A stretch of DNA of 64,000 nt from Paramarasmius palmivorus (lineage: Eukaryota > Basidiomycota > Agaricomycetes > Agaricales > Marasmiaceae): assembly GCA_037176845.1 (NCBI GenBank), contig JAYKXP010000071.1, positions 186,001 to 250,000 of the forward strand, read 5' to 3'. Below are positions 1-64,000 of this stretch, piece after piece; within the stretch, counting starts at the first letter, position 1, and each line of letters begins with the position of its first letter. The notes below the pieces were generated by a model. That model was given only the letters and a program-made list of their open reading frames with translations. It was not told the origin of the DNA and made no database searches. Both the position numbers and the translations under genes were made by a program.

Positions 1-1311
1 CCATATATGAAGCGGAAGAGGAGGAGGAGGATGACCTTGAGAGTATTCTAGGAGGTCTAGGTGGAAGAAGCAATATGAACCACAGAGACTATAATGAGCA
101 TGATGAACAAGAACGCCTCATTACTCCCAATGAGGATGTCTTGATCATTTCTCATTCTGGTCAGGATTTCTCAGTGGAATCCGGGGAATCCAGACACAAT
201 CCTCCCTTCCCAAATGTTCCGCCTTCCCCTAGTACAGAGCGCTCTCCATCTCCGCCTCGGGTCAGTATTAATTGGTCTTATGCTCGACATGTGCTTATTT
301 TCTTAATAGACACCACAACCGCCGCGAAGTCCTCCACCAGGGAGGAGGCCCAAAACGACTTCTAGTACTATCAACACACCTCCAGCACCTAGCTATCCGG
401 CTCCGTTGCCACCTGCATCACCACCGCGACCACCACGTTCGCCGCCCCGTCAGCCCCGTCCGTCCATCGAGAATCTTTTAGAAGTAGCTGCCACGGCAAC
501 ACCTCAGGCTACTCCGCGATCCCCTCCGCTACCCGTACTCGGCCCGCCTCCTTCCTCACCGCCTCCTCAACTACCCGATATAGCTGTACCATCACCCTTG
601 TACACGCCCAGTTCTCAACACTCGAGATCCATAACGCAGCAGGCGTCATCGTCGTCTCTTCGCCCTCGTCTTCCTCTGCCACCTTCACTGTCACCGCGCT
701 TTGCTCCAGGCCGCCTTTCACGGTCCACAGAACAGTTGGCACCTCCAGCTGGCCCCAGGGAGCCATCACATAGCCGTAGTGGCTCATCATCCAACATTTC
801 CCAATACTCGCTGCTATGTTCGCCTCCATATCGCTCTTCACCTCTCCCAGAAGAGGTTCTCATTGCAAGATCAGACTCTCCTCCACCTCCCCTTTCCGGG
901 GGCTTGGGTGCACTGGGGTTATACGAGCAACAGGAAGCTCCTCCATACCACATTGATTCATCCTATCGAAGAGAGCTGCCAGTGACACCTAATCCTACAC
1001 ACAGACGAGCATTGTCCGATAATGATGTGTCGATATCTGCCAGGCAGTATCGAGGATTCGGGGATATCGCAACTCTAGATCCGAATGTCTCTACACCAAT
1101 ACCTCCACCAATACCTCCACCACCACCTCCACTATCACATGCGCAATCTTCGGAGAGTCTGCATTATACCACACAGATGTATCCAGGCCCGGTCCGAGCG
1201 GCAGTATCAACTGACTCGACGCTTTTGACTGCGAATGGAAGCGAGCTGACAGAGACGCCGAGAACAACTGCCCAGGATGCGCGGTGGTATCCTGAACCTT
1301 CGATTGCATGA
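1..1311 (+). CDS. Ser/Pro-rich protein, C-terminal part (gene starts before the window)
   Basis: The reading frame is open from base 3, so the gene begins upstream. I place one intron at 261-309 (GTCAGT to TAG); the frame continues as 310-1311 and stops with TGA. The visible part is about 86 plus 333 residues. It begins with an acidic run (EAEEEEEDD near base 10) and then becomes Pro/Ser-rich low complexity, with polyproline stretches near 1095-1130. I see no catalytic motif, membrane segment or named domain. Such tails are usually disordered and often bind SH3 or WW domains, but that is inference. The next gene is convergent and ends at 1566, about 250 bases away. Confidence 0.7.
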
Positions 1312-1565
1312 TGTTGATCTCTTTGGGCGGGCGATTTTATGTTGTATTTATCTCTTGCTTTGTTGTTTCATTTGCCTTCATTCGCTTGTTTCAAGGTTGC
1401 TTCGCTATCACAATCCTTTCTTGTTATCGGACCCTTGTATTCTCTGCTTGCAAACATTTCGTATTCCGAACGGACTTGCCATGGGCGACAGACATGATTG
1501 ACTATGTAATTAATTGAGACTGGCAATGAACATACGACAAAACGAAGTGCTCCGGTGCCGGTACG

Positions 1566-3766
1566 CTAAGGTGACCTATACTTCCTTACGTATTCTTGGT
1601 CCTCCTTGCTAAGGCCATACTCGAATTTTGAGAACGTGTCCATGGCTTCGTGAAACTCGCGCTCAATGAGCTCGACACGTTCAGCAGACCGAGGGGTGAT
1701 CGCACATCGGAACGGCATTGGGGCAGTCAATATACCCTGTCATAGTTTATTGAGCAGTTATACCGCATTTATACCATAGATACACACCCTTGCATAATTG
1801 TTCACATCCACGTCGATTAGTTTCCCCGTTTCGGGATCGGAGGCCCGAGAGAATTCGAATGCCCATAATAGGTTCATCGTGTTGATGTTCTGTAAAGTCG
1901 AAGCAGTGGCGTTAGGGCGCGACCCAGAAGCAGTAGATGTCAGAAACTCGTACGATCGAATTTTGAGCGAGATGAACTCCCGGGCAGAACCGCTAGAAAA
2001 CACAAGCATGTCAGTTTCCTTACGACGGAGCGTGATGAGCAAACTTGCCCTGCCACAACCAAAAGGGAGCGTTCCCCTCAAATCTGATCCATCGACACCA
2101 GGTTTAGTCCCATTTTCAGTGATGATATAGCGGTCCGGATTATATATTTCGGGTTTGTCGAACAGGGCTATAGGGATTATTAGTGAGGAACAAGGCACCC
2201 AATTCATACATAGATACCTGGATCGTGGAAGATACCCCCTGGAGAACATCGAAATCAGTATATGGCATGCCAGAGATGTCGGAAAATAGCTTGCAGGTAT
2301 TGACAAAAATGGTAGATCCTTGAGGAATGAAGAAACCTTGATACTCCTCAGGCGCAGTTGTGGCATGAGGGACCATCAAGGGTGCAACGGGTCGGAATCG
2401 ATGAGTCTATAGTGTCAGGTTGACTAGTTTTCTACACCAAAGCGTACTGACACCGACCTCCCGTATCACCGCTTTGACGTACGGTAATTCCTCGATGTCG
2501 TCCAGAGTGGGGATCCTGTGTGGGCCTACGACACGATCGAGTTCCTCTTGTGCTTTCCTTTGAGCCTCAGGAAAAGCTACCATAGCCAGTATCAGGCTCT
2601 GTAAAAAGGAGGAAGTGGTGTCGGATCCGCCTTCGAGAAGGACGCCGCCGAGATATCTGATGACACTGAGCACGGCGAGCACCAGGAGACTGAATGTTTA
2701 TTTACCCCGTAATTTCTCTGTCCATACCAAATTCCTTTTGGCGGTGGATGACATCCTCCATATAACACCCGTTCTCTTCACCACTTTCCATGCGTCGTGC
2801 AGTGTCATCCAGTAAACCAAAATAGAGGTCTCGCTGGTGTTGCCTACATGTTCGGACGTCCACTTTCCAGGGTGCCCACCGCTCAGGTACGTGTTTGAGG
2901 ATTGGTAACAGGTCAAGGGGTGGCGTAGCGCCCGGCTCTAATAGAAGCTCCCACTCATGTTGGGCTTGGAAAAAGGCGGTAGTCTCTACCGTTTCATATC
3001 TGGGACACCTTTTCCCGTATAGGACAGACATGATAACGGAGTTCGAGTATCGCCGTATGTGGGTATAGAACGACTAAAAATGGAATATTCGGTGATCACG
3101 AGTCAGTTTTTAGAAGAACTAAAGTCTGCGCACCTGAGGGGTCTGGAGCATGTCATACAGCAATTGTATTGCTTCAGCCTTTTGAATGGGAAGGTGTTTT
3201 GTGCATTGTTGGGGGGTTAGAATGGTATGGGCTGTTCTGCGCAAGGTTCGCCAGTCCTCCGCTAAACACATAAGAGGGGGAGAAAAATCGCATGAAGGCT
3301 TGTGACATACTGTAGCGTGCCAAAACCATGTTTAAACCTCCGGCAACAGCGTCTGCAATATAGTTCGGCGGGCGATCCACAGTTGTAGCGCTACGTTTGT
3401 CCATAAGTTCCTTGAGTGCCGCTGCATCGGTAATGACAACTGCGGTCCCAGGCCCCATTTTCAGCTGTGAGCAAGGGATGAGTGATGTTTCAGTACCAGT
3501 CTTGTTGCTTACCGAGTAGATTCCCCCGTACTGACGAGCCCATTCAGTTAGTCTGATCGAGACATCCAAAAGGTCAGATACAGTAGATCATTGTTGAGTA
3601 TCACTGACTTGAAATATGCAAACTCCCGGGGAAAGAGATGTAGATTTCCAAGCAGTGGGATTGTTGGAGGTCCTGGGGGCAGCCTAGGTTCTCTGCCGCC
3701 GACTCTGCTCAGCCGTAAAATTGCCCAGGCAAATCCAGCCACAGTCGCAAAGAGAACGAGGTTCAT
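1566..3766 (-). CDS. cytochrome P450 monooxygenase (OrdA/CYP64-like, complete)
   Basis: Haem-thiolate monooxygenase, expected in the ER membrane. Translation starts at 3766 (MNLVLFATVAG; an in-frame Met at 3787 is possible), giving a hydrophobic anchor and the hinge LPPGPPTIPLLGN. First exons: 3609-3766, 3513-3552, 3311-3464, 3134-3261, 2706-3073. All P450 landmarks are present after splicing: WRTLRR (C-helix), EGGSDTTSS (I-helix), ETHR (K-helix ExxR), NPDRY, and the haem loop FGCGRRFCPGVHLAQNSI, whose Cys is the iron ligand. The coding sequence ends with TAG at 1566-1568. Two introns appear to use GC donors (after FVNT and inside the haem loop). It belongs to a different family from the seven P450s at 20-61 kb, which have RGPPNTS and CIGWRFA. 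The gene looks intact; its substrate cannot be told. Confidence 0.88.
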
Positions 3767-5051
3767 GTCGAGTATGAGCCAAACCACAGAAGAGTGGGGA
3801 CAACGAAGGTATGTTTAGCGAAAGCATGGGTTGTCGGAGGCTTATTAGAAGACAATCGAGCGGGGATCGACGGGCTTCTGAGAAAGGTGTAACAGGCACT
3901 TGTGGCGCTTCTAATCACAAGATGCGAAACGGCACTAGTCGGCATAGAGTAGGTTCGTGGCGCAGGTTCACTAATAGCCTGTGTCACTCCTGTCAGCGAT
4001 TCAATAGTAGTTAGGACCATTTTGGTTGAATGAGCTCTCACAGAGTACTCGGTATACGCACCGTTTTTCTTCATCGAAGGCATTCTTGAGCATCTTTGCA
4101 GTGATAGAATCATACTGAATACCGTTCGAAGACCCAGTGTAATTCATTCTGACGAGTAAAGCTGACTGGATGGACAGAGTCGAAGGAAAACTGCGTGACA
4201 CATTGGTCACATGCCCAGGTCACGTTTACCTACAGTACTACGAGTTCCCACGCTCACGTACTCTTCTCCCAACCCATAACTTCTCTTAGCTTGTCTAGAT
4301 ACTAGCTGGTTTCAAGGCCTTGTAGCATCATCTATGAGATTCTCGGTCATGGCGGGTACTTCGACCACCAATTTCTTCGCCCCAAGCAGCTCGGAGACTT
4401 GAACACCACCCATACAGGATAAATTGAGCGCGATCAAAGCGATCTGTATCTCTTTACTTCAGCTCCCGTCGTTAGCCTAGCCTAACTATTTCGGGCCCTT
4501 TGAAGAATGTTCAGCGTTCCAAGCTTAGGCAAGTACATTCAACGCTTTGTATTGCCCTACTATTTTTAATATATATATCAATCCCACAGGGTGGTCAATG
4601 GCACGTAGGGTCGCAATCAGGACACGACGATTCCCAAGAACCGTTCTTTACCACCCTCCCTACGATACATCTAGACACGGAATGATTTCAATGTCAGGTG
4701 TCGAACTTGTATTAAGTGAAGGGTTTCTGTTCTTTCTTAGCTCTCCCTGCTACATCGATCATTCAGGGACCCCGTATCGATACTCATTCTGAATATCTAG
4801 TGCTAAACTACAATACAGAGAATAACGTACCAGCTGAATGTTGAACGTCAAGAATCGTTTCATCAATGTCACTATTTCTCTAGTTTCGGCAGATTCTTCA
4901 GCAGGGTCAAGTTATAACCTTCGATGGTTAAGGCTGCCTTACCTCACCCTACCAAATGCGTACCTGGGCAATCTCAAGTTCCCGAGTTCTCCGTCAGGGT
5001 CAGTCAGCCACAGATACGACATTTAAGAACTCATTCCTTGTCAGTACCACT
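3767..5051. other. intergenic, no supported gene
   Basis: This stretch separates two divergently transcribed genes and should hold both promoters. Open frames on the minus strand (3763-4113, 4001-4210) resemble no family I know. A minus-strand stretch around 4320-4450 reads somewhat like coding sequence but has no start or splice context I can defend. Confidence 0.5.
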
Positions 5052-6879
5052 ATGTCCTTCAGTTTCAACATGGCTGCTCCTACCACAAACCCGGCGCTCG
5101 TTGCGTGCGTCTACCTTTCGTGTTCAAACTGATTATGTTCACCAACTTCTTCCATTCCATGCCTACTAGTCACGGTCCCATGTTTATTGGAGTCGTTCTC
5201 AATGTTTGTATGATGGGGGTAATTGTCATGCAGAATTATTTGTACTTCATCACCTTCCGCCAGTTCGTTCTGTTCCCGACACCCAAGTTGTTTGCGCTGA
5301 CTCGTTATCCAGCCGCGATCCACGATGGTTAAGGGCACTGGTGAGTTGGGCAGCTTACTTGCGCCGCTCGCTAACGTAGGAGCTTATGACAGGTTGCCTT
5401 TGTCTTCTTCGCGAATCTTCTCAATACTGGCTTTGTGACGGCGGATCTGTACTTAGCGCTCGTGAACAACTACAGTAAGATGTCAGCAACGGCTCCTGCT
5501 TTATCTCGTGGCTCACAATCACTTATCACCAGATAACCCACCTTTCTTAGCTGTTTCTACTTGGAGTGAGTCTTTAACTATCTGTTTGTATGACTCGCCT
5601 GAAACTGTCGCTTCAGTTTTTGTTACAGGTATGGGCCCATATTGCTACATCCATCCAGGTAAGCCCTCAATCTGAAGGCACAAATCCAACAGATCCCGTT
5701 CTCGTGGTAAGTACCATTGACTCTTCACCTGGTTTTGCGCGCTGATGTTCAGCACAAAAGGGCAGTGTCGCTGGCGCGATTCAACTGTTCTTCGCCTGGA
5801 GAGTCAAAGTATTGACCGGAAAAATGTATCTGGGGATCCTCACTGGAGCGCTCGCGTTGGCCCAAATAAGTAAGCTTTGTTCTCAGCGTACCGAAGAGAT
5901 ATTGATGGAATTGATCCAGTCTGCGCCATGCTTATGGCTTGGAAATGCCACGAATATCCAGCGTGGGGAGATTTTGTCAAATTTACGGTGACACTACAAT
6001 GATTTATGCTTCATAGTATTTCCGGAGCTTAAATGCGGTTAATATACAGGATCTCATTTACGCCTGGATGATATCAACTATCCTTGTCGACTTAGTGATC
6101 ACAATTATAATGGTCTGGTATTTGTGAGTCTCAAGTTGCATTGTTCGCAAATTCACTGTTGTACACTACTCCTACGCACAGGGTAAGCTCGCTCATGATC
6201 GTAAAAAATCCTGAAGGTCACCGAAATAATTTCAGCGTGAGCACAAGACTGGAATGGCTAGAACTGACGAGCTTATCGATCGTATTATCCGGGGTGGGAT
6301 GCCATTCGTTCACTTTGAGAAGCCAAACTGATCTTCGCTGCTAGTAACGATTCAGACAGGATTGCTGACCTCTATGTGGGCTCTGATTGATCTTATCACC
6401 TTCCTCACCCTTGTAGGTCATTCATTGCATCACGTTTGTCCCGGTTGATTGAGCTTGGATTTGTACTAGCCTGACGCCACGTTAGTCGTCCGTTCCCGTC
6501 GTTTACAAAGTCCCCATCTGATCGGACATTCCTCTAGTCATTTGATATTCCAGCTGTCAATGATCAAGCTGTATACGCACTCACTCATGAGCAGTTTGAA
6601 TAGTCGGGGTGCTTGGGTCAAATCTGCCGATGCAGACAGTATTAACACCACCGGCAGGCTGTTTAGTGGGAGCAGTAGAAGGGTACGTTGTTCCATTAGG
6701 GCAAGCCATGTCTCAGCTTTCTTACAAAATTATAGGGAGACGTCGTCGTTCATGTAGAACGACACGAGTTGTCTGACATACCAGCGGGGCGAACCCAATT
6801 CGATATCAAAGAAGCAAGCTCGGAGTGGACTGATGAAACTAGTGGGGGAAAGAGAGGATTCGGTGTCCAGGCTGTCTAA
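5052..6879 (+). CDS. DUF6534-like multi-pass membrane protein
   Basis: An integral membrane protein of the mushroom-specific DUF6534 type (about seven hydrophobic segments); the function of the family is unknown. The start is ATG 5052 or the in-frame ATG 5070 (MAAPTTNPALVA). After splicing about ten short introns the family landmarks appear in order: GPMFIGVVLNVCMMGV, RDPRWLRALVAFVFF, GAIQLFFAWRVKVLTG, WLV-type helix before YLREHKTG, ELIDRIIRVTIQTGLL, and KLYTHSLMSSLNSRGAW, then a hydrophilic tail ending TAA at 6877. Joining YL to REHKTG in frame needs a one-base exon at 6182. The gene is convergent with a paralogue that ends at 7065. Exon ends in the first third were chosen to fit the family. 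Confidence 0.85.
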
Positions 6880-7064
6880 ACGTGCAATGGAATCAAAGTC
6901 TGCGACGTGGTATACAGTACACGCTGATTATTCACAATTTTATACTTTACATCTCCTGTTGGACACATACTAACCTTTGCGAGAGTTATTCGTACACCTA
7001 GCGTGTATTCGATCGTCCGATCAATGGCATGGATTAGCCACTCAAGCAGACCTCAATGTTAATA

Positions 7065-8970
7065 TCACGACTGGGCAGTGGGCACATCTGCAGGACCCGT
7101 AGGAGCGATCCCTGGGAGGGAATAGACTCGGGTAGAGTGGGGACTCGGTATAGCAGATTCATGATCGAATTTCAATGTGTCCAGGTCGTCTGTTCTCTCT
7201 GACTGCGACTGGGGGCTCATTTCGATGTCGTCCGATCTGGTTTGGGGTTGCTGGAGAAAAGACAATTAGATAAACTGGTTATAGGGATCAAAAAATACCC
7301 ACAGATCCGCTGCGCTGATTGCTTGAAGGCACGGTGCTTGGTTCTCTGACATCGTTGTCTGCAAACAGGAAGCTGGTGGGCGCAACGGGTCGGCCAGTGA
7401 CTCTGTTATTACGTGCATTGAGGCTATGGCAGCCCAAGTTAACAGCAAGACCATGAAATGGCAGGAAGTGGGACGTACGAGCTAAGCACTGATATGCTAT
7501 AAAGCTTCGAGAGCGATAAATCCCAAATGAAGAAGCTGTAACTGACAGTCAGCGCTTATATGGTGTATGGAGGCCATACTGCGCACACTGTTGGAGGAAA
7601 CTAAGAGTAGGCACAAGTGAGCCGAATGAGGTGAAAGCTGTTAGATTCCAATCTCACCGAAACGCTTAGAAACACTACGGCATCGGCTAAGGCAGCGACT
7701 GCTGTAATGGTTCCTGTTTGAACCGTTACTTTCGAAATGATCAGCCAATCAGTTTTGAAGCCACGGCACTGAGGACTCACATCGAATGATACGATCAATC
7801 TGGTCGTTCGTGGCGGAAAACCTTGTTTTCTGCCTGAACTACAGAAGGATGATCCACTGCATGCTGAAAATTAACTAACGTACTCACCAGAGAATACACT
7901 AAACTCGAGGCTATGAAGATGTCTGCCACAGCAGACGTAACCAGCCATAAAGTGGGGGCATATTTGAAATTCTCGAATTGTTGGAATTGAGGTTGAAGCC
8001 CCACAGCCACGCCTGTCCATATGCCACCCGCTAGTTCATTGATGTGTTAGTGGTCGGCCGTAATCGCGTTGTTCCTACTCACTTAGGGAAGCCAGCGAGA
8101 GGAAACATATGAGTCCGGCTAAAATCCTCGACCCTGTTATGATTTTAATGCGCCAAGCCATGAACCATTGGACAGGCGTGGATATTAACGTCTGCAAGAT
8201 GGTCAGCGGCCCCGAGGATATGATTGGCAGGGTTGCTATTTTCTCACCGTAATGGGACCATCTAAGCGAAATATTGAGGGTCAAAGATGTTTTTTGAAAG
8301 GCCACATGGTTGCTCGACATACCCGAGCGAAGCACTGTAGCAAGTGAGGTTGATAATTCAATAACGACAAGATAGAGAAATTACGAACGAGGGGGCGAAT
8401 TGATCAAGACGTCTTGGTCCCCTGTAAGTTGATACGATGAGCGTGGACACTCGTTGTCGAGTGATGCAACTGACCAAACTTGAGAAGCAGAGTTTGGTAC
8501 ATCATTCCGAAGAATAATCCAGTAGCGATGGTCTCAGCGACAAACAGGTAAAAGATCTGTTCAAAGTTGAGTGTTCATTTCCTTATCGCCGCCGTAAAGA
8601 ACTTGCAAAGAATTTGATCCAACGGAAATCTCTGAGAAGGTGGGTCATCCATGGTACTATCAAGTGGCACCCGTATAAATGCGAACCTTTTGGATGTTTG
8701 GAAGTAAATAAGTGTCTTTTATTAGTCCGTATTAGTGTGCATTCGCGTCCGACAACTTCTACGCGAACGAACCTGAACTATAACTACCTGTGAAGAGAGT
8801 TCAGTCCTCGAAGCCAGAGGTGTAAAGTAAGAGACTCGCCCCATACAGAATCGTACTCAGGAATACACCGGTGAGCATGGGTCCGTATCTGTAAAGGCTT
8901 GATTAGCTCAGATCTCGAGCATTATTACCGAAACGATGTACATTGTTGGCACTGTCGGTGGTCCAGCCAT
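7065..8970 (-). CDS. DUF6534-like multi-pass membrane protein (paralogue, opposite strand)
   Basis: Starts at 8970 with MAGPPTVPT, a typical N-terminus for this family, and after many small introns gives IYGPMLTGVFLSTILYG, VVIVQTLIYFQTSKRDFRW, FYLFVAETIATGLFFGMM, ILQTLISTPVQWFMAWRIK, GGIWTGVAVGLQPQF, NDQIDRIIRLTVQTG and KLYSISVLSSLNARNNR, ending with TGA at 7065-7067 after a Ser/Gln-rich cytoplasmic tail. The model needs a 15-base micro-exon (VVIVQ) and two GC-donor introns (after LLYG and after WIKFF). Aligning it with the convergent gene at 5052-6879 supports both, because the two proteins then line up without gaps through the first helices. The two stops are 185 bases apart. The ligand or role is unknown. 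Confidence 0.82.
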
Positions 8971-10959
8971 TTCTGAATTCTTTCCAGTCAGTCATGAAGA
9001 GGTATACAAATCTGAGACTCACCGTAACCTGAGGAAGGTGGGGAAAGGAGACGCGAACATGAGTTTCTTCTTAAAGGGCCCGCTTTCCACACTCGGGAAG
9101 ATGATGCCGCTACATAATCCTCGTAGATCGGAGATAAGTCACGGCAGCGGGTTGCTCAATAATGTTTTCTGATCATCCTGCGGGCCAGAATAGGAAAGGT
9201 TTTCTGAGGAGATTGAATCACTGATGAATTTATCAATAAGACTCCATCATGGGGACATTCTTGAATTGCACCATGTCGGGAAAAGAAGTGCATGGCGTCG
9301 GAATCCTGGCTGAATATTCAGCGCCAAGCCTGTGAGAACGAGGGCTACATGCATGCTCATTCCATGATCCTTTACTGACTTGAAAAGGGATGAGCGCCGT
9401 CGGAGGCTGTTGGAGTTGGTGATTTGAAGCAGATCGCAAGGTTCCTTCGACATGGAGCAAACACACTCCTGCGAGTTTTTTTGTTGACCATGGGGTTCGG
9501 GAACGATGTTTTACCACCATCCGCGGCCGGTGACGGACCTGTCCAGTAGATACATCTCCCCAAGCCATCGTGTCGTCTTGCAACGCACCAATATATCCCG
9601 AACGTTGGAGGTAAGTCAGGCGTCCGAATCTTGGTTTGCTGGGAGTTTAGGGTAACTGAGTTACTAAAAATTGTACGGAAGCATCAGGTCTAAAACAGCG
9701 TTGGATCATGGGAGTACAAACGTAAATCATCGTTGCTTCGATTTTGCAGAGCCTAGACAATCAGGGTTTTAACCCGAAACACAGCCTGTAGGACAATGCC
9801 TTGGATCAAGCTGTGAGAATATATGTGCGGAGAGCTCGAACATCGCCTATTCGTTTCTAGGTCGGTGGAGTCCGTTGTAGTACGTGCGAGATGAGTGTCC
9901 ATCCAGGGCGGGTGCGCAAACTGTTCAGGTCAACTTCTACATCATCGAAGAAAGGCACTATAGGATGCGTATAAGATGAGTAGCACAGAGGATAGAACCT
10001 AAATCAACTACGAACCTCATGGGAACTATCCCTATTGCAACCGTTTCGCTGCATTCTTCTATCATAAGGGAACATTAGGATTGAGATGGGTCATATTGGT
10101 ATCAACTGCGGTCAAAGTGAAGTTCATGCTGTCGGCGGACATGCCCTTGGTCTAGATTTTCATCTCGTAAGGCGCCTCTGGACACTAATCTCTAACGAAG
10201 GACGTTTGGGTTGGTGATGGCCCGCCAAACGAAGCCAGGAGATTGTTGAATGTTCGCTTTATCCCTATCTGGCGATCATGTTTGAAACGTAGTTGTGAGT
10301 AGCTCCTGCAGTAGATTATTCGGCAAGCACTAACATCAAATGCGAGTGGAGCTCAGATAACCATATGCGATACATGCCACGTTGGGGAGAAGACAAGGTT
10401 TAGGATCAAAAACCATCACGATCTAAGTCTTGAACCAGAATGAACCATTCTGTGATGCAGGTACAACCGTCAAGCCCGAACGAAGTCCATAATAATAGAG
10501 AAGCAAGTGCGATCAGCGCGAGCAAGCTTGTACACGGCTCGGGAGAAGATGAGATCTGGTGACACGTCGTCAGAGTATGAAATGATTTTCGCAAATCGTG
10601 GGTAGCGCTTACCAAGGTCCTTTAGTAGCCGAATGTTCTGTTAAGAATCGCTGCTGCCCAAAAAACCACAGGTGGTAACAAGATGGTCGCACGGAAATAA
10701 GCAGTAAGGCACGTCGGATCAAAAATCCATCATGGACGGTCCATGTCTGGCCCTGGGCTTACATTGACAGTCCGGCTTGACACAACAATGTCAGATAGAT
10801 GATATTGTGACAGACAATTGTAATGTGGGCAGTAGAAGTATATACAGTAGAATCGAGAGTATAGACACACAAAAGTGACAGAAGGGCATGGAAGATTGTA
10901 CAGAGTGACGAGAGTGGCGGAAAGTATCGGCCTCATTGCGTTATATTATTTCGTGAGGG
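8971..10959. other. about 2 kb without a supported gene
   Basis: No family is recognisable. A minus-strand segment at about 10490-10735 holds two coding-like stretches in different frames (LLPPVVFWAAAILNRTFGY, then RYPRFAKIISYSDDV and FSRAVYKLARADR), which may be exons of an unidentified gene or a relic. The open frames at 9233-9583 on the minus strand are unconvincing. Confidence 0.4.
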
Positions 10960-11655
10960 TTAAATCCATTGCGACTTGTCCCATGCCGGGTCCTGCAAGA
11001 ACGCACATAGCACCTTACTTCCCGTCTATAGATAAGAAGAGTGGAGTCAATGAGTGGACGGCAAGACAGACGTTATGTACACACCTGCAGTAAAGGATGA
11101 CCAGCAACAATACTCAAGAACCTCTCAAGCCCCTCCCTCCTGCTCTCGATGACCTCGTCCGAGAACCTGTTTGTAAACACTTTGCCCGGCAACGGAGGAA
11201 TGTTCACCCTCGTCGACTCGCGCTCAAGAATGTCTCGGAATGCTTCAAAATCAGAGTATCGTCTACGGACAAGTGAGTGTCGAAGCTTGAACGCAGGGAT
11301 GTTGGTCTCGGGGGCATGTCAGACATTCGTTCATAAAGAAAGAGGAGCCACATACCTTGCACACTATCTCATAATCAGTGTACATCTTCCTTCCAAAACC
11401 TAGGAGAAGGGTCAGAACCCATTCAGTCCAGTAACATAACCCGACACACCATGTGTCTGTGGATTCCTGACTTCAATTTCCAAAAAACTTTCGGGCACGC
11501 TATACATTTCCTCGATCTGCATGAAGAAAAACCTATTCATGATTTGTCACTCGCAGAGGACTGCTACAAGGCAGGCTTACCGTCTGACTTCTTCCCAGGA
11601 TTCCTGGACCTTCGTCAATAGCGCTGACTCGCGCAAAGGGTGAGACCGCTGCCAT
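10960..11655 (-). CDS. SNX3: sorting nexin 3 (PX-domain retromer adaptor)
   Basis: Orthologue of SNX3/Grd19, a small endosomal protein that binds phosphatidylinositol 3-phosphate through its PX domain and helps the retromer recycle membrane cargo to the Golgi. Five exons splice to about 157 residues: [108 protein letters not shown], and [10 protein letters not shown] with TAA at 10960-10962. RRRYSDF holds the lipid-binding arginine, and PPLPGK is the conserved PX loop. The length matches the family. Start 11655 is the first ATG in frame after splicing; the first exon is the least certain part. A housekeeping gene in otherwise accessory surroundings. Confidence 0.93.
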
Positions 11656-12069
11656 TGTTGGTGGGAGTAGATGGATAAGGAGCTGTTATGGTCAGCAAAT
11701 GGCGGTGCCAACCGTGACGCAGAAGTGTCACAATGTGACGTACTGTGAGTCACACGACTGCGCTAGCTTCGCCTTGCCATCCACTTTTGCAGGTGCCATC
11801 ATCAGCGCTCTTTACTACTAGGGTTGGTTATTATGGCTGGGACCTCGGTGATTTGCAGTGAGTATCATCCAGAAATTGTTCATTTAAAAGCGTGGCTTGA
11901 CCTTTTGATTTAGCCTGCATCTAGATCAAATTTTCAACGCTATATTTCCCGATGGAATTTTTCTCATCCAAGAGGGCACGTTTGTCTGTCATATACATGA
12001 CAAGCTTACTCAGCACGGCATGAAGCAACCAACCAGTAGCACCCCTTGTCCTGGCCTCTCTCAAGCAAG
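11656..12069. other. intergenic (divergent promoters of SNX3 and the first OYE)
   Basis: Holds the 5' flanks of two divergent genes. No open frame is worth calling. Confidence 0.5.
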
Positions 12070-13340
12070 ATGTCATTCGAACCCACGCTTTTTCGACCGA
12101 TGAAGGTTGGCGATATGGAGTTACAACATAGAGTTGTCATGGCTCCCTGCACGCGCGTCAGATGCACCAGGTTTCACGATCTTCAACCTCACATGAAAGA
12201 GTACTATGCTCAAAGAGCAAGCACACCAGGAACTCTCATTATTTCAGAGGGTGTCTTTCCGAGCGCGGCGAGTGGTGGAAATCCCAATTATCCAGGCATA
12301 TGGAATGACGGCCATATCAAGGCATGGAAGGAGGTGTGTGTACAACCTGAAATTCATCTGATGACCCTAATCGGTTATGTAGATAGCAGACGTCGTGCAT
12401 GCGAAGGGCTCCCTCATTTATATGCAACTTATGGCTCGTGGTCGGGCTGCTGAGACAGTGCATCTGAAGGCCATAGACGCCTCTTACGAGGTAGCATCCT
12501 CGTCTAACATTGGTCTGTCGAGCAGACCAGACACTGTTCCCAAGCCGCGAGCGCTCACCCTCGAGGAAATCTGCGACTACATCGAACTATACGCCACGGC
12601 TGCCTCCAACGCTATCCACAAGGCAGGATGTGATGGAGTCGAGATACACGCAGCAAATGGATATTTGATAGACCAGTTTACGCAAGATGTTTGTAACAAC
12701 CGAATGGACGCCTATGGGGGTTCGATAGAGAACCGCTGTCGATTCGCATTAGAACTAGTAGAGAGAGTTGGTCGCGAGGTCGGGCTCAACAAGGTGGGAA
12801 TCAGAATAAGCCCCTGGTCGCCCTTCCAGGGTGAGTAACCAGATATCATGCATTTCCTAGGCTCATCTTGTGAATATAGAAATGGGCATGAAAGACCCCA
12901 AACCTACTTTCACGTACCTCGTCACCAAAATCAAGGAGCTCTATCCCACGTTGGCATATCTGCATGTCGTTGAACCTCGTATAAAAGGAAACGCGACGAT
13001 AGATGAGCCCGTTTATCCCGATGCTTCAAACGATTTCATCCGGGACATTTGGAGCCCGCTACCGCTCATCAGTGCCGGAGCGTACACCCGCGAGCAAGCC
13101 ATCGAGCGTGCAGAGAAAAGTCGTGGAAATGAGCTGATTGCATTTGGGCGATACTTTATCTCGAATGTATGCCTTTGTTATTGGAATCATTGTCTCTTGC
13201 TGATCTAAACGTAGCCGGATCTACCCCTTAGGTTGAAGAATGATATCCCGCTCACCCCGTATGACAGGAGGACGTTCTACGTCCACGGTGATACGAATGC
13301 GAGGGGTTATACCGACTATCCTTTTGCTATCATCGTGTAA
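12070..13340 (+). CDS. Old Yellow Enzyme family NADPH:flavin oxidoreductase, copy 1
   Basis: FMN-dependent ene-reductase that would use NADPH to reduce activated C=C bonds (enones, quinone-like or nitro compounds) in the cytosol. Exons 12070-12333, 12383-12830, 12880-13166 and 13215-13340 sum to 1125 bases in frame, 374 residues, the usual family length. Landmarks: the N-terminal barrel start LFRPMKVGDMELQHRVVMAP, QRASTPGTLIISEG, HAANGYLIDQF (the conserved catalytic Tyr sits in ANGYL), AYGGSIENRCRF, and the FMN-phosphate end SAGAYTREQA / IAFGRYFISNPDLP. ATG 12070 was chosen because the upstream frame has no ATG. It is a tandem duplicate of the next gene; two of the introns sit at the same positions. 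Confidence 0.95.
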
Positions 13341-13794
13341 CATCGATAGAAGAATTCAGGGTGTCGGTATCACACTTGGCAGATATGCAACTGGCTGTTG
13401 ACCTCTGAAGTCACGTACCACAAAAGACGTACATATGCATATGTATCATCAGTGCTCGGATCGTGTCCTGGACCGCCATGGGATGCTAACGCGCCTTAGC
13501 CAGTTGGGACCTGTTATCTCGGCTCATGCGCTATTCGCCTAAATACCTTACCTAGCGAAACATCTGGGCCGGTTCCTTCTTGCTGAATCATCGGGCTCTC
13601 GTTTTCGAGAAAACGGGATGGAAGTTCAGGCTCAGGCAAATTGATTATCGCGTTAATCATCCGTTTAAACCAGCGTTACTAATGCATCCACTTACTCAGC
13701 TGTTTTTCTTGGAGCCATCGGCTAGCGTTATAAAAGGATGTATTCCTGGATGCTTTCATGCCCCATTCCTGTGCAGTTTTTTTTGTCTTTTGCC
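13341..13794. other. intergenic between the OYE copies
   Basis: Promoter region of the second OYE, with a TATA box at 13729-13735. No gene is seen. Confidence 0.6.
13729..13735 (+). promoter_or_regulatory. TATA box of OYE copy 2
   Basis: TATAAAA lies 60 bases before ATG 13795. An ATG at 13738 sits too close to it to be in the mRNA, which decides the start in favour of 13795. Confidence 0.65.
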
Positions 13795-15070
<1,276 letters not shown>

Positions 15071-15111
15071 CGTTGGTAGATGTGACCATATATATCTTGG
15101 GAAAGCTACAT

Positions 15112-15194
15112 GGTGCTATAGTGTAGTGGTCATCACTCGGGATTTTGATTGCTAATCTCTTCCCGAAACCCAGGTTCGAACCCTGGTAGCACCT
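15112..15194 (+). tRNA. tRNA-Gln (UUG), with an 11-base intron
   Basis: Acceptor arms GGTGCTA and TAGCACC pair fully. The D-arm GTGTAGTGGTCATCAC and the TΨC arm AGGTTCGAACCCT are canonical. The anticodon stem CGGGA/TCCCG encloses TTTTGA plus an intron at about 15149-15159 (after position 37, as eukaryotic tRNA introns are). Anticodon TTG at 15145-15147 reads CAA. The D-arm matches other fungal tRNA-Gln. Confidence 0.9.
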
Positions 15195-15255
15195 CAGTCT
15201 ACATATCAAACCTTTTGCGCATTATCACTAGGAAACAGTGAATATACATCTAGCC

Positions 15256-16800
15256 CTATACTATATCCTCGTCATTACTTCTATTCTTTTTCTCCGCTGA
15301 TGAAGGGTACGGAGTTCGTGACAAGTAAGTCGAAGCCGGTTCGCCCGAGTCGGTCACAGTGGTAGAAGTTTCACCTTGCGTACTGTGCGCTGGGGCTGCA
15401 AATCGCATCCTGCTGACTCGAGAAATCGGCTGGGTACTGCTAGCGGTGGAAGGAACCTCGAAAGAATCCCAGAGAGATCTTTGCATGTGACAGATTACTA
15501 CAATAGCCGTTGGGTACATCCCCTATTATTGTTCGTGATTAAGACACGTTCAAGAGAAGTACATTGACTGGAAACGTACCATGGCCTGTTGAATGATGGC
15601 GTTAACGATATTCATAGCAATTAGGGCGCTATTAGAAAGACTATGGCTGTATATAGGTATAGATTGTAGGGTCTGAGCGCATTTGACTTTCAGCGAGGCT
15701 GTTCCCGTGAGCACGAAGAAGCGAACACCCACATAAAGAACCACATAAGCTGCTCCAGACTCGCAGAACAACGTAAGAATCTTATCAACTGGGGATCTTG
15801 CTCGCGCTGAGCCCAAATTTTGATTCATGTATCGTCTGTGAGACCTGTTCGCCACACATGGAAACCGTCAGACCACGTAAACCCCAACATATCGCGGAAC
15901 ATACCATGCCTTGTAAAAGATGAGCCCGGTACACAGAACATTTGTCGCAAATGACAAGCTATAACTTGCAACATCGGATCTACGACATGTTTCTGGACCA
16001 ATAGATGCAGCGGAAGGTTCTACGCTGTCAAGTGCCCAATCAGTCTTGATATCGCATCCGAGTTCGAAGATGGCGGTTGCTGTTGGAGAATGACACGAAG
16101 AATGAACGTGTTAGCTGGCATCTACGGAAATCTATGAATATGCGGGCCGCGACACGAACCAAAGGATCCTGTGAGGGTCAAGACGGGAATGACAAGCCAT
16201 GCTAATTGATCCTGATACAACGCCCATGTCCTCCATACGACTACGCAATCTCCGAGAGGAAGCTATCAGTTTAGGGTCTGTGATCAGCGCGCAAACTTAG
16301 AATAGAACATGAGGAAACCGACGCACCAAAAAAATGAAAAGCATCTGTCCGGCCCACATTAATGGTTCAGTCAAGTGATCTGCTCGTGCGAGTTTCTCTT
16401 CTAGTGGAAGGTTCGAACGCTCGACAAAAATGACGCGAAGGCGAACAACCAGGTCGGCTACATCCATGGCGAAGAAACCGGAACATCCAATGAACATGAT
16501 GGCTGCTATCACCGCGAGGAATATGGAGCGTTTGACTCGTAGTCTTCGGCGTCTAGAACGAGAGCGTGAGGACTAGGTACGTTGATATGCCGTGGAGAGG
16601 CAGAAACGCACCCAAAGATGGTGATAAAGTAGTAGACTAGGATGAGATACACGCCTGTTATGTTGGGTCAAATATCAAAATTATTGCATAATCGAAAAGG
16701 ACTCGCCGTAGAAAGGTGCTTCAGCAACTATACGAGCAACCTTGATAACCAAGTTGTTTCCTACGGTACGCAAAATCTCCAGTTCTTCATCGCTGGGCAT
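15256..16800 (-). CDS. multi-pass membrane protein, basidiomycete-type, unknown function
   Basis: Starts at 16800 (MPSDEELEILRTVG) and splices through about eight introns to a stop at 15256-15258. Hydrophobic segments include GVYLILVYYFITIFG, SIFLAVIAAIMFIGC, GQMLFIFL, WLVIPVLTLTGSF, SLSFATNVLCTGLIFY, AAYVVLYV and ALIAMNIVNAIIQQAM, so about seven helices, then a Ser/Thr-rich tail. Other anchors are CVVVWRTWALY and FELGCDIKTDW. One intron seems to use a GC donor (after APFYG). Its paralogue at 61789-63212 on the other strand confirms the exon order. I cannot name the family with certainty; GPCR-like topology is possible but unproven. Confidence 0.82.
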
Positions 16801-18016
16801 GACCGTCCAACAGAGAGCAAGTGAAGGTAAAGGTTGGGGTATCTGGGGAGCGGAGATCCCACGATCGAATGCGCAGGCTTTTTATCCATGTGTAACGAGT
16901 CGATGCAAAGCGCCCTCGTGGTGATTCACCAAGGGCCAAACGGAGACCTGTCAATTTTCAAAGGTACATCAGACCGCTGCTATTGGCTAGCTAACCGAGC
17001 CGGTGTGTATGTTCGGAGATATTTTCCTTACCTATGGTGATGCGAATGAATCGCACTCCGCGCATTCGTGAATAAGGTTTTCGTTCATAGTAGGGCTTTC
17101 ACAGAGATTCCTATTCCATATCGCGATGCAAGAAGAACGGGCGCTGATCATGATCACTGGTGGAGAACCGTATCAATTCGTCTCCGACAGGTCGCGCGGC
17201 AAGGTATCCAGCCAATCTGATTAGGTCGTGTCAGTAGAAACCACGAGTACGTGATGAACGAGATACGCACTTTGTATGGTCATGGTCAACTCCTGCGCTG
17301 AATAATGGTCATGATCCTTCAAGTATCTTGATACATGGTTTCCTTTTGAAGTCTTGGCCCACTTTGCTCCATGAGAGTGCTTCTTTCTGTGGTGGACTGT
17401 CGAATGTCAGATATCGCCTTCATATGGAAACGAGTTGGAAGCGAGTATCTGCGTTCTGATATATATCTAGACATTGCGGAAAGACCATGTCAACAACTAC
17501 AGTCGAAAAAGGGACAGTATAACAGACCACAACCACCCATTGTCTGGTACCCATGCGCTCCTCATCCAACCCAGTGCTGGATATAGGCTGATACGTGATT
17601 CATGTCTTCCCCCTCCCCAAATCTCGTACTGATTCTGGTTGCGTTCACCGCTCAGGCTGCTGACAGGTTATAAAAGAGATGAGAAACTGAATTCCAATCG
17701 TTATCTGCGTCGAGACTTGGACCGCATCGGCTGTTATAATTGACCAGAGAGGCTGAAGAGCACTGTGCAAGGCAATGAGAAGCAGTATTGACCGCACACT
17801 TTGTGTTGTTGACGGTGGGAGGAAGAGTACCGGGAATACGCGTCAGTTGTTTTTCCACGCGGCCTCGTTCTTCGTCGTCCACCACCTTTGCGCACGGATT
17901 GCCAGATCCAAGCCCCGAAATTGACCTTGCGATTAAGGGCAAAATATTTAAACTAGGTTAGTTACTCTATACGGTACAAATTGCCATTCTATGGTAGAAC
18001 AAGTTTAGGTAAGTAA
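16801..18016. other. 1.2 kb without a supported gene
   Basis: The only longish frame (17652-17942, minus) shows no family features. Nothing else is visible. Confidence 0.45.
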
Positions 18017-19490
18017 TTAGAACTTAAACCCCTTCGTCAAATTCGTAATACCGTTTGAGTCGTACTTCTGAACCTCCATTGGCATTGATATATCAAAATA
18101 GCAACATTTTATCCGTATCATACGCCGCACTGACAAGCATTGAATATTGATCAGTTACAAGTAGACTGAACCAACTAGCGAAGAGAAACTCACTAACTTG
18201 GATGCAATATCACGTCAGGCAGGACCACAGGGTGACTACCCCCTTCTTGTGCTCCAGCAAATCCCGTAATGTTGTCATCAATCTCCTTTAATATCCCGTG
18301 AAAATGCTGATCCTGAGAAGCATCACTCCACGAAAGACAGATCTGAGACGGGGCGGAGAACGTTCTTGATGGGTGGTAGTGTGCTAGGCCATTGGTTTAA
18401 TGGAACCAGACGTCCTGGACGAAGGGTTCAACAGCAAAAATGATTTCAGAGGCAGAATGGTTCCATGCTTCGGAGCCGTAGCCTTTGACCAGTGAGGGAG
18501 TGTTATTGAGGACGGAAACGGTGTAGCTTGCGATGAGAATAGGGACACATTGCTATGGATAGGGAGGTGTGTCAATGGTTCATATCAGCAAGGTAGATGA
18601 CATTCATACCTTAGGGCTTCTTGAACACCGACAAATGCATTGACAAGGTTGGTAGAGAGGTCGTAAGAAGCGTGCTTGAGCTCGTAGATCCTACTGGCAC
18701 ACAATCGAAAGTTCCATTCGGCGGAGATGGCCCATGATAGTAGAAGAAAACCGAAGTGAACAGTCCTGTCAAACAAGATACATCGCTTTAGCACGAATAA
18801 AGACTAAAAGCGGCCAAACGTACCTCCTAGACTAGGATCGTAGCTCTATGTGACACCAATCACGGTTTTGGAGTCGGAATTGTTGAATAAACGCCTCGAA
18901 GAACCTCTTAATGTTGCCTTCACCGGTAGACCTCCCTGTAATGCCCGTCAATAACTCTCAAGATTGGTATCTCATGACCACTCACTCATGGCTGCGTTAC
19001 TGCAGTATAGTTGATCTGCGTAACGATTTCAAAGTTATTCCTCCACCCTGTGTACAACAAAAGGTAGTCAGTACCTTCCAACTCATGATAAACACCATGC
19101 ACTCACTTTAAGCCCACCTCCTTCGTCACTTTCACAGCCTCCCCACGCGTCAACGCAATCTCAGGCCCAGCAACCGTATCACAACTTAACCCAATATTTG
19201 TGATCCACGAATAGCCTCCTCCAAGGGTGAGCCGACCTACACCAATACCAGCTACCCGACCAAGGGGAACAGTGACATTGTAAGGCTCGAGAGCTTTGCA
19301 GGACTTCTGCTTTTTTGACTGAGCCACAAAAGCGATGTTGGTCTCGGGATCATAGTACACGGTATTGAACCAGCTTGTGAAAAAGAGAACTCCAGAGATA
19401 GAGGACCAGCCTGGGTTGATGGCGTGAACAAAGGAATGGATGCAAATTGGTGTGGGAAACCGATGTCCTGGTCCATGGACTCAGGTCAGC
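18017..19490 (-). pseudogene. decayed FAD-linked (berberine-bridge type) oxidase
   Basis: The minus strand carries ordered pieces of a secreted FAD-linked oxidase (BBE-like): HAINPGWSSISGVLFF, YYDPETNIAFV, EPYNVTVPLGRVAGIGVG, RLTLGGGYSWITN (FAD-binding), WRNNFEIVTQINYTAV, DASQDQHFHGILKEIDDN, NYAAYDT-like and the end KYDSNGITNLTKGFKF with TAA at 18017-18019. The order matches the family, but the segments cannot be joined in one frame: the GGGH flavin loop is damaged, the middle has stops, and a frameshift with a TGA lies between the AAYDT and KYDSNG segments. The N-terminal signal and first domain are not found. It may have used sugars or alcohols when active. The upper boundary is approximate. 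Confidence 0.72.
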
Positions 19491-20072
19491 TTCTTCGTCA
19501 ACAACGGTCATCATCTCTCCTCGCTTTCGATGTCCTTCCGAGCTCTTGGGGGTTATAAATAAGTAGTCATCATGGTAATTACTACTGCGCTTCAACTTTA
19601 CTGAACTCGTATCAATATCACTAGCGCCTGTCGAACCACAAGCACCACCAAGTCGGATTCGGACTCCGAGGACCGAGTCCACCGCTCTACCTGATCCTTT
19701 TTCTACTGCACGGACCTATAACGCGTATCTCAATGACAAGTAGCTAATGATCGGAATTCATCTTGGTCATTTTCATCTTCCTAGGTGGCTTTTTGGACAG
19801 ATGACCTTGTCAGAAGCGTCAGGTCCGTCTTACACATTAACATGTTTGTTGACTTTTCTGTTGAGGTGTATGTTGTAGCTCCTCAAGACTGACGTGAGAT
19901 GCTCGACTCTCGGGCCGCGATACGCAATCTTGCTTGTGTATACTGGAATCGTACCTTGCCTTATCAACAGTTGCGCTGCATGAAGGATAACTATTGTCAG
20001 CGAAAATGATGCTTTCGCACCGTGGCTAACCAAAGTTCGACCTTGCGAGCGACGTTTGGCGTTGTCACTTTC

Positions 20073-20080
20073 TTATATAA
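20073..20080 (+). promoter_or_regulatory. TATA box of P450 paralogue 1
   Basis: TTATATAA, about 45 bases before ATG 20121. The same spacing is seen in the paralogues. Confidence 0.6.
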
Positions 20081-20120
20081 ACCTCAGCGCGTTTGGCATA
20101 CCCTTTTCACATTCACATCG

Positions 20121-22601
20121 ATGTTCAGAATGTTTCCAGCACTCACAAATTCCAACATCCTTCTGTGTATTCCACTTCTTGGGATCATATCGCTTTCAAC
20201 AGTACTATTCTTGGTTACTCGTTCTAAACGACGCTCTCTTCACTTCCTCCGAGGGCCTCCCAACACGTCTGTAATCCTTGGTACGTACTATGCATCCTTA
20301 TGCATCGTGGCCCTTCCGCTAAGACCTTATCGTTAGGCAACGAATATGATATGAACCAAGAGTTCGAAGTCAACGGTGGCTTAATGTTTCAACTGCTCCG
20401 AGAATACGGAGAAGCCTTTCGGGCAAAGACTCTCTTTAACGTACGACAAGTTTCCAGTTTTCATTCAGCAACATCGTGATTTACCCATTGACGTTAACAG
20501 GAAGACATGCTTGTTATTGCCGACTCCAAAGCTCTCCAACATGTTTTTCACAAGTCTTCGTACAAGTATCCCAAGTCTCCCGACTCAGATTTCATTACAT
20601 TTAGGATATTTGGACCTGGGATTGGCGCAGCGAAAGGTCGTCTTTTCAGCATCTCCCTATTGACTCCAGCTTTGACACATGAGATTTCAGGTGCAGCCCA
20701 CCAACGGCAGAGAAAGATCTTAAGCCCCGCATTCTCTCAGGCCCAAATCAAGCCCTTTGTCGGTATATTTCAAAAAATCACAACGTCGGTAGGTGACCTT
20801 AATTATCGCCCCTCACTTCCATACCCGTGCTTACTGTAAATATCAGCTTATAAGCCAATGGCGCGAACAGCTGACATCCGGGAATGGCATGGTCGACACC
20901 ACAAAATGGTTCCCAAATCTAACTTTGGATGCCCTTGGTGAAAGTATGTCATATTTTCATTTTGATTTTCGACCTGTGGCCTAAGTATCGTCGGCCATGT
21001 AGGTGTTTTCGACTTTGACTTCGGAGCACTCGAGTCTAAAAACAACCAATTGGCGTATATGGTGAAAAATCTATTGTGAGCCTTTTCTAATCTGTTTGGG
21101 TTTTGGGAGCTGAATGTCCTATGATAATCCAGTGTAGATTCCACTCGCCCGACACGTGCTCAATATCTCTGGAACCGCATACGTAGCCAATTCCTTCCGA
21201 AAACGATAGAGACTGTCCTTTCCGCCCTGTATGTCACAAAAGAAGACGCTCGTTGGAAAGCATGGCTCCAGGCGTCGCAGAGCGAAGCGAGCAAGTTGTA
21301 CAAGAACAAGCTGCAAGGACAGACATCAGAAGAGAACGATATTCTGGGTGTAATTTGTGAGTAACCGTGCCTGGCAATTCGAATCTCCATGCGCTTATGT
21401 CCCACTCAGCTAGGTCATTGGACGCGAAAGACCCTGAGAAGAGGATGGATGCTCAGGAGGCATTGTCACAGATGGCGTAGGCCCTCTCATAACGTGGAGT
21501 CCTGGATGTGGGAGTACTGACCGTGGCCACCGATAGCTCTATAATCCTAGCAGGCCACGACACCTCCGGAAACACGTACGTAGTACTTACCACGATATCC
21601 ACTACAGACAAGCTCACCTCGCACAGCCTTAGCTGGCTCTTCTACGAGCTGGCTTGCCACCCCGACGACCAACGCCGTCTATTCCAGGAGATTCAAGAGG
21701 CGAGAGAGCACAAAGGCGCCGAGCTGACTGCGACTGATTATGATGCGATGCCCTTCCTTAACGCCGTGATCAAAGTATGCTTTCCCCAGTTAGTCGTACA
21801 TCAGCACTACAGCTGACCGTATGGTATATCCAGGAAACGCTACGCTTGCACCCAATCGCGCTCCGCCTCATTCGCGAAGCTGAGGATGACGATGTTATAC
21901 CCCTTGCTCAGCCTGTAATGTCTACATCTGGCGAGATGATATCAGAAATTCCTATTGTGAAAGGTCAAAGGGTTATGGCTTCCATTATTGGTTATAACTA
22001 GTAAGCCGACAGTCTGTCTACCTTTACACACAGCGAGATGTCTCATCCAATTGTACAGCTCAAAGGCAGTATGGGGCGAAAACGCTGAAAAATGGGCTCC
22101 TGAGCGGCATTTGGATGCAAAGCGAACGACAACGTTGGGTGTTTTTGGCAACGTGTAAGTGCCGCTTCATAGTTTATTTCTAACCGCGCTGACAATGCAC
22201 AGAATGACCTTTAGTACGTCAACGAGCTGCCGCGTTCATGCCATGAATACTAATATATCACGAACCCTCAGGCGCTGGAGTCAGAGGCTGCATCGGGTGA
22301 GCATTTCATCGTTAATTGGTCAACTCTTCGACTGCTCAGCGCTTGATTCACTTTCAGCTGGCGATTCGCGTGAGTACAATCTACTTGCTACACCCAAAAA
22401 CAAAGCAAATACTCACACCGTAAATTAAGGGTACATGAACTGCAAACAGTGACTACGATGCTCGTTGAAGCCTTTGAGTTCTCTATGGATCCTGACTTAG
22501 ATATCATAATGATGGACTCGCCGGGTCCCATAGCACCTATGGTAAGAGGCAAGCTTGACGAGGGCGTCAAGATGCCCTTGATAGTCAAGGCTCGAGAGTA
22601 G
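20121..22601 (+). CDS. cytochrome P450, array paralogue 1 (cassette A)
   Basis: Haem-thiolate monooxygenase with an N-terminal membrane anchor (MFRMFPALTNSNILLC then LLGIISLSTVLFLV) and the array signature LRGPPNTS. About 16 exons splice in frame: NEYDMNQEFEV, EDMLVIADSKALQH, HQRQRKILSPAFSQAQIKP, WREQLTSGN, LWNRIRSQFLP, I-helix LAGHDTSGNT, K-helix ETLRLHP (ExxR), EDDDVIPLAQPV, and haem loop FSAGVRGCIGWRFA, with the Cys ligand. The stop is TAG 22599-22601. All motifs are intact. It is the P450 of the inverted cassette and is convergent with the F-box gene that ends 65 bases on. The family is a basidiomycete CYP group in the CYP4/CYP52-like clan; the substrate is unknown. Confidence 0.92.
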
Positions 22602-22665
22602 ATATGTTACAATTCTGCATGTAAAGCCATTGAGAATCTACAAGTACGCACATAAATATGCCATT

Positions 22666-24110
22666 CTACCTAATGCCGCACTCTGCGATCTTGAATAGGT
22701 TTCGCTCGCTACAAAGCGGGAAGGCCTGTTGTAGTAGGCCAAACCCATCACCACGGCATGCCATCATTGCCGAATGAAGATTTTCGGGAGTCGACATCGT
22801 GGTACCATCTGCTGAGGCTAGAAGTAATCCGATATACGATGGCTCCAAGCTCGTAAACACCACCTGAATTTCCTTCAAAGCTCGAAACAACGAATGAGTC
22901 GCCCAAACCCGATCCAACTTGTCCCATGAAAGTCTCGGGTTGGCTACAATCCATTCCCCTTCCGTCACCACAATCTTCGTAACCCTCGAACCACGGCAAG
23001 GTTCATCATCCGAATTCAACGGGTATATCCACCGAAAGAAGTCATCCGCCGATGAAATTGTGCCTTGTATCACAATCTCCCGAATTCGTGCGGTACAAAC
23101 GAAATCCTTCCAGGCGTTGAAATGTGATTGGTAACTCTGAAACAACTCCGAGAGATGTCCCTCCTCCCAGAGATCCAGATGACTCCGGGGAGCCGGTAAT
23201 TGGAATGTGCAGCGTCGGAGTGGATGGCTGGTAACCGTTGCACGTTTGGCTAGGAAAGACTGGAGGACTACCGTTGACTCCCTTAAAGGGAAGAAAGAAT
23301 AGAGCTCCTCCAACACTAAACAAGTCGCAAAGTATGCAAAGACCTGCGAACGATGAACGCCCTTCTGGCCGGAGACATCAAGCTGTTTCAAAGTGCTGGG
23401 AACCCAACGGTTCGCAACCAGACCCTCATCCTTCCCACCCCGGAACCAAACATCCCCTAGCACCAACTTCTCAAGTCGTACGAGAGGAGAGATTTGGGAA
23501 AGGTCCGATACCGCGTTCAAAGTCGTTTCTGTCACCGTTAACGTTTTGACATTACAGAATTCGGGTATCTGAGCGAGGTAGGTGAAGAATACCGACCATG
23601 CCAGACGTATATGGAGATTCGGTGAGCCGCGATTGTGCATTTGGTTTAGCTCTAGATGTGATAGGTTCCAGAACAACCGGCTTGCCATCGTAGTCTTTTT
23701 CTTTTTGGGCCCTTGAACTGAGAGGAGCCACAAAAAGAAGCTGCGTAGTGCCCAACACTCTTCTTGTTGGACTCCACCTATACCGAACACCTGGATCCCT
23801 GCGGCGTGAAGGGTAGAATGAGGATGTGAACATAAATCTATGAATCGATTCAAGGAGAGTGCAGTGGAATCGGGCTTTTGATAGAGGAAAACTTGTCGAA
23901 AGAGATGTGGTCGAGCAGTGAGACACCATGATCGAGAAACCAAGGAGCTAGTCTGCATGGAGGACATATCATCCTTTATACTGTCGATAATCTGCTCTAC
24001 GAGCTCAAGTGGGAGATGTCTGGAAGGTGTGGTACTCTCGAGCTGGAACATGAAGGATGAGTTAGGTAGACAAGGAGAAGAAAGAGACTCACAGTACTAT
24101 TCGTGCTCAT
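22666..24110 (-). CDS. F-box protein, cassette A
   Basis: Predicted substrate receptor of an SCF ubiquitin ligase. A six-codon first exon (24093-24110, MSTNST) is joined to 22666-24042, giving 464 residues. The N-terminal F-box reads HLPLELVEQIIDSIKDDMSS, SLVSRSWCLTARPHLFRQV. The rest carries weakly regular leucine-rich segments (LFWNLSHLELNQ, CNVKTLTVTETTLN, LEKLVLGDVWF, LKQLDVSGQ), as in F-box/LRR-like fungal proteins, and ends FPLCSERNLFKIAECGIR. The tiny first exon was chosen because both paralogues (31714 and 36957) have the same structure. It faces the P450 that ends at 22601. Confidence 0.88.
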
Positions 24111-24162
24111 AACTGATCTTGATACGCCGTACATGGTGGTGGAGGTGGTGGATAGCGGGATG

Positions 24163-24190
24163 TAAATGACACAGCCAGTCACTAGGCTGG
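24163..24190 (-). promoter_or_regulatory. conserved F-box promoter block, copy A
   Basis: On the minus strand this reads CCAGCCTAGTGACTGGCTGT followed by GTCATTTA, about 52 bases before the F-box start. Near-identical blocks precede the other two F-box copies. It may be a factor-binding site or core promoter. Confidence 0.5.
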
Positions 24191-24690
24191 CGTTCCCACA
24201 GATAGGTCTGTGCGCGTTCGAGTGTCATTAACGCGGCAACGATTGAATGGTTTCGAGAGTATGTAGACGCTCTTCTCGTTCTTTTCGTCATTCCCGGTTT
24301 CCAGGATCTGGCCAATGGCAACTACACGCCTTCCTCTATCCCGTCTCTGTCCTCTGCTCCCCAACCATGACGACAAAAAACCGCGCATCGTCGACCCTTC
24401 CGACCCAAGGTGCTTGTAGCCAGATTCCAGCTTTGTTCGAGGCTTCGAGTTGGATAAGTGTCTGAGGTATCGACGAACGGTGCAAGGAGATTCAGATTGG
24501 CGGGCTACGGGCTGGGATTGAATAGCAAAAACACAGCCGCCAACATTGGTTGGGTATCTCGAGTCCTATCATTGCACTTCAGCGGTGAGGTAGCACATGT
24601 ACAACCCAAATAGAGAAAATTGCCTCGTACGGGTAGTAGTTTCATTTCCAGTCAGTCGAGGCAAGTGCCGAGCAAGTGATTCTGAATGCT

Positions 24691-24992
24691 ATTCTTCTGG
24701 GCTAAATTAGCACAACGCCCGTACGTTACTCGAACACTGAAATGTGAAAGATGACTCACATTGTATGGAGAGATTCATTTGCAGGTCGAGCTATGGGCGC
24801 GTGTATAAGAGTCGGGAGGGGCTTAGGAATCGTTCACTCTTGAGCGCTTCATGTATTTCACACTGTCACAAGTATCAACTGGCCGACTAACTGAGACTCA
24901 GGCGTGCTAATATCATTTATACAATAAGAACTACAAGGAATTACGAGCACCGAGCCAGGGTAGAGTAAGTAGATGTGCAATGTTTCCTTTGA
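24691..24992 (+). repeat. local segmental duplication, copy 1
   Basis: Blocks GGGCTAAATTAGCACAACGC (near 24700) and GGAATTACGAGCACCGAGCC (24937) recur in the same order at 26900 and 27361. This copy lacks the 3' half of the tRNA and the following 150 bases or so. Confidence 0.7.
24881..24912 (+). pseudogene. tRNA-Ile relic (5' half only)
   Basis: GGCCGACTAACTGAGACTCA then GGCGTGCTAATA matches the 5' half of the tRNA-Ile at 27099 up to the AAT anticodon, with a deletion in the D-loop. No 3' half follows. It lies at the equivalent position of the duplicated block. Confidence 0.72.
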
Positions 24993-25114
24993 AAAATGGT
25001 ATCATCAACCGAGCATAGAATACCACTAGATATACAATAACCCTGACACTTCACATTTGATACCCAACAAGTTCAGTCTGGGATAGCATCAGTGTCTTCC
25101 TTTAATTATAAGAA

Positions 25115-25576
25115 TCAATGAACCAAGCACGTACTCTCAGCTCTTTTCACAACGCCTACACGCCTCCTCCCTTTCAAACTCCTGACGCCCCGAGGCCTTC
25201 TCCGACTAATCACCCTTCTCCTCCTACGACCCAAATCAGCCTGATCCAGCACCCCTCGAACCGTAGTCGCAGACACCGGCGGATCCACCATCCTCCCCAA
25301 CTCCTCCATACTCAAACGAGGATTCGCCTTTGCAGCCCTAATAAGAAGCCGCTTTGACCTCTCAGTCAACTTTGGCGGACGTCCACTACGTGGCCTATTA
25401 TGCGTCGAACCAGTCTTTTGAAACTTGTCCCAGATCTTTTTGGCTGTGCTGTATGGTATTCCGACCATTGTGGATGCAGCAAGGACAGTTTGGCCGGCTT
25501 GGATGGCTCCTATGAGCCTGTTCTTCTTGGGAGAGTCGTGTTGATGACGAGTAGAGGTAATGGTAGTACGAGCCAT
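25115..25576 (-). CDS. stand-alone Tc1/mariner-type helix-turn-helix protein (transposase N-terminal domain)
   Basis: A 153-residue frame starting MARTTITSTRHQ. Residues about 12-105 are the paired helix-turn-helix DNA-binding region of Tc1-like transposases: RLIGAIQAGQTVLAASTMVG, IPYSTAKKIWDKFQKTGST, RPRSGRPPKLTERSKR, ANPRLSMEELGRMV and SATTVRGVLDQADLGRR. A basic tail follows, and the stop comes before any DDE catalytic domain, so it cannot transpose by itself. No catalytic remnant or terminal inverted repeats were found nearby. A TATATA stretch lies about 45 bases upstream of ATG 25576. It is either a truncated element or an adopted DNA-binding protein. Confidence 0.75.
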   Translation of the reverse strand: MARTTITSTRHQHDSPKKNRLIGAIQAGQTVLAASTMVGIPYSTAKKIWDKFQKTGSTHNRPRSGRPPKLTERSKRLLIRAAKANPRLSMEELGRMVDPPVSATTVRGVLDQADLGRRRRRVISRRRPRGVRSLKGRRRVGVVKRAESTCLVH

Positions 25577-25620
25577 GGCGGAGGTAGTTGTAGTGTGCGT
25601 CGGAATAAGCCTAAGCCTTA

Positions 25621-25631
25621 GCCTATATATA
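25621..25631 (-). promoter_or_regulatory. TATA-like box of the helix-turn-helix gene
   Basis: On the minus strand the sequence reads TTATATATAGG, about 45 bases before ATG 25576, a normal core-promoter spacing for genes in this window. Confidence 0.45.
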
Positions 25632-25720
25632 AGACGAATTCGAGGTAAGGCGATTATGACATTTCGAGAACCATCAAGACTTTCACCTTTACATACAAGT
25701 TCTGACGTCAAAGTTTCCAC

Positions 25721-27098
25721 CGACCGTCAAGCGGGCCCGAGCTCGATTGTACAGTAAAAGCAAGATGATACTGACTAGAATACCGGCTCGTCAGTAAGAA
25801 CCATGGGCGGAGTTGGCTGTCAAACGCACCGGGTTGCCGTTAAACGTTAAAATCTTGCTGCCCCAGCTTGAAAGGTACTATCGGGAGTAACAGCAGTATT
25901 AGTGTCGCGAACGAGCCCAGTCAAACCGAAGCCTAATTCACCAGTTGAACACAAATCTCTGCCTCTCTATCCTCTCTTCCTTGTTAGTCCGCGTGCTTCT
26001 CCACCGAATCCCAATCGATGTACGTCCTTCATCCATGCGTGAATGCGATGCTTGGTTGGTAACAACGGCAGTCACAGGAAGCTGCAGAATCTGCACTGAC
26101 TGTGCATCATGCGGAGTAATCGTACGTGTGTATTCTCTTATCAAGCGCCGATGTCTGCCTAGGGGAGACTACTGGTGAAATGAAGGAAAAGACGAGAGTT
26201 TGCCGTCAAAACGTATTGGTAGGTCCATGTTGTGACGTTGGGCGCCCAGGCGAGGAGTCAAGATGTGAATGAACCACCGAATCTTGAGGAAGGTAGTCGG
26301 GAGTTGGGAGATGGTGTATCTTCCAAGGAAGGGACTCGGACTGTGGATTTCAAGATTTTCACGAGGACGACGGTGGATATAAGCTATTCTAGCAGGGGCG
26401 TTTTCAGCTTTGTTGCATCAAGAAGTGAGTGGGTCTCCTACCTTGAAGAGACCAGATCTCTGACTGGGATGAACCGCCTTGGTTTGAATTGGTAGTCCGA
26501 CTGAGTGCGATCTGGTGCCATTGAGAGACTGAAAACTGATTTTGCTTGGTTTTTTCGATCCTTGGTCTGTGAAACGCAGCTTCACTCCTCTTCCTAATCC
26601 TCGCTCCTCTTTTCAAATTTCAAACCACGAGACTTCTATCCATCCAACCCAGATTCGTGGTGACCGTTTTGGTGTGGACAATATAGGGCGTTCGGTTCAT
26701 GGCGACGTCGACATTTTGAGATGAGAATCCGGAATTGGGGCTTGAGTTAGGCAATGGGGGAACGGTCATTCGCCAAGTACTCTGTGTTGGCGTTACTTGT
26801 CAATATGGACCAGAAAAGCACAAGAATTGAGAACTTGCCTCACATGGGCGGATTCATTTTCCGTTGGCAGTCAGTCGAGGTCCGTTCTGGTCTTCTAGGC
26901 TAAATTAGTACAACGCCACCGCTCAAACCCTGAAAGATGACTCACGTCGTACGTAGAGATTAATTCGCGGATTGAACTACGGTGGATTACTAGTGTGGTC
27001 TAGTTGGAATTGGGGTTACTTGAGAGTGGGCGCTTAAGAGTCGTCGGTAAGGGTTCTCGGGCGCTTCAGATATAACACTTTGATACTTACCTTCCACT
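25721..27098. other. intergenic, ends in duplicated block
   Basis: No gene is seen in 25721-26830. From about 26850 it matches the 24640-24992 block. Confidence 0.5.
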
Positions 27099-27433
27099 GG
27101 CCGACTAGCTCAGTTGGTTAGAGCGTCGTGCTAATATGCCCTATAACGTAGTCGCTATATTAACGCGAAGGTCTTGGGTTCGATCCCCACGTTGGCCACT
27201 TCTAGTTGCGATCGGTGTCTTTTTGCGATAGAAAACGAAAAATCTTCCATTTCCAAACGCCGAGTCGGACAGATAATTTACACATAAAAAAACAGACAGA
27301 CAGACAAACAACAGTCACTAGGTAGAGTAAAGTAATACCGTCCCAGGATTCTAACTACACGGAATTACGAGCACCGAGCACCGAGCCAAAGTAGAGTAAG
27401 CAGTAACCGTAGATATACAATGTTTCCTTTCCT
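26885..27433 (+). repeat. local segmental duplication, copy 2 (with intact tRNA-Ile)
   Basis: Matches 24691-24992 in three ordered blocks, including TAGGCTAAATTAGTACAACG (near 26896), the tRNA, and GGAATTACGAGCACCGAGCA at 27361. This copy keeps the entire tRNA. Confidence 0.7.
27099..27198 (+). tRNA. tRNA-Ile (AAU), with a 26-base intron
   Basis: Acceptor stem GGCCGAC/GTTGGCC pairs with one G-T wobble. D-arm GCTCAGTTGGTTAGAGC; anticodon stem TCGTG/CGCGA; loop CT-AAT-A with the anticodon at 27133-27135; intron about 27137-27162 after position 37; TΨC arm TTGGGTTCGATCCCCA. A T-run (27222-27226) is the likely pol III terminator. Confidence 0.9.
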
Positions 27434-27529
27434 TTGCAAGATCAAGTCAAACCAAAACACAAAAGCCGAAACACGAAACCAAAAAACGAGAGAGAGAAAC
27501 CAGTCCCAAACCAAAGAACCAAGCCGAAC

Positions 27530-28855
27530 TCAAAAAAGTCCCAAACCAAGCCACCGCCTCCCCTTAGCCTTGCTCTCCGCCTCAGATAACCCAGACTCCC
27601 CTTCCGGACCCGGCGAAGGCTCACCTAGGCCTTCGACATTCGCAAACGATACCATCCCTTCTATCCTTCTACACGTCTCAGACGCAACGCGTGCGTTGAA
27701 TTTTGACGCACTATTAGGTGTATTCGGCCTCTGTGTCAGCTCTGGATACCGATGAACACGCGTGTGATGAACAGGCGCTGTATCACCCGGTGAAGGCGGT
27801 GTAGGTAACGGTAACGGTAATGGGAATACGCCTCGTTGAGGTGTCGACGGGGTCGTTTGACTCGTTCGGCGTATACCAGGTACCTGCACAGATAACGCGC
27901 GTCTATGTGTATGCTGTGGAGTTGAGGTAGGTGTATGTGGACGAGAGATAGGCACGGGTATCCTCGACACCGAAGGCCCGAGAGAAGGCAACTCGGCGTA
28001 TTTGGCACGAAGAGGTGTTCCAGGTAGACTACCCGTCACTGCCCTGGGTCGTATCCCGTCTCTGGATTTGGTGGAGGTGGTGTGTCGGCGTTTGATAGGC
28101 GCTTGACCGAGGCCTAACGCCTGGAGACGCGGTATGTGCGAGTGTGTGGGAGGTGTAGGTGGTGGAGTTAGCATACCTTCGTCTTCTTCCTCTGCTGGTA
28201 AGGAGTTCGAGTTTGTGGCAGAAGACGGGGCGAACGAAGACGACGCCGCTCGTAAATCCGAGATACTAGGCACAGTTTCTAGTCCAAGGGTAAACTTTCT
28301 CCTTGGAGTCGAAGATGGTGTAGTACTCGTCTTGAGCAACAACGGCGAGGGATACGAATTAGAATGTCTCGGTCCAAGCCGTGGCGAGGCTGTTGGTGTG
28401 GGGGTCTGTGGAAGAGGAGAGGTATGCGAGCGCTCTCGAGGAGGCTTGGTTGGTGTCTGTTTCGTGTTTTTCTCAATTAGCCTCAAACCTCTCGAAGAGA
28501 AGAAAGGTTTAGGTACCTGAAACACATCTTCGTACCACCCCCGATCCTCGTACTCCTCCTGCGCCTGTTGGTCGGTGTCGCCCCAGAGCCAGCTAAACCC
28601 TAAGAATGATGATGTACTACTCCGTCTTCTTCTGTGTCCACCGTGTGCTTCGGTCTGTATAGCTTTACCAGACCCGTACCCAGACCCGGAGTCTATACTT
28701 CTTCTCCGACATACTCTAGCGTCTCTAGCTAGTGTCTCTCTGAGGAGTTTCTCGCTTGGTGAAGTGGTAGATGAAGAAGAAGAAGCGGTAGATAAGGAGG
28801 TTAGACTTGGGATAGGTGAGAGTTCTTCTGATGTAGGTGAAGGTGTCGGCTCCAT
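27530..28855 (-). CDS. Ser/Thr/Pro-rich low-complexity protein
   Basis: An intronless frame of 441 residues from ATG 28855 (MEPTPSPTSEELSP). The frame extends upstream to 28975, but that part is compositionally different (YSTTLLSRHIP) and probably not translated. It is rich in Ser, Thr, Pro and Arg, with many SP and TP sites (TPTASPRLGPRHS, TPPPTPPTHSH, RPHTPTSTPQ), a short aromatic island (FLGFSWLWGDTD, RGWYEDVFQVPKPFF) that may be a short linear motif or small fold, and the C-terminus RWLGLGLF. I know no family for it. Many SP/TP sites suggest a disordered phospho-target. It lies between two oppositely oriented tRNA-Ile genes. Confidence 0.65.
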   Translation of the reverse strand: MEPTPSPTSEELSPIPSLTSLSTASSSSSTTSPSEKLLRETLARDARVCRRRSIDSGSGYGSGKAIQTEAHGGHRRRRSSTSSFLGFSWLWGDTDQQAQEEYEDRGWYEDVFQVPKPFFSSRGLRLIEKNTKQTPTKPPRERSHTSPLPQTPTPTASPRLGPRHSNSYPSPLLLKTSTTPSSTPRRKFTLGLETVPSISDLRAASSSFAPSSATNSNSLPAEEEDEGMLTPPPTPPTHSHIPRLQALGLGQAPIKRRHTTSTKSRDGIRPRAVTGSLPGTPLRAKYAELPSLGPSVSRIPVPISRPHTPTSTPQHTHRRALSVQVPGIRRTSQTTPSTPQRGVFPLPLPLPTPPSPGDTAPVHHTRVHRYPELTQRPNTPNSASKFNARVASETCRRIEGMVSFANVEGLGEPSPGPEGESGLSEAESKAKGRRWLGLGLF

Positions 28856-29718
28856 GGCTTTAGGCTTTAGTCGGTGTCGGTATCGGTGATAATGCGTCGG
28901 CGTCGGCGTCGGGATGTGGCGAGAGAGTAAAGTAGTAGAGTAGGAGTAGAGGCGAGCAAACGAACCAGCGAGCAAGCAAGCAAAAAACGACGAGTACTAG
29001 TAGTGGTAATGGAAGAAGATAAAAAATGGAATGTGGAAATACGAATACACAGAAAAAAAATCACACACAGGTCCACGACCCCGGAACCCCAAAAAAAATA
29101 TAAGCGACTCATACTGAAACATTGCCTATTTAGGTATCTCCATAACACACAATTCATTTCACCCCCGGAACGGAATAATTTTGGGGTACTCGGCATGGCT
29201 TCGGGTGCCTGTTCAAGCGTGCACGATGCATGTATAGCCGAAATTATTTTTGTTTTAGACGAGGCTTCCAGGCTTCCACTTCTATATTTTATCGTTCCAG
29301 AACCAAAAAAAACATTGACATGGCTTCCCGCTCAAAGGAACGGCAGACGCAACGAATGATTCAACCATGACGTTCCCTGATCCCCCCGTCTCATCGCTCC
29401 AAATTCCAACCCCCTTGTCCGAGCGCCGAAAATACTCCATTTCGACTGTTTGTTCCGGAGTCTGGCCCAAGCTGCTGTTTAATGTTTACGTAATCATTTT
29501 ACCCAAAATAGGTTTGGTCCGGATTTCGGAATGCCTAAATTGAGAGTAGGGTACCTTGCGGACGCTACGGGTTGCGTTGACGACTCGGTGGTTATCGATA
29601 CGTACTGTGTGGTTGCTTGGTTATTTTACGTGTTGGTTTTTATTTGGGTCTCGACGAGTTGTACAGGTATGTATGTAGCAAATTAGAAAGAAAAAATAGA
29701 ACGATTTCTTGCCCTCAG
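28856..29718. other. intergenic
   Basis: 5' flank of the low-complexity gene, then A/T-rich sequence up to the tRNA. No gene is seen. Confidence 0.5.
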
Positions 29719-29819
29719 TGGCCAACGTGGGGATCGAACCCAAGACCTTCGCGTGATATGTTAGGAGAGGTGAGATCCGCATATTAGCACGACGCTCTAA
29801 CCAACTGAGCTAGGCGGCC
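29719..29819 (-). tRNA. tRNA-Ile (AAU), with intron, second copy
   Basis: On the minus strand GGCCGCCTAGCTCAGTTGG leads to CGTGCTAATA, an intron of about 27 bases and ACGCGAAGGTCTTGGGTTCG, ending in GTTGGCC. The body is identical to the 27099 gene outside the intron, except for one acceptor-stem base: C6 faces T67, a mismatch, where the other copy has A-T. A T-run (TATTTTTTC on this strand) follows as pol III terminator. Confidence 0.85.
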
Positions 29820-31646
29820 ATGGGAGATGCAAGTGAGATGCATAGGTACAGCGGTACCCGTTATCGTAAGGCCTAAGCGCCCCACAACAGCTCTGAGCTC
29901 CTCTCGCACATTCAATATTCAACGTTGCTAGCGTATACTCCCAGTAGTGAGTTCTCAAGTCTTTTTCCAGCCCATAAGGATACTAATGACCAACATAGGT
30001 GCTATACAACACGAGAGATACCTAGTAGTGCTTTCACCATTTCCGCGATTCGTATCGTTTTGAAATTCCCTCAATCGAGCTGGATAGTTATAGTTGTCGG
30101 AATGGAGATCGAGTTGGGTCGGAAAGGTAGATAGATTAGGGAGCAAACGAGAGAGAGAGCGAGGGAGAGAGGAAGGCTTGTCGACCATTCGAGGATCGAA
30201 AATTCACGCAAAAACCAGTCGTCAACATCGAGTCACGATAACTTGAACTTGAAAGCTTGTACTGGCACGACACTTTAGCATCCCGTAGCTCCGGCACCCA
30301 GGCGCTTCTCTTCTCCAGGCTGAAATCAGTCAAAAATCCAAAACGATGGTGTACAACACGAAGTCAAAGAATAGCCGACGCCGTGCGTGGTCCGTTTACA
30401 TCTTTTTCTATTCGAGCTAATATGTTGCTACTCTCAAGGCTATGTAACCCTGCTGCCCTACTCTTCCCGACGCTTCTTCATTTGTGCGAATACAAGAAAC
30501 GGCCAAGCCTTCAATGACGGCGAAACATTACATCAAGCTTCCTGATACAGCGAGCTCAAGGTTTCCGTCTGGAATCACCGAAACTGCAAGGTTGGTCCAA
30601 CCATGACCTCGTCCTTACCTCTGCAACATGACAGATCCTCAATAGCGCACATGCGTCTCAAAAATGGCTTGTTGTGAGCTGGCGTTATCTATACCATGGA
30701 CCAAACCTTTTGAGGACCCAAAATTGACACAAGACCAGCACTGCGACTACTACCCTAATTCGGAATAAATTACCTCCCATAATTATACATGCTCCCAATC
30801 TATCTCAATTCTCTACCTCTACCACGGAAGTTCTGTGAGCCTGGGATAGTGCTCACGCCACGACCACTGGAACCTCCTACATCTTCATTATCTTGTGTTT
30901 CAAAGTGACCGCCACGGAAATTTGCTGGGATGGATGGTCGGCTTGGTATCGGCAGTCGTGCTTAGGGTTGGATGAGAGAGGGATGCAGAGATTCGATGGT
31001 CGGGTCGCACAGGATTGGGCATGTCCCTATCATCACTGCCGTTGATCTCTCTCCAATGCAGATTCTCGATAACTGGTACCAGGAGTACGCTCACACCTGA
31101 GCCTCTGTGACTTGGTCATTCGAACGTCAAAAACGCCTCGAAGGTATGAGGATTACCTTTGTTCAAGTTGATCCAGCAGAGCTGAAAGAGCCTCTGCTAG
31201 AACGCGCATCGGCAATCATCCTCTCATGCTTCCACTCTGCTGCTACTGCGGAGGTTTTGTCAGCCCGGCTGTGGTATAGGACAGAGTTCCGCGTATTAGG
31301 ACTGGTCACAATGCAACGTTGAACGTTTGACCTCTATATTGAGCACCGCTGGTGCACAATGTCGACCTCCTCGAACTTCTTGTGATAAGCTTCGACATCG
31401 GGTGTACTGCGGCGAGAGTTCCGCTTGCATCTATCTTATACCATCCCGGTGTTAGCAACGTTTCGTGGTGGCAAGAGGATGGAAGAGACATTCGACCTTG
31501 ACTTGCTAGTAGTGGAGAGTTGGGTGAAACGTTCGTCGTTGAACAGTACCTGTCGGCATTCACACTGCTCGATTTCGTTGCGGGCGCTTATCGTTGTCCA
31601 CGCTAATTCCACACGAGGCTTGTCATGTGCGGGATATGTGAGAAAA
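29820..31646. other. 1.8 kb without a supported gene
   Basis: Several frames of 60-85 codons on both strands, none with a recognisable domain. The last few hundred bases are F-box cassette B upstream sequence. Confidence 0.45.
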
Positions 31647-31673
31647 CCAGCCTAGTAACCGGCTGTGTCTTTT
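31647..31673 (+). promoter_or_regulatory. conserved F-box promoter block, copy B
   Basis: CCAGCCTAGTAACCGGCTGT then GTCTTTT, 40 bases before the F-box ATG. Same block as at 24163 and 36893. Confidence 0.5.
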
Positions 31674-31713
31674 GCACCCTGCTATCTACCACCACGACGT
31701 ATCGATAGCAGCT

Positions 31714-33141
31714 ATGATTGCGAACACTACTGTGAGCCTCGTTTTCTCTCTTTCTCGCAATATCTCATTCTTCGTCTTCCAGCCCGAAGGTACCATGCCT
31801 GCCGGATATCTACCACCTGAGATCATGCAATACATCATCGACAACATAAAAGATGACATGTCCGCGATGCAGAGATGTTCATTGGTTTCCCATTCGTGGT
31901 GCCTCACTGCTCGGCCATATCTCTTTCGAAATGTTATCCTGGGTCGGAAACCTATTTCCGTCATACTTGCCTTGAATCAGTTCATGGAACTATGCTCGCA
32001 CCCTCATTCTACCCTTCACACCGCAGGGATTCAGGTTTTTGGGATAGGCGGGGTAGTAGACGAGGAGTGTTGGGGATTAAACCACTTCTTTTTATGGCTC
32101 CTTTCAGTCGGGCCCGGAGGAGTCACCGACACTACGATGGCGAGCCGCCTGTTTTGGAATTTAGATCAATTACAGCTAAATCAGCTACAAGGCCTACCGG
32201 GTTTCCATGCATGGTCGCTGTTCTTCACCCATCTCGCTCGGGTTCCCGAGTTCTGTAACGTCAGAGTATTGACGGTGACAGGGGCTCACTTGAGCGCGGA
32301 GGCAGACTTTCACGACCTCGCACCTCTTCGGAATATCGAAAGGTTGATATTGGGGGATGTCACGTTTGGAGTGGACGCTTCGGACCGCTGGATTCCCAGC
32401 AAACTCAGACAACTCGACCTCTCGGGTCAGAGAGCTCGCTCGCTGTCCTTTTCATACTTTTCCTCGTGTGCAACATTGCAGGAGCTTTGCGTCACCTTCA
32501 ATTGGAGTGAATCGAGCGACCTTCAATCCTTTCTAACCGAGAGTGCAGCCGTGAGAAGTGGTTCACTCCAATGCTGCATACTCAAATTATCGATGCGGGC
32601 GCGGCACCGGCGTCGGCATTCGCTCCATTTTGACCGCAATCAACTTGAACCACAAAGGGTTGTTTGTACTACACGGGTTCCCGAGATTGTAGTAGAAGGC
32701 ACGGTTTCTTTGGTGAACGAGTTTTTCCGATGGACGTACAATCAGGATCCTGGCGTTAGCCCTATACCTTGGAAGCCGAAGGTTACAAAGATTGTATTGA
32801 CAGACGGTGAACAGGTTGTGGGACAAAAAGCATGGGACAACCTGGATTGCGTTTGGACGACTCATTTGTTGTTTCGCTCGTTGAAGGAAATCAGGGTAGA
32901 GTTTATGAGCCTGGAGTTTTCTTACCTTTGTGGGCTTTCGTGTTCAGAAGATGGGAACAAGACGCCGACTCCTCGAAGCACTCGTTCGGCGATGATGGCG
33001 TCACAGGGCAATGGGGCTGGCCTACTACAGGAGACACTGCCGCTTTGTAGCGAGCGAAATCTGCTGAAGGTTTCAAAGCAGGACATTAAATATCCATTTA
33101 GTGTTGGAATGTCGGTGGAATTCGATCCACGATTTATGTAG
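31714..33141 (+). CDS. F-box protein, cassette B (C-terminally extended)
   Basis: SCF-type substrate receptor paralogue. First exon 31714-31731 (MIANTT), intron 31732-31782, second exon 31783-33141; 458 residues. F-box: YLPPEIMQYIIDNIKDDMSA, CSLVSHSWCLTARPYLFRNV; then leucine-rich-like segments (LFWNLDQLQLNQL, CNVRVLTVTGAHL, LRQLDLSGQ). Unlike the other two copies, which end at SKQGIR or AECGIR, the ancestral stop is lost and the frame runs on for about 16 residues (YPFSVGMSVEFDPRFM). The stop then falls 9 bases from the stop of the convergent P450. Confidence 0.88.
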   Translation: MIANTTVSLVFSLSRNISFFVFQPEGTMPAGYLPPEIMQYIIDNIKDDMSAMQRCSLVSHSWCLTARPYLFRNVILGRKPISVILALNQFMELCSHPHSTLHTAGIQVFGIGGVVDEECWGLNHFFLWLLSVGPGGVTDTTMASRLFWNLDQLQLNQLQGLPGFHAWSLFFTHLARVPEFCNVRVLTVTGAHLSAEADFHDLAPLRNIERLILGDVTFGVDASDRWIPSKLRQLDLSGQRARSLSFSYFSSCATLQELCVTFNWSESSDLQSFLTESAAVRSGSLQCCILKLSMRARHRRRHSLHFDRNQLEPQRVVCTTRVPEIVVEGTVSLVNEFFRWTYNQDPGVSPIPWKPKVTKIVLTDGEQVVGQKAWDNLDCVWTTHLLFRSLKEIRVEFMSLEFSYLCGLSCSEDGNKTPTPRSTRSAMMASQGNGAGLLQETLPLCSERNLLKVSKQDIKYPFSVGMSVEFDPRFM

Positions 33142-33150
33142 TACAGATTA

Positions 33151-35577
33151 CTACATCGAATTGTACTCTCGTATCTTAACTGTTAAAGGTAGTTGAAAGC
33201 CCTCCTTGAGCTTGTCTCTCACCGCAGGCGCTACGAATCCTGCATCGACCATCATGATATCCAATGCGGGATCGATGGAGAACTCGAAAGATTCAACCAA
33301 CATCGCGGTGACCGTTTGCATTTCGTGCACCCTGAAATTGCGTTAGCTTATATCACTGGATGATTGTTTGGAATAGAACTGACGCAAACCGCCAGCTATC
33401 GCAATCATGAATGAGTGAACGGTTATAGCTTCAAGTCGTAGACACGTACCCAATGCAACTTCTCACGCCAGCACCTATTACGTTGTCAGTTAGGATTCGA
33501 GTGATGCGGCTTCGTGTTGACTCACTAAAGGTCATCCTGTAGTAGAGTGCAAGTACCGTCAGAAATGACGAAAAAAGGTGTTGATTCTAGTGCTCACAAG
33601 TTCCCAAAAACCCCCAAAGTTGTCGTCCTCTTTGCATCCAAGTGGCGGGCGGGGTTCCATTCCTCGGCGTCCGCTCCCCATACCGCCTTCGAGCTGCCCA
33701 GTACAGTGAGTAATCTAGTTAAATGTAAACGGCATTTGCCTCACTAGTTGTATCCAATGATGGAGACAATAACCCTTTGACCTTTTGTGATGGGAATTTC
33801 CGACAGGATCTCGCCAGATGTGGACATGACTGGCTGAGCAAGAGGTAGAACATCATCATCCTCGACTTCACGGATGATTCGAAGTATGATCGGGTGTAAA
33901 CGAAGAGTTTCCTGGGTTCCGATATACCATGAGGTCAGCAGTGCGTATACAACTGGCGGACAGGTCTATACCTTTATCACAGCGTTGAGGAAGGGCATTG
34001 CATCGTAATCGCCGGCTGCCAATTCGCCCTTGCGCTCTCTAGCTTCTTGAACTTCGTGGAATAGACGGCGTTGATGGTCGGGGTTCCGGGATAGTTCATA
34101 GAAGAGCCAGGTAAGGCTGGGATAGGTGAGCTTGCTAGAAACATTGCGCTGAGCGGTATACGCACGTATTTCCAGAGGTTTCGTGGCCTGCTAGAATTAT
34201 GGTGCTATAGGTGGCGACTTTCAGTGTTCACGTCCATGAGCGTGTTTAGAGGAGCCTACGCCATCTGTGATAACGCCTCCTGGGCGTCCATCCTCTTCTC
34301 CGGATCTTGCGATTCCAATGATCTAGCTATGGGGATCCATAAGCAATGGAAACCTCGAAATGAGTAGAGTTACTCACAAATGACGCCAAGGATATCATTT
34401 TCTTCCGACGTCTGGCCTTGCAACTTGTTCTTATACAACTCCCTTGCCTCGCTTTGCGATGCCTCCAACCATGCCTTCCAACGAGCATCTTCCTTGGTAA
34501 CGTATAGTGCAGAAACAACCTTCTCTATCGCTTTCGGAAGGAAATGGCTGCGTATGCGATTCCATAGGAATCGAGCCTTTGTCGGACGAACGGAATCAAC
34601 ACTGTTCAATAAGATCTAAGTTCTGTAGTCCAGCGATAGATTGTTAAAGAGCACTTACAACAGGTTTCGCACCATGTATGCTAGCTGATTGTTTCTGGAC
34701 CCGAGTGCTCCGAACTCATAGTCAAACACGGCTGCGCAGAAACTCAGGCATCAGATCATTGATCAAAAAGGAGTCTCACTTTCACCGAGAGCATCCAAAG
34801 TGAGATGTGCAAAATACTTGGTCACATCGAACACTTCATTTCCAGACATCAGCTGTTCGCGCCATTGATTTATGAGCTTGGAAGTAAGCATTAGCACGGG
34901 TATGAAACGGGGTCCCGCCAAAGACATCACTCACCGATATTGTGACTTTCTGGAATATGCCAACGAAGGGTTTAATTTGAGCTTGAGAGAAAGCGGGATT
35001 CAATATCTTTCTTTGGCGTTGGTGGGTTGCGGCTGGTATCCCGTCTTTCAGACCCGGAATGTTGAGAAAGAGAGTAAATGGGTACCTTGTACGGTAATAA
35101 CACCAGGTCCGAAAACTTTGTTGCCCATATATTGCGAGTCGAGGGACTTCGGGTATTTATATGAAGATTTGTGGAAGATATGTTGAAGGGCCTTGGAATC
35201 GGCAACGACAAGTATGTCCTCCTGTGTGTCGATAGGTGAATCACGAAGGGAATAGACAGCAACAAGAGATTTCATACGTTGAACACCGTTTTGGCACGAA
35301 AAGCTTCTCCGTATTCTCGCAGCCACTGGAACATCAGCCCAGCTTTGATTTCAAACTGTTGGTCCAAGTCATATTCGTTTCCTAATCACGAGGTTGTCAG
35401 CACAGCCCAGACGATTAAATGAAAAGTCTAGTACGCACCGAGCAATATAGACGTGTTAGGAGGTCCTCGTAGAAAGTGCAGAGAACGTCTCCTTGAGCAA
35501 ATCACAAGGAATACCGTGAGCAATAGGACGAGGAGTGGGATATATAGAAAAGCGCTTGTAAGGGGTAAGAAACCCAT
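33151..35577 (-). CDS. cytochrome P450, array paralogue 2 (cassette B)
   Basis: Starts at 35577 (MGFLPLTSAFLYIPLLVLLL), anchor then SRRRSLHFLRGPPNTS. The multi-exon frame gives FRAKTVFN, EDILVVADSKALQH, HQRQRKILNPAFSQAQIKP, LWNRIRSHFLPK, I-helix LAGHETSGNT, ETLRLHP, EDDDVLPLAQPV, WGADAEEWNP and haem loop FSAGVRSCIGWRFA. The end differs from its paralogues: where they have RE then a stop, this one reads REYNSM with TAG at 33151-33153, because the stop codon became TAC. All catalytic motifs are intact. It is closest to paralogue 3 at 38415-40846. Confidence 0.9.
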
Positions 35578-36892
35578 GCTGAATGTAGAAGTATACAAAA
35601 AAACTTACCCGTAAAGTGGGGTATATATACGATAAGTCTCTAACGCCAAACGCCACAAGAGGCGGCGAGCTTTGTCTTCCACACGGCGCGAAAACGTTAT
35701 ATTTGCTGACCGTATATATGATTTGCGAAACTCGACTTTTGGTAGCCGAGGGAAGGTAAGAATCTAGTCTACACGAGCAAGATTGTGTTCCACGGCCCGA
35801 TGGGAGTGGCTCCCCTCAATGTCGAGAAGCTGAGGCACACGCAGATGCTTCTGAAAGGCCATCTGTCAAGCAGAGAGATTAACCTAGGGAACTGTTAGTG
35901 ATAAAGAATTCCGGTTACTCGAGATTACAAACATGAAAAAGTGTTCTGTCATTGAGATACACGTCACATGCGTAGTGGCCAGCACAATTACCAGAGTGCC
36001 GACTCGGAGCCGAGCCGCTCGGATTAGTTTCTGTCCAGTGTCTGGTTTGATATGCGGGGAGAATTTGAGGGAATCAAAGATAGGTCATGGTGCATGACAC
36101 TGATGGCCGTTGAAGGGAAAGATGTTCTTGTTAGACGCCCGACGCGATCAAAAATTTCTTTTTCCTTTTCCCACCAGATCTGCACGCTAATTCTCTCATC
36201 CTCCTCAGTGGTACTGAGTCTAAACGTTTAACTTAAACTCTGAACGCAATCTCCACTGCTCGATGACACCAAAGGGGACATACCCAACCAATGTGGGTAG
36301 TGTTTTTATTATTCCCTCACTGACAGCTCATGGCTCTGCACGGCGCACAAATCAAAATTCTTCCAATTCCGAGTCGTCCGAGTCATTCTAACGATTACAG
36401 TCAGTGACTGGATTTTACACGCACTGCAAATCCTCGGTCTGGAGGTTGCCGCTACCACAAGAGCCCCTACAGTGCGATTGTTCCTCATATGCCATAAGCG
36501 ATTACCACGAACACTGTTTGCTGGCAGAACGATGCTACCAACACAGATGCTTCTGCTCTGCCACTAAAGTTTCGAGAGTTGCGTACAGTCGTGGTCACGG
36601 CGGCCTGTTCAACGTCCGAGCACACGCATAGCGTTCCATCTACACCAAAAAGCGATGTGGCAAAGAGAACTCGATTTGCATCCACCGTATCCTTGGCACC
36701 TTCTCCGTTGTTTAAGGTGCTTCATCGCCTTGAGGAAGACTTTGGCCAGCTAGCAGTGAATGGTAGTAGAGTTGGGTGAGCTGGGATAGGACAGAGTTGA
36801 GCGGTTCGATACAACGCGATCTTTGTTCTTGATCCACGCTAATTCCACTCGAACATGCACGAGCCTTGTCATGTGCAGGATATGTGGGAAAG
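35578..36892. other. intergenic between cassettes B and C
   Basis: 35578-36020 is the P450 5' flank, repeated with changes at 40847-41330 (shared blocks include GAATTCCGGTTACTCGAGAT against GGATTCCGGTTACTCGAGAT). The rest shows no gene. Confidence 0.55.
35622..35629 (-). promoter_or_regulatory. TATA box of P450 paralogue 2
   Basis: TATATATA in the context GTATATATACCCC on the minus strand, about 45 bases before the start at 35577. Confidence 0.55.
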
Positions 36893-36919
36893 CCAGCTTA
36901 GTGACCGGCTGTGTCATTT
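36893..36919 (+). promoter_or_regulatory. conserved F-box promoter block, copy C
   Basis: CCAGCTTAGTGACCGGCTGT then GTCATTT, 37 bases before the F-box ATG. Confidence 0.5.
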
Positions 36920-36956
36920 GCACCCTGCAATCCACCACCACGTATCGATATCGGTT

Positions 36957-38372
36957 ATGATTGCAAACAAGACAGTGAGTCTCATTTCTCTCCTTCTCTC
37001 TCCTTCTCATTGTTTCGTCCAGCTCGAATGTACGATACCTTCCGGGTACCTCCCACCTGAGCTCCTGGAATGCATCATCAAGAGCGTAAAAGATGACATG
37101 TCATCGTTGAAGAGCTGTTCGCTGGTCTCCCGTTCATGGTGTTTCGCTACTCGGCCATATCTCTTCCGACAACTATTCCTCGATCAGAAACCCGAGTCTG
37201 CTGCAATCTCCTTGAACCAGTTCATGGAATTATGCTCGCATCCTCATTCTACCCTTCATACCGCAGGGATCCGAGTTTTTAGCGTATGTGGCGAGATGGA
37301 TTGCTGGATATTAAACAATTTATTCATCTGGCTCCTCTCAGCCAAACACGCCACGATGACGATGGCGAGCCGATTGTTTTGGAACCTGGAACACCTACAG
37401 CTGAACCAGATGCATAACAACGGTCCGCCGGGCTTTCGTGCATGGTCATTGTTCTTGGCTCATCTCGTCCAGATCCCCGAGTTTTGTGGTGTCAAAGCGT
37501 TGACAGTGACAGAAACACGCTTGAACACCGAGTCGGATTTTCGTGACCTCGTTCCTCTTCATAACCTGGAGAGGCTGGCCCTGGATGTCGCATTCGAGGA
37601 AGGAGACGATGGGAACCTGGGGGCTCAGGCTCCGAACATTGACCACTGGATCCCTGGCAATCTCAAACAGCTTGACGTCTCTGGCCAAGAAGAGAGTCAT
37701 CGTTCGCGGATCCTTTCATATTTTGCCAAGTGCCGCACGTTACAGGAACTTCGTGTTCCCCTTATTTGGCAGGAGACAGAGGATAGTATCCAGGGATTTC
37801 TAGTCACGAACACAGCCGTGAGAGGCAGTCTGCTGCAATGCTGTACGTTCAGACTACCAGAGCCACCTCCGATTCAGGTCAGGTTGCGATATCATTGGGG
37901 ACACTGCTATGTAACCCAAATTATCACCTGGAGGAATCTCGTGTGTACTACACAAGCCCGCGAGATCACTGTAGAAGGCCCAATCTCCTCGATGAGCGAC
38001 TTTTTCTGGTGGACATACCGTATGGCTCCTGGTAATAATTCGGTATCTCGTAGCTCCAAGGTCACGAAGATTGTGGTGACGGATGGTGAAAGGGTTGCAA
38101 AGTCATCCCAGTGGGCCAGTCTGGACCGCGTTTGGACGAACCATTGGTTATTTCGTTCCCTGAAGGAGATTCAGGTGGAGTTTACAAGCTTGGACCCTTC
38201 GCAAATCGGAAGACTTCTATCCTCAGTTGATGGTACTATGACGCCGACTCCTGAAAGTACCCGTTCAGCAATGATGGCATGCCAGGGTGACGGGTCTGGG
38301 CTGCTACAAGCCGCGTTCCCACTTTGCCGCGAACGAAACCTATTGAAGGTTTCAAAGCAGGGCATTAGGTAG
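36957..38372 (+). CDS. F-box protein, cassette C
   Basis: SCF-type substrate receptor paralogue, 455 residues: first exon 36957-36974 (MIANKT), intron 36975-37022, second exon 37023-38372. F-box: YLPPELLECIIKSVKDDMSS, CSLVSRSWCFATRPYLFRQL. Leucine-rich-like repeats follow (LFWNLEHLQLNQ, VKALTVTETRLN, LERLALDVAFEE, LKQLDVSGQ), ending FPLCRERNLLKVSKQGIR. It has the ancestral C-terminus, 42 bases before the convergent P450 stop. The copies differ most in the middle of the LRR-like part (for example around 37560-37640), the part expected to bind substrate. Confidence 0.88.
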   Translation: MIANKTVSLISLLLSPSHCFVQLECTIPSGYLPPELLECIIKSVKDDMSSLKSCSLVSRSWCFATRPYLFRQLFLDQKPESAAISLNQFMELCSHPHSTLHTAGIRVFSVCGEMDCWILNNLFIWLLSAKHATMTMASRLFWNLEHLQLNQMHNNGPPGFRAWSLFLAHLVQIPEFCGVKALTVTETRLNTESDFRDLVPLHNLERLALDVAFEEGDDGNLGAQAPNIDHWIPGNLKQLDVSGQEESHRSRILSYFAKCRTLQELRVPLIWQETEDSIQGFLVTNTAVRGSLLQCCTFRLPEPPPIQVRLRYHWGHCYVTQIITWRNLVCTTQAREITVEGPISSMSDFFWWTYRMAPGNNSVSRSSKVTKIVVTDGERVAKSSQWASLDRVWTNHWLFRSLKEIQVEFTSLDPSQIGRLLSSVDGTMTPTPESTRSAMMACQGDGSGLLQAAFPLCRERNLLKVSKQGIR

Positions 38373-38414
38373 AATATCGTATTTAGTAGATTATCAGTGA
38401 TTTCACATACAAAA

Positions 38415-40846
38415 TTACTCCCGTATCTTCAGTTTTAATGGTAGCTGGAAGCCCTCCTTGAGCCTGTCTCTCACCATAGGCGCTACGAATCCTGCATCAA
38501 CCATCATGATATCCAACGAAGGATCGATGGAGAACTCGAAAGATTCAACCAACATCGCGGTGACCGTTTGCATTTCGTGTACCCTGGAATTGTGTTAGCT
38601 TGGATTACTTTAACGCCTTGAAGTAGGACTCACGCAAACCGCCAGCTGCCAGAATTGATGAATGAGCGAATGATCAAACATATAGTATCTAAACACGTAC
38701 CCAATGCAACTTCTCACGCCAGCACCTATAGGGTCATCAGTTAGCATTCGAGTAACGCGGCTTCGTATGACTTACTAAAGGACATTCTATGTGAACACAA
38801 GCATTATTAGAAAGGGTTAGATCGAAGCTACATAAGTGCAAAGCTCACAAGTTCCCAAAGACTCCTAACGTCGTTGTCCTCTTTGCATCCAAATGACGTG
38901 CAGGATTCCATTCCTCAGCATCTTCTCCCCATACTGCCTTCGAGCTGTCCAACGGAATGAGCAATCCCACCAAGTGTGAAGGATAGGCGGCTTACTAGTT
39001 GTATCCGATGATAGAGACCATAACCCGCTGGCCTTTCGTGACAGGAATCTCCGTTAGCATCTCGCCAGATGTGGATACGACAGGTTGAGCAAGAGGTATA
39101 ACATCGTCATCCTCAGCTTCCCGAATGAGACGGAGTACGATTGGGTGTAAACGAAGGGTTTCCTGGATTCCGATATTCCGTGAGGTCAAAGGCGCGCGTA
39201 AAACTGGCAAACGGGACCATACCTTGATCACGGCATTGAGGAAGGGCATGGCATCGTAGTCACTCGCTGTCAACTCGCCCTTGTGCTCTCTAGCTTCTTG
39301 GATCTCTCGGAATAGACGGCGTTGGTCGTCGGGGTTCCGGGATAGTTCATAGAAGAGCCAGGTAAGGCTGGGATAGGTGAGCTTGTCGGCGACATTCGGG
39401 CTAAGTGGTATACGCACGTATTTCCGGAGGTTTCGTGGCCTGCTAGGATTATGGTGCTATAAGCGGCTACTGTCAGTACTCTCACATCCATGAGCGTGTA
39501 TGGAGGAGCCTACGCCATCTGTGACAATGCCTCCTGAGCATCCATCCTCTTCTCCGGATCCTGCGACTCCAATGATCTAGCTATGGGGATCCATAAGCTC
39601 TGGAAACCTCGAAATGGGTAAAATTACTCACAAATGACACCAAGGATATCATTTTCCTCCGATGTCTGACCTTGCAACTTGTTCTTATACAACTTCTTTG
39701 CCTCACTTTGCGACGCCTGGAGCCATGCTTTCCAACGAGCATCTTCTTTAGTAACGTATAGTTTGGAGAGAGATTTCTCTATTGCTTTCGGAAGGAAATG
39801 GCTGCGTATGCGATTCCATAGATATCGGACCTTTGTCGGACGAACGGAATCAACGCTGTTCAATGACATCTAAGATTTATGGCCTAAAGATGGATTGTTG
39901 GAAAGAACTTACAATAAATTTCGGACCATGTATGCCAGCTGATTGTTTTTGGATTCGAGTGCTCCAAAGTCATAGTCAAAGACAGCTACCCAAAAACTCA
40001 GACATGAGATCATTGAGGAAAAAGGAGCCTCACTTTCACCGAGAGCATCCAAAGTAAGATTCGAAAAGTATTTGGTTGCGTCGATAACTTCGATTCCGGA
40101 CGCCAACTGTTCGCGCCATTGATTTATGAGCTTAGAATTGACCGTTAGCCCGCCTATGGAAGTGAAGTCCCACCAAGACCATCATTTACCGACATCGTAA
40201 CTTTCTGGAATATGCCAACGAAGGGTTTAATCTGAGCTTGAGAAAAGGCGGGGTTTAGAATCTTCCTTTGGCGTTGGTGAACTGGGGCTACAATTTCTGA
40301 ATTCAGATCCGGAAAGGCCGAGGATGACGATGGACAAGTACCTTGCACGGTAGCAACACCAGGCCCGAAGATTTTCGTAGAAGCATATGTCGAGTCGGTA
40401 GACTTTGGGTATCTGTATGAGGATTTGTGGAAGATGTGTTGAAGAGCCTTGGAATCGGCAACGACGATCATATCCTCCTGTTTGACGTCGACACATAAAT
40501 CACGAAGGGAACGAGCAAGAACGAGCAGGCTCTCATACGTTGAACACCGTTTTGGCACGAAACACTTCTCCATATTCTCGCAGCCACTGAAACATCAGTC
40601 CAGCCTTGATTTCAAACTGTTGGGTCAAGTCATATTCGGTTCCTAAAGGCAAGATTGTCAGTGAAGCCCAAAAGGGAAATGGGGAGTCCAGCCTGAGTAC
40701 GCACCGAGCAATACTGAGGTGTTAGGAGGTCCTCGTAGGAAGTTAAGAGAACGCCGCCTTGAACGAACAACGAAGAATATCGAGAGTGATAGGAAGAGGA
40801 GCGGAATATATAGAAAGACGCCTGAAAGGAGGGGTAAGAAACCCAT
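38415..40846 (-). CDS. cytochrome P450, array paralogue 3 (cassette C)
   Basis: Starts at 40846 (MGFLPLLSGVFLYIPLLFLS) with SRRRSLNFLRGPPNTS; the stop is TAA at 38415-38417 after KLKIRE. After splicing it shows EDMIVVADSKALQH, HQRQRKILNPAFSQAQIKP, LWNRIRSHFLPKAIEKS, I-helix LAGHETSGNT, ETLRLHP, EDDDVIPLAQPV and the haem loop FSAGVRSCIGWRFA. The 11-base exon (AATGTCCTTTA) before the haem exon is present. It is very close to paralogue 2; both have the same MGFLPL start, so they arose by the same 5-kb duplication. Catalytically intact as read. Confidence 0.9.
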
Positions 40847-42067
40847 GTTGAATGTAGAAGTATACAAAAAACATACCTGTGAAGTGGGGTATATATACTA
40901 GAAGCCCCTAACGCCAAACGCCGCACAAGGAGGTGAACCTTTTTGAAACCACGGCGCGAAAACGTCATTTTTGCTGACCATATAGATGATTCGCGAAAAT
41001 CGACTATTGGTAGGGAAAGGTAAGAACCCAGTCTACACAAAGCAAGATTGCGTTTCGCACAGCTATCGGGGGCCGAGAGGAGTGTCTCACGTCAACCTTG
41101 AGAAGCTGGAGCACGCGCAGTCAACAAAAAAAGCTATCAAGAAGGTTGTGATGAGATGAACCTTATGCTTCTGACTAGGTCATCTGTCAGGCAAGAAAAG
41201 GAACCTAGGAAATTATGAATGCTGAAGGATTCCGGTTACTCGAGATTACTTACATGAAAGAGCATCCTGTCATTGAGATAAACGTCACAGTGTAGTGGCC
41301 GGCACAGTTACCAGAGTGCCAGGTAAAGTGGTGCCGGCGGTGCCATTGCGGTTCTTTAGGAGGTGATAACGAAAGCTCCGAACGTGAAACGGTTTCAGCC
41401 AGATTTTGCGACGGCTCGAGGGAGAGCCAGTCAGGTTTAGGACGGGAAATACGGTACGCTTGAGCCGACCCAGAAATCAGTTAGACGCAATCAGCTTGCG
41501 AACGAAAACCTTACGAGATATCGATAAAAATATCACTTCTGGGGTTCAAATAGGAGTGTGGCCCTTGTGGCCCCATTGGGTTGGTTTCTGTCAGGCTTGA
41601 TATGCTCCGATTTGGGGAGAAGCTGAGGGAATCAAAGATAGGTGAGTAGACCATGATGCATGATGTATGATGGCCGTTGAAAGGAAAGATGTTAGACGCC
41701 CGATGCTCTCGTTAACCACCACCACCACAAACTGGTAGGCAATTGTCAATCACAGTGCGTGCACAAAGGAGACTCACATCTAAGCATGATTGGGAAGCTC
41801 AATACATTCGTCAACAGGATGAGGATGGAATTGCGAGATCGGTTTTTACAAGCTGGGTCTCCGCGTAGTACGTGGCATTTGGTTCTTAAGCAGAAGAGTT
41901 AGCTCACATCGTACCATTGACAGAAGAAGGGCCTCGTCTTGGGTTGCTTTCCATAGCAGTGGTACCGTCGAAATATAATGAAGATGAACGATAGCTGCTG
42001 AAAGGGAAGGCTCGGTATATGGCTATCTGGTATGTGTCATAGAATCCAACTTGGACCCAAATTCTAA
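40847..42067. other. intergenic, duplicated P450 upstream region
   Basis: 40847-41330 repeats the region upstream of P450 paralogue 2. 41330-42067 holds no gene I can support. Confidence 0.5.
40890..40897 (-). promoter_or_regulatory. TATA box of P450 paralogue 3
   Basis: TATATATA in the context GTATATATACCCC on the minus strand, about 44 bases before the start at 40846, the same context as in paralogue 2. Confidence 0.55.
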
Positions 42068-42575
42068 ATGACATTGTCCACAGCCCTATATCCACGCAGT
42101 TGTCCCCTCATTCTACATTCCGAACTAGCACCACATGCAACACAGACGAAGATAGCTCAAGCTGACCTAGATTTACACGAAAATGGGAGTTCACATTCGA
42201 TAACATGGTCAGCACAAAGCAAGCGATCGTCAAATCATGGTACAATAGCGGCGCTCATCGTGAATCGCTTGTCTTCTCCCGTTGATGGGGTGCAAACGTC
42301 GAGTCCAGAGCAAAACCGGCATGCACTTGAGCTTTCTGGAAATAGTGTAACTATTTACCTGACCGCTCATCAGGGTCTGACAAAGGTTCTCCAAGTCGAG
42401 GGTGCATTCCTGCACAATACGCCAATCAGCGAGATCATGAAGAAACCCCTCTTGTCGGGCGATGTGTTTTGTGCTCTTTTCTCCCTTCAGGCATGTAAGT
42501 GCTACCAAGTTTCGGGTACCATTAGAATTGCACTCATTTCATTTCTTCTCAGGCCATTCCATTCACTCAGAGTGA
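42068..42575 (+). CDS. hypothetical protein, weakly supported
   Basis: An open frame from ATG 42068 of at least 142 codons, with a plausible intron at 42495-42552 (GTAAGT to CTCAG) after which it stops at 42573-42575. Without splicing the frame runs to 42709 (213 residues). The sequence (HSITWSAQSKRSSNHG, LELSGNSVTIYLTAHQG, PISEIMKKPLLSGDVF) has no domain I know and no signal peptide. It lies alone between the P450 cassette and the NmrA-like gene. It could be a chance frame. Confidence 0.3.
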
Positions 42576-43122
42576 CCGTCAATTGCAAATTACTGGGCTT
42601 GGATTCCGGCCAGCGAGGAGGATCACAAATTGGCCTGAAAGAATCCAGGAGACTGGAGAATACAATTATCACACATTGGGGATCTCTTGAAGCGAGTAGC
42701 GCGATCTGATTGCACGATGGTAACTGCCGCTCTGATATCCCAAAGCATTTGGCTGACGAGGAGTGCGTAGGCTTGCTCGACGCTGGGGTTCTCTTCCTTT
42801 GAAGACTAGTCCGGTAGCTACTGTAGTGTTTCACCATATTTCTCTTTAAGATGTATCTACGTGTCCTTCAGCCTACATCAATGATATGAGAATATGTAGC
42901 AACCCGAATCAGGTCTACAGCAGGCGCGGTATCTTCTTTGCCTTGACCGTCACCATGATTGTCGGACATTCTACATGCCATTGTGCTACGATTTCTTCTC
43001 TTGGCTTGTTCACTTATCAGCTAGTCTGAAACTAAAGCATCAAGGAACCCGCCTTTTGAAACGTACTTTCACTCGACTTTCACTCACGGGAACGTCCCTG
43101 CAAATCCCCATTCTTCCGCACC
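42576..43122. other. intergenic, NmrA-like gene promoter
   Basis: No gene is seen; the 5' flank of the NmrA-like gene. Confidence 0.5.
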
Positions 43123-44397
43123 ATGTCTACTTCAACCTTCCAACCGAAAACCGTTCTCATAACAGGAGCAACAGGCAGACAAGGCCATGCTGTCATTCAC
43201 CACCTCTCTCAAGCTCCCTATGCCGATAATTTTCGCATTTTGGCGCTCACCCGAAATGCATCGTCAGCTAGTGCTGTAGGGCTCAAGGACCTGAAGAACG
43301 TAGAAGTTGTCGAAGGGGACTTGACGAAGCTTGAATCAATACGGCCCATTTTCGAACGAGAGAAAGAACGAGGAGGCGAAGGAGGTGGGATATGGGGTGT
43401 TTTCACAGTCATCGCATATCCTGGTCTTGGGGTAGATGCGGACGGAGAACAAAGCGCTGGCAAGGTGTGCTGCTTGTTTTCTCTTCTTTGTGACTAGCTT
43501 AGCCGACTGACGACCGTAAAGAACTTAGCAACCCTCTCACACGAATACCAGGTCCAATGTTTCATATACTCTGGCTCCGACCGTGCAGGGGAGATTTACG
43601 ATGACGAAGCACGTCCACATTCGAGTTTCTGGGCGAAAGTCGCGATTGAGCGGCATATAAAGGAGTTGGGGAAGCAGGGGCTGAAGTGGACGTATGTCTT
43701 CTACCCTTCTGTCGTTGTATGGTTGTATGGTTGTCTAACCGATTCTGCCAGGATTCTACGCCCAACCCTCTTCTTCGAGAACTACGTGGGCCCATTTGGA
43801 GGCACGACATTCGAAGTATTTAAAGCGGGAGTAAAACCAGATACACCTGTACAGTTACTTACGGTGGATGATATGGGAAGAATCGTTCGGGGTATCTTCC
43901 TGGTATGCTTCCTTTTCAGTTTCCGCCATTCACTAGGCTCATAGACAGAAAACAGGACCCAGAACCGTATATCCACCAAATACTCGTACCCTGCAGTGAT
44001 AACCTCACATTTCCACAGCAAGAAGAGATATACAAGCGCGCTACAGGCCGTTCAATATCTAATGTCCCGTTAGGAGGTGTCGTTGGCAAGAGTATATTGA
44101 AGATGAATTGGTACACCAGAGAAATGTCTGTCCTTCCTCTCATTCTTGTCCTCGTATCCAACTGTTGACACTCGTACGCACAGGGTTGAGTTCCGACAAC
44201 AGACCTCTGCCGCTATTGTGGAAGGCAAAGTACCGGAATTCCAATCTCAGATTGACCTTGCAACGAAAGCCCTGGGCCCGGGTGAGAAATGGGTGAGCTT
44301 TGAAGAGTGGGCAAAGAAGACAAAGGGTACCGACAAGGAAAGGACGAAGAATTGGAATGGGGTATCATTGAGCGGGTTATTAAGTGGTCGGGCGTAG
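43123..44397 (+). CDS. NmrA-like NAD(P)-binding protein
   Basis: Atypical short-chain dehydrogenase of the NmrA/HSCARG family, which binds NAD(P) and often acts as a redox sensor rather than an enzyme; some members reduce isoflavone-like compounds. Start MSTSTFQPKTVLITGATGRQ: the Rossmann motif GATGRQG sits at residues 14-20. Then VEVVEGDLTKLESI, an intron after AGK, NLATLSHEYQVQCFIYSGSD, FWAKVAIERHIKELG, ILRPTLFFENYVGPF (typical of NmrA), PVQLLTVDDMGRIV and a C-terminal part ending LSGLLSGRA, stop 44395-44397. Five introns. About 320 residues, normal for the family. Next to it, convergent, is the arylsulfotransferase-like gene. Confidence 0.92.
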
Positions 44398-44478
44398 GTG
44401 GTAGCAGGAGATATAGATGCCTCTAGTGCATATGCGTACTATCTCAATATTCGGCACCATACTATAAAGAGTATCGAA

Positions 44479-46557
44479 CTAGCAAGCGCCTCCATCAGGA
44501 CTAAGCCCGTCCGAATAGCCCAAATAGCTCCCGTTGGCATCCCTTGCAACAACCTTGAAGCATCTATAGCTCTCCCCAACGTACGCCTGAACACTTGTCT
44601 CAAAATCCACTTTCTTAGTCGTGTTCAGCAATGTTGGCTCCGATTCCGCACACTTGGCTCCAAACAGCTCCCACGTGTGAATCTCTGTAGCACCGTTCCA
44701 GCTTACATGTGCCTGAACGTTACCCGTGGTGTTCTCAAAGGTGATACCAACAGTAGGAGAAGTGCTCGGGCGACCTGTCCATGGTGAACGGAATATGCGG
44801 TCTGGCGAAACGAAGACTTAGATATCAGCAACGGTAAGATATCAGACAGAATGAGACGCACAAGATTGTACATCACCCACTCCGTAATGCACCGAATACA
44901 AGATGCTCCCTTCAGCATCGTACTCGGAAAAGTACGGATTCTGGCCCCATCTAAGGGGTGACTCCATGAGTATTGGGCCCAAAGAAGCAGTTACAACGTA
45001 CCCAACCATGTAACCTCCATTGTCCAAAAGCTGCACGCTCCCCTGGGTCAGGGTTGGTATGCGCTTGAACGGGTAGAGTTCCTTCACGAGCGACACGCTC
45101 ATGTCTTCGGTGTTGACTCGTAACACGATGCCGCGAGAGGTATTAGCATTGACTTCCCATTGGGATGCATCGTTATCGAACACGCTACAATCTAGAGTTA
45201 GCCGGTGTCACCTTAACGGTATGGATGAGACGGCCTAACCTGATTAGATCGTTGCCTAAAAACTTCACATGATGTTGCCACGAGAACGCGGTCCCTTCAC
45301 CCATAATGAAGTCGTTCTTTTTGCCCCCTAGTCTTCGAAGAGGTCAATTAGATGGCTAGAAGCTGGTAGAGCCGCCTAACCTCCAAATAATCTCGCCGGT
45401 CTTCCCATCAACGTAGTATATCGTACTTGTATGCCTTCCGGATATTAGATAGTTCCCTTTATCATCTTTGTCCAAGGCGTTGGTATGCTGAAGTCGAAGA
45501 AAGTCTTAAGAACCCAGGCAGCCGCAGAAGACAAGTGACGTACAAAATAGTCCCAACCAGCTTCCAATATCTGGTCTTCAACAGCCAAGAAGCTCTCTCC
45601 GAAATCCACATGGTCTAATGAGTTCCAAGTGAAGATTTCTTGCCCTGGGGCGTACACGTCACGTCAGAAAAAGCGGGATAGCGGGAATGAGTGTAAACGC
45701 ACCGGTCTCGATGTCGACTTCCTGTATTATACACGCGAGCACCTTTCCTTCGCTGGATCCATTATACGCCGTGAGATCGATTGGGCCAGTCGAAAGGTAA
45801 ACCGGCATTACAGCAGTACCGTCCGGTGTAACGAATGTCTAGTATGAATAGTCAGACAGCTTATCGTAACTCGAGCAGCAGCAGCACGCACTCCGTGTAG
45901 ATCACTGAGAACCCCATCCAAGTTCACAGTCGAGCTACTCGAAACACGGTCAATGTTACTATCCTCGAAATGTAGAGAAGCACGTACAAATTCGCCACGA
46001 CCTCATACGTGTTATCCAGCAGCAAATTCCAACCAAAACCCAAACCACCAGGAACTATTTCGCCTGTCCATAGCAAGATGTGCTCTTCTCCTTTGTAGGT
46101 GACTTGTTGAAAGATTGTAGTCGTACCATACTCGATGGCAGAGTAGACAAGAGTTCCATCCAAGTTGAATATAGCACCGCCACGCTGAAGCACGTCATTA
46201 CCTACCCGAGTCGTTAGTATCGCAATCACTGGTGAAGTCTGAAGCTTGAAGGCTCAGGAGCGTACCATTGGGTGCTATAAAGATAAAGTCATTCGCAGTT
46301 CCAAGTTTCGAAATGTTTTCGGGCGGCAAGACGTAGTTCCATTGTACCCTGAGTGTCTCCGCCTCAGTACACAAGATCCAGTCATCAGAATTCACAGGAA
46401 TAGAGAACGCACGGTGTATACCCCACGCTATTATACGTCTGAACCGGACTAGGCCCATAAGCGCCAGCTTCATATGCCTCGTCTTGGATAAAGGCTTTCT
46501 TGGCGATGGCTCCAACTCCAAGGAGAGACGTAAAGATGAAGGAAGGAAAGGGGTGCA
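44479..46557 (-). CDS. secreted arylsulfotransferase (ASST)-like beta-propeller protein
   Basis: Start 46557 gives a signal peptide (MHPFPSFIFTSLLGVGAIAK), so secreted or in the secretory pathway. After about ten introns the ASST-like landmarks of fungal family members follow: DFIFIAPNG, GGAIFNLDGTLVYSA, QVTYKGEEHILLWTGE, GFGWNLLLDNTYEVVA, MPVYLSTGPIDLTAYN, IIQEVDIETGQEIFTWNSLD, YYVDGKTGEIIWRLGG, AFSWQHHVKF, FDNDASQWEVN, SRGIVLRVNTEDMSVSL, GSVQLLDNGGYMVGY, NPYFSEYDAEGSILYSVHYG, and the C-terminal beta domain VGITFENTTGNVQAHVSWNG, stop TAG 44479-44481. The bacterial enzymes move sulfate between phenols; the activity of fungal members is untested as far as I know. Exon ends are approximate. Confidence 0.85.
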
Positions 46558-47600
46558 TTACGAGCGACGAGTAGATTCAACTGGGACTAGCTGTCCTCTT
46601 TATATTCCAATTCCATGATCAATTGAACTACGTTGGTGACGATCAAAGCGGAGTGCAAGCGCTGATGTCGAGATACACAGTTGTGGTTCAGGTAATGGTA
46701 GATGGTGTATCATGAGCCATGAGAACGGGCGATTGTTCGATGCAGCGGGTACAGAAAGGGAGAGTGCCGGTAACGCAGGAGACTGCTTGACGGGGGCCTG
46801 AGATGCCTAAAGTCCAAATGTTTGGCATGAGTATACTTCGATACAAAGATACGCACAAACCATGCAGCCTTTTCCACCACTGGTCCGATGCCACGAATAT
46901 CCTTTCCAACTTCGGCCAAGGTATGCCCCCCAAGAATTTTGAAAAGACTCCCAATTCACGACGCGTGTACCCTGGTGTACCGAGTAACCTGCACGTCGGA
47001 TGGCACCTTCTCAGCATGCGGCCCTCCAGCGGATATTGCAAGATATTCAGGCATAGCGCCTACAGTACCTTCAATGTGTCCATCCGCTTCTGAATCGGAA
47101 GGTTATCTTTGATTACTTGAATGGTAATGCAACGACTGAAAAGGTCAACGAACCTTATAATCACCGGTACTAGCGATCATCCTCATCCTGAGGTCCACAA
47201 TAGTCCATAGAGAAGGCAGAGAAATAAGGGGACCATTGCGAGGCTGCAGGATGGGAGGCAGGACGTCAATAGCAGTGGTGGTCATAACGAAAGGAGAAAT
47301 TTTACGGGCGCTAAGATGCTTCGCCTCTTGCCTTCCGACCACCACCACCGCGACCGTGGGTGCAATACTCGATTTACTGGTCTGACAAATCAAGATTTTT
47401 CCTCAAAGCCGTTTACCCATGCGAACTTCAGTGCTCTTGTGCTCGACGCCGAAATCACAATGGCCTATTGATGTTCCATATCAATAGAAGAACCCGGCTG
47501 GTGACCGCACTATAGCCTCCTGCTCCGCTTTTCTCAGGTCTTCCTTTGCATCACAAAGACGGTTATTCCTTCTGGTTGGCGGCTTCAATACACTTTGCGG

Positions 47601-47625
47601 TCAGCAGCCATGACATCCGGACGAT
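47601..47625 (+). promoter_or_regulatory. conserved P450 promoter block, paralogue 4
   Basis: TCAGCAGCCATGACATCCGG plus ACGAT is shared, with few changes, with 51124-51153 upstream of paralogue 5, about 45-50 bases before each TATA box. Possible activator site. Confidence 0.4.
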
Positions 47626-47669
47626 TAAAATCGCATTCCAAGACTGAGTGAAGCGCCAGCGTGCATTCA

Positions 47670-47675
47670 TATAAA
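47670..47675 (+). promoter_or_regulatory. TATA box of P450 paralogue 4
   Basis: TATAAA, 48 bases before ATG 47718. Confidence 0.6.
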
Positions 47676-47717
47676 TCCCCTCGTTCTTCGCCACCTGTAG
47701 AACTATCATTCACTAAC

Positions 47718-50162
47718 ATGTTCGCATTCTATATCATCGCAGCTCCTCTTCTCGGGGTTCTTTTGTTCTCGTTGTTACTACTTGTTAGGTCCAAGCAACG
47801 CTCCCTCAAGTTTCTTCGAGGGCCACCCAATACCTCGATACTCCTTGGTACGTATTACTCTCAATTCCTGAGGGATGTGTCTCATAAAATAATAGGGAAC
47901 GAGTATGATATGCTACATGAACCTACCGTTGGTTCCAAAATCCTCCAATGGATGAGGGAGTATGGTAGCACATTCCGCATCAAGACGATTTTCAACGTAC
48001 GTCAGATGCATATCTATTTACACCCTAGTACTTACAAGCGCTGACTCAAACTAGGAAGACACGCTTATCGTTACCGACCCAAAAGCGCTCCAGTATATCC
48101 TTCACAAGTCGTCTTACCACTTCCCTAAAGCCCCCGATATGGAGTTTACTTTCACCCGGCTATTCGGCGAAGGAGTTCTTTCAGTTCAAGGTCTCCGACC
48201 GCATTCACATGTGATTGTCTATATCTAACGTCGCACAAACTCTCAGGTACCCAGCATCAACGTCAAAGAAAGATATTGAACCCTGCGTTTTCTACGGCGC
48301 AAATAAAGCCTTTCGATGGGATCTTCCAGTCAGTCACAAACTTCGTGAGTATCTCTAACACCCTCCGGCTGTCAAGCGAGACTGAAACTGACTGAAATCA
48401 TTCCAGCTTGTGGGACAGTGGCGCGAGCAATTGGCAACTGGAAACGACGTCATCGACACTACTCAATGGTTTACGAAGCTCACCTTGGATGCTCTGGGGC
48501 GAGGTATGGCCCAAGTACTTTTGTACCTTAGGCGCTTCAATTGCTGACCGTTTACCCAGCCGTTTTTGACTATGAATTTGGCGCTCTTGAGACTAAGGAT
48601 ACCCTACTCGGTGGCATGGTCAAGAACCTCTTGTAAGTTTACACCTACCACTCTTTCTTTGAACTCGTTCCTGACCGCTTCTCTTGTTAGTGTGGATTCA
48701 GTGATGCCCTCGAAATTCCAATATCTTTGGAATCGCCTAAGGAGTTACTATCTTCCAGATCGCATCAAGGCTCTTGGCTCTGCATTGTACCCCACTAAAG
48801 AAGACATTCGTTTGAAAGCTTGGAACGATATCTCAAAGGCCGAGGCGGAGAAATTGTATCGGAACAAGTTGCAAGGTGACAGCGCCGATGCGAACGATGT
48901 TTTAGGTGTCATTGGTGTGTGCTCGAGCCATAGCATGGTCATTGGCTTTTGAAGTTGATTACCGTCTACTTTCTTTGCAGCAAGATCGTTGGATGCCCAC
49001 GACCCTGGAAGGAAAATGGATACGGCGGAGGCACTATCCCAGATGTCGTATGTATTTTTACACCACGCGTTCGCGTGTTGTTGGTAGCCGTTAATCATGA
49101 TATCCTCTATAGAACAATAATCCTCGCAGGCCATGATACCACTGGAAATACGTGAGTGGTCTCGATAATAGCGTTTATCATCAGCCTGATTTCGGTCCAC
49201 AGGCTCTCCTGGCTATTCTATGAGCTTGCAAAGCACCCCGCTGACCAGGAACGGCTATATCAAGAGATTAAGCACGTCCGTGAACAGAAAGGAGAGGAAC
49301 TGACCGCAAACGATTTCGATTCTATGCCTTTCCTTCACGCTGTTATCAAAGTAAGGCATTCTACATCGGACCCATGCTGCGACTTCATTTCTTTTGCAGG
49401 AAGCGCTCCGCATCCATCCTGTTGTCGCTCGCTTGATTCGTGAAGCTGAGCAAGACGACGTGATTCCACTCGCGCACCCCATTATCTCCGCTTCCGGTGA
49501 GATGATATCCGAGGTTCCTGTCGCAAAGGGTCAGCGTATTTGGGTCTCTATTATTGGGTACAATTAGTAAGCTTGCTTCTAGCTGAATGGGATCTTTGCT
49601 TGCTGATTACTTTCTTCTTTACTTATAGCCTTAAGGAGGTGTGGGGAGAAGATGCGGACGAATGGAACCCAGATCGACACTTAGGTGTAAAGAGGCCGAC
49701 TACGCTGGGGGTGTATGGTAACTTGTAAGTAAACGCTTGGTTGATTTATGAATCTTCCGCTGATGATCTACAGAATGTCGTTCAGTTCGTGGTTCTCCTT
49801 CAGTGTCCCTACGGATTCTTGAATGCTTATATTATTTCTCACTGCAGGCGGCGGCGTTAGAAGCTGTATCGGGTACGTTCAATTCCAAGCCTCCGAGGCA
49901 ATTAACTAAACTATCATAACTTTCGTAGCTGGAGATTCGCGTAAGTATCCATGATATTTCTACTTGATCCGCAGACTAACCGTGCTATAGGGTTCATGAA
50001 CTTCAGGTTATCACTGCTCTTCTCGTGGAGTCTTTCCAATTCTCCATGCCTCCAGGAGTGGACATTGACATGTACGCTGCGAGTGCATTTACTTCCCCTG
50101 TTGTGAAGGGCAAAGTGAAGGAAGGGGTACAGATGCCGGTGAAGGTCAAACTGAGGGAGTAG
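47718..50162 (+). CDS. cytochrome P450, array paralogue 4
   Basis: Starts MFAFYIIAAPLLGVLLFSLL, anchor then SLKFLRGPPNTS. Spliced motifs: NEYDMLHEPTVG, EDTLIVTDPKALQYIL, HQRQRKILNPAFSTAQIKP, WREQLATGNDVIDTTQWF, LWNRLRSYYLPDRI, I-helix LAGHDTTGNT, LSWLFYELAKHPADQERL, ExxR as EALRIHP, QDDVIPLAHPI, WGEDADEWNPDRH and haem loop FSGGVRSCIGWRFA, ending VKLRE and TAG at 50160-50162. The haem loop has Gly in place of the usual Ala (GGVR), otherwise standard. Closest to paralogue 5 directly downstream in the same orientation; they share upstream blocks. Intact as read. Confidence 0.9.
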
Positions 50163-51123
50163 ATTTATACAACGTAGAGGGCGTGTAGGATTTTCTGGAG
50201 CGAGTTGCGGTAGATCACCTATTTTTGATGACCCGTTATATGATACAATGACATTACCAGTACGTTTCGAGGAACGAGTAGCTTACATGAAGTATGGATG
50301 AAGATAATATACTCTAGAAAGGAGCCGTGTACGTACCGAGTTGTCCCATGATTACTGACCTTCGATGCCTGTGATCCCAAACCCAACTACTCTTCAACGA
50401 GAATCCCATACACTGACCACTCGCCAGTGTGCGAGAAAGAAGGGCTGCCACCGCCGGGCGTTATAAACTTAACGGCCTTGAAAGTAGAGAGGTATGAGAC
50501 GAACCGTGTTCGCGCCCTTTGCTACCACTGACAGGACAGTTGGTTCTTTTCAAATCCACCACACGAGCGTAAGTAGTCCGAGTCTCTGAGTCTGGACTCT
50601 GGACTCAATCGCTCAGAGTCACGCGCAGTAACACGGGGAATTTCGTGGGAAAAGGTTAATCCGCGAGCGCTTAGTTGCTCGCTCCCTTGCCTTCTGACTT
50701 TTGTCATCTTCCCATCCTCTACCGAGTACAGGTATCCAGAGTACACGTTTATTCAAATAGCGATAGCTTCTCAATGCGAATCGGAAGAAGCAGTACTCGT
50801 GCCGTGGGCTGTGGCCCAGTCAGCGATTTACTCGAGTATGGTCTCATCCATAACCAGCAAACCCAACCGATCATGGGTCCTGAAAGGCTACTTATTGCGC
50901 TCAGCAAGCAGTCTCGCATGCGGAGGGCTCCCATATGCTTCACCTCGTAACCACCATGATTTCTCGAGGCTGACATCTATGAATAGAAGGGCTCGGATAT
51001 GGATCACCTCCATCTAGAAAACGGTCCAGGTATTACTGTGCTTGCTCCGGCTCTCAGGTTCTTATCAAAACTGACTTGGGAACGGTCACAGGTTATGCTT
51101 CTGAACGGCGGCTTTACGTCTGG

Positions 51124-51153
51124 CAGTCAGCACCCATGACATCTGAGCGATGG
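51124..51153 (+). promoter_or_regulatory. conserved P450 promoter block, paralogue 5
   Basis: CAGTCAGCACCCATGACATC followed by TGAGCGATGG corresponds to the block at 47601-47625. Confidence 0.4.
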
Positions 51154-51195
51154 AAAACGCATTCCTAGTCTGGATCATCCCTCCACACGCGACCA

Positions 51196-51201
51196 TATAA
51201 A
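51196..51201 (+). promoter_or_regulatory. TATA box of P450 paralogue 5
   Basis: TATAAA, 60 bases before ATG 51256. Confidence 0.6.
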
Positions 51202-51255
51202 TCTTTGGAAATCAATGTTTCATTGTACTACAGCCTGATTCAGTGAAAGTCGACT

Positions 51256-53688
51256 ATGTTTCCGCTCTACATTGCCTTTACTCCTCTTCTCGGTATCCTT
51301 TTGTTCTCATTGCTACTCCTCGTGCGCTGGAGGAAGCGCTCTCTGAAGATTCTCCGAGGACCGCCCAACACCTCGATATTCCTTGGTTCGTGATACCAAT
51401 CTGTGCATACTATGCTTGGCTGACCTCCAACATCTGGGTAGGAAATGAGTACGACATGATGCAAGAATCTACCGTTGGGGAGCTAGTCCTGCAGTGGATG
51501 AAGGAGTATGGTGCAACATTCCGCATAAAGACTGTCCTCAATGTACGTTCGATGCCCGTTCGTTTATGTGTTAGTGCTAACTTTATCCAGGAAGACATGC
51601 TCATCACTTCTGACCCGAAGGCGCTTCAGTATCTCTTCCACAAGTCATCGTATCACTATCCAAAGTCTGCCGATCTGGAATACAATTTTCACAGGCTATT
51701 TGGGGCTGGCGTTCTATCCGTACAAGGTTAAATCTCCTTGTTCTCACTGGCAATTCTCCAACTGGGTCTGATCATGATATCGTGTCTCACAGGCACACAG
51801 CATCGACGTCAAAGAAGGATTCTGAACCCCGCGTTTTCTGCGATACAAGTAAAACCATTGGATGGTATCTTTGAATCGGTCACGAACACCGTGAGTATAC
51901 CTTAAGTATGAATCCCTAGTCTATACTAAAACGATCCTGAAGCTTGTTCAACAATGGCGCGAGGTATTGGCTAACGGAAATGACGTGATCGACGCGTCCC
52001 AATGGTTCTCAAACTTGGCCTTGGATGCTTTAGGGCGTGGTATGTGACCCGCTGTGCTTCTCGGGCTGTTCACTGAAAAACCTCATCTCAAATCAGCCGT
52101 CTTTGACTTTGAGTTTGGCGCACTTGAGACTAAGAGTACCTTGCTCGGAGATATGGTCAGGAATCTCTTGTAATGGTAATCACAATCCTATACTGTCCTT
52201 GTGCTGATGCCACTCCTCTTAGTGCGGATACCATCCGTCCATCAAGTTTCCAGTGGCTTTGGAATCGTATGAGGAGTCACTACCTCCCGGCCAAAATCAG
52301 GAACCTTGGCACTGCTTTGTGGCCCACCAAGGAAGATATCCGTTGGCAAGCCTGGCACAAGACTTCAAAGGCTGAGGCTAACAGGTTGTATCAAAACAAG
52401 TTGCAGGGCGATAGCTCCGAGGCGAACGATGTATTAGGGGTCATTGGTGAGTCTTTTTATCTTCTGGTTCTTTTTTTCAGTTCTGACGTTTCCCGCTCAT
52501 AGCTAGATCATTGGATTCCAGCGACCCTAACAGGAAAATGGACGCGGAGGAGGCATTGTCCCAGATGTCGTATGTACTTCTGTGATCCATGTTCGCAAGT
52601 TATTTGCTAATCATCGCACGTAGCACAATCATTCTGGCAGGCCACGATACTACTGGCACTACGTGCGTTGGCTCAAAGCTACTTCAAATTCTCATTAGAC
52701 TCATTATTCGCAGGCTAACCTGGTTGTTCTATGAGCTGGCAAAATGTCCGGCAGATCAAGAACGTTTATTCAAAGAAATCCAGCATGCGCGGGAACAGAA
52801 GGGCGATGAACTTACCTCCAGTGATTATGAGTCGTTACCTCTTCTTCATGCTGTGATCAAGGTTCACTGTTTCATTTCATGTTCGTTATACGTTTGCTCC
52901 ATCTTCTTCACAGGAAACGCTCCGTCTACATCCCGTCATACCTCGGTTGCTTCGTGAAGCAGACGAAGACGATGTCATTCCGCTCGCGCACCCAGTTATT
53001 TCCACCTCTGGTGAGGTGATTTCCGAGGTTCCTATTCCGAAAGGGCAGCGTGTTTGGGGCTCTGTCATTGGGTACAACTGGTGGGTAGGCTCTTGAGCTA
53101 AGTGACGCCTTCATCTACTAATTGTTCTCTTCCTTAGTCTGAAGGAGGTATGGGGAGAAGATGCCGATAAATGGAATCCGGACCGCCACTTGGATGTGAA
53201 GAGGTCGACCACGCTTGGCGTATATGGTAACATGTAAGTGGACATCCTACTGTCCTCCGAGTTTCTGACATGCAAGCGTAATCCGCAGAATGTCCTTTGG
53301 TACGTGACTGGTCATTTTATCTCCGAGTCTTGTGTCATTGAGGTATTAACGCTCCTCATCGCAGGCGCCGGTGTCAGAAGCTGTATTGGGTATGTTCACT
53401 ATTGCTCATCCTCCCGTATACCCTTTTGCTGAAGTACAGTCACCCTCATATAGATGGAGATTTGCGTAAGTCCGACTTATGATCGTGGTCGTTGTCTCGG
53501 AATCTGATGAGAACAGGCTACATGAGCTTCAAACCATAACTGCTCGTCTCGTAGAATCTTTCACATTCTCTATGCTTCCAGGTGTAGACGTTCAGATGGT
53601 TGGTGCTGGTATTTTCTCTTCACCCGTTGTCAAGGGGAAGGCAAAGGAAGGAGTTCAAATGCCGGTTAAAATCAAACTACGGGAGTAA
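51256..53688 (+). CDS. cytochrome P450, array paralogue 5
   Basis: Starts MFPLYIAFTPLLGILLFSLL, then KRSLKILRGPPNTS. Spliced motifs: NEYDMMQESTVGELVLQWM, EDMLITSDPKALQYLF, RRQRRILNPAFSAIQVKP, WREVLANGNDVIDASQWF, LWNRMRSHYLPAKI, I-helix LAGHDTTGTT, LTWLFYELAKCPADQERL, ExxR as ETLRLHP, EDDVIPLAHPVISTSG, WGEDADKWNPDRH, and haem loop FGAGVRSCIGWRFA, ending KIKLRE and TAA 53686-53688. The I-helix has Thr for Asn in GNT (GTT). Catalytic residues are intact. A tandem duplicate of paralogue 4. Confidence 0.9.
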
Positions 53689-54604
53689 ATTCGTACAGCA
53701 CGATGTTGTACATGTCTCTGGTTTTCTTCATCGTTCATAGTTGAAGTGGCTATTTGCTAAACGATCAATGACAATGGTGTCGTTAAATCATTGAGCTCGT
53801 CGTTCTATAGCCAAGTGATAACCAAGTGATAAGATAACGACACCTGTCACATTTGGGCGTCTAACCTTCTCTTCCAGTGACGACCATCTCTTCGTCTGAC
53901 CAAATCTGCCCCGACATGCCTTAATTCAAGTCTCGTAATGAAGGACTCAAGAGTAACAGCAATTCTCGGCGTAATTACAAGTCAATGGCAACGTTTCCTA
54001 TTCATGGACGCTGAATAAGTATCCACTGCCGGTCCAAGCGTCATCAGTAATCACTGCGACGTCAGTGTGCGTACTCCAACGCTCTATTCTTGACATTAAT
54101 AAGTCTAACGTCCGAGCTTGTAGTAACCATAATTCTGCAGAATGACTTTACTGTATGACGTGCCACAATATCTCCGCCATGAGTAAGTATTGTCTTTCAG
54201 GCAGCCATGGGTCAGGACAAGGTCAGGATTAGCTCTGCCCTCCGCCAGATTGCTTATTTCTTGTGTCAGGATACATTATGGACCAGTAGCGCATATGTAC
54301 GTGGCTTACACACGCCACGATACCCACGAGAGCGAATTAGAAGCCAATTCTGAACTCGGTCCCATATGTCCGAGGCGCACTTTCGCTTCCCCTTTTGCCG
54401 CTGGAACCCACGTCCTCTCTTCGAAAATTGCAGCTCTTGGCCGTGGTCGGAGGGTCCCTCCTCTTTTAGCTGTCAGCAGAAATCACGTTTCCAGCGATCG
54501 AATCGTATCCTCAGCTTCAGACTTTTCTGTATATAAAGTGCCTGTTGGAGGCCACTTGCTAACATCGTCTTCCTACTCTTCTGAATTTCGATATCTGTCC
54601 CGAC
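53689..54604. other. intergenic, P450 paralogue 6 upstream region
   Basis: 54336-54404 matches 58152-58228 upstream of paralogue 7 (shared GTCCGA.GCGCACT core). An open frame at 54190-54615 overlaps this promoter and is not called. Confidence 0.5.
54532..54537 (+). promoter_or_regulatory. TATA box of P450 paralogue 6
   Basis: TATAAA, 73 bases before ATG 54605, in the context TTTTCTGTATATAAAG; paralogue 7 has TTTTCTGTATAAAG. Confidence 0.6.
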
Positions 54605-57072
54605 ATGAGTTATAGTTCTCTCGCGTATATCCCTCTTGGTGTCCTATCTATCTGGGTTCTACTCGCCATTCGAACCAAAAGGCGTTCTCTCAAGTTCCTT
54701 CGAGGACCACCTAACACATCCCTATTACTCGGTACGTGATTTTCTCATGCCCATAACAGCATTTCTGAATTATATCTAGGGAATGAGTATGACATACTTC
54801 AACAGCTCGAAGTCAGTGGTGTCTTCTTGCAATGGATGGAAGAGTACGGAGCAGCCTATCGCGCAAAGACTGTACTGAATGTAGGCCGTGTCTCTGGTCA
54901 TCAAGTCCTTTTTCGTAACAGCCTCCAACAGGAAGACATGCTTATTGTTACAGACCCAAAGGCACTTCAACATATGTTCCACAAATCGTCGTACCACTTT
55001 CCCAAATCAGCGGACACTGTTTTCAATAGCACCAGGGTGTTTGGACCTGGTCTTACTGCTGTGCAGGGTTCGTTCTGACCGTGTTTCATAAAGAGTCATA
55101 GCTTTAACTTCTGATTATCTAGGTCAAGTGCACCAGCGGCAACGGAAGATCATGACTCCGGCGTTCTCTGCGGCTCAAATTAGGCCGTTCGTTGCAATCT
55201 TCCAGAAAGTCACGACTTCGGCAAGTACCCTTGAGCGAAATAATCGCAAGTGGAACTGATTTTTTCTTCATCTTAGTTGATAGCGCAATGGCGTGAACGG
55301 TTACTTTCTGGAGACGACACGATTGACACCACGCGATGGTTCCCGAACTTGACATTAGATGCTCTGGGCGAAGGCTGGTGTTCTGTGCATGTTTGATCCA
55401 TCATTTGATTGATTTCTCATTTTACAGCCATTTTTGATTTTGAATTTGGCGCTCTGGACACCAAGAACAATCATTTGGCGGGCATGGTTCGGGATCTCTT
55501 GTAAGGGCCACTTTCACAGAATTCTAGTACCCTTTGTTCCGGATCTGACACCAGCATTTATAAACAGCGTGGATAGCGTTCAACCAACAAAGGCACGGTA
55601 TCTTTGGAATCGTATGCGTACCCACTACCTCCCAAGCGCTCTCGCAAGTATTGGGACCACTTTACACCCTACCAAGGAAGACATTCGTTTCAAGAACTGG
55701 CTCGTTGCTTCGAAGGCTGAGGCCAAGGTGTTGTATAGAAATAAACTCCAGGGCGAAACGTCCGAGTCTGCGGAAAACGATGTGCTGGGTGTCATATGTG
55801 AGCCACCATGATCTATACCATACCTTAATGCTCTGACCCGTGCGCAAAGCGAGATCTCTGGACGCGGAAGACTCACAGAAGAGAATGGACGCAGAAGAAG
55901 CATTGTCTCAGATGGCGTAGGTATCCCTCGTACAGAGCGTCAAGTCGAGCGCTTTGCTTATCGACCGTTGTAGGACTGTCATTCTCGCGGGTCATGAAAC
56001 CTCTGGAAACACGTACGTCCTTCTCAGGAGTAGATGATTTACACTGATCTCAATTTTGCATGCATGCAACTACTATATAGCCTTTCTTGGCTCATTTACG
56101 AGTTGGCTAAATGTCCCGCCGATCAAGAACGTCTGTTTAAGGAGATCAAACACGTCCGCGAGCAAAAAGGCGACTCTGAGGATCTCACCGCAACAGACTT
56201 TGACTCGATGCCATTCCTCCATGCTGTGGTCAAAGTCTGTTATTTAATCGAGTTACATATGGAATATCCCTTGATGCTACTCCTTTCGTAGGAAACTCTT
56301 CGTTTACATCCTATTGTCAACCGCCTGATTCGTGACGCGGAAGACGAGGATGTCATCCCACTTGCATTTCCAGTCGTCTCCGCATCGGGTGAAATGCTCT
56401 CCGGGATTCCCGTTACTAAGGGTCAGCGCATCTGGGTATCTGTCGTCGGATACAACTAGTGAGTTGCGAATTCGGCTTTACATCAGAGAAATGGGTATAA
56501 TGATTCTGAATTTGCCGTAGTATGAAAGAAGTATGGGGCGAAGACGCCTATGAATGGAACCCAGATCGCCATTTGGACGGAAAAAGAGCCACGACGTTGG
56601 GTGTCTATGGTAACCTGTAAGTGGGCTTTCTTCCACTACCATTGTCTAGGTATTGATCAAGAACTCATCGACAGGATGACATTCGGTGTGTGATCAACGT
56701 TTGTCAAACCCACTGTCAAGCCTAATCTTCAATTTGCAACAAGGTGCTGGTGTTAGAAGTTGCATCGGGTAAGCTTACTTCAATTATCCTGTGTGCTTGT
56801 TCTGAGAGACTGATTCCTTCCGAACCCTGTTTAGATGGAGGTTCGCGTGAGTACACAGAGCTTTTGAACACGACATCAAGGAATCTCACGATAGTCCTAC
56901 TAGGGTCCACGAGATTCAGACCGTAGCCGCGCTCCTTGTCGAGTCTTTCACCTTCTCCATGATTCCTGGGGTCGAGATTGAGATGATGAATGCTCAGTTC
57001 TCTGTGCCCATCGTCAAAGGAAAGATGAAGGAGGGAACACAGATGCCGGTAAGGGTGCGAGTGAGGGAGTAA
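54605..57072 (+). CDS. cytochrome P450, array paralogue 6
   Basis: Starts MSYSSLAYIPLGVLSIWVLL, then KRRSLKFLRGPPNTS. Spliced motifs: NEYDILQQLEVSGVFLQWM, EDMLIVTDPKALQHMFHK, HQRQRKIMTPAFSAAQIRP, WRERLLSGDD-type segment, LWNRMRTHYLPSAL, I-helix LAGHETSGNT, LSWLIYELAKCPADQERL, ExxR as ETLRLHP, EDEDVIPLAFPVVSASG, WGEDAYEWNPDRHL, haem loop FGAGVRSCIGWRFA, ending RVRVRE and TAA 57070-57072. Intact as read. Closest to paralogue 7; both start with a Tyr-Ser motif and LGVLSIW. Confidence 0.9.
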
Positions 57073-58426
57073 ACACATTTTCATCCATACAACCGAAGTC
57101 AAGTGTATTCAAGAGCTATGACCTGTAGAGTAATGTGTTTGGCGCTTCTTTTGCTATGCATATGATGCCGCATCGGCAAATAGAGACTTGGTCCTCTTCG
57201 CTAAAGGGGAACTCTGAACTTTGCGGAAGGTCTCGAAATGTGCCCCTCCAACTCTGACCCTTTGGACCTGACACTCGTCCATTATACACGCTCCCGTTAC
57301 ACGACACGTCCATGTAGTCCGGGAAAAAGCATCAGCGATATATCTGGAAGGCGAATGTGTCCGTCCTATTTATATGGAAAGCTTTAGTCGTGCTCTTACG
57401 GTGAGGATACTGAAGACATACCTGCCGAGTGTGGTTCCGACCTGTTGACCTCTTCGCTTACTCAGGATCCAGTCTTCACAGCTATAACATTACTTTTTCA
57501 TGTGGGGGAACATATACTGTATTCATTGCTCGTGTTCTGGAAGTATGTCAGTCTCGGTCAAGAGCGGGTGATACTCGAATACTTACTGGTATGGTAGGTG
57601 TAGACTGTAACCTTCGGGATCGTGCTACCAGTCTTTGACGCCTGCGAGGGTACGCTTCCAATGTTCTATCCCTGCTGGCTTAGTAGGGCTCGACGAGTCA
57701 GAAAATTCAGGGAAGCCAAACAAAGCAGCCAAACAAGCAGAAAACAAGTATCACGGGCGTCTAACCTTCTTCCTTTCCATCGTCCTCTTTGATCCCGATA
57801 TCGTCCTGTGACGATTGAATATGGAACAGCGAAGACTCAAGATCCACCTACATTACTTCGGCTCGTGGTTATCACCGTCTACGGCGTGCCACTCAATCTT
57901 ATAAAAGGGGAAAAATTATGCAATGACACGCACACAGGATATCCTGCCATAATATTAACACCGATTTGTTTCGTGGAATATTGGCGTATTTACCCTCTCC
58001 CCGTTCACAGTGAGATCAACTACACGCGACATTTCTTTTCAACTAATTTCGTCCTCAGATTGCCGTTGATTCGGACCCAGGGATATTTTTTCAGTGATTC
58101 AGAACGAATAGGATGTGAATGCACGCGACTTATTCAACCGTAAAACGCGCGAGTGTCATTAGAAGCGGCTTCCATACTCGGCCCCAGACGTCCGAAGCGC
58201 ACTCCCATTTCCTCTTTTGCTCCCTGGGAACAACTACAACCTTCGACCATTGAAAGTTTTAGCCGTCGTCCAACCGTTATCAGAGGTTAAAACGCTATGA
58301 GGCGTCAGCACTGATCACGTTGTGTTCCGAAGCATATCCTCGGGTTGATGTACCCTCGGCGGTTTTCTGTATAAAGGGTGAGTTGAATGCCACTTCCTAA
58401 GTAACGTTCTCAGTAGCTGCACAGCG
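57073..58426. other. intergenic between P450 paralogues 6 and 7
   Basis: From about 57745 on, blocks match 53850-54600. No gene is seen in 57073-57740. Confidence 0.5.
58370..58375 (+). promoter_or_regulatory. TATA box of P450 paralogue 7
   Basis: TATAAA, 57 bases before ATG 58427. Confidence 0.6.
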
Positions 58427-60855
58427 ATGGACTATAGTACTCTTGCTTGTGTCCCACTTGGCGTCCTTTCAATCTGGGCTTTCTTTGCCATACAATCTAA
58501 CAAGCGCTCTCTCAAATTCCTCAGAGGGCCACCCAACACGTCCCTGTTACTTGGTTAGTGGTGTTCGCCTCGAGCTTATCAATCAGCTAAATGTCGCATA
58601 GGGAATGAGTATGATATCCTCCAACAGATTGACGTTGGCGGCGTCTTTCTACAGTGGATGGAGGAATACGGATCGGCCTATCGTGCTAAGACTGTTCTTA
58701 ATGTACGTGGATTGTCCTTTGCCGCCAAACCGTCACTCAGGACATCATTGGCCCGCGTCAACAGGAAGATATGCTCATTATTACAGACCCAAAAGCACTA
58801 CAACACATGTTCCACAAGTCGTCGTACCACTTCCCCAAGTCGGCTGATACTGTCTTCACCAGTATGAGGATATTCGGACCGGGCGTTGTTGCGGTACAAG
58901 GTTTGGTTTGTCTCCAGTCCTGCTGAATAGTTGGTGACATTCATTCGTCTAGGTCAGGTGCACCAGCGGCAACGAAAGATCATGATGCCAGCATTCTCTG
59001 CGGCTCAAATAAAACCGTTCGTTGCAATCTTCCAAAGGGTCACAAATTCGGTAATACATCATCTACCAAACATTCACACAAGGACTAACTTTATCTCCAC
59101 CTCCCAGCTGATAGCCCAGTGGCGTGAGCGTTTGTCGTCTGGAGAAGACATCATCGACACTACGAAATGGCTTTCAAACTTGACGTTGGATGCTCTGGGT
59201 GAAGGTAAGCATACCAAAATTCTGCATTACTGTACCGCTCAGTTCACCTTCATGGTATAGCGGTCTTTGACTACGAATTTGGAGCCCTCGAGTCCAAGAA
59301 CAACCATCTGGCCAAACTCGTCCGAAATCTCTTGTGTGTTATTCCGTTGCGTGCTACACGTCCTTCACTGCAGCTTTCTGATATTGGCTTAGTGTCGACA
59401 CTGTTCGCCCAACGAAGGCACGATACCTTTGGAACCGCATGCGTACCCATTACCTCCCCAGCGGCCTCGCGAACATAGGTGCCACTTTACATCCTACCAA
59501 GGAAGATGTTCGTTTCAAGCATTGGCAAGATACCTCGAAGGCCGAGGCCAAGATGCTATACAAAAATAAGCTCCAAGGCGAGGCTTCCGCAGAAAGCGAT
59601 GTCCTAGGTGTCATCTGTTAGTTCTTACTACACCCTACATTCCTCTCGATGCTCAAACCCGGTTCAAAGCGAGATCATTGGACGCAGAAGACGCTCAGAG
59701 GAGAATGGATGCTGACGAGGCGCTATCTCAGATGTCGTATGTATTCCTCGTCAGGAGTGCCACGAGGGTATGGGATGCTGACATTTTTAATTTTCCAGTA
59801 CTATTATCCTCGCAGGCCATGAAACATCCGGAAACACGTATGGCGTTCTAATGTCTGGGTGACCAATTCACTGACTTTCCACGCAGGCTCAACTGGCTGC
59901 TTTACGAGCTAGCTAAACATCCCGATGACCAGGAACGTATTTTCAAGGAAATCAGGCATGCCCGGGAACAAAAAAGTGGCGCGGAGGATCTAACTGCAAA
60001 TGACTTTGATTCGATGCCATTCCTCCATGCTGTGGTCAAGGTGCACCACCTGTCCTCATTCCCGTATTTGCGCCTTACGTATATCTCTTGTAGGAAACGC
60101 TCCGGCTACATCCCATTGTCCCGCGCCTCGTTCGTGAAGCGGAAGATGACGATGTTATACCGCTTGCGTTCCCAGTCGTCTCTGCATCGGGCGAGTTGCT
60201 TTCCGAGATCCCTGTTGCCAAGGGTCAGCGTATCTGGGTGTCCGTCATTGGATATAATTAGTGAGTGAAAATACATTGGGAATAGTGTTCATATTCACCT
60301 GTTCATTGTAGCATGAAAGAGGTATGGGGAGAAGACGCGGACCAATGGAATCCAGATCGCCACTTGGATGCGAAGAGGGCTATGACACTGGGTATGTACG
60401 GGAACTTGTGAGTGAACAATCCTCTCCGTGGTCCGTCACATATTGAGAAAAACTACGCCACAGAATGTCGTTCGGTATGTGAGATACCCTTCCAACATTC
60501 GTACAGCCATCTCATTTCTGTCACCACAGGCGCCGGTGTTAGAGGTTGTATCGGGTACGTCCACCTCTCTTATGTCCGTAATAGTATGTGTAGCATTGAC
60601 TTAAAAACCTAAATAGTTGGAGATTTGCGTGAGTCTGGGTTTGTATTTCAAACCAACGGACCTGAATCTGACAGTCTCTTCTCTAGGGTCCACGAAATCC
60701 AAACCGTGGCGGCTCTTCTTATCGAGTCTTTCACCTTCTCCATGATTCCAGGGGTTGAGATTGCTATGATTAACGCTCAAATGTCCGTGCCCATCGTCAA
60801 AGGCAAGATGGAGGAGGGCGTTCAGATGCCAGTGAGAGTGCAGGTTAGGGAGTAA
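58427..60855 (+). CDS. cytochrome P450, array paralogue 7
   Basis: Starts MDYSTLACVPLGVLSIWAFF, then KRSLKFLRGPPNTS. Spliced motifs: NEYDILQQIDVGGVFLQWM, EDMLIITDPKALQHMFHK, HQRQRKIMMPAFSAAQIKP, WRERLSSGEDIIDTTKWL, LWNRMRTHYLPSGL, I-helix LAGHETSGNT, LNWLLYELAKHPDDQERI, ExxR as ETLRLHP, EDDDVIPLAFPVVSASG, WGEDADQWNPDRHL, haem loop FGAGVRGCIGWRFA, ending RVQVRE and TAA 60853-60855. The haem loop is split over exons 60464-60474 (11 bases), 60530-60554 (25) and 60617-60628 (12). Intact; a tandem duplicate of paralogue 6. Confidence 0.9.
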
Positions 60856-61788
60856 ACGTGCATGTTTTTTTTGTCTGTACCATGATGAATGCTATGTGTT
60901 GAAGTGTCATCTGGTTGCTGTCAGGTACGAAATTAGGCGCCTGGGGCCGATGACCGAACACTTTGCTCCCGAGCTTGTCCCGAACCGTCACCATGTCGCA
61001 GCTGCAGCTGAAAAGATCATCCATCTGACTAGGTTTATGGAATTTTCAATGGTGAGCTTTTATCCTCATCCGACGCTGATACTTTTGTTCATCCTCCTGT
61101 GAAGTACTTTGGATGTACAACACCTATATCAACACGACTTCCCAGCTTGGTTACAGCAAGTAACAGCCAGGACCCATCAATGTCATATCCCTGGTGCTCG
61201 CCACATGAGTCCAGTTGACTGTCGATTCTCGAATGCATTTCTACGGGTTGTCGTGTTTTGAGCGGACAACTTGAAGGGAGGTCAGGTACGTGGCAGGTGG
61301 AATTTTCATTTCTGGTCCAGAAACTCACTATCATCTTTCTATAGTACTCCCTATATCAATTTATCAGAAACTAGACGTTGGCTCTACCGGTAAAATGCAT
61401 ACCGTTACGGTTCCTGACAAGTCCTACTCAATCAAAACCAACAGCGATTTTAGAAACGGACCCAAAACACGCTTTACATCGTACTGAGAGTCAATCCGAT
61501 CATTTCTTCAGGTGAACCTCTCAATTAGCAATATCTCGCTTATGTTGTCTATACTGACCAGGATAGCTGCTTAGTGCTCACCGCCCGAACCGGAAATGAA
61601 ATCACCAACTCACAGCTATCTCGACTCGCTGTGCACCTTAACATCTTACCCATACTACCGAAAGATGCAAGATAACATGGTCGATAGGCGGGGGAGTATA
61701 TAACAACGCCTGCTCTGAAGATCTCAAATATATACTCGAGCCTACCCATCTCCGTCGTCAATCCTTAAGGGTCTCTGTTCGCTATCTC
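60856..61788. other. intergenic
   Basis: Several short frames; none shows a domain. 5' flank of the membrane-protein gene. Confidence 0.5.
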
Positions 61789-63212
61789 ATGCCTAGCACT
61801 GAGGTTCTTCGCTCTATCGGGGACGATTTTGTTATTAAGGTCGCTCGTGTGGTGACTGAAGCGCCCCTCTACGGTATTTTAAAGGAATTGTGGTGGAGTT
61901 TTCGTGCTTACATTGTTATCTTTCTATTAGGTCTTTATGTTCTCTTGATGGGCTACTATCTTAGCGTCCAGAGGTCCGTCGTCATTCACGAATTCTTACC
62001 TTGTTCTGAATCATGACCATTCCAGCCAACGCAAGCTCGAAACGAAACGTTCGGTCTTTTTTGTGGTGCTATCAATTATGATGTTTATCGGATGCAGTTG
62101 CTTCCTGGCCATAGACATAGCCGACCTTGTAATACGGCTCCAGGTGACTTTTGCGGAAAGCCCGGACCTCTCCCTTGAGAAGAAGCTGGCGAAGGCTGAT
62201 TGCTTGACTAAACCGTTGATGTGGATAGGACATATGCTTTTCATCTTTTTGGTGTGTTTGGTCCTATCTTCATTTCAGTTGCTCGTCTCACCAAAGGAAT
62301 AGCTACCACTAGGAGGTTGTGTGGTTGTGTGGAGGACATGGGCACTATACTTCGAGCAGCGTAGGTGGGTCATCGCCCCCGTTGTAACGCTCACAGGTTC
62401 TTTCGGTCTGTTTCTTTCATCATTCTTCATTTCGAGCACTTTTTTAACTGGCTTGATAGCCGCTGCATTCTTTGAGCTCGGCTGTGATGTGAGAGCTCAA
62501 TGGAAGGTCAATAGCATGAAGCCCTCTGCTGCGTCTGTTGGACCAGATACATGCCGCAAAGCCGACATCGCAAGCTATAGCTTGTCGTTTATAACCAATA
62601 TAATTTGCACGGCTCTCATCTTCTACAAAGCATGGTATGTTTCATTACTCACTGGAATAGCACATCTTTCGTCTCACGTCCAGTCGAATAGGATGCGTAG
62701 AAGATGTATGAATGACCTCCTGGGTAAGAACAGGGGTCGATGGCCTCTCGACAGAATCCTTGCCTTCTTTTGCGAGTCTGGAGCAATATACCTAGTGCTT
62801 TATGTGCGCAAACTGGTTGTTATCATGCTCGTGGACGGTCGTAACGTTTTGATGATTCAGATTCTACAATGCATACCTATCTACAACCGAAGACTACCAC
62901 ACGATGCCATTATCGCCGTGAACATCGTCAACGCGGTCGTCCAACAAGCCATGGTACGTTACTCGTTCCTCATCCTCGTCTCCGTGACACTGATCGACAA
63001 ACATTTGCCAGGGAATATACCCTGCTAGTATCATGGTCATCTGCCATATGCAATTGTCACTTTGGGATAACCTTGGTCTACCTCTAGTCTCGGATGGTGA
63101 GACAAGCCAAGGAGTATCTTCTATTGAGTGGCGACAGAATCAGGGGGAAGCGAGTGGGCACTCGAGGATTACCCATTCGGCGGAGTCAGAGGACCCCAGA
63201 ATGTACGTATGA
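61789..63212 (+). CDS. multi-pass membrane protein, paralogue of the 15256-16800 gene
   Basis: Starts MPSTEVLRSIGDDFVIKVAR (compare MPSDEELEILRTVG and VIKVARIVAEAPFY in the other copy). Eight short introns; hydrophobic segments LYVLLMGYYL, VFFVVLSIMMFIGC, GHMLFIFL, IAPVVTLTGSF, SLSFITNIICTALIFY, AIYLVLY and AIIAVNIVNAVVQQAM; landmarks CVVVWRTWALY, FELGCDVRAQW and YPASIMVICHMQLSLWDN. Stop TGA 63210-63212. The first intron (57 bases, after APLYG) has no stop and keeps frame, so an unspliced version would still be translated; the other copy shows it is an intron. About seven helices; function unknown. Confidence 0.82.
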
Positions 63213-63400
63213 ACAGTTTGGCAATGTTGTAGCGAACCTGTATTTTGGTTATGTATAAGTATCATCGAAGTGGGATCATCGAATCATTCAATCTCCCCCA
63301 AATTCGAACAGGCCAAGAAAAGGCTGAGAGATGCCGTGGCCCCTTTAAAATTTCTAAAACAGTTTGATGCCTGCGTACCTTTTAATTCGCCACCACCACC

Positions 63401-64000
63401 ATGACCACCCCACTACTCCAGTTCTGCGACCTCCCCAATGAGCTTCAAAGTGACATCTTCCTCCTCGCGGCTCGCTCCTTCGAAGGTTCGGCGATCAATC
63501 TTGCGCTGGTGTCGAAGAAGCTACAAACCTGGTAGATGAATTCACTCTTTGCGTCAAAAAATCCCCTGTTTGACATTTCTGCTTGTCAGGATTGAAAGCT
63601 ACCTTTATCGCACAATAGTCCTCGACTATCCCCACAGACGAACCGAACTTTTTCTTCGGACCCTCGACGCTCGCCCCAAAGAGTTTTTCGCGACACACGT
63701 TCAGCGGTTGTATCTCGACGACATGAACCTGGAGGACACTGAAATCGAAAATTTACTCCATACCTGTTCGGGTATCGAGACATTAAACTGCTGGTTTGGA
63801 TTCGGTTACGATCGATTCAAGCATCCAGTCACCCTTTTTTCAAGCAATTTGAGTTCTCTTCGGAGGCTGTCAATCGAGTTCTTCGCTTTAAACATGATAT
63901 GGGGTACCACTGTTTTCGAAAGCGTGACTCACCTCGAAGTCGTTAATCCACCGAATACACCTTTCGAATGGGCACCGTTGTCAGCCACCACCTTCCCGAA
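63401..64000 (+). CDS. F-box protein, N-terminal part (runs off the window)
   Basis: Starts MTTPLLQFCDLPNELQSDIF with a standard F-box (LPNELQSDIFLLAARS, LALVSKKLQTWIESYLYRTI), one intron at 63532-63589, then an open frame to the window end. The following part has leucine-rich-like segments (HVQRLYLDDMNLED, IENLLHTCSGIETLNCW, LSSLRRLSIEFFALN, VTHLEVVNPPNTPF). It is not closely related to the three cassette F-box genes, which have a different N-terminus and no CDLPNEL. The C-terminus lies beyond the window. Confidence 0.85.

What the first reader, a model, noticed from the sequence alone, without database searches (positions are those of the whole stretch)
19785..41330. A two-gene cassette, F-box facing P450, present three times
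The same convergent pair (F-box gene and P450, stops 9-65 bases apart) occurs inverted at about 19.8-24.2 kb and as direct neighbours at about 31.6-36.0 and 36.8-41.3 kb. The conserved F-box promoter block and P450 upstream blocks (for example the AGGTCATCTGTC motif near 19810, inverted, and 41180) show that whole units were copied, not single genes. A P450 duplicated together with a putative ubiquitin-ligase receptor is not a known cluster type to me. Possible meanings are control of P450 turnover or a shared regulated locus, or simply co-duplication by chance.
Basis: partly seen in the sequence, partly recalled or inferred. Interest (0 to 1): 0.75.

Follow-up and report, generated by a model that had tools for sequence, protein, structure and literature searches.

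The report
Triplicated F-box and P450 gene pair
In a mushroom-forming fungus, a neighbouring pair of genes (a cytochrome P450 enzyme and a predicted F-box protein facing it) occurs as three intact copies of one segment; the pairing most likely began as chance neighbours in a genome rich in both gene types, and nothing found shows that one protein controls the other.

Summary
Window = Paramarasmius palmivorus (Marasmiaceae). Three ~4.4-kb units, one inverted, each carry an intact convergent pair: an F-box gene (464/458/455 aa) and a 16-exon P450, stops 64, 9 and 42 nt apart. Similarity runs on through both upstream regions, so whole segments were copied. Only three genes of this F-box subfamily were found in the assembly, all in these units.

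The functional reading is not supported. Among 193 F-box and 135 P450 places listed in this genome, an F-box match lies within 3 kb of a P450 match three times (these units), against 2.3 expected from uniform placement. The nearby array of four P450s lacks this F-box; two relatives elsewhere face an MFS gene and an unrelated F-box. The upstream regions share no 7-base word in all six genes. The halves have different histories: the P450s of units 2 and 3 are sisters (dS 0.54), while their F-box genes are as far apart (dS 1.15) as either is from unit 1, with the break on the convergent 3' ends. Likely gene conversion homogenised the P450 side.

Verdict: co-duplicated neighbours, ordinary in kind, with an interesting recombination boundary. 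Related species could not be read for synteny.

The parts
19778..24203 (-). Unit 1 (inverted): convergent P450 and F-box with both upstream regions
   Evidence: BLAST extent against units 2 and 3
20130..22601 (+). P1, P450 gene of unit 1, 16 exons, 539 aa, open (an in-frame ATG at 20121 is an alternative start)
   Evidence: spliced alignment; Pfam p450 219.6 bits
22666..24110 (-). FB1, F-box/LRR-like gene of unit 1, 464 aa, one 50-nt intron
   Evidence: no Pfam match of its own, F-box by homology to FB3
31597..36000 (+). Unit 2
31714..33141 (+). FB2, F-box/LRR-like gene of unit 2, 458 aa, one 51-nt intron
   Evidence: Pfam F-box-like 20.1 bits, below the 24.3 cut-off
33151..35577 (-). P2, P450 gene of unit 2, 16 exons, open
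   Evidence: ends; junctions
36833..41320 (+). Unit 3
36957..38372 (+). FB3, F-box/LRR-like gene of unit 3, 455 aa, one 48-nt intron
   Evidence: Pfam F-box-like 27.0 bits, above the cut-off
38415..40846 (-). P3, P450 gene of unit 3, 16 exons, open; public protein VNI00_013732
38345..38444 (.). Likely recombination boundary: F-box side star-like, P450 side U2+U3 sisters
   Evidence: best break 38424, likelihood ratio 78.7, two-unit support range 38345-38444; 0 of 2000 shuffles reach the chi-square
36850..36956 (+). Conserved block upstream of FB3 (equivalents upstream of FB1 and FB2)
   Evidence: 63 of 86 gap-free columns identical in all three units; alignment
40847..41320 (-). Conserved block upstream of P3 with TATA box at -51 and AGGTCATCTGTC
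47718..60855 (+). Array of four more P450s of the same family (PA 47718-50162, PB 51256-53688, PC 54605-57072, PD 58427-60855), no unit-type F-box

Best explanation
The three units are copies of one segment in which a predicted F-box/LRR gene and a P450 gene lie tail to tail, most likely as chance neighbours, and the P450 halves of units 2 and 3 were then likely homogenised by gene conversion while the F-box halves diverged. Shown: three segment copies, both genes open in each, dN/dS well below 1 for both, and a sharp change of history at the convergent 3' ends. Inferred: one founding adjacency by chance in a genome with many genes of both types; duplication in inverted and in tandem orientation; conversion between the two directly repeated P450s (about 5.25 kb apart) that stopped near the stop codons. 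Predicted and untested: each F-box protein would be a substrate receptor of an SCF ubiquitin ligase, the three perhaps with different targets, and the P450s would be membrane-anchored monooxygenases of closely similar activity. No evidence ties the F-box targets to the P450s.
For: Continuous homology through upstream regions. Open genes; dN/dS 0.26-0.33 for the three F-box pairs and 0.09-0.13 for the three unit P450 pairs. Only three members of the F-box subfamily found in the assembly, all in the units. F-box matches within 3 kb of a P450 match: 3 (the units) against 2.3 expected among 193 and 135 merged places (which corrects by one P450 place). 0 of 27 other F-box loci (27 of the 46 other rows) hold a P450 of this family, and 0 of 15 other P450 places (11 elsewhere, 4 in the array) hold the unit F-box, in the short stretches held. 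P1-P3 form one clade with 100/100 support, P2+P3 99/98. Sites U2=U3/U1=U3/U1=U2: F-box gene 190/186/171, P450 gene 460/192/162, P450 upstream 96/36/18. dS U2/U3: F-box 1.15 [0.92-1.56], P450 0.54 [0.45-0.66].
Against: Three open pairs kept side by side at dS of about 1 is what selection on the pair would also give. Within 6 kb, 5 of 6 F-box/P450 neighbours in the genome list are on this one contig (6 of 7 with the weak F-box-like start at window 63401), and one of them is a P450 of the same clade facing an F-box gene unrelated in sequence, stops about 404 nt apart; a chance account must call this an F-box-rich neighbourhood. Counts are lower bounds (150 of 880 F-box and 92 of 774 P450 candidates scored) and the null is crude. 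Conversion is inferred, not seen: the first 70 codon columns of the F-box pair FB2/FB3 have dS 0.53 [0.30-0.82], like the P450s, and the F-box upstream, exon 1 and intron show a weak sister signal (23 of 45 sites, p 0.016), which fits replacement of the rest of the F-box gene better.
Confidence: 0.65

Rival explanations
1. Enzyme with its own turnover receptor: each F-box protein would recruit the neighbouring P450 to an SCF ligase, and the pair is kept together by selection.
Confidence: 0.08
2. Shared regulated locus: the pair forms a co-expressed unit, or the overlapping 3' ends make each transcript an antisense brake on the other.
For: Stops 9, 42 and 64 nt apart mean that ordinary 3' UTRs would overlap; both upstream blocks are conserved.
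Against: The unit P450 genes have a TATA box 51-56 nt upstream, the F-box genes none in 450 nt; no 7-base word is shared by all six upstream regions, and 3 shared 6-base words compare with 1.3 in the null (131 of 1000 as many). The stop distances are not conserved.
Confidence: 0.12
3. Same co-duplication, other second step: the F-box half of unit 2 or 3 was replaced by another, now lost, F-box paralogue, or halves were re-paired by unequal crossing-over among more units.
For: F-box upstream, exon 1 and intron show a U2+U3 sister signal (23 of 45 sites, p 0.016) and the first 70 codon columns have dS 0.53, unlike the rest of the gene.
Against: No further F-box paralogue of the subfamily or relic was found in the assembly. 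Site patterns in the first part of exon 2 (37023-37310) show no sister signal, 35/30/33.
Confidence: 0.25

Closest known systems
Tandem duplication of enriched basidiomycete P450 families (PMC3899305; abstract and passages seen)
   Same: Same-family P450s in tandem with the same exon structure, ascribed there to tandem duplication
   Different: Here three of seven copies carry a second, unrelated gene along
F-box/LRR (FBXL-type) SCF receptors
   Same: F-box-like N-terminus in FB3 and an alpha/beta repeat fold resembling FBXL17, FBXL2 and SKP2 entries
   Different: Own sequence subfamily with a CSHPHST signature, seen only here and, with at most one change, in three M. roreri proteins; no Skp1 test
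Large F-box sets of mushroom-forming fungi (210 F-box genes annotated in Flammulina filiformis, PMC7567395, passages seen)
   Same: Many F-box genes in the genome (149 Pfam matches over the cut-off, a lower bound)
   Different: This subfamily is small (3) and tied to one locus
F-box genes listed in predicted gene clusters of Hypholoma fasciculare (PMC8181146, passages seen)
   Same: F-box genes near metabolic genes, once in a 98-kb cluster that also holds a P450
   Different: No adjacent or co-duplicated F-box/P450 pair is described in the passages
Mosaics from gene conversion between tandem copies (general knowledge)
   Same: Adjacent direct repeats share one stretch more closely than the rest
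   Different: The boundary falls on the tail-to-tail junction of two genes

Membership tests
F-box/LRR SCF receptor (FBXL type) | F-box domain at the N-terminus | tested here: inconclusive
   FB3 27.0 bits passes the 24.3 cut-off, FB2 20.1 does not, FB1 no match; FB1 and FB2 align to FB3 over the F-box
F-box/LRR SCF receptor (FBXL type) | leucine-rich-repeat solenoid after the F-box | tested here: inconclusive
F-box/LRR SCF receptor (FBXL type) | binding to Skp1 and a substrate | not testable with these tools
   needs experiment
Cytochrome P450 | Pfam p450 match, heme-binding FxxGxRxCxG, ExxR, I-helix AGxxT (motifs recalled) | tested here: met
   219.6 bits for P1, the one unit P450 scanned, PF00067 precomputed for P3; FSAGVRGCIG or FSAGVRSCIG, ETLR, AGHDTS or AGHETS in the three models
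CYP5136-like family | 13 to 15 introns (PMC3899305 passage) and family-level identity | tested here: inconclusive
   15 introns in all seven models; three of the 120 listed relatives are named PAH-inducible PC-PAH 1, one of them partial (P0037, P0064, P0097); no named CYP5136 sequence was compared
Secondary-metabolite gene cluster | core synthase with co-regulated tailoring genes | not tested
   only 10 further window ORFs were scanned: two FMN oxidoreductase pieces and an NmrA-like piece, no core synthase; no expression data
Conserved enzyme/degrader gene pair | pair kept as neighbours across species | tested here: inconclusive
   contig lengths of M. roreri rows argue weakly against it; no related genome could be read

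The most novel reading that the evidence does not exclude
A constant-enzyme, variable-receptor locus: recombination keeps the P450 half uniform while the attached F-box receptor diversifies, so that each unit pairs the same chemistry with a different ubiquitin-ligase specificity, perhaps one that senses or destroys targets of the P450's pathway.
Probability: 0.09. Interest if true: 0.75.

Novelty: new member of a known kind. Interest (0 to 1): 0.3.

Why it matters
It shows how a second gene can ride along in a P450 expansion and look like a cluster. It also gives a clean test case: three copies in which one half stays uniform in two of them and the other half diverges, with the boundary on the tail-to-tail junction. 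If the F-box proteins did act on the P450s it would be an unexpected way for fungi to control P450 levels.

Tried and rejected
Rejected: similarity limited to coding parts (one search shows continuous blocks). Rejected: a general F-box/P450 association in this genome (places copied by hand: all 149 F-box rows and 44 of 49, the other 5 being repeats; 92 of 113 P450 rows and 43 of 133, the rest left out as further exons or repeats; one search had missed one P450 place). The weak F-box-like start at window 63401 was in neither list; with it the 6-kb count is 7 against 4.6. Rejected: shared promoter words. Considered: a higher mutation rate on the F-box side; its dS to unit 1 (1.03-1.04) is not above that of the P450s (1.30-1.55). 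The tree holds 7 window models and 19 of the 120 listed proteins, chosen by hand; four public proteins of the array were left out as the same genes. The best two-break model adds a strongly shared stretch at 38424-38580 (38/5/3; extra likelihood ratio 13.7). A flank of 1.5 kb around a short F-box match does not always reach past that gene, so the 0 of 27 is weak for some loci. Led nowhere: PDB sequence search with the F-box alignment (0 matches); NCBIfam on FB1 and FB3 (0); nine paper searches (listings with abstract starts) and passages of five papers showed no such pair. Synteny in related fungi could not be tested: no collection with fungal contigs was open to me. NG86 dS values near or above 1 are rough.

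Full report
Where it is. The window is G000:C71:186001-250000 of a 68.3-Mb assembly of 393 contigs. Proteins from a contig of the same length are public as Paramarasmius palmivorus (VNI00_ numbers), a member of Marasmiaceae, Agaricales.

The observation. Three units share continuous similarity: unit 1 at 19.78-24.20 kb, inverted; unit 2 at 31.60-36.00 kb; unit 3 at 36.83-41.32 kb. Each holds a convergent F-box and P450 gene with stops 64, 9 and 42 nt apart. The F-box genes encode 464, 458 and 455 aa with one intron of 50, 51 and 48 nt after the sixth codon. The P450 genes have 16 exons with shared junctions, including tiny exons of 11, 25 and 12 nt around the heme-binding loop; the spliced P3 protein, with one junction set by eye, equals VNI00_013732. 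All six genes are open.

What was copied. Upstream of the F-box start about 100 nt align at 78-88%, better than most of the F-box coding region; the P450 upstream regions align for about 220 to 470 nt before the start, depending on the pair. So segments, not single genes, were duplicated. No fourth copy of the F-box gene or of the P450 upstream block was found in the assembly.

Relatives. Four more P450s of the family stand in a tandem array at 47.7-60.9 kb without this F-box. In a tree of 26 P450s (7 window models and 19 chosen of 120 listed proteins) the three unit P450s are one clade (100/100) with P2 and P3 as sisters (99/98), and no M. roreri sequence falls inside. For the F-box proteins the next matches in this genome are 26-30% identical over about 260-420 residues; short matches to the F-box region reach 41%. 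A search of 5.8 billion proteins, limited to proteins that share short words, gave three M. roreri proteins of 26-28% identity in the alignment (P0002, P0003, P0124; local matches cover about 60% of the query) and four weaker rows that cover 9-28%. The M. roreri proteins share FIDLCSHPHST or one change of it; the core motif was not found in the 27 other F-box loci.

Is the pairing more than chance? I compared F-box and P450 match places in the whole assembly: after merging 193 and 135, F-box matches within 3 kb of a P450 match number three, the units themselves, against 2.3 expected from uniform placement; within 6 kb 6 against 4.5, and within 10 kb 9 against 7.5. One founding adjacency is thus unremarkable. 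But 5 of the 6 within 6 kb are on this contig. P450s of the same clade elsewhere face other genes: on C29 an MFS gene, on C71 near 285 kb an F-box gene of an unrelated subfamily, stops about 404 nt apart. The latter is a fourth F-box/P450 tail-to-tail pair on this contig and is explained only by an F-box-rich neighbourhood (four F-box matches at C71:262.7-283.0 kb).

Different histories of the halves. For units 2 and 3 the synonymous distance is 1.15 [0.92-1.56] for the F-box genes and 0.54 [0.45-0.66] for the P450 genes; to unit 1 both halves lie at about 1.0-1.55. Site patterns (U2=U3/U1=U3/U1=U2) say the same: no sister signal in the F-box gene (190/186/171), a strong one in the P450 gene (460/192/162), in its introns (204/86/81) and in its upstream region (96/36/18). 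The best single break is at 38424 of unit 3 with support from 38345 to 38444, astride the F-box stop (38372) and the P450 stop (38415); likelihood ratio 78.7, 0 of 2000 shuffles reach the chi-square. The likeliest cause is gene conversion between the neighbouring P450s. Against this, the first 70 codon columns of FB2/FB3 have dS 0.53 [0.30-0.82] and the F-box upstream, exon 1 and intron a weak sister signal (23 of 45, p 0.016), so replacement of the rest of an F-box gene, or re-pairing of halves, is not excluded; the site patterns at 37023-37310 (35/30/33) do not show that signal.

What the proteins do. The P450s carry the expected catalytic signatures (motifs recalled). The F-box proteins are predicted SCF receptors with a repeat fold like LRR proteins, F-box/LRR receptors among them (model pLDDT 68, pTM 0.71, F-box region poorly modelled); only FB3 passes the Pfam cut-off. 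Their middle part is the most variable (45% aa identity in the two pairs examined), which suggests different targets. Conserved P450s beside faster-changing F-box proteins is not what one expects of a receptor that must keep binding that P450; this is an inference.

Control. The unit P450 genes have TATA boxes 51-56 nt upstream, the F-box genes none in 450 nt, and no word of seven bases is common to all six upstream regions. Overlapping 3' ends would follow from the short stop distances but need transcript data.

Verdict. The sharp break at the gene junction is the one feature that deserves follow-up.

Noticed in passing
window 47718-60855: Four tandem 16-exon P450s of the same family as the unit P450s, open in the models; PC needs two GC donors.
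   Followed up: yes
L072 2049-3737 and L059 (C71:282548-287194): Another P450 of the clade (start not resolved) faces a 562-codon F-box frame of an unrelated subfamily, stops about 404 nt apart.
   Followed up: partly
window 27099-27198 (+) and 29719-29819 (-): Two intron-bearing tRNA genes, 86% identical and in mirror orientation, lie between units 1 and 2; ARAGORN with its bacterial setting did not list them.
   Followed up: partly
window 24693-24990 and 26891-27430: Two short direct repeats (72-73%) in the same spacer, around the tRNA gene in the second copy.
   Followed up: no
window 25115-25726 (-): A single frame of 203 codons with a Tc1/mariner-type transposase helix-turn-helix (HTH_32, HTH_Tnp_Tc3_2, both just under cut-off); no catalytic part looked for.
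   Followed up: no
window 12061-15069: Two neighbouring NADH:flavin oxidoreductase (Oxidored_FMN) genes.
   Followed up: no
window 63401-63535 (+): A weak F-box-like start (16.7 bits, below cut-off) beyond the P450 array; not in the genome-wide list.
   Followed up: partly
C40 and C72 of G000: P450 and F-box matches recur at an offset of about 611 bases with the same scores on both contigs, as if they were two haplotypes of one region.
   Followed up: no
window 33118-33153: In unit 2 both frames run past the stop positions of the other units into the spacer, leaving 9 nt between the stops.
   Followed up: partly
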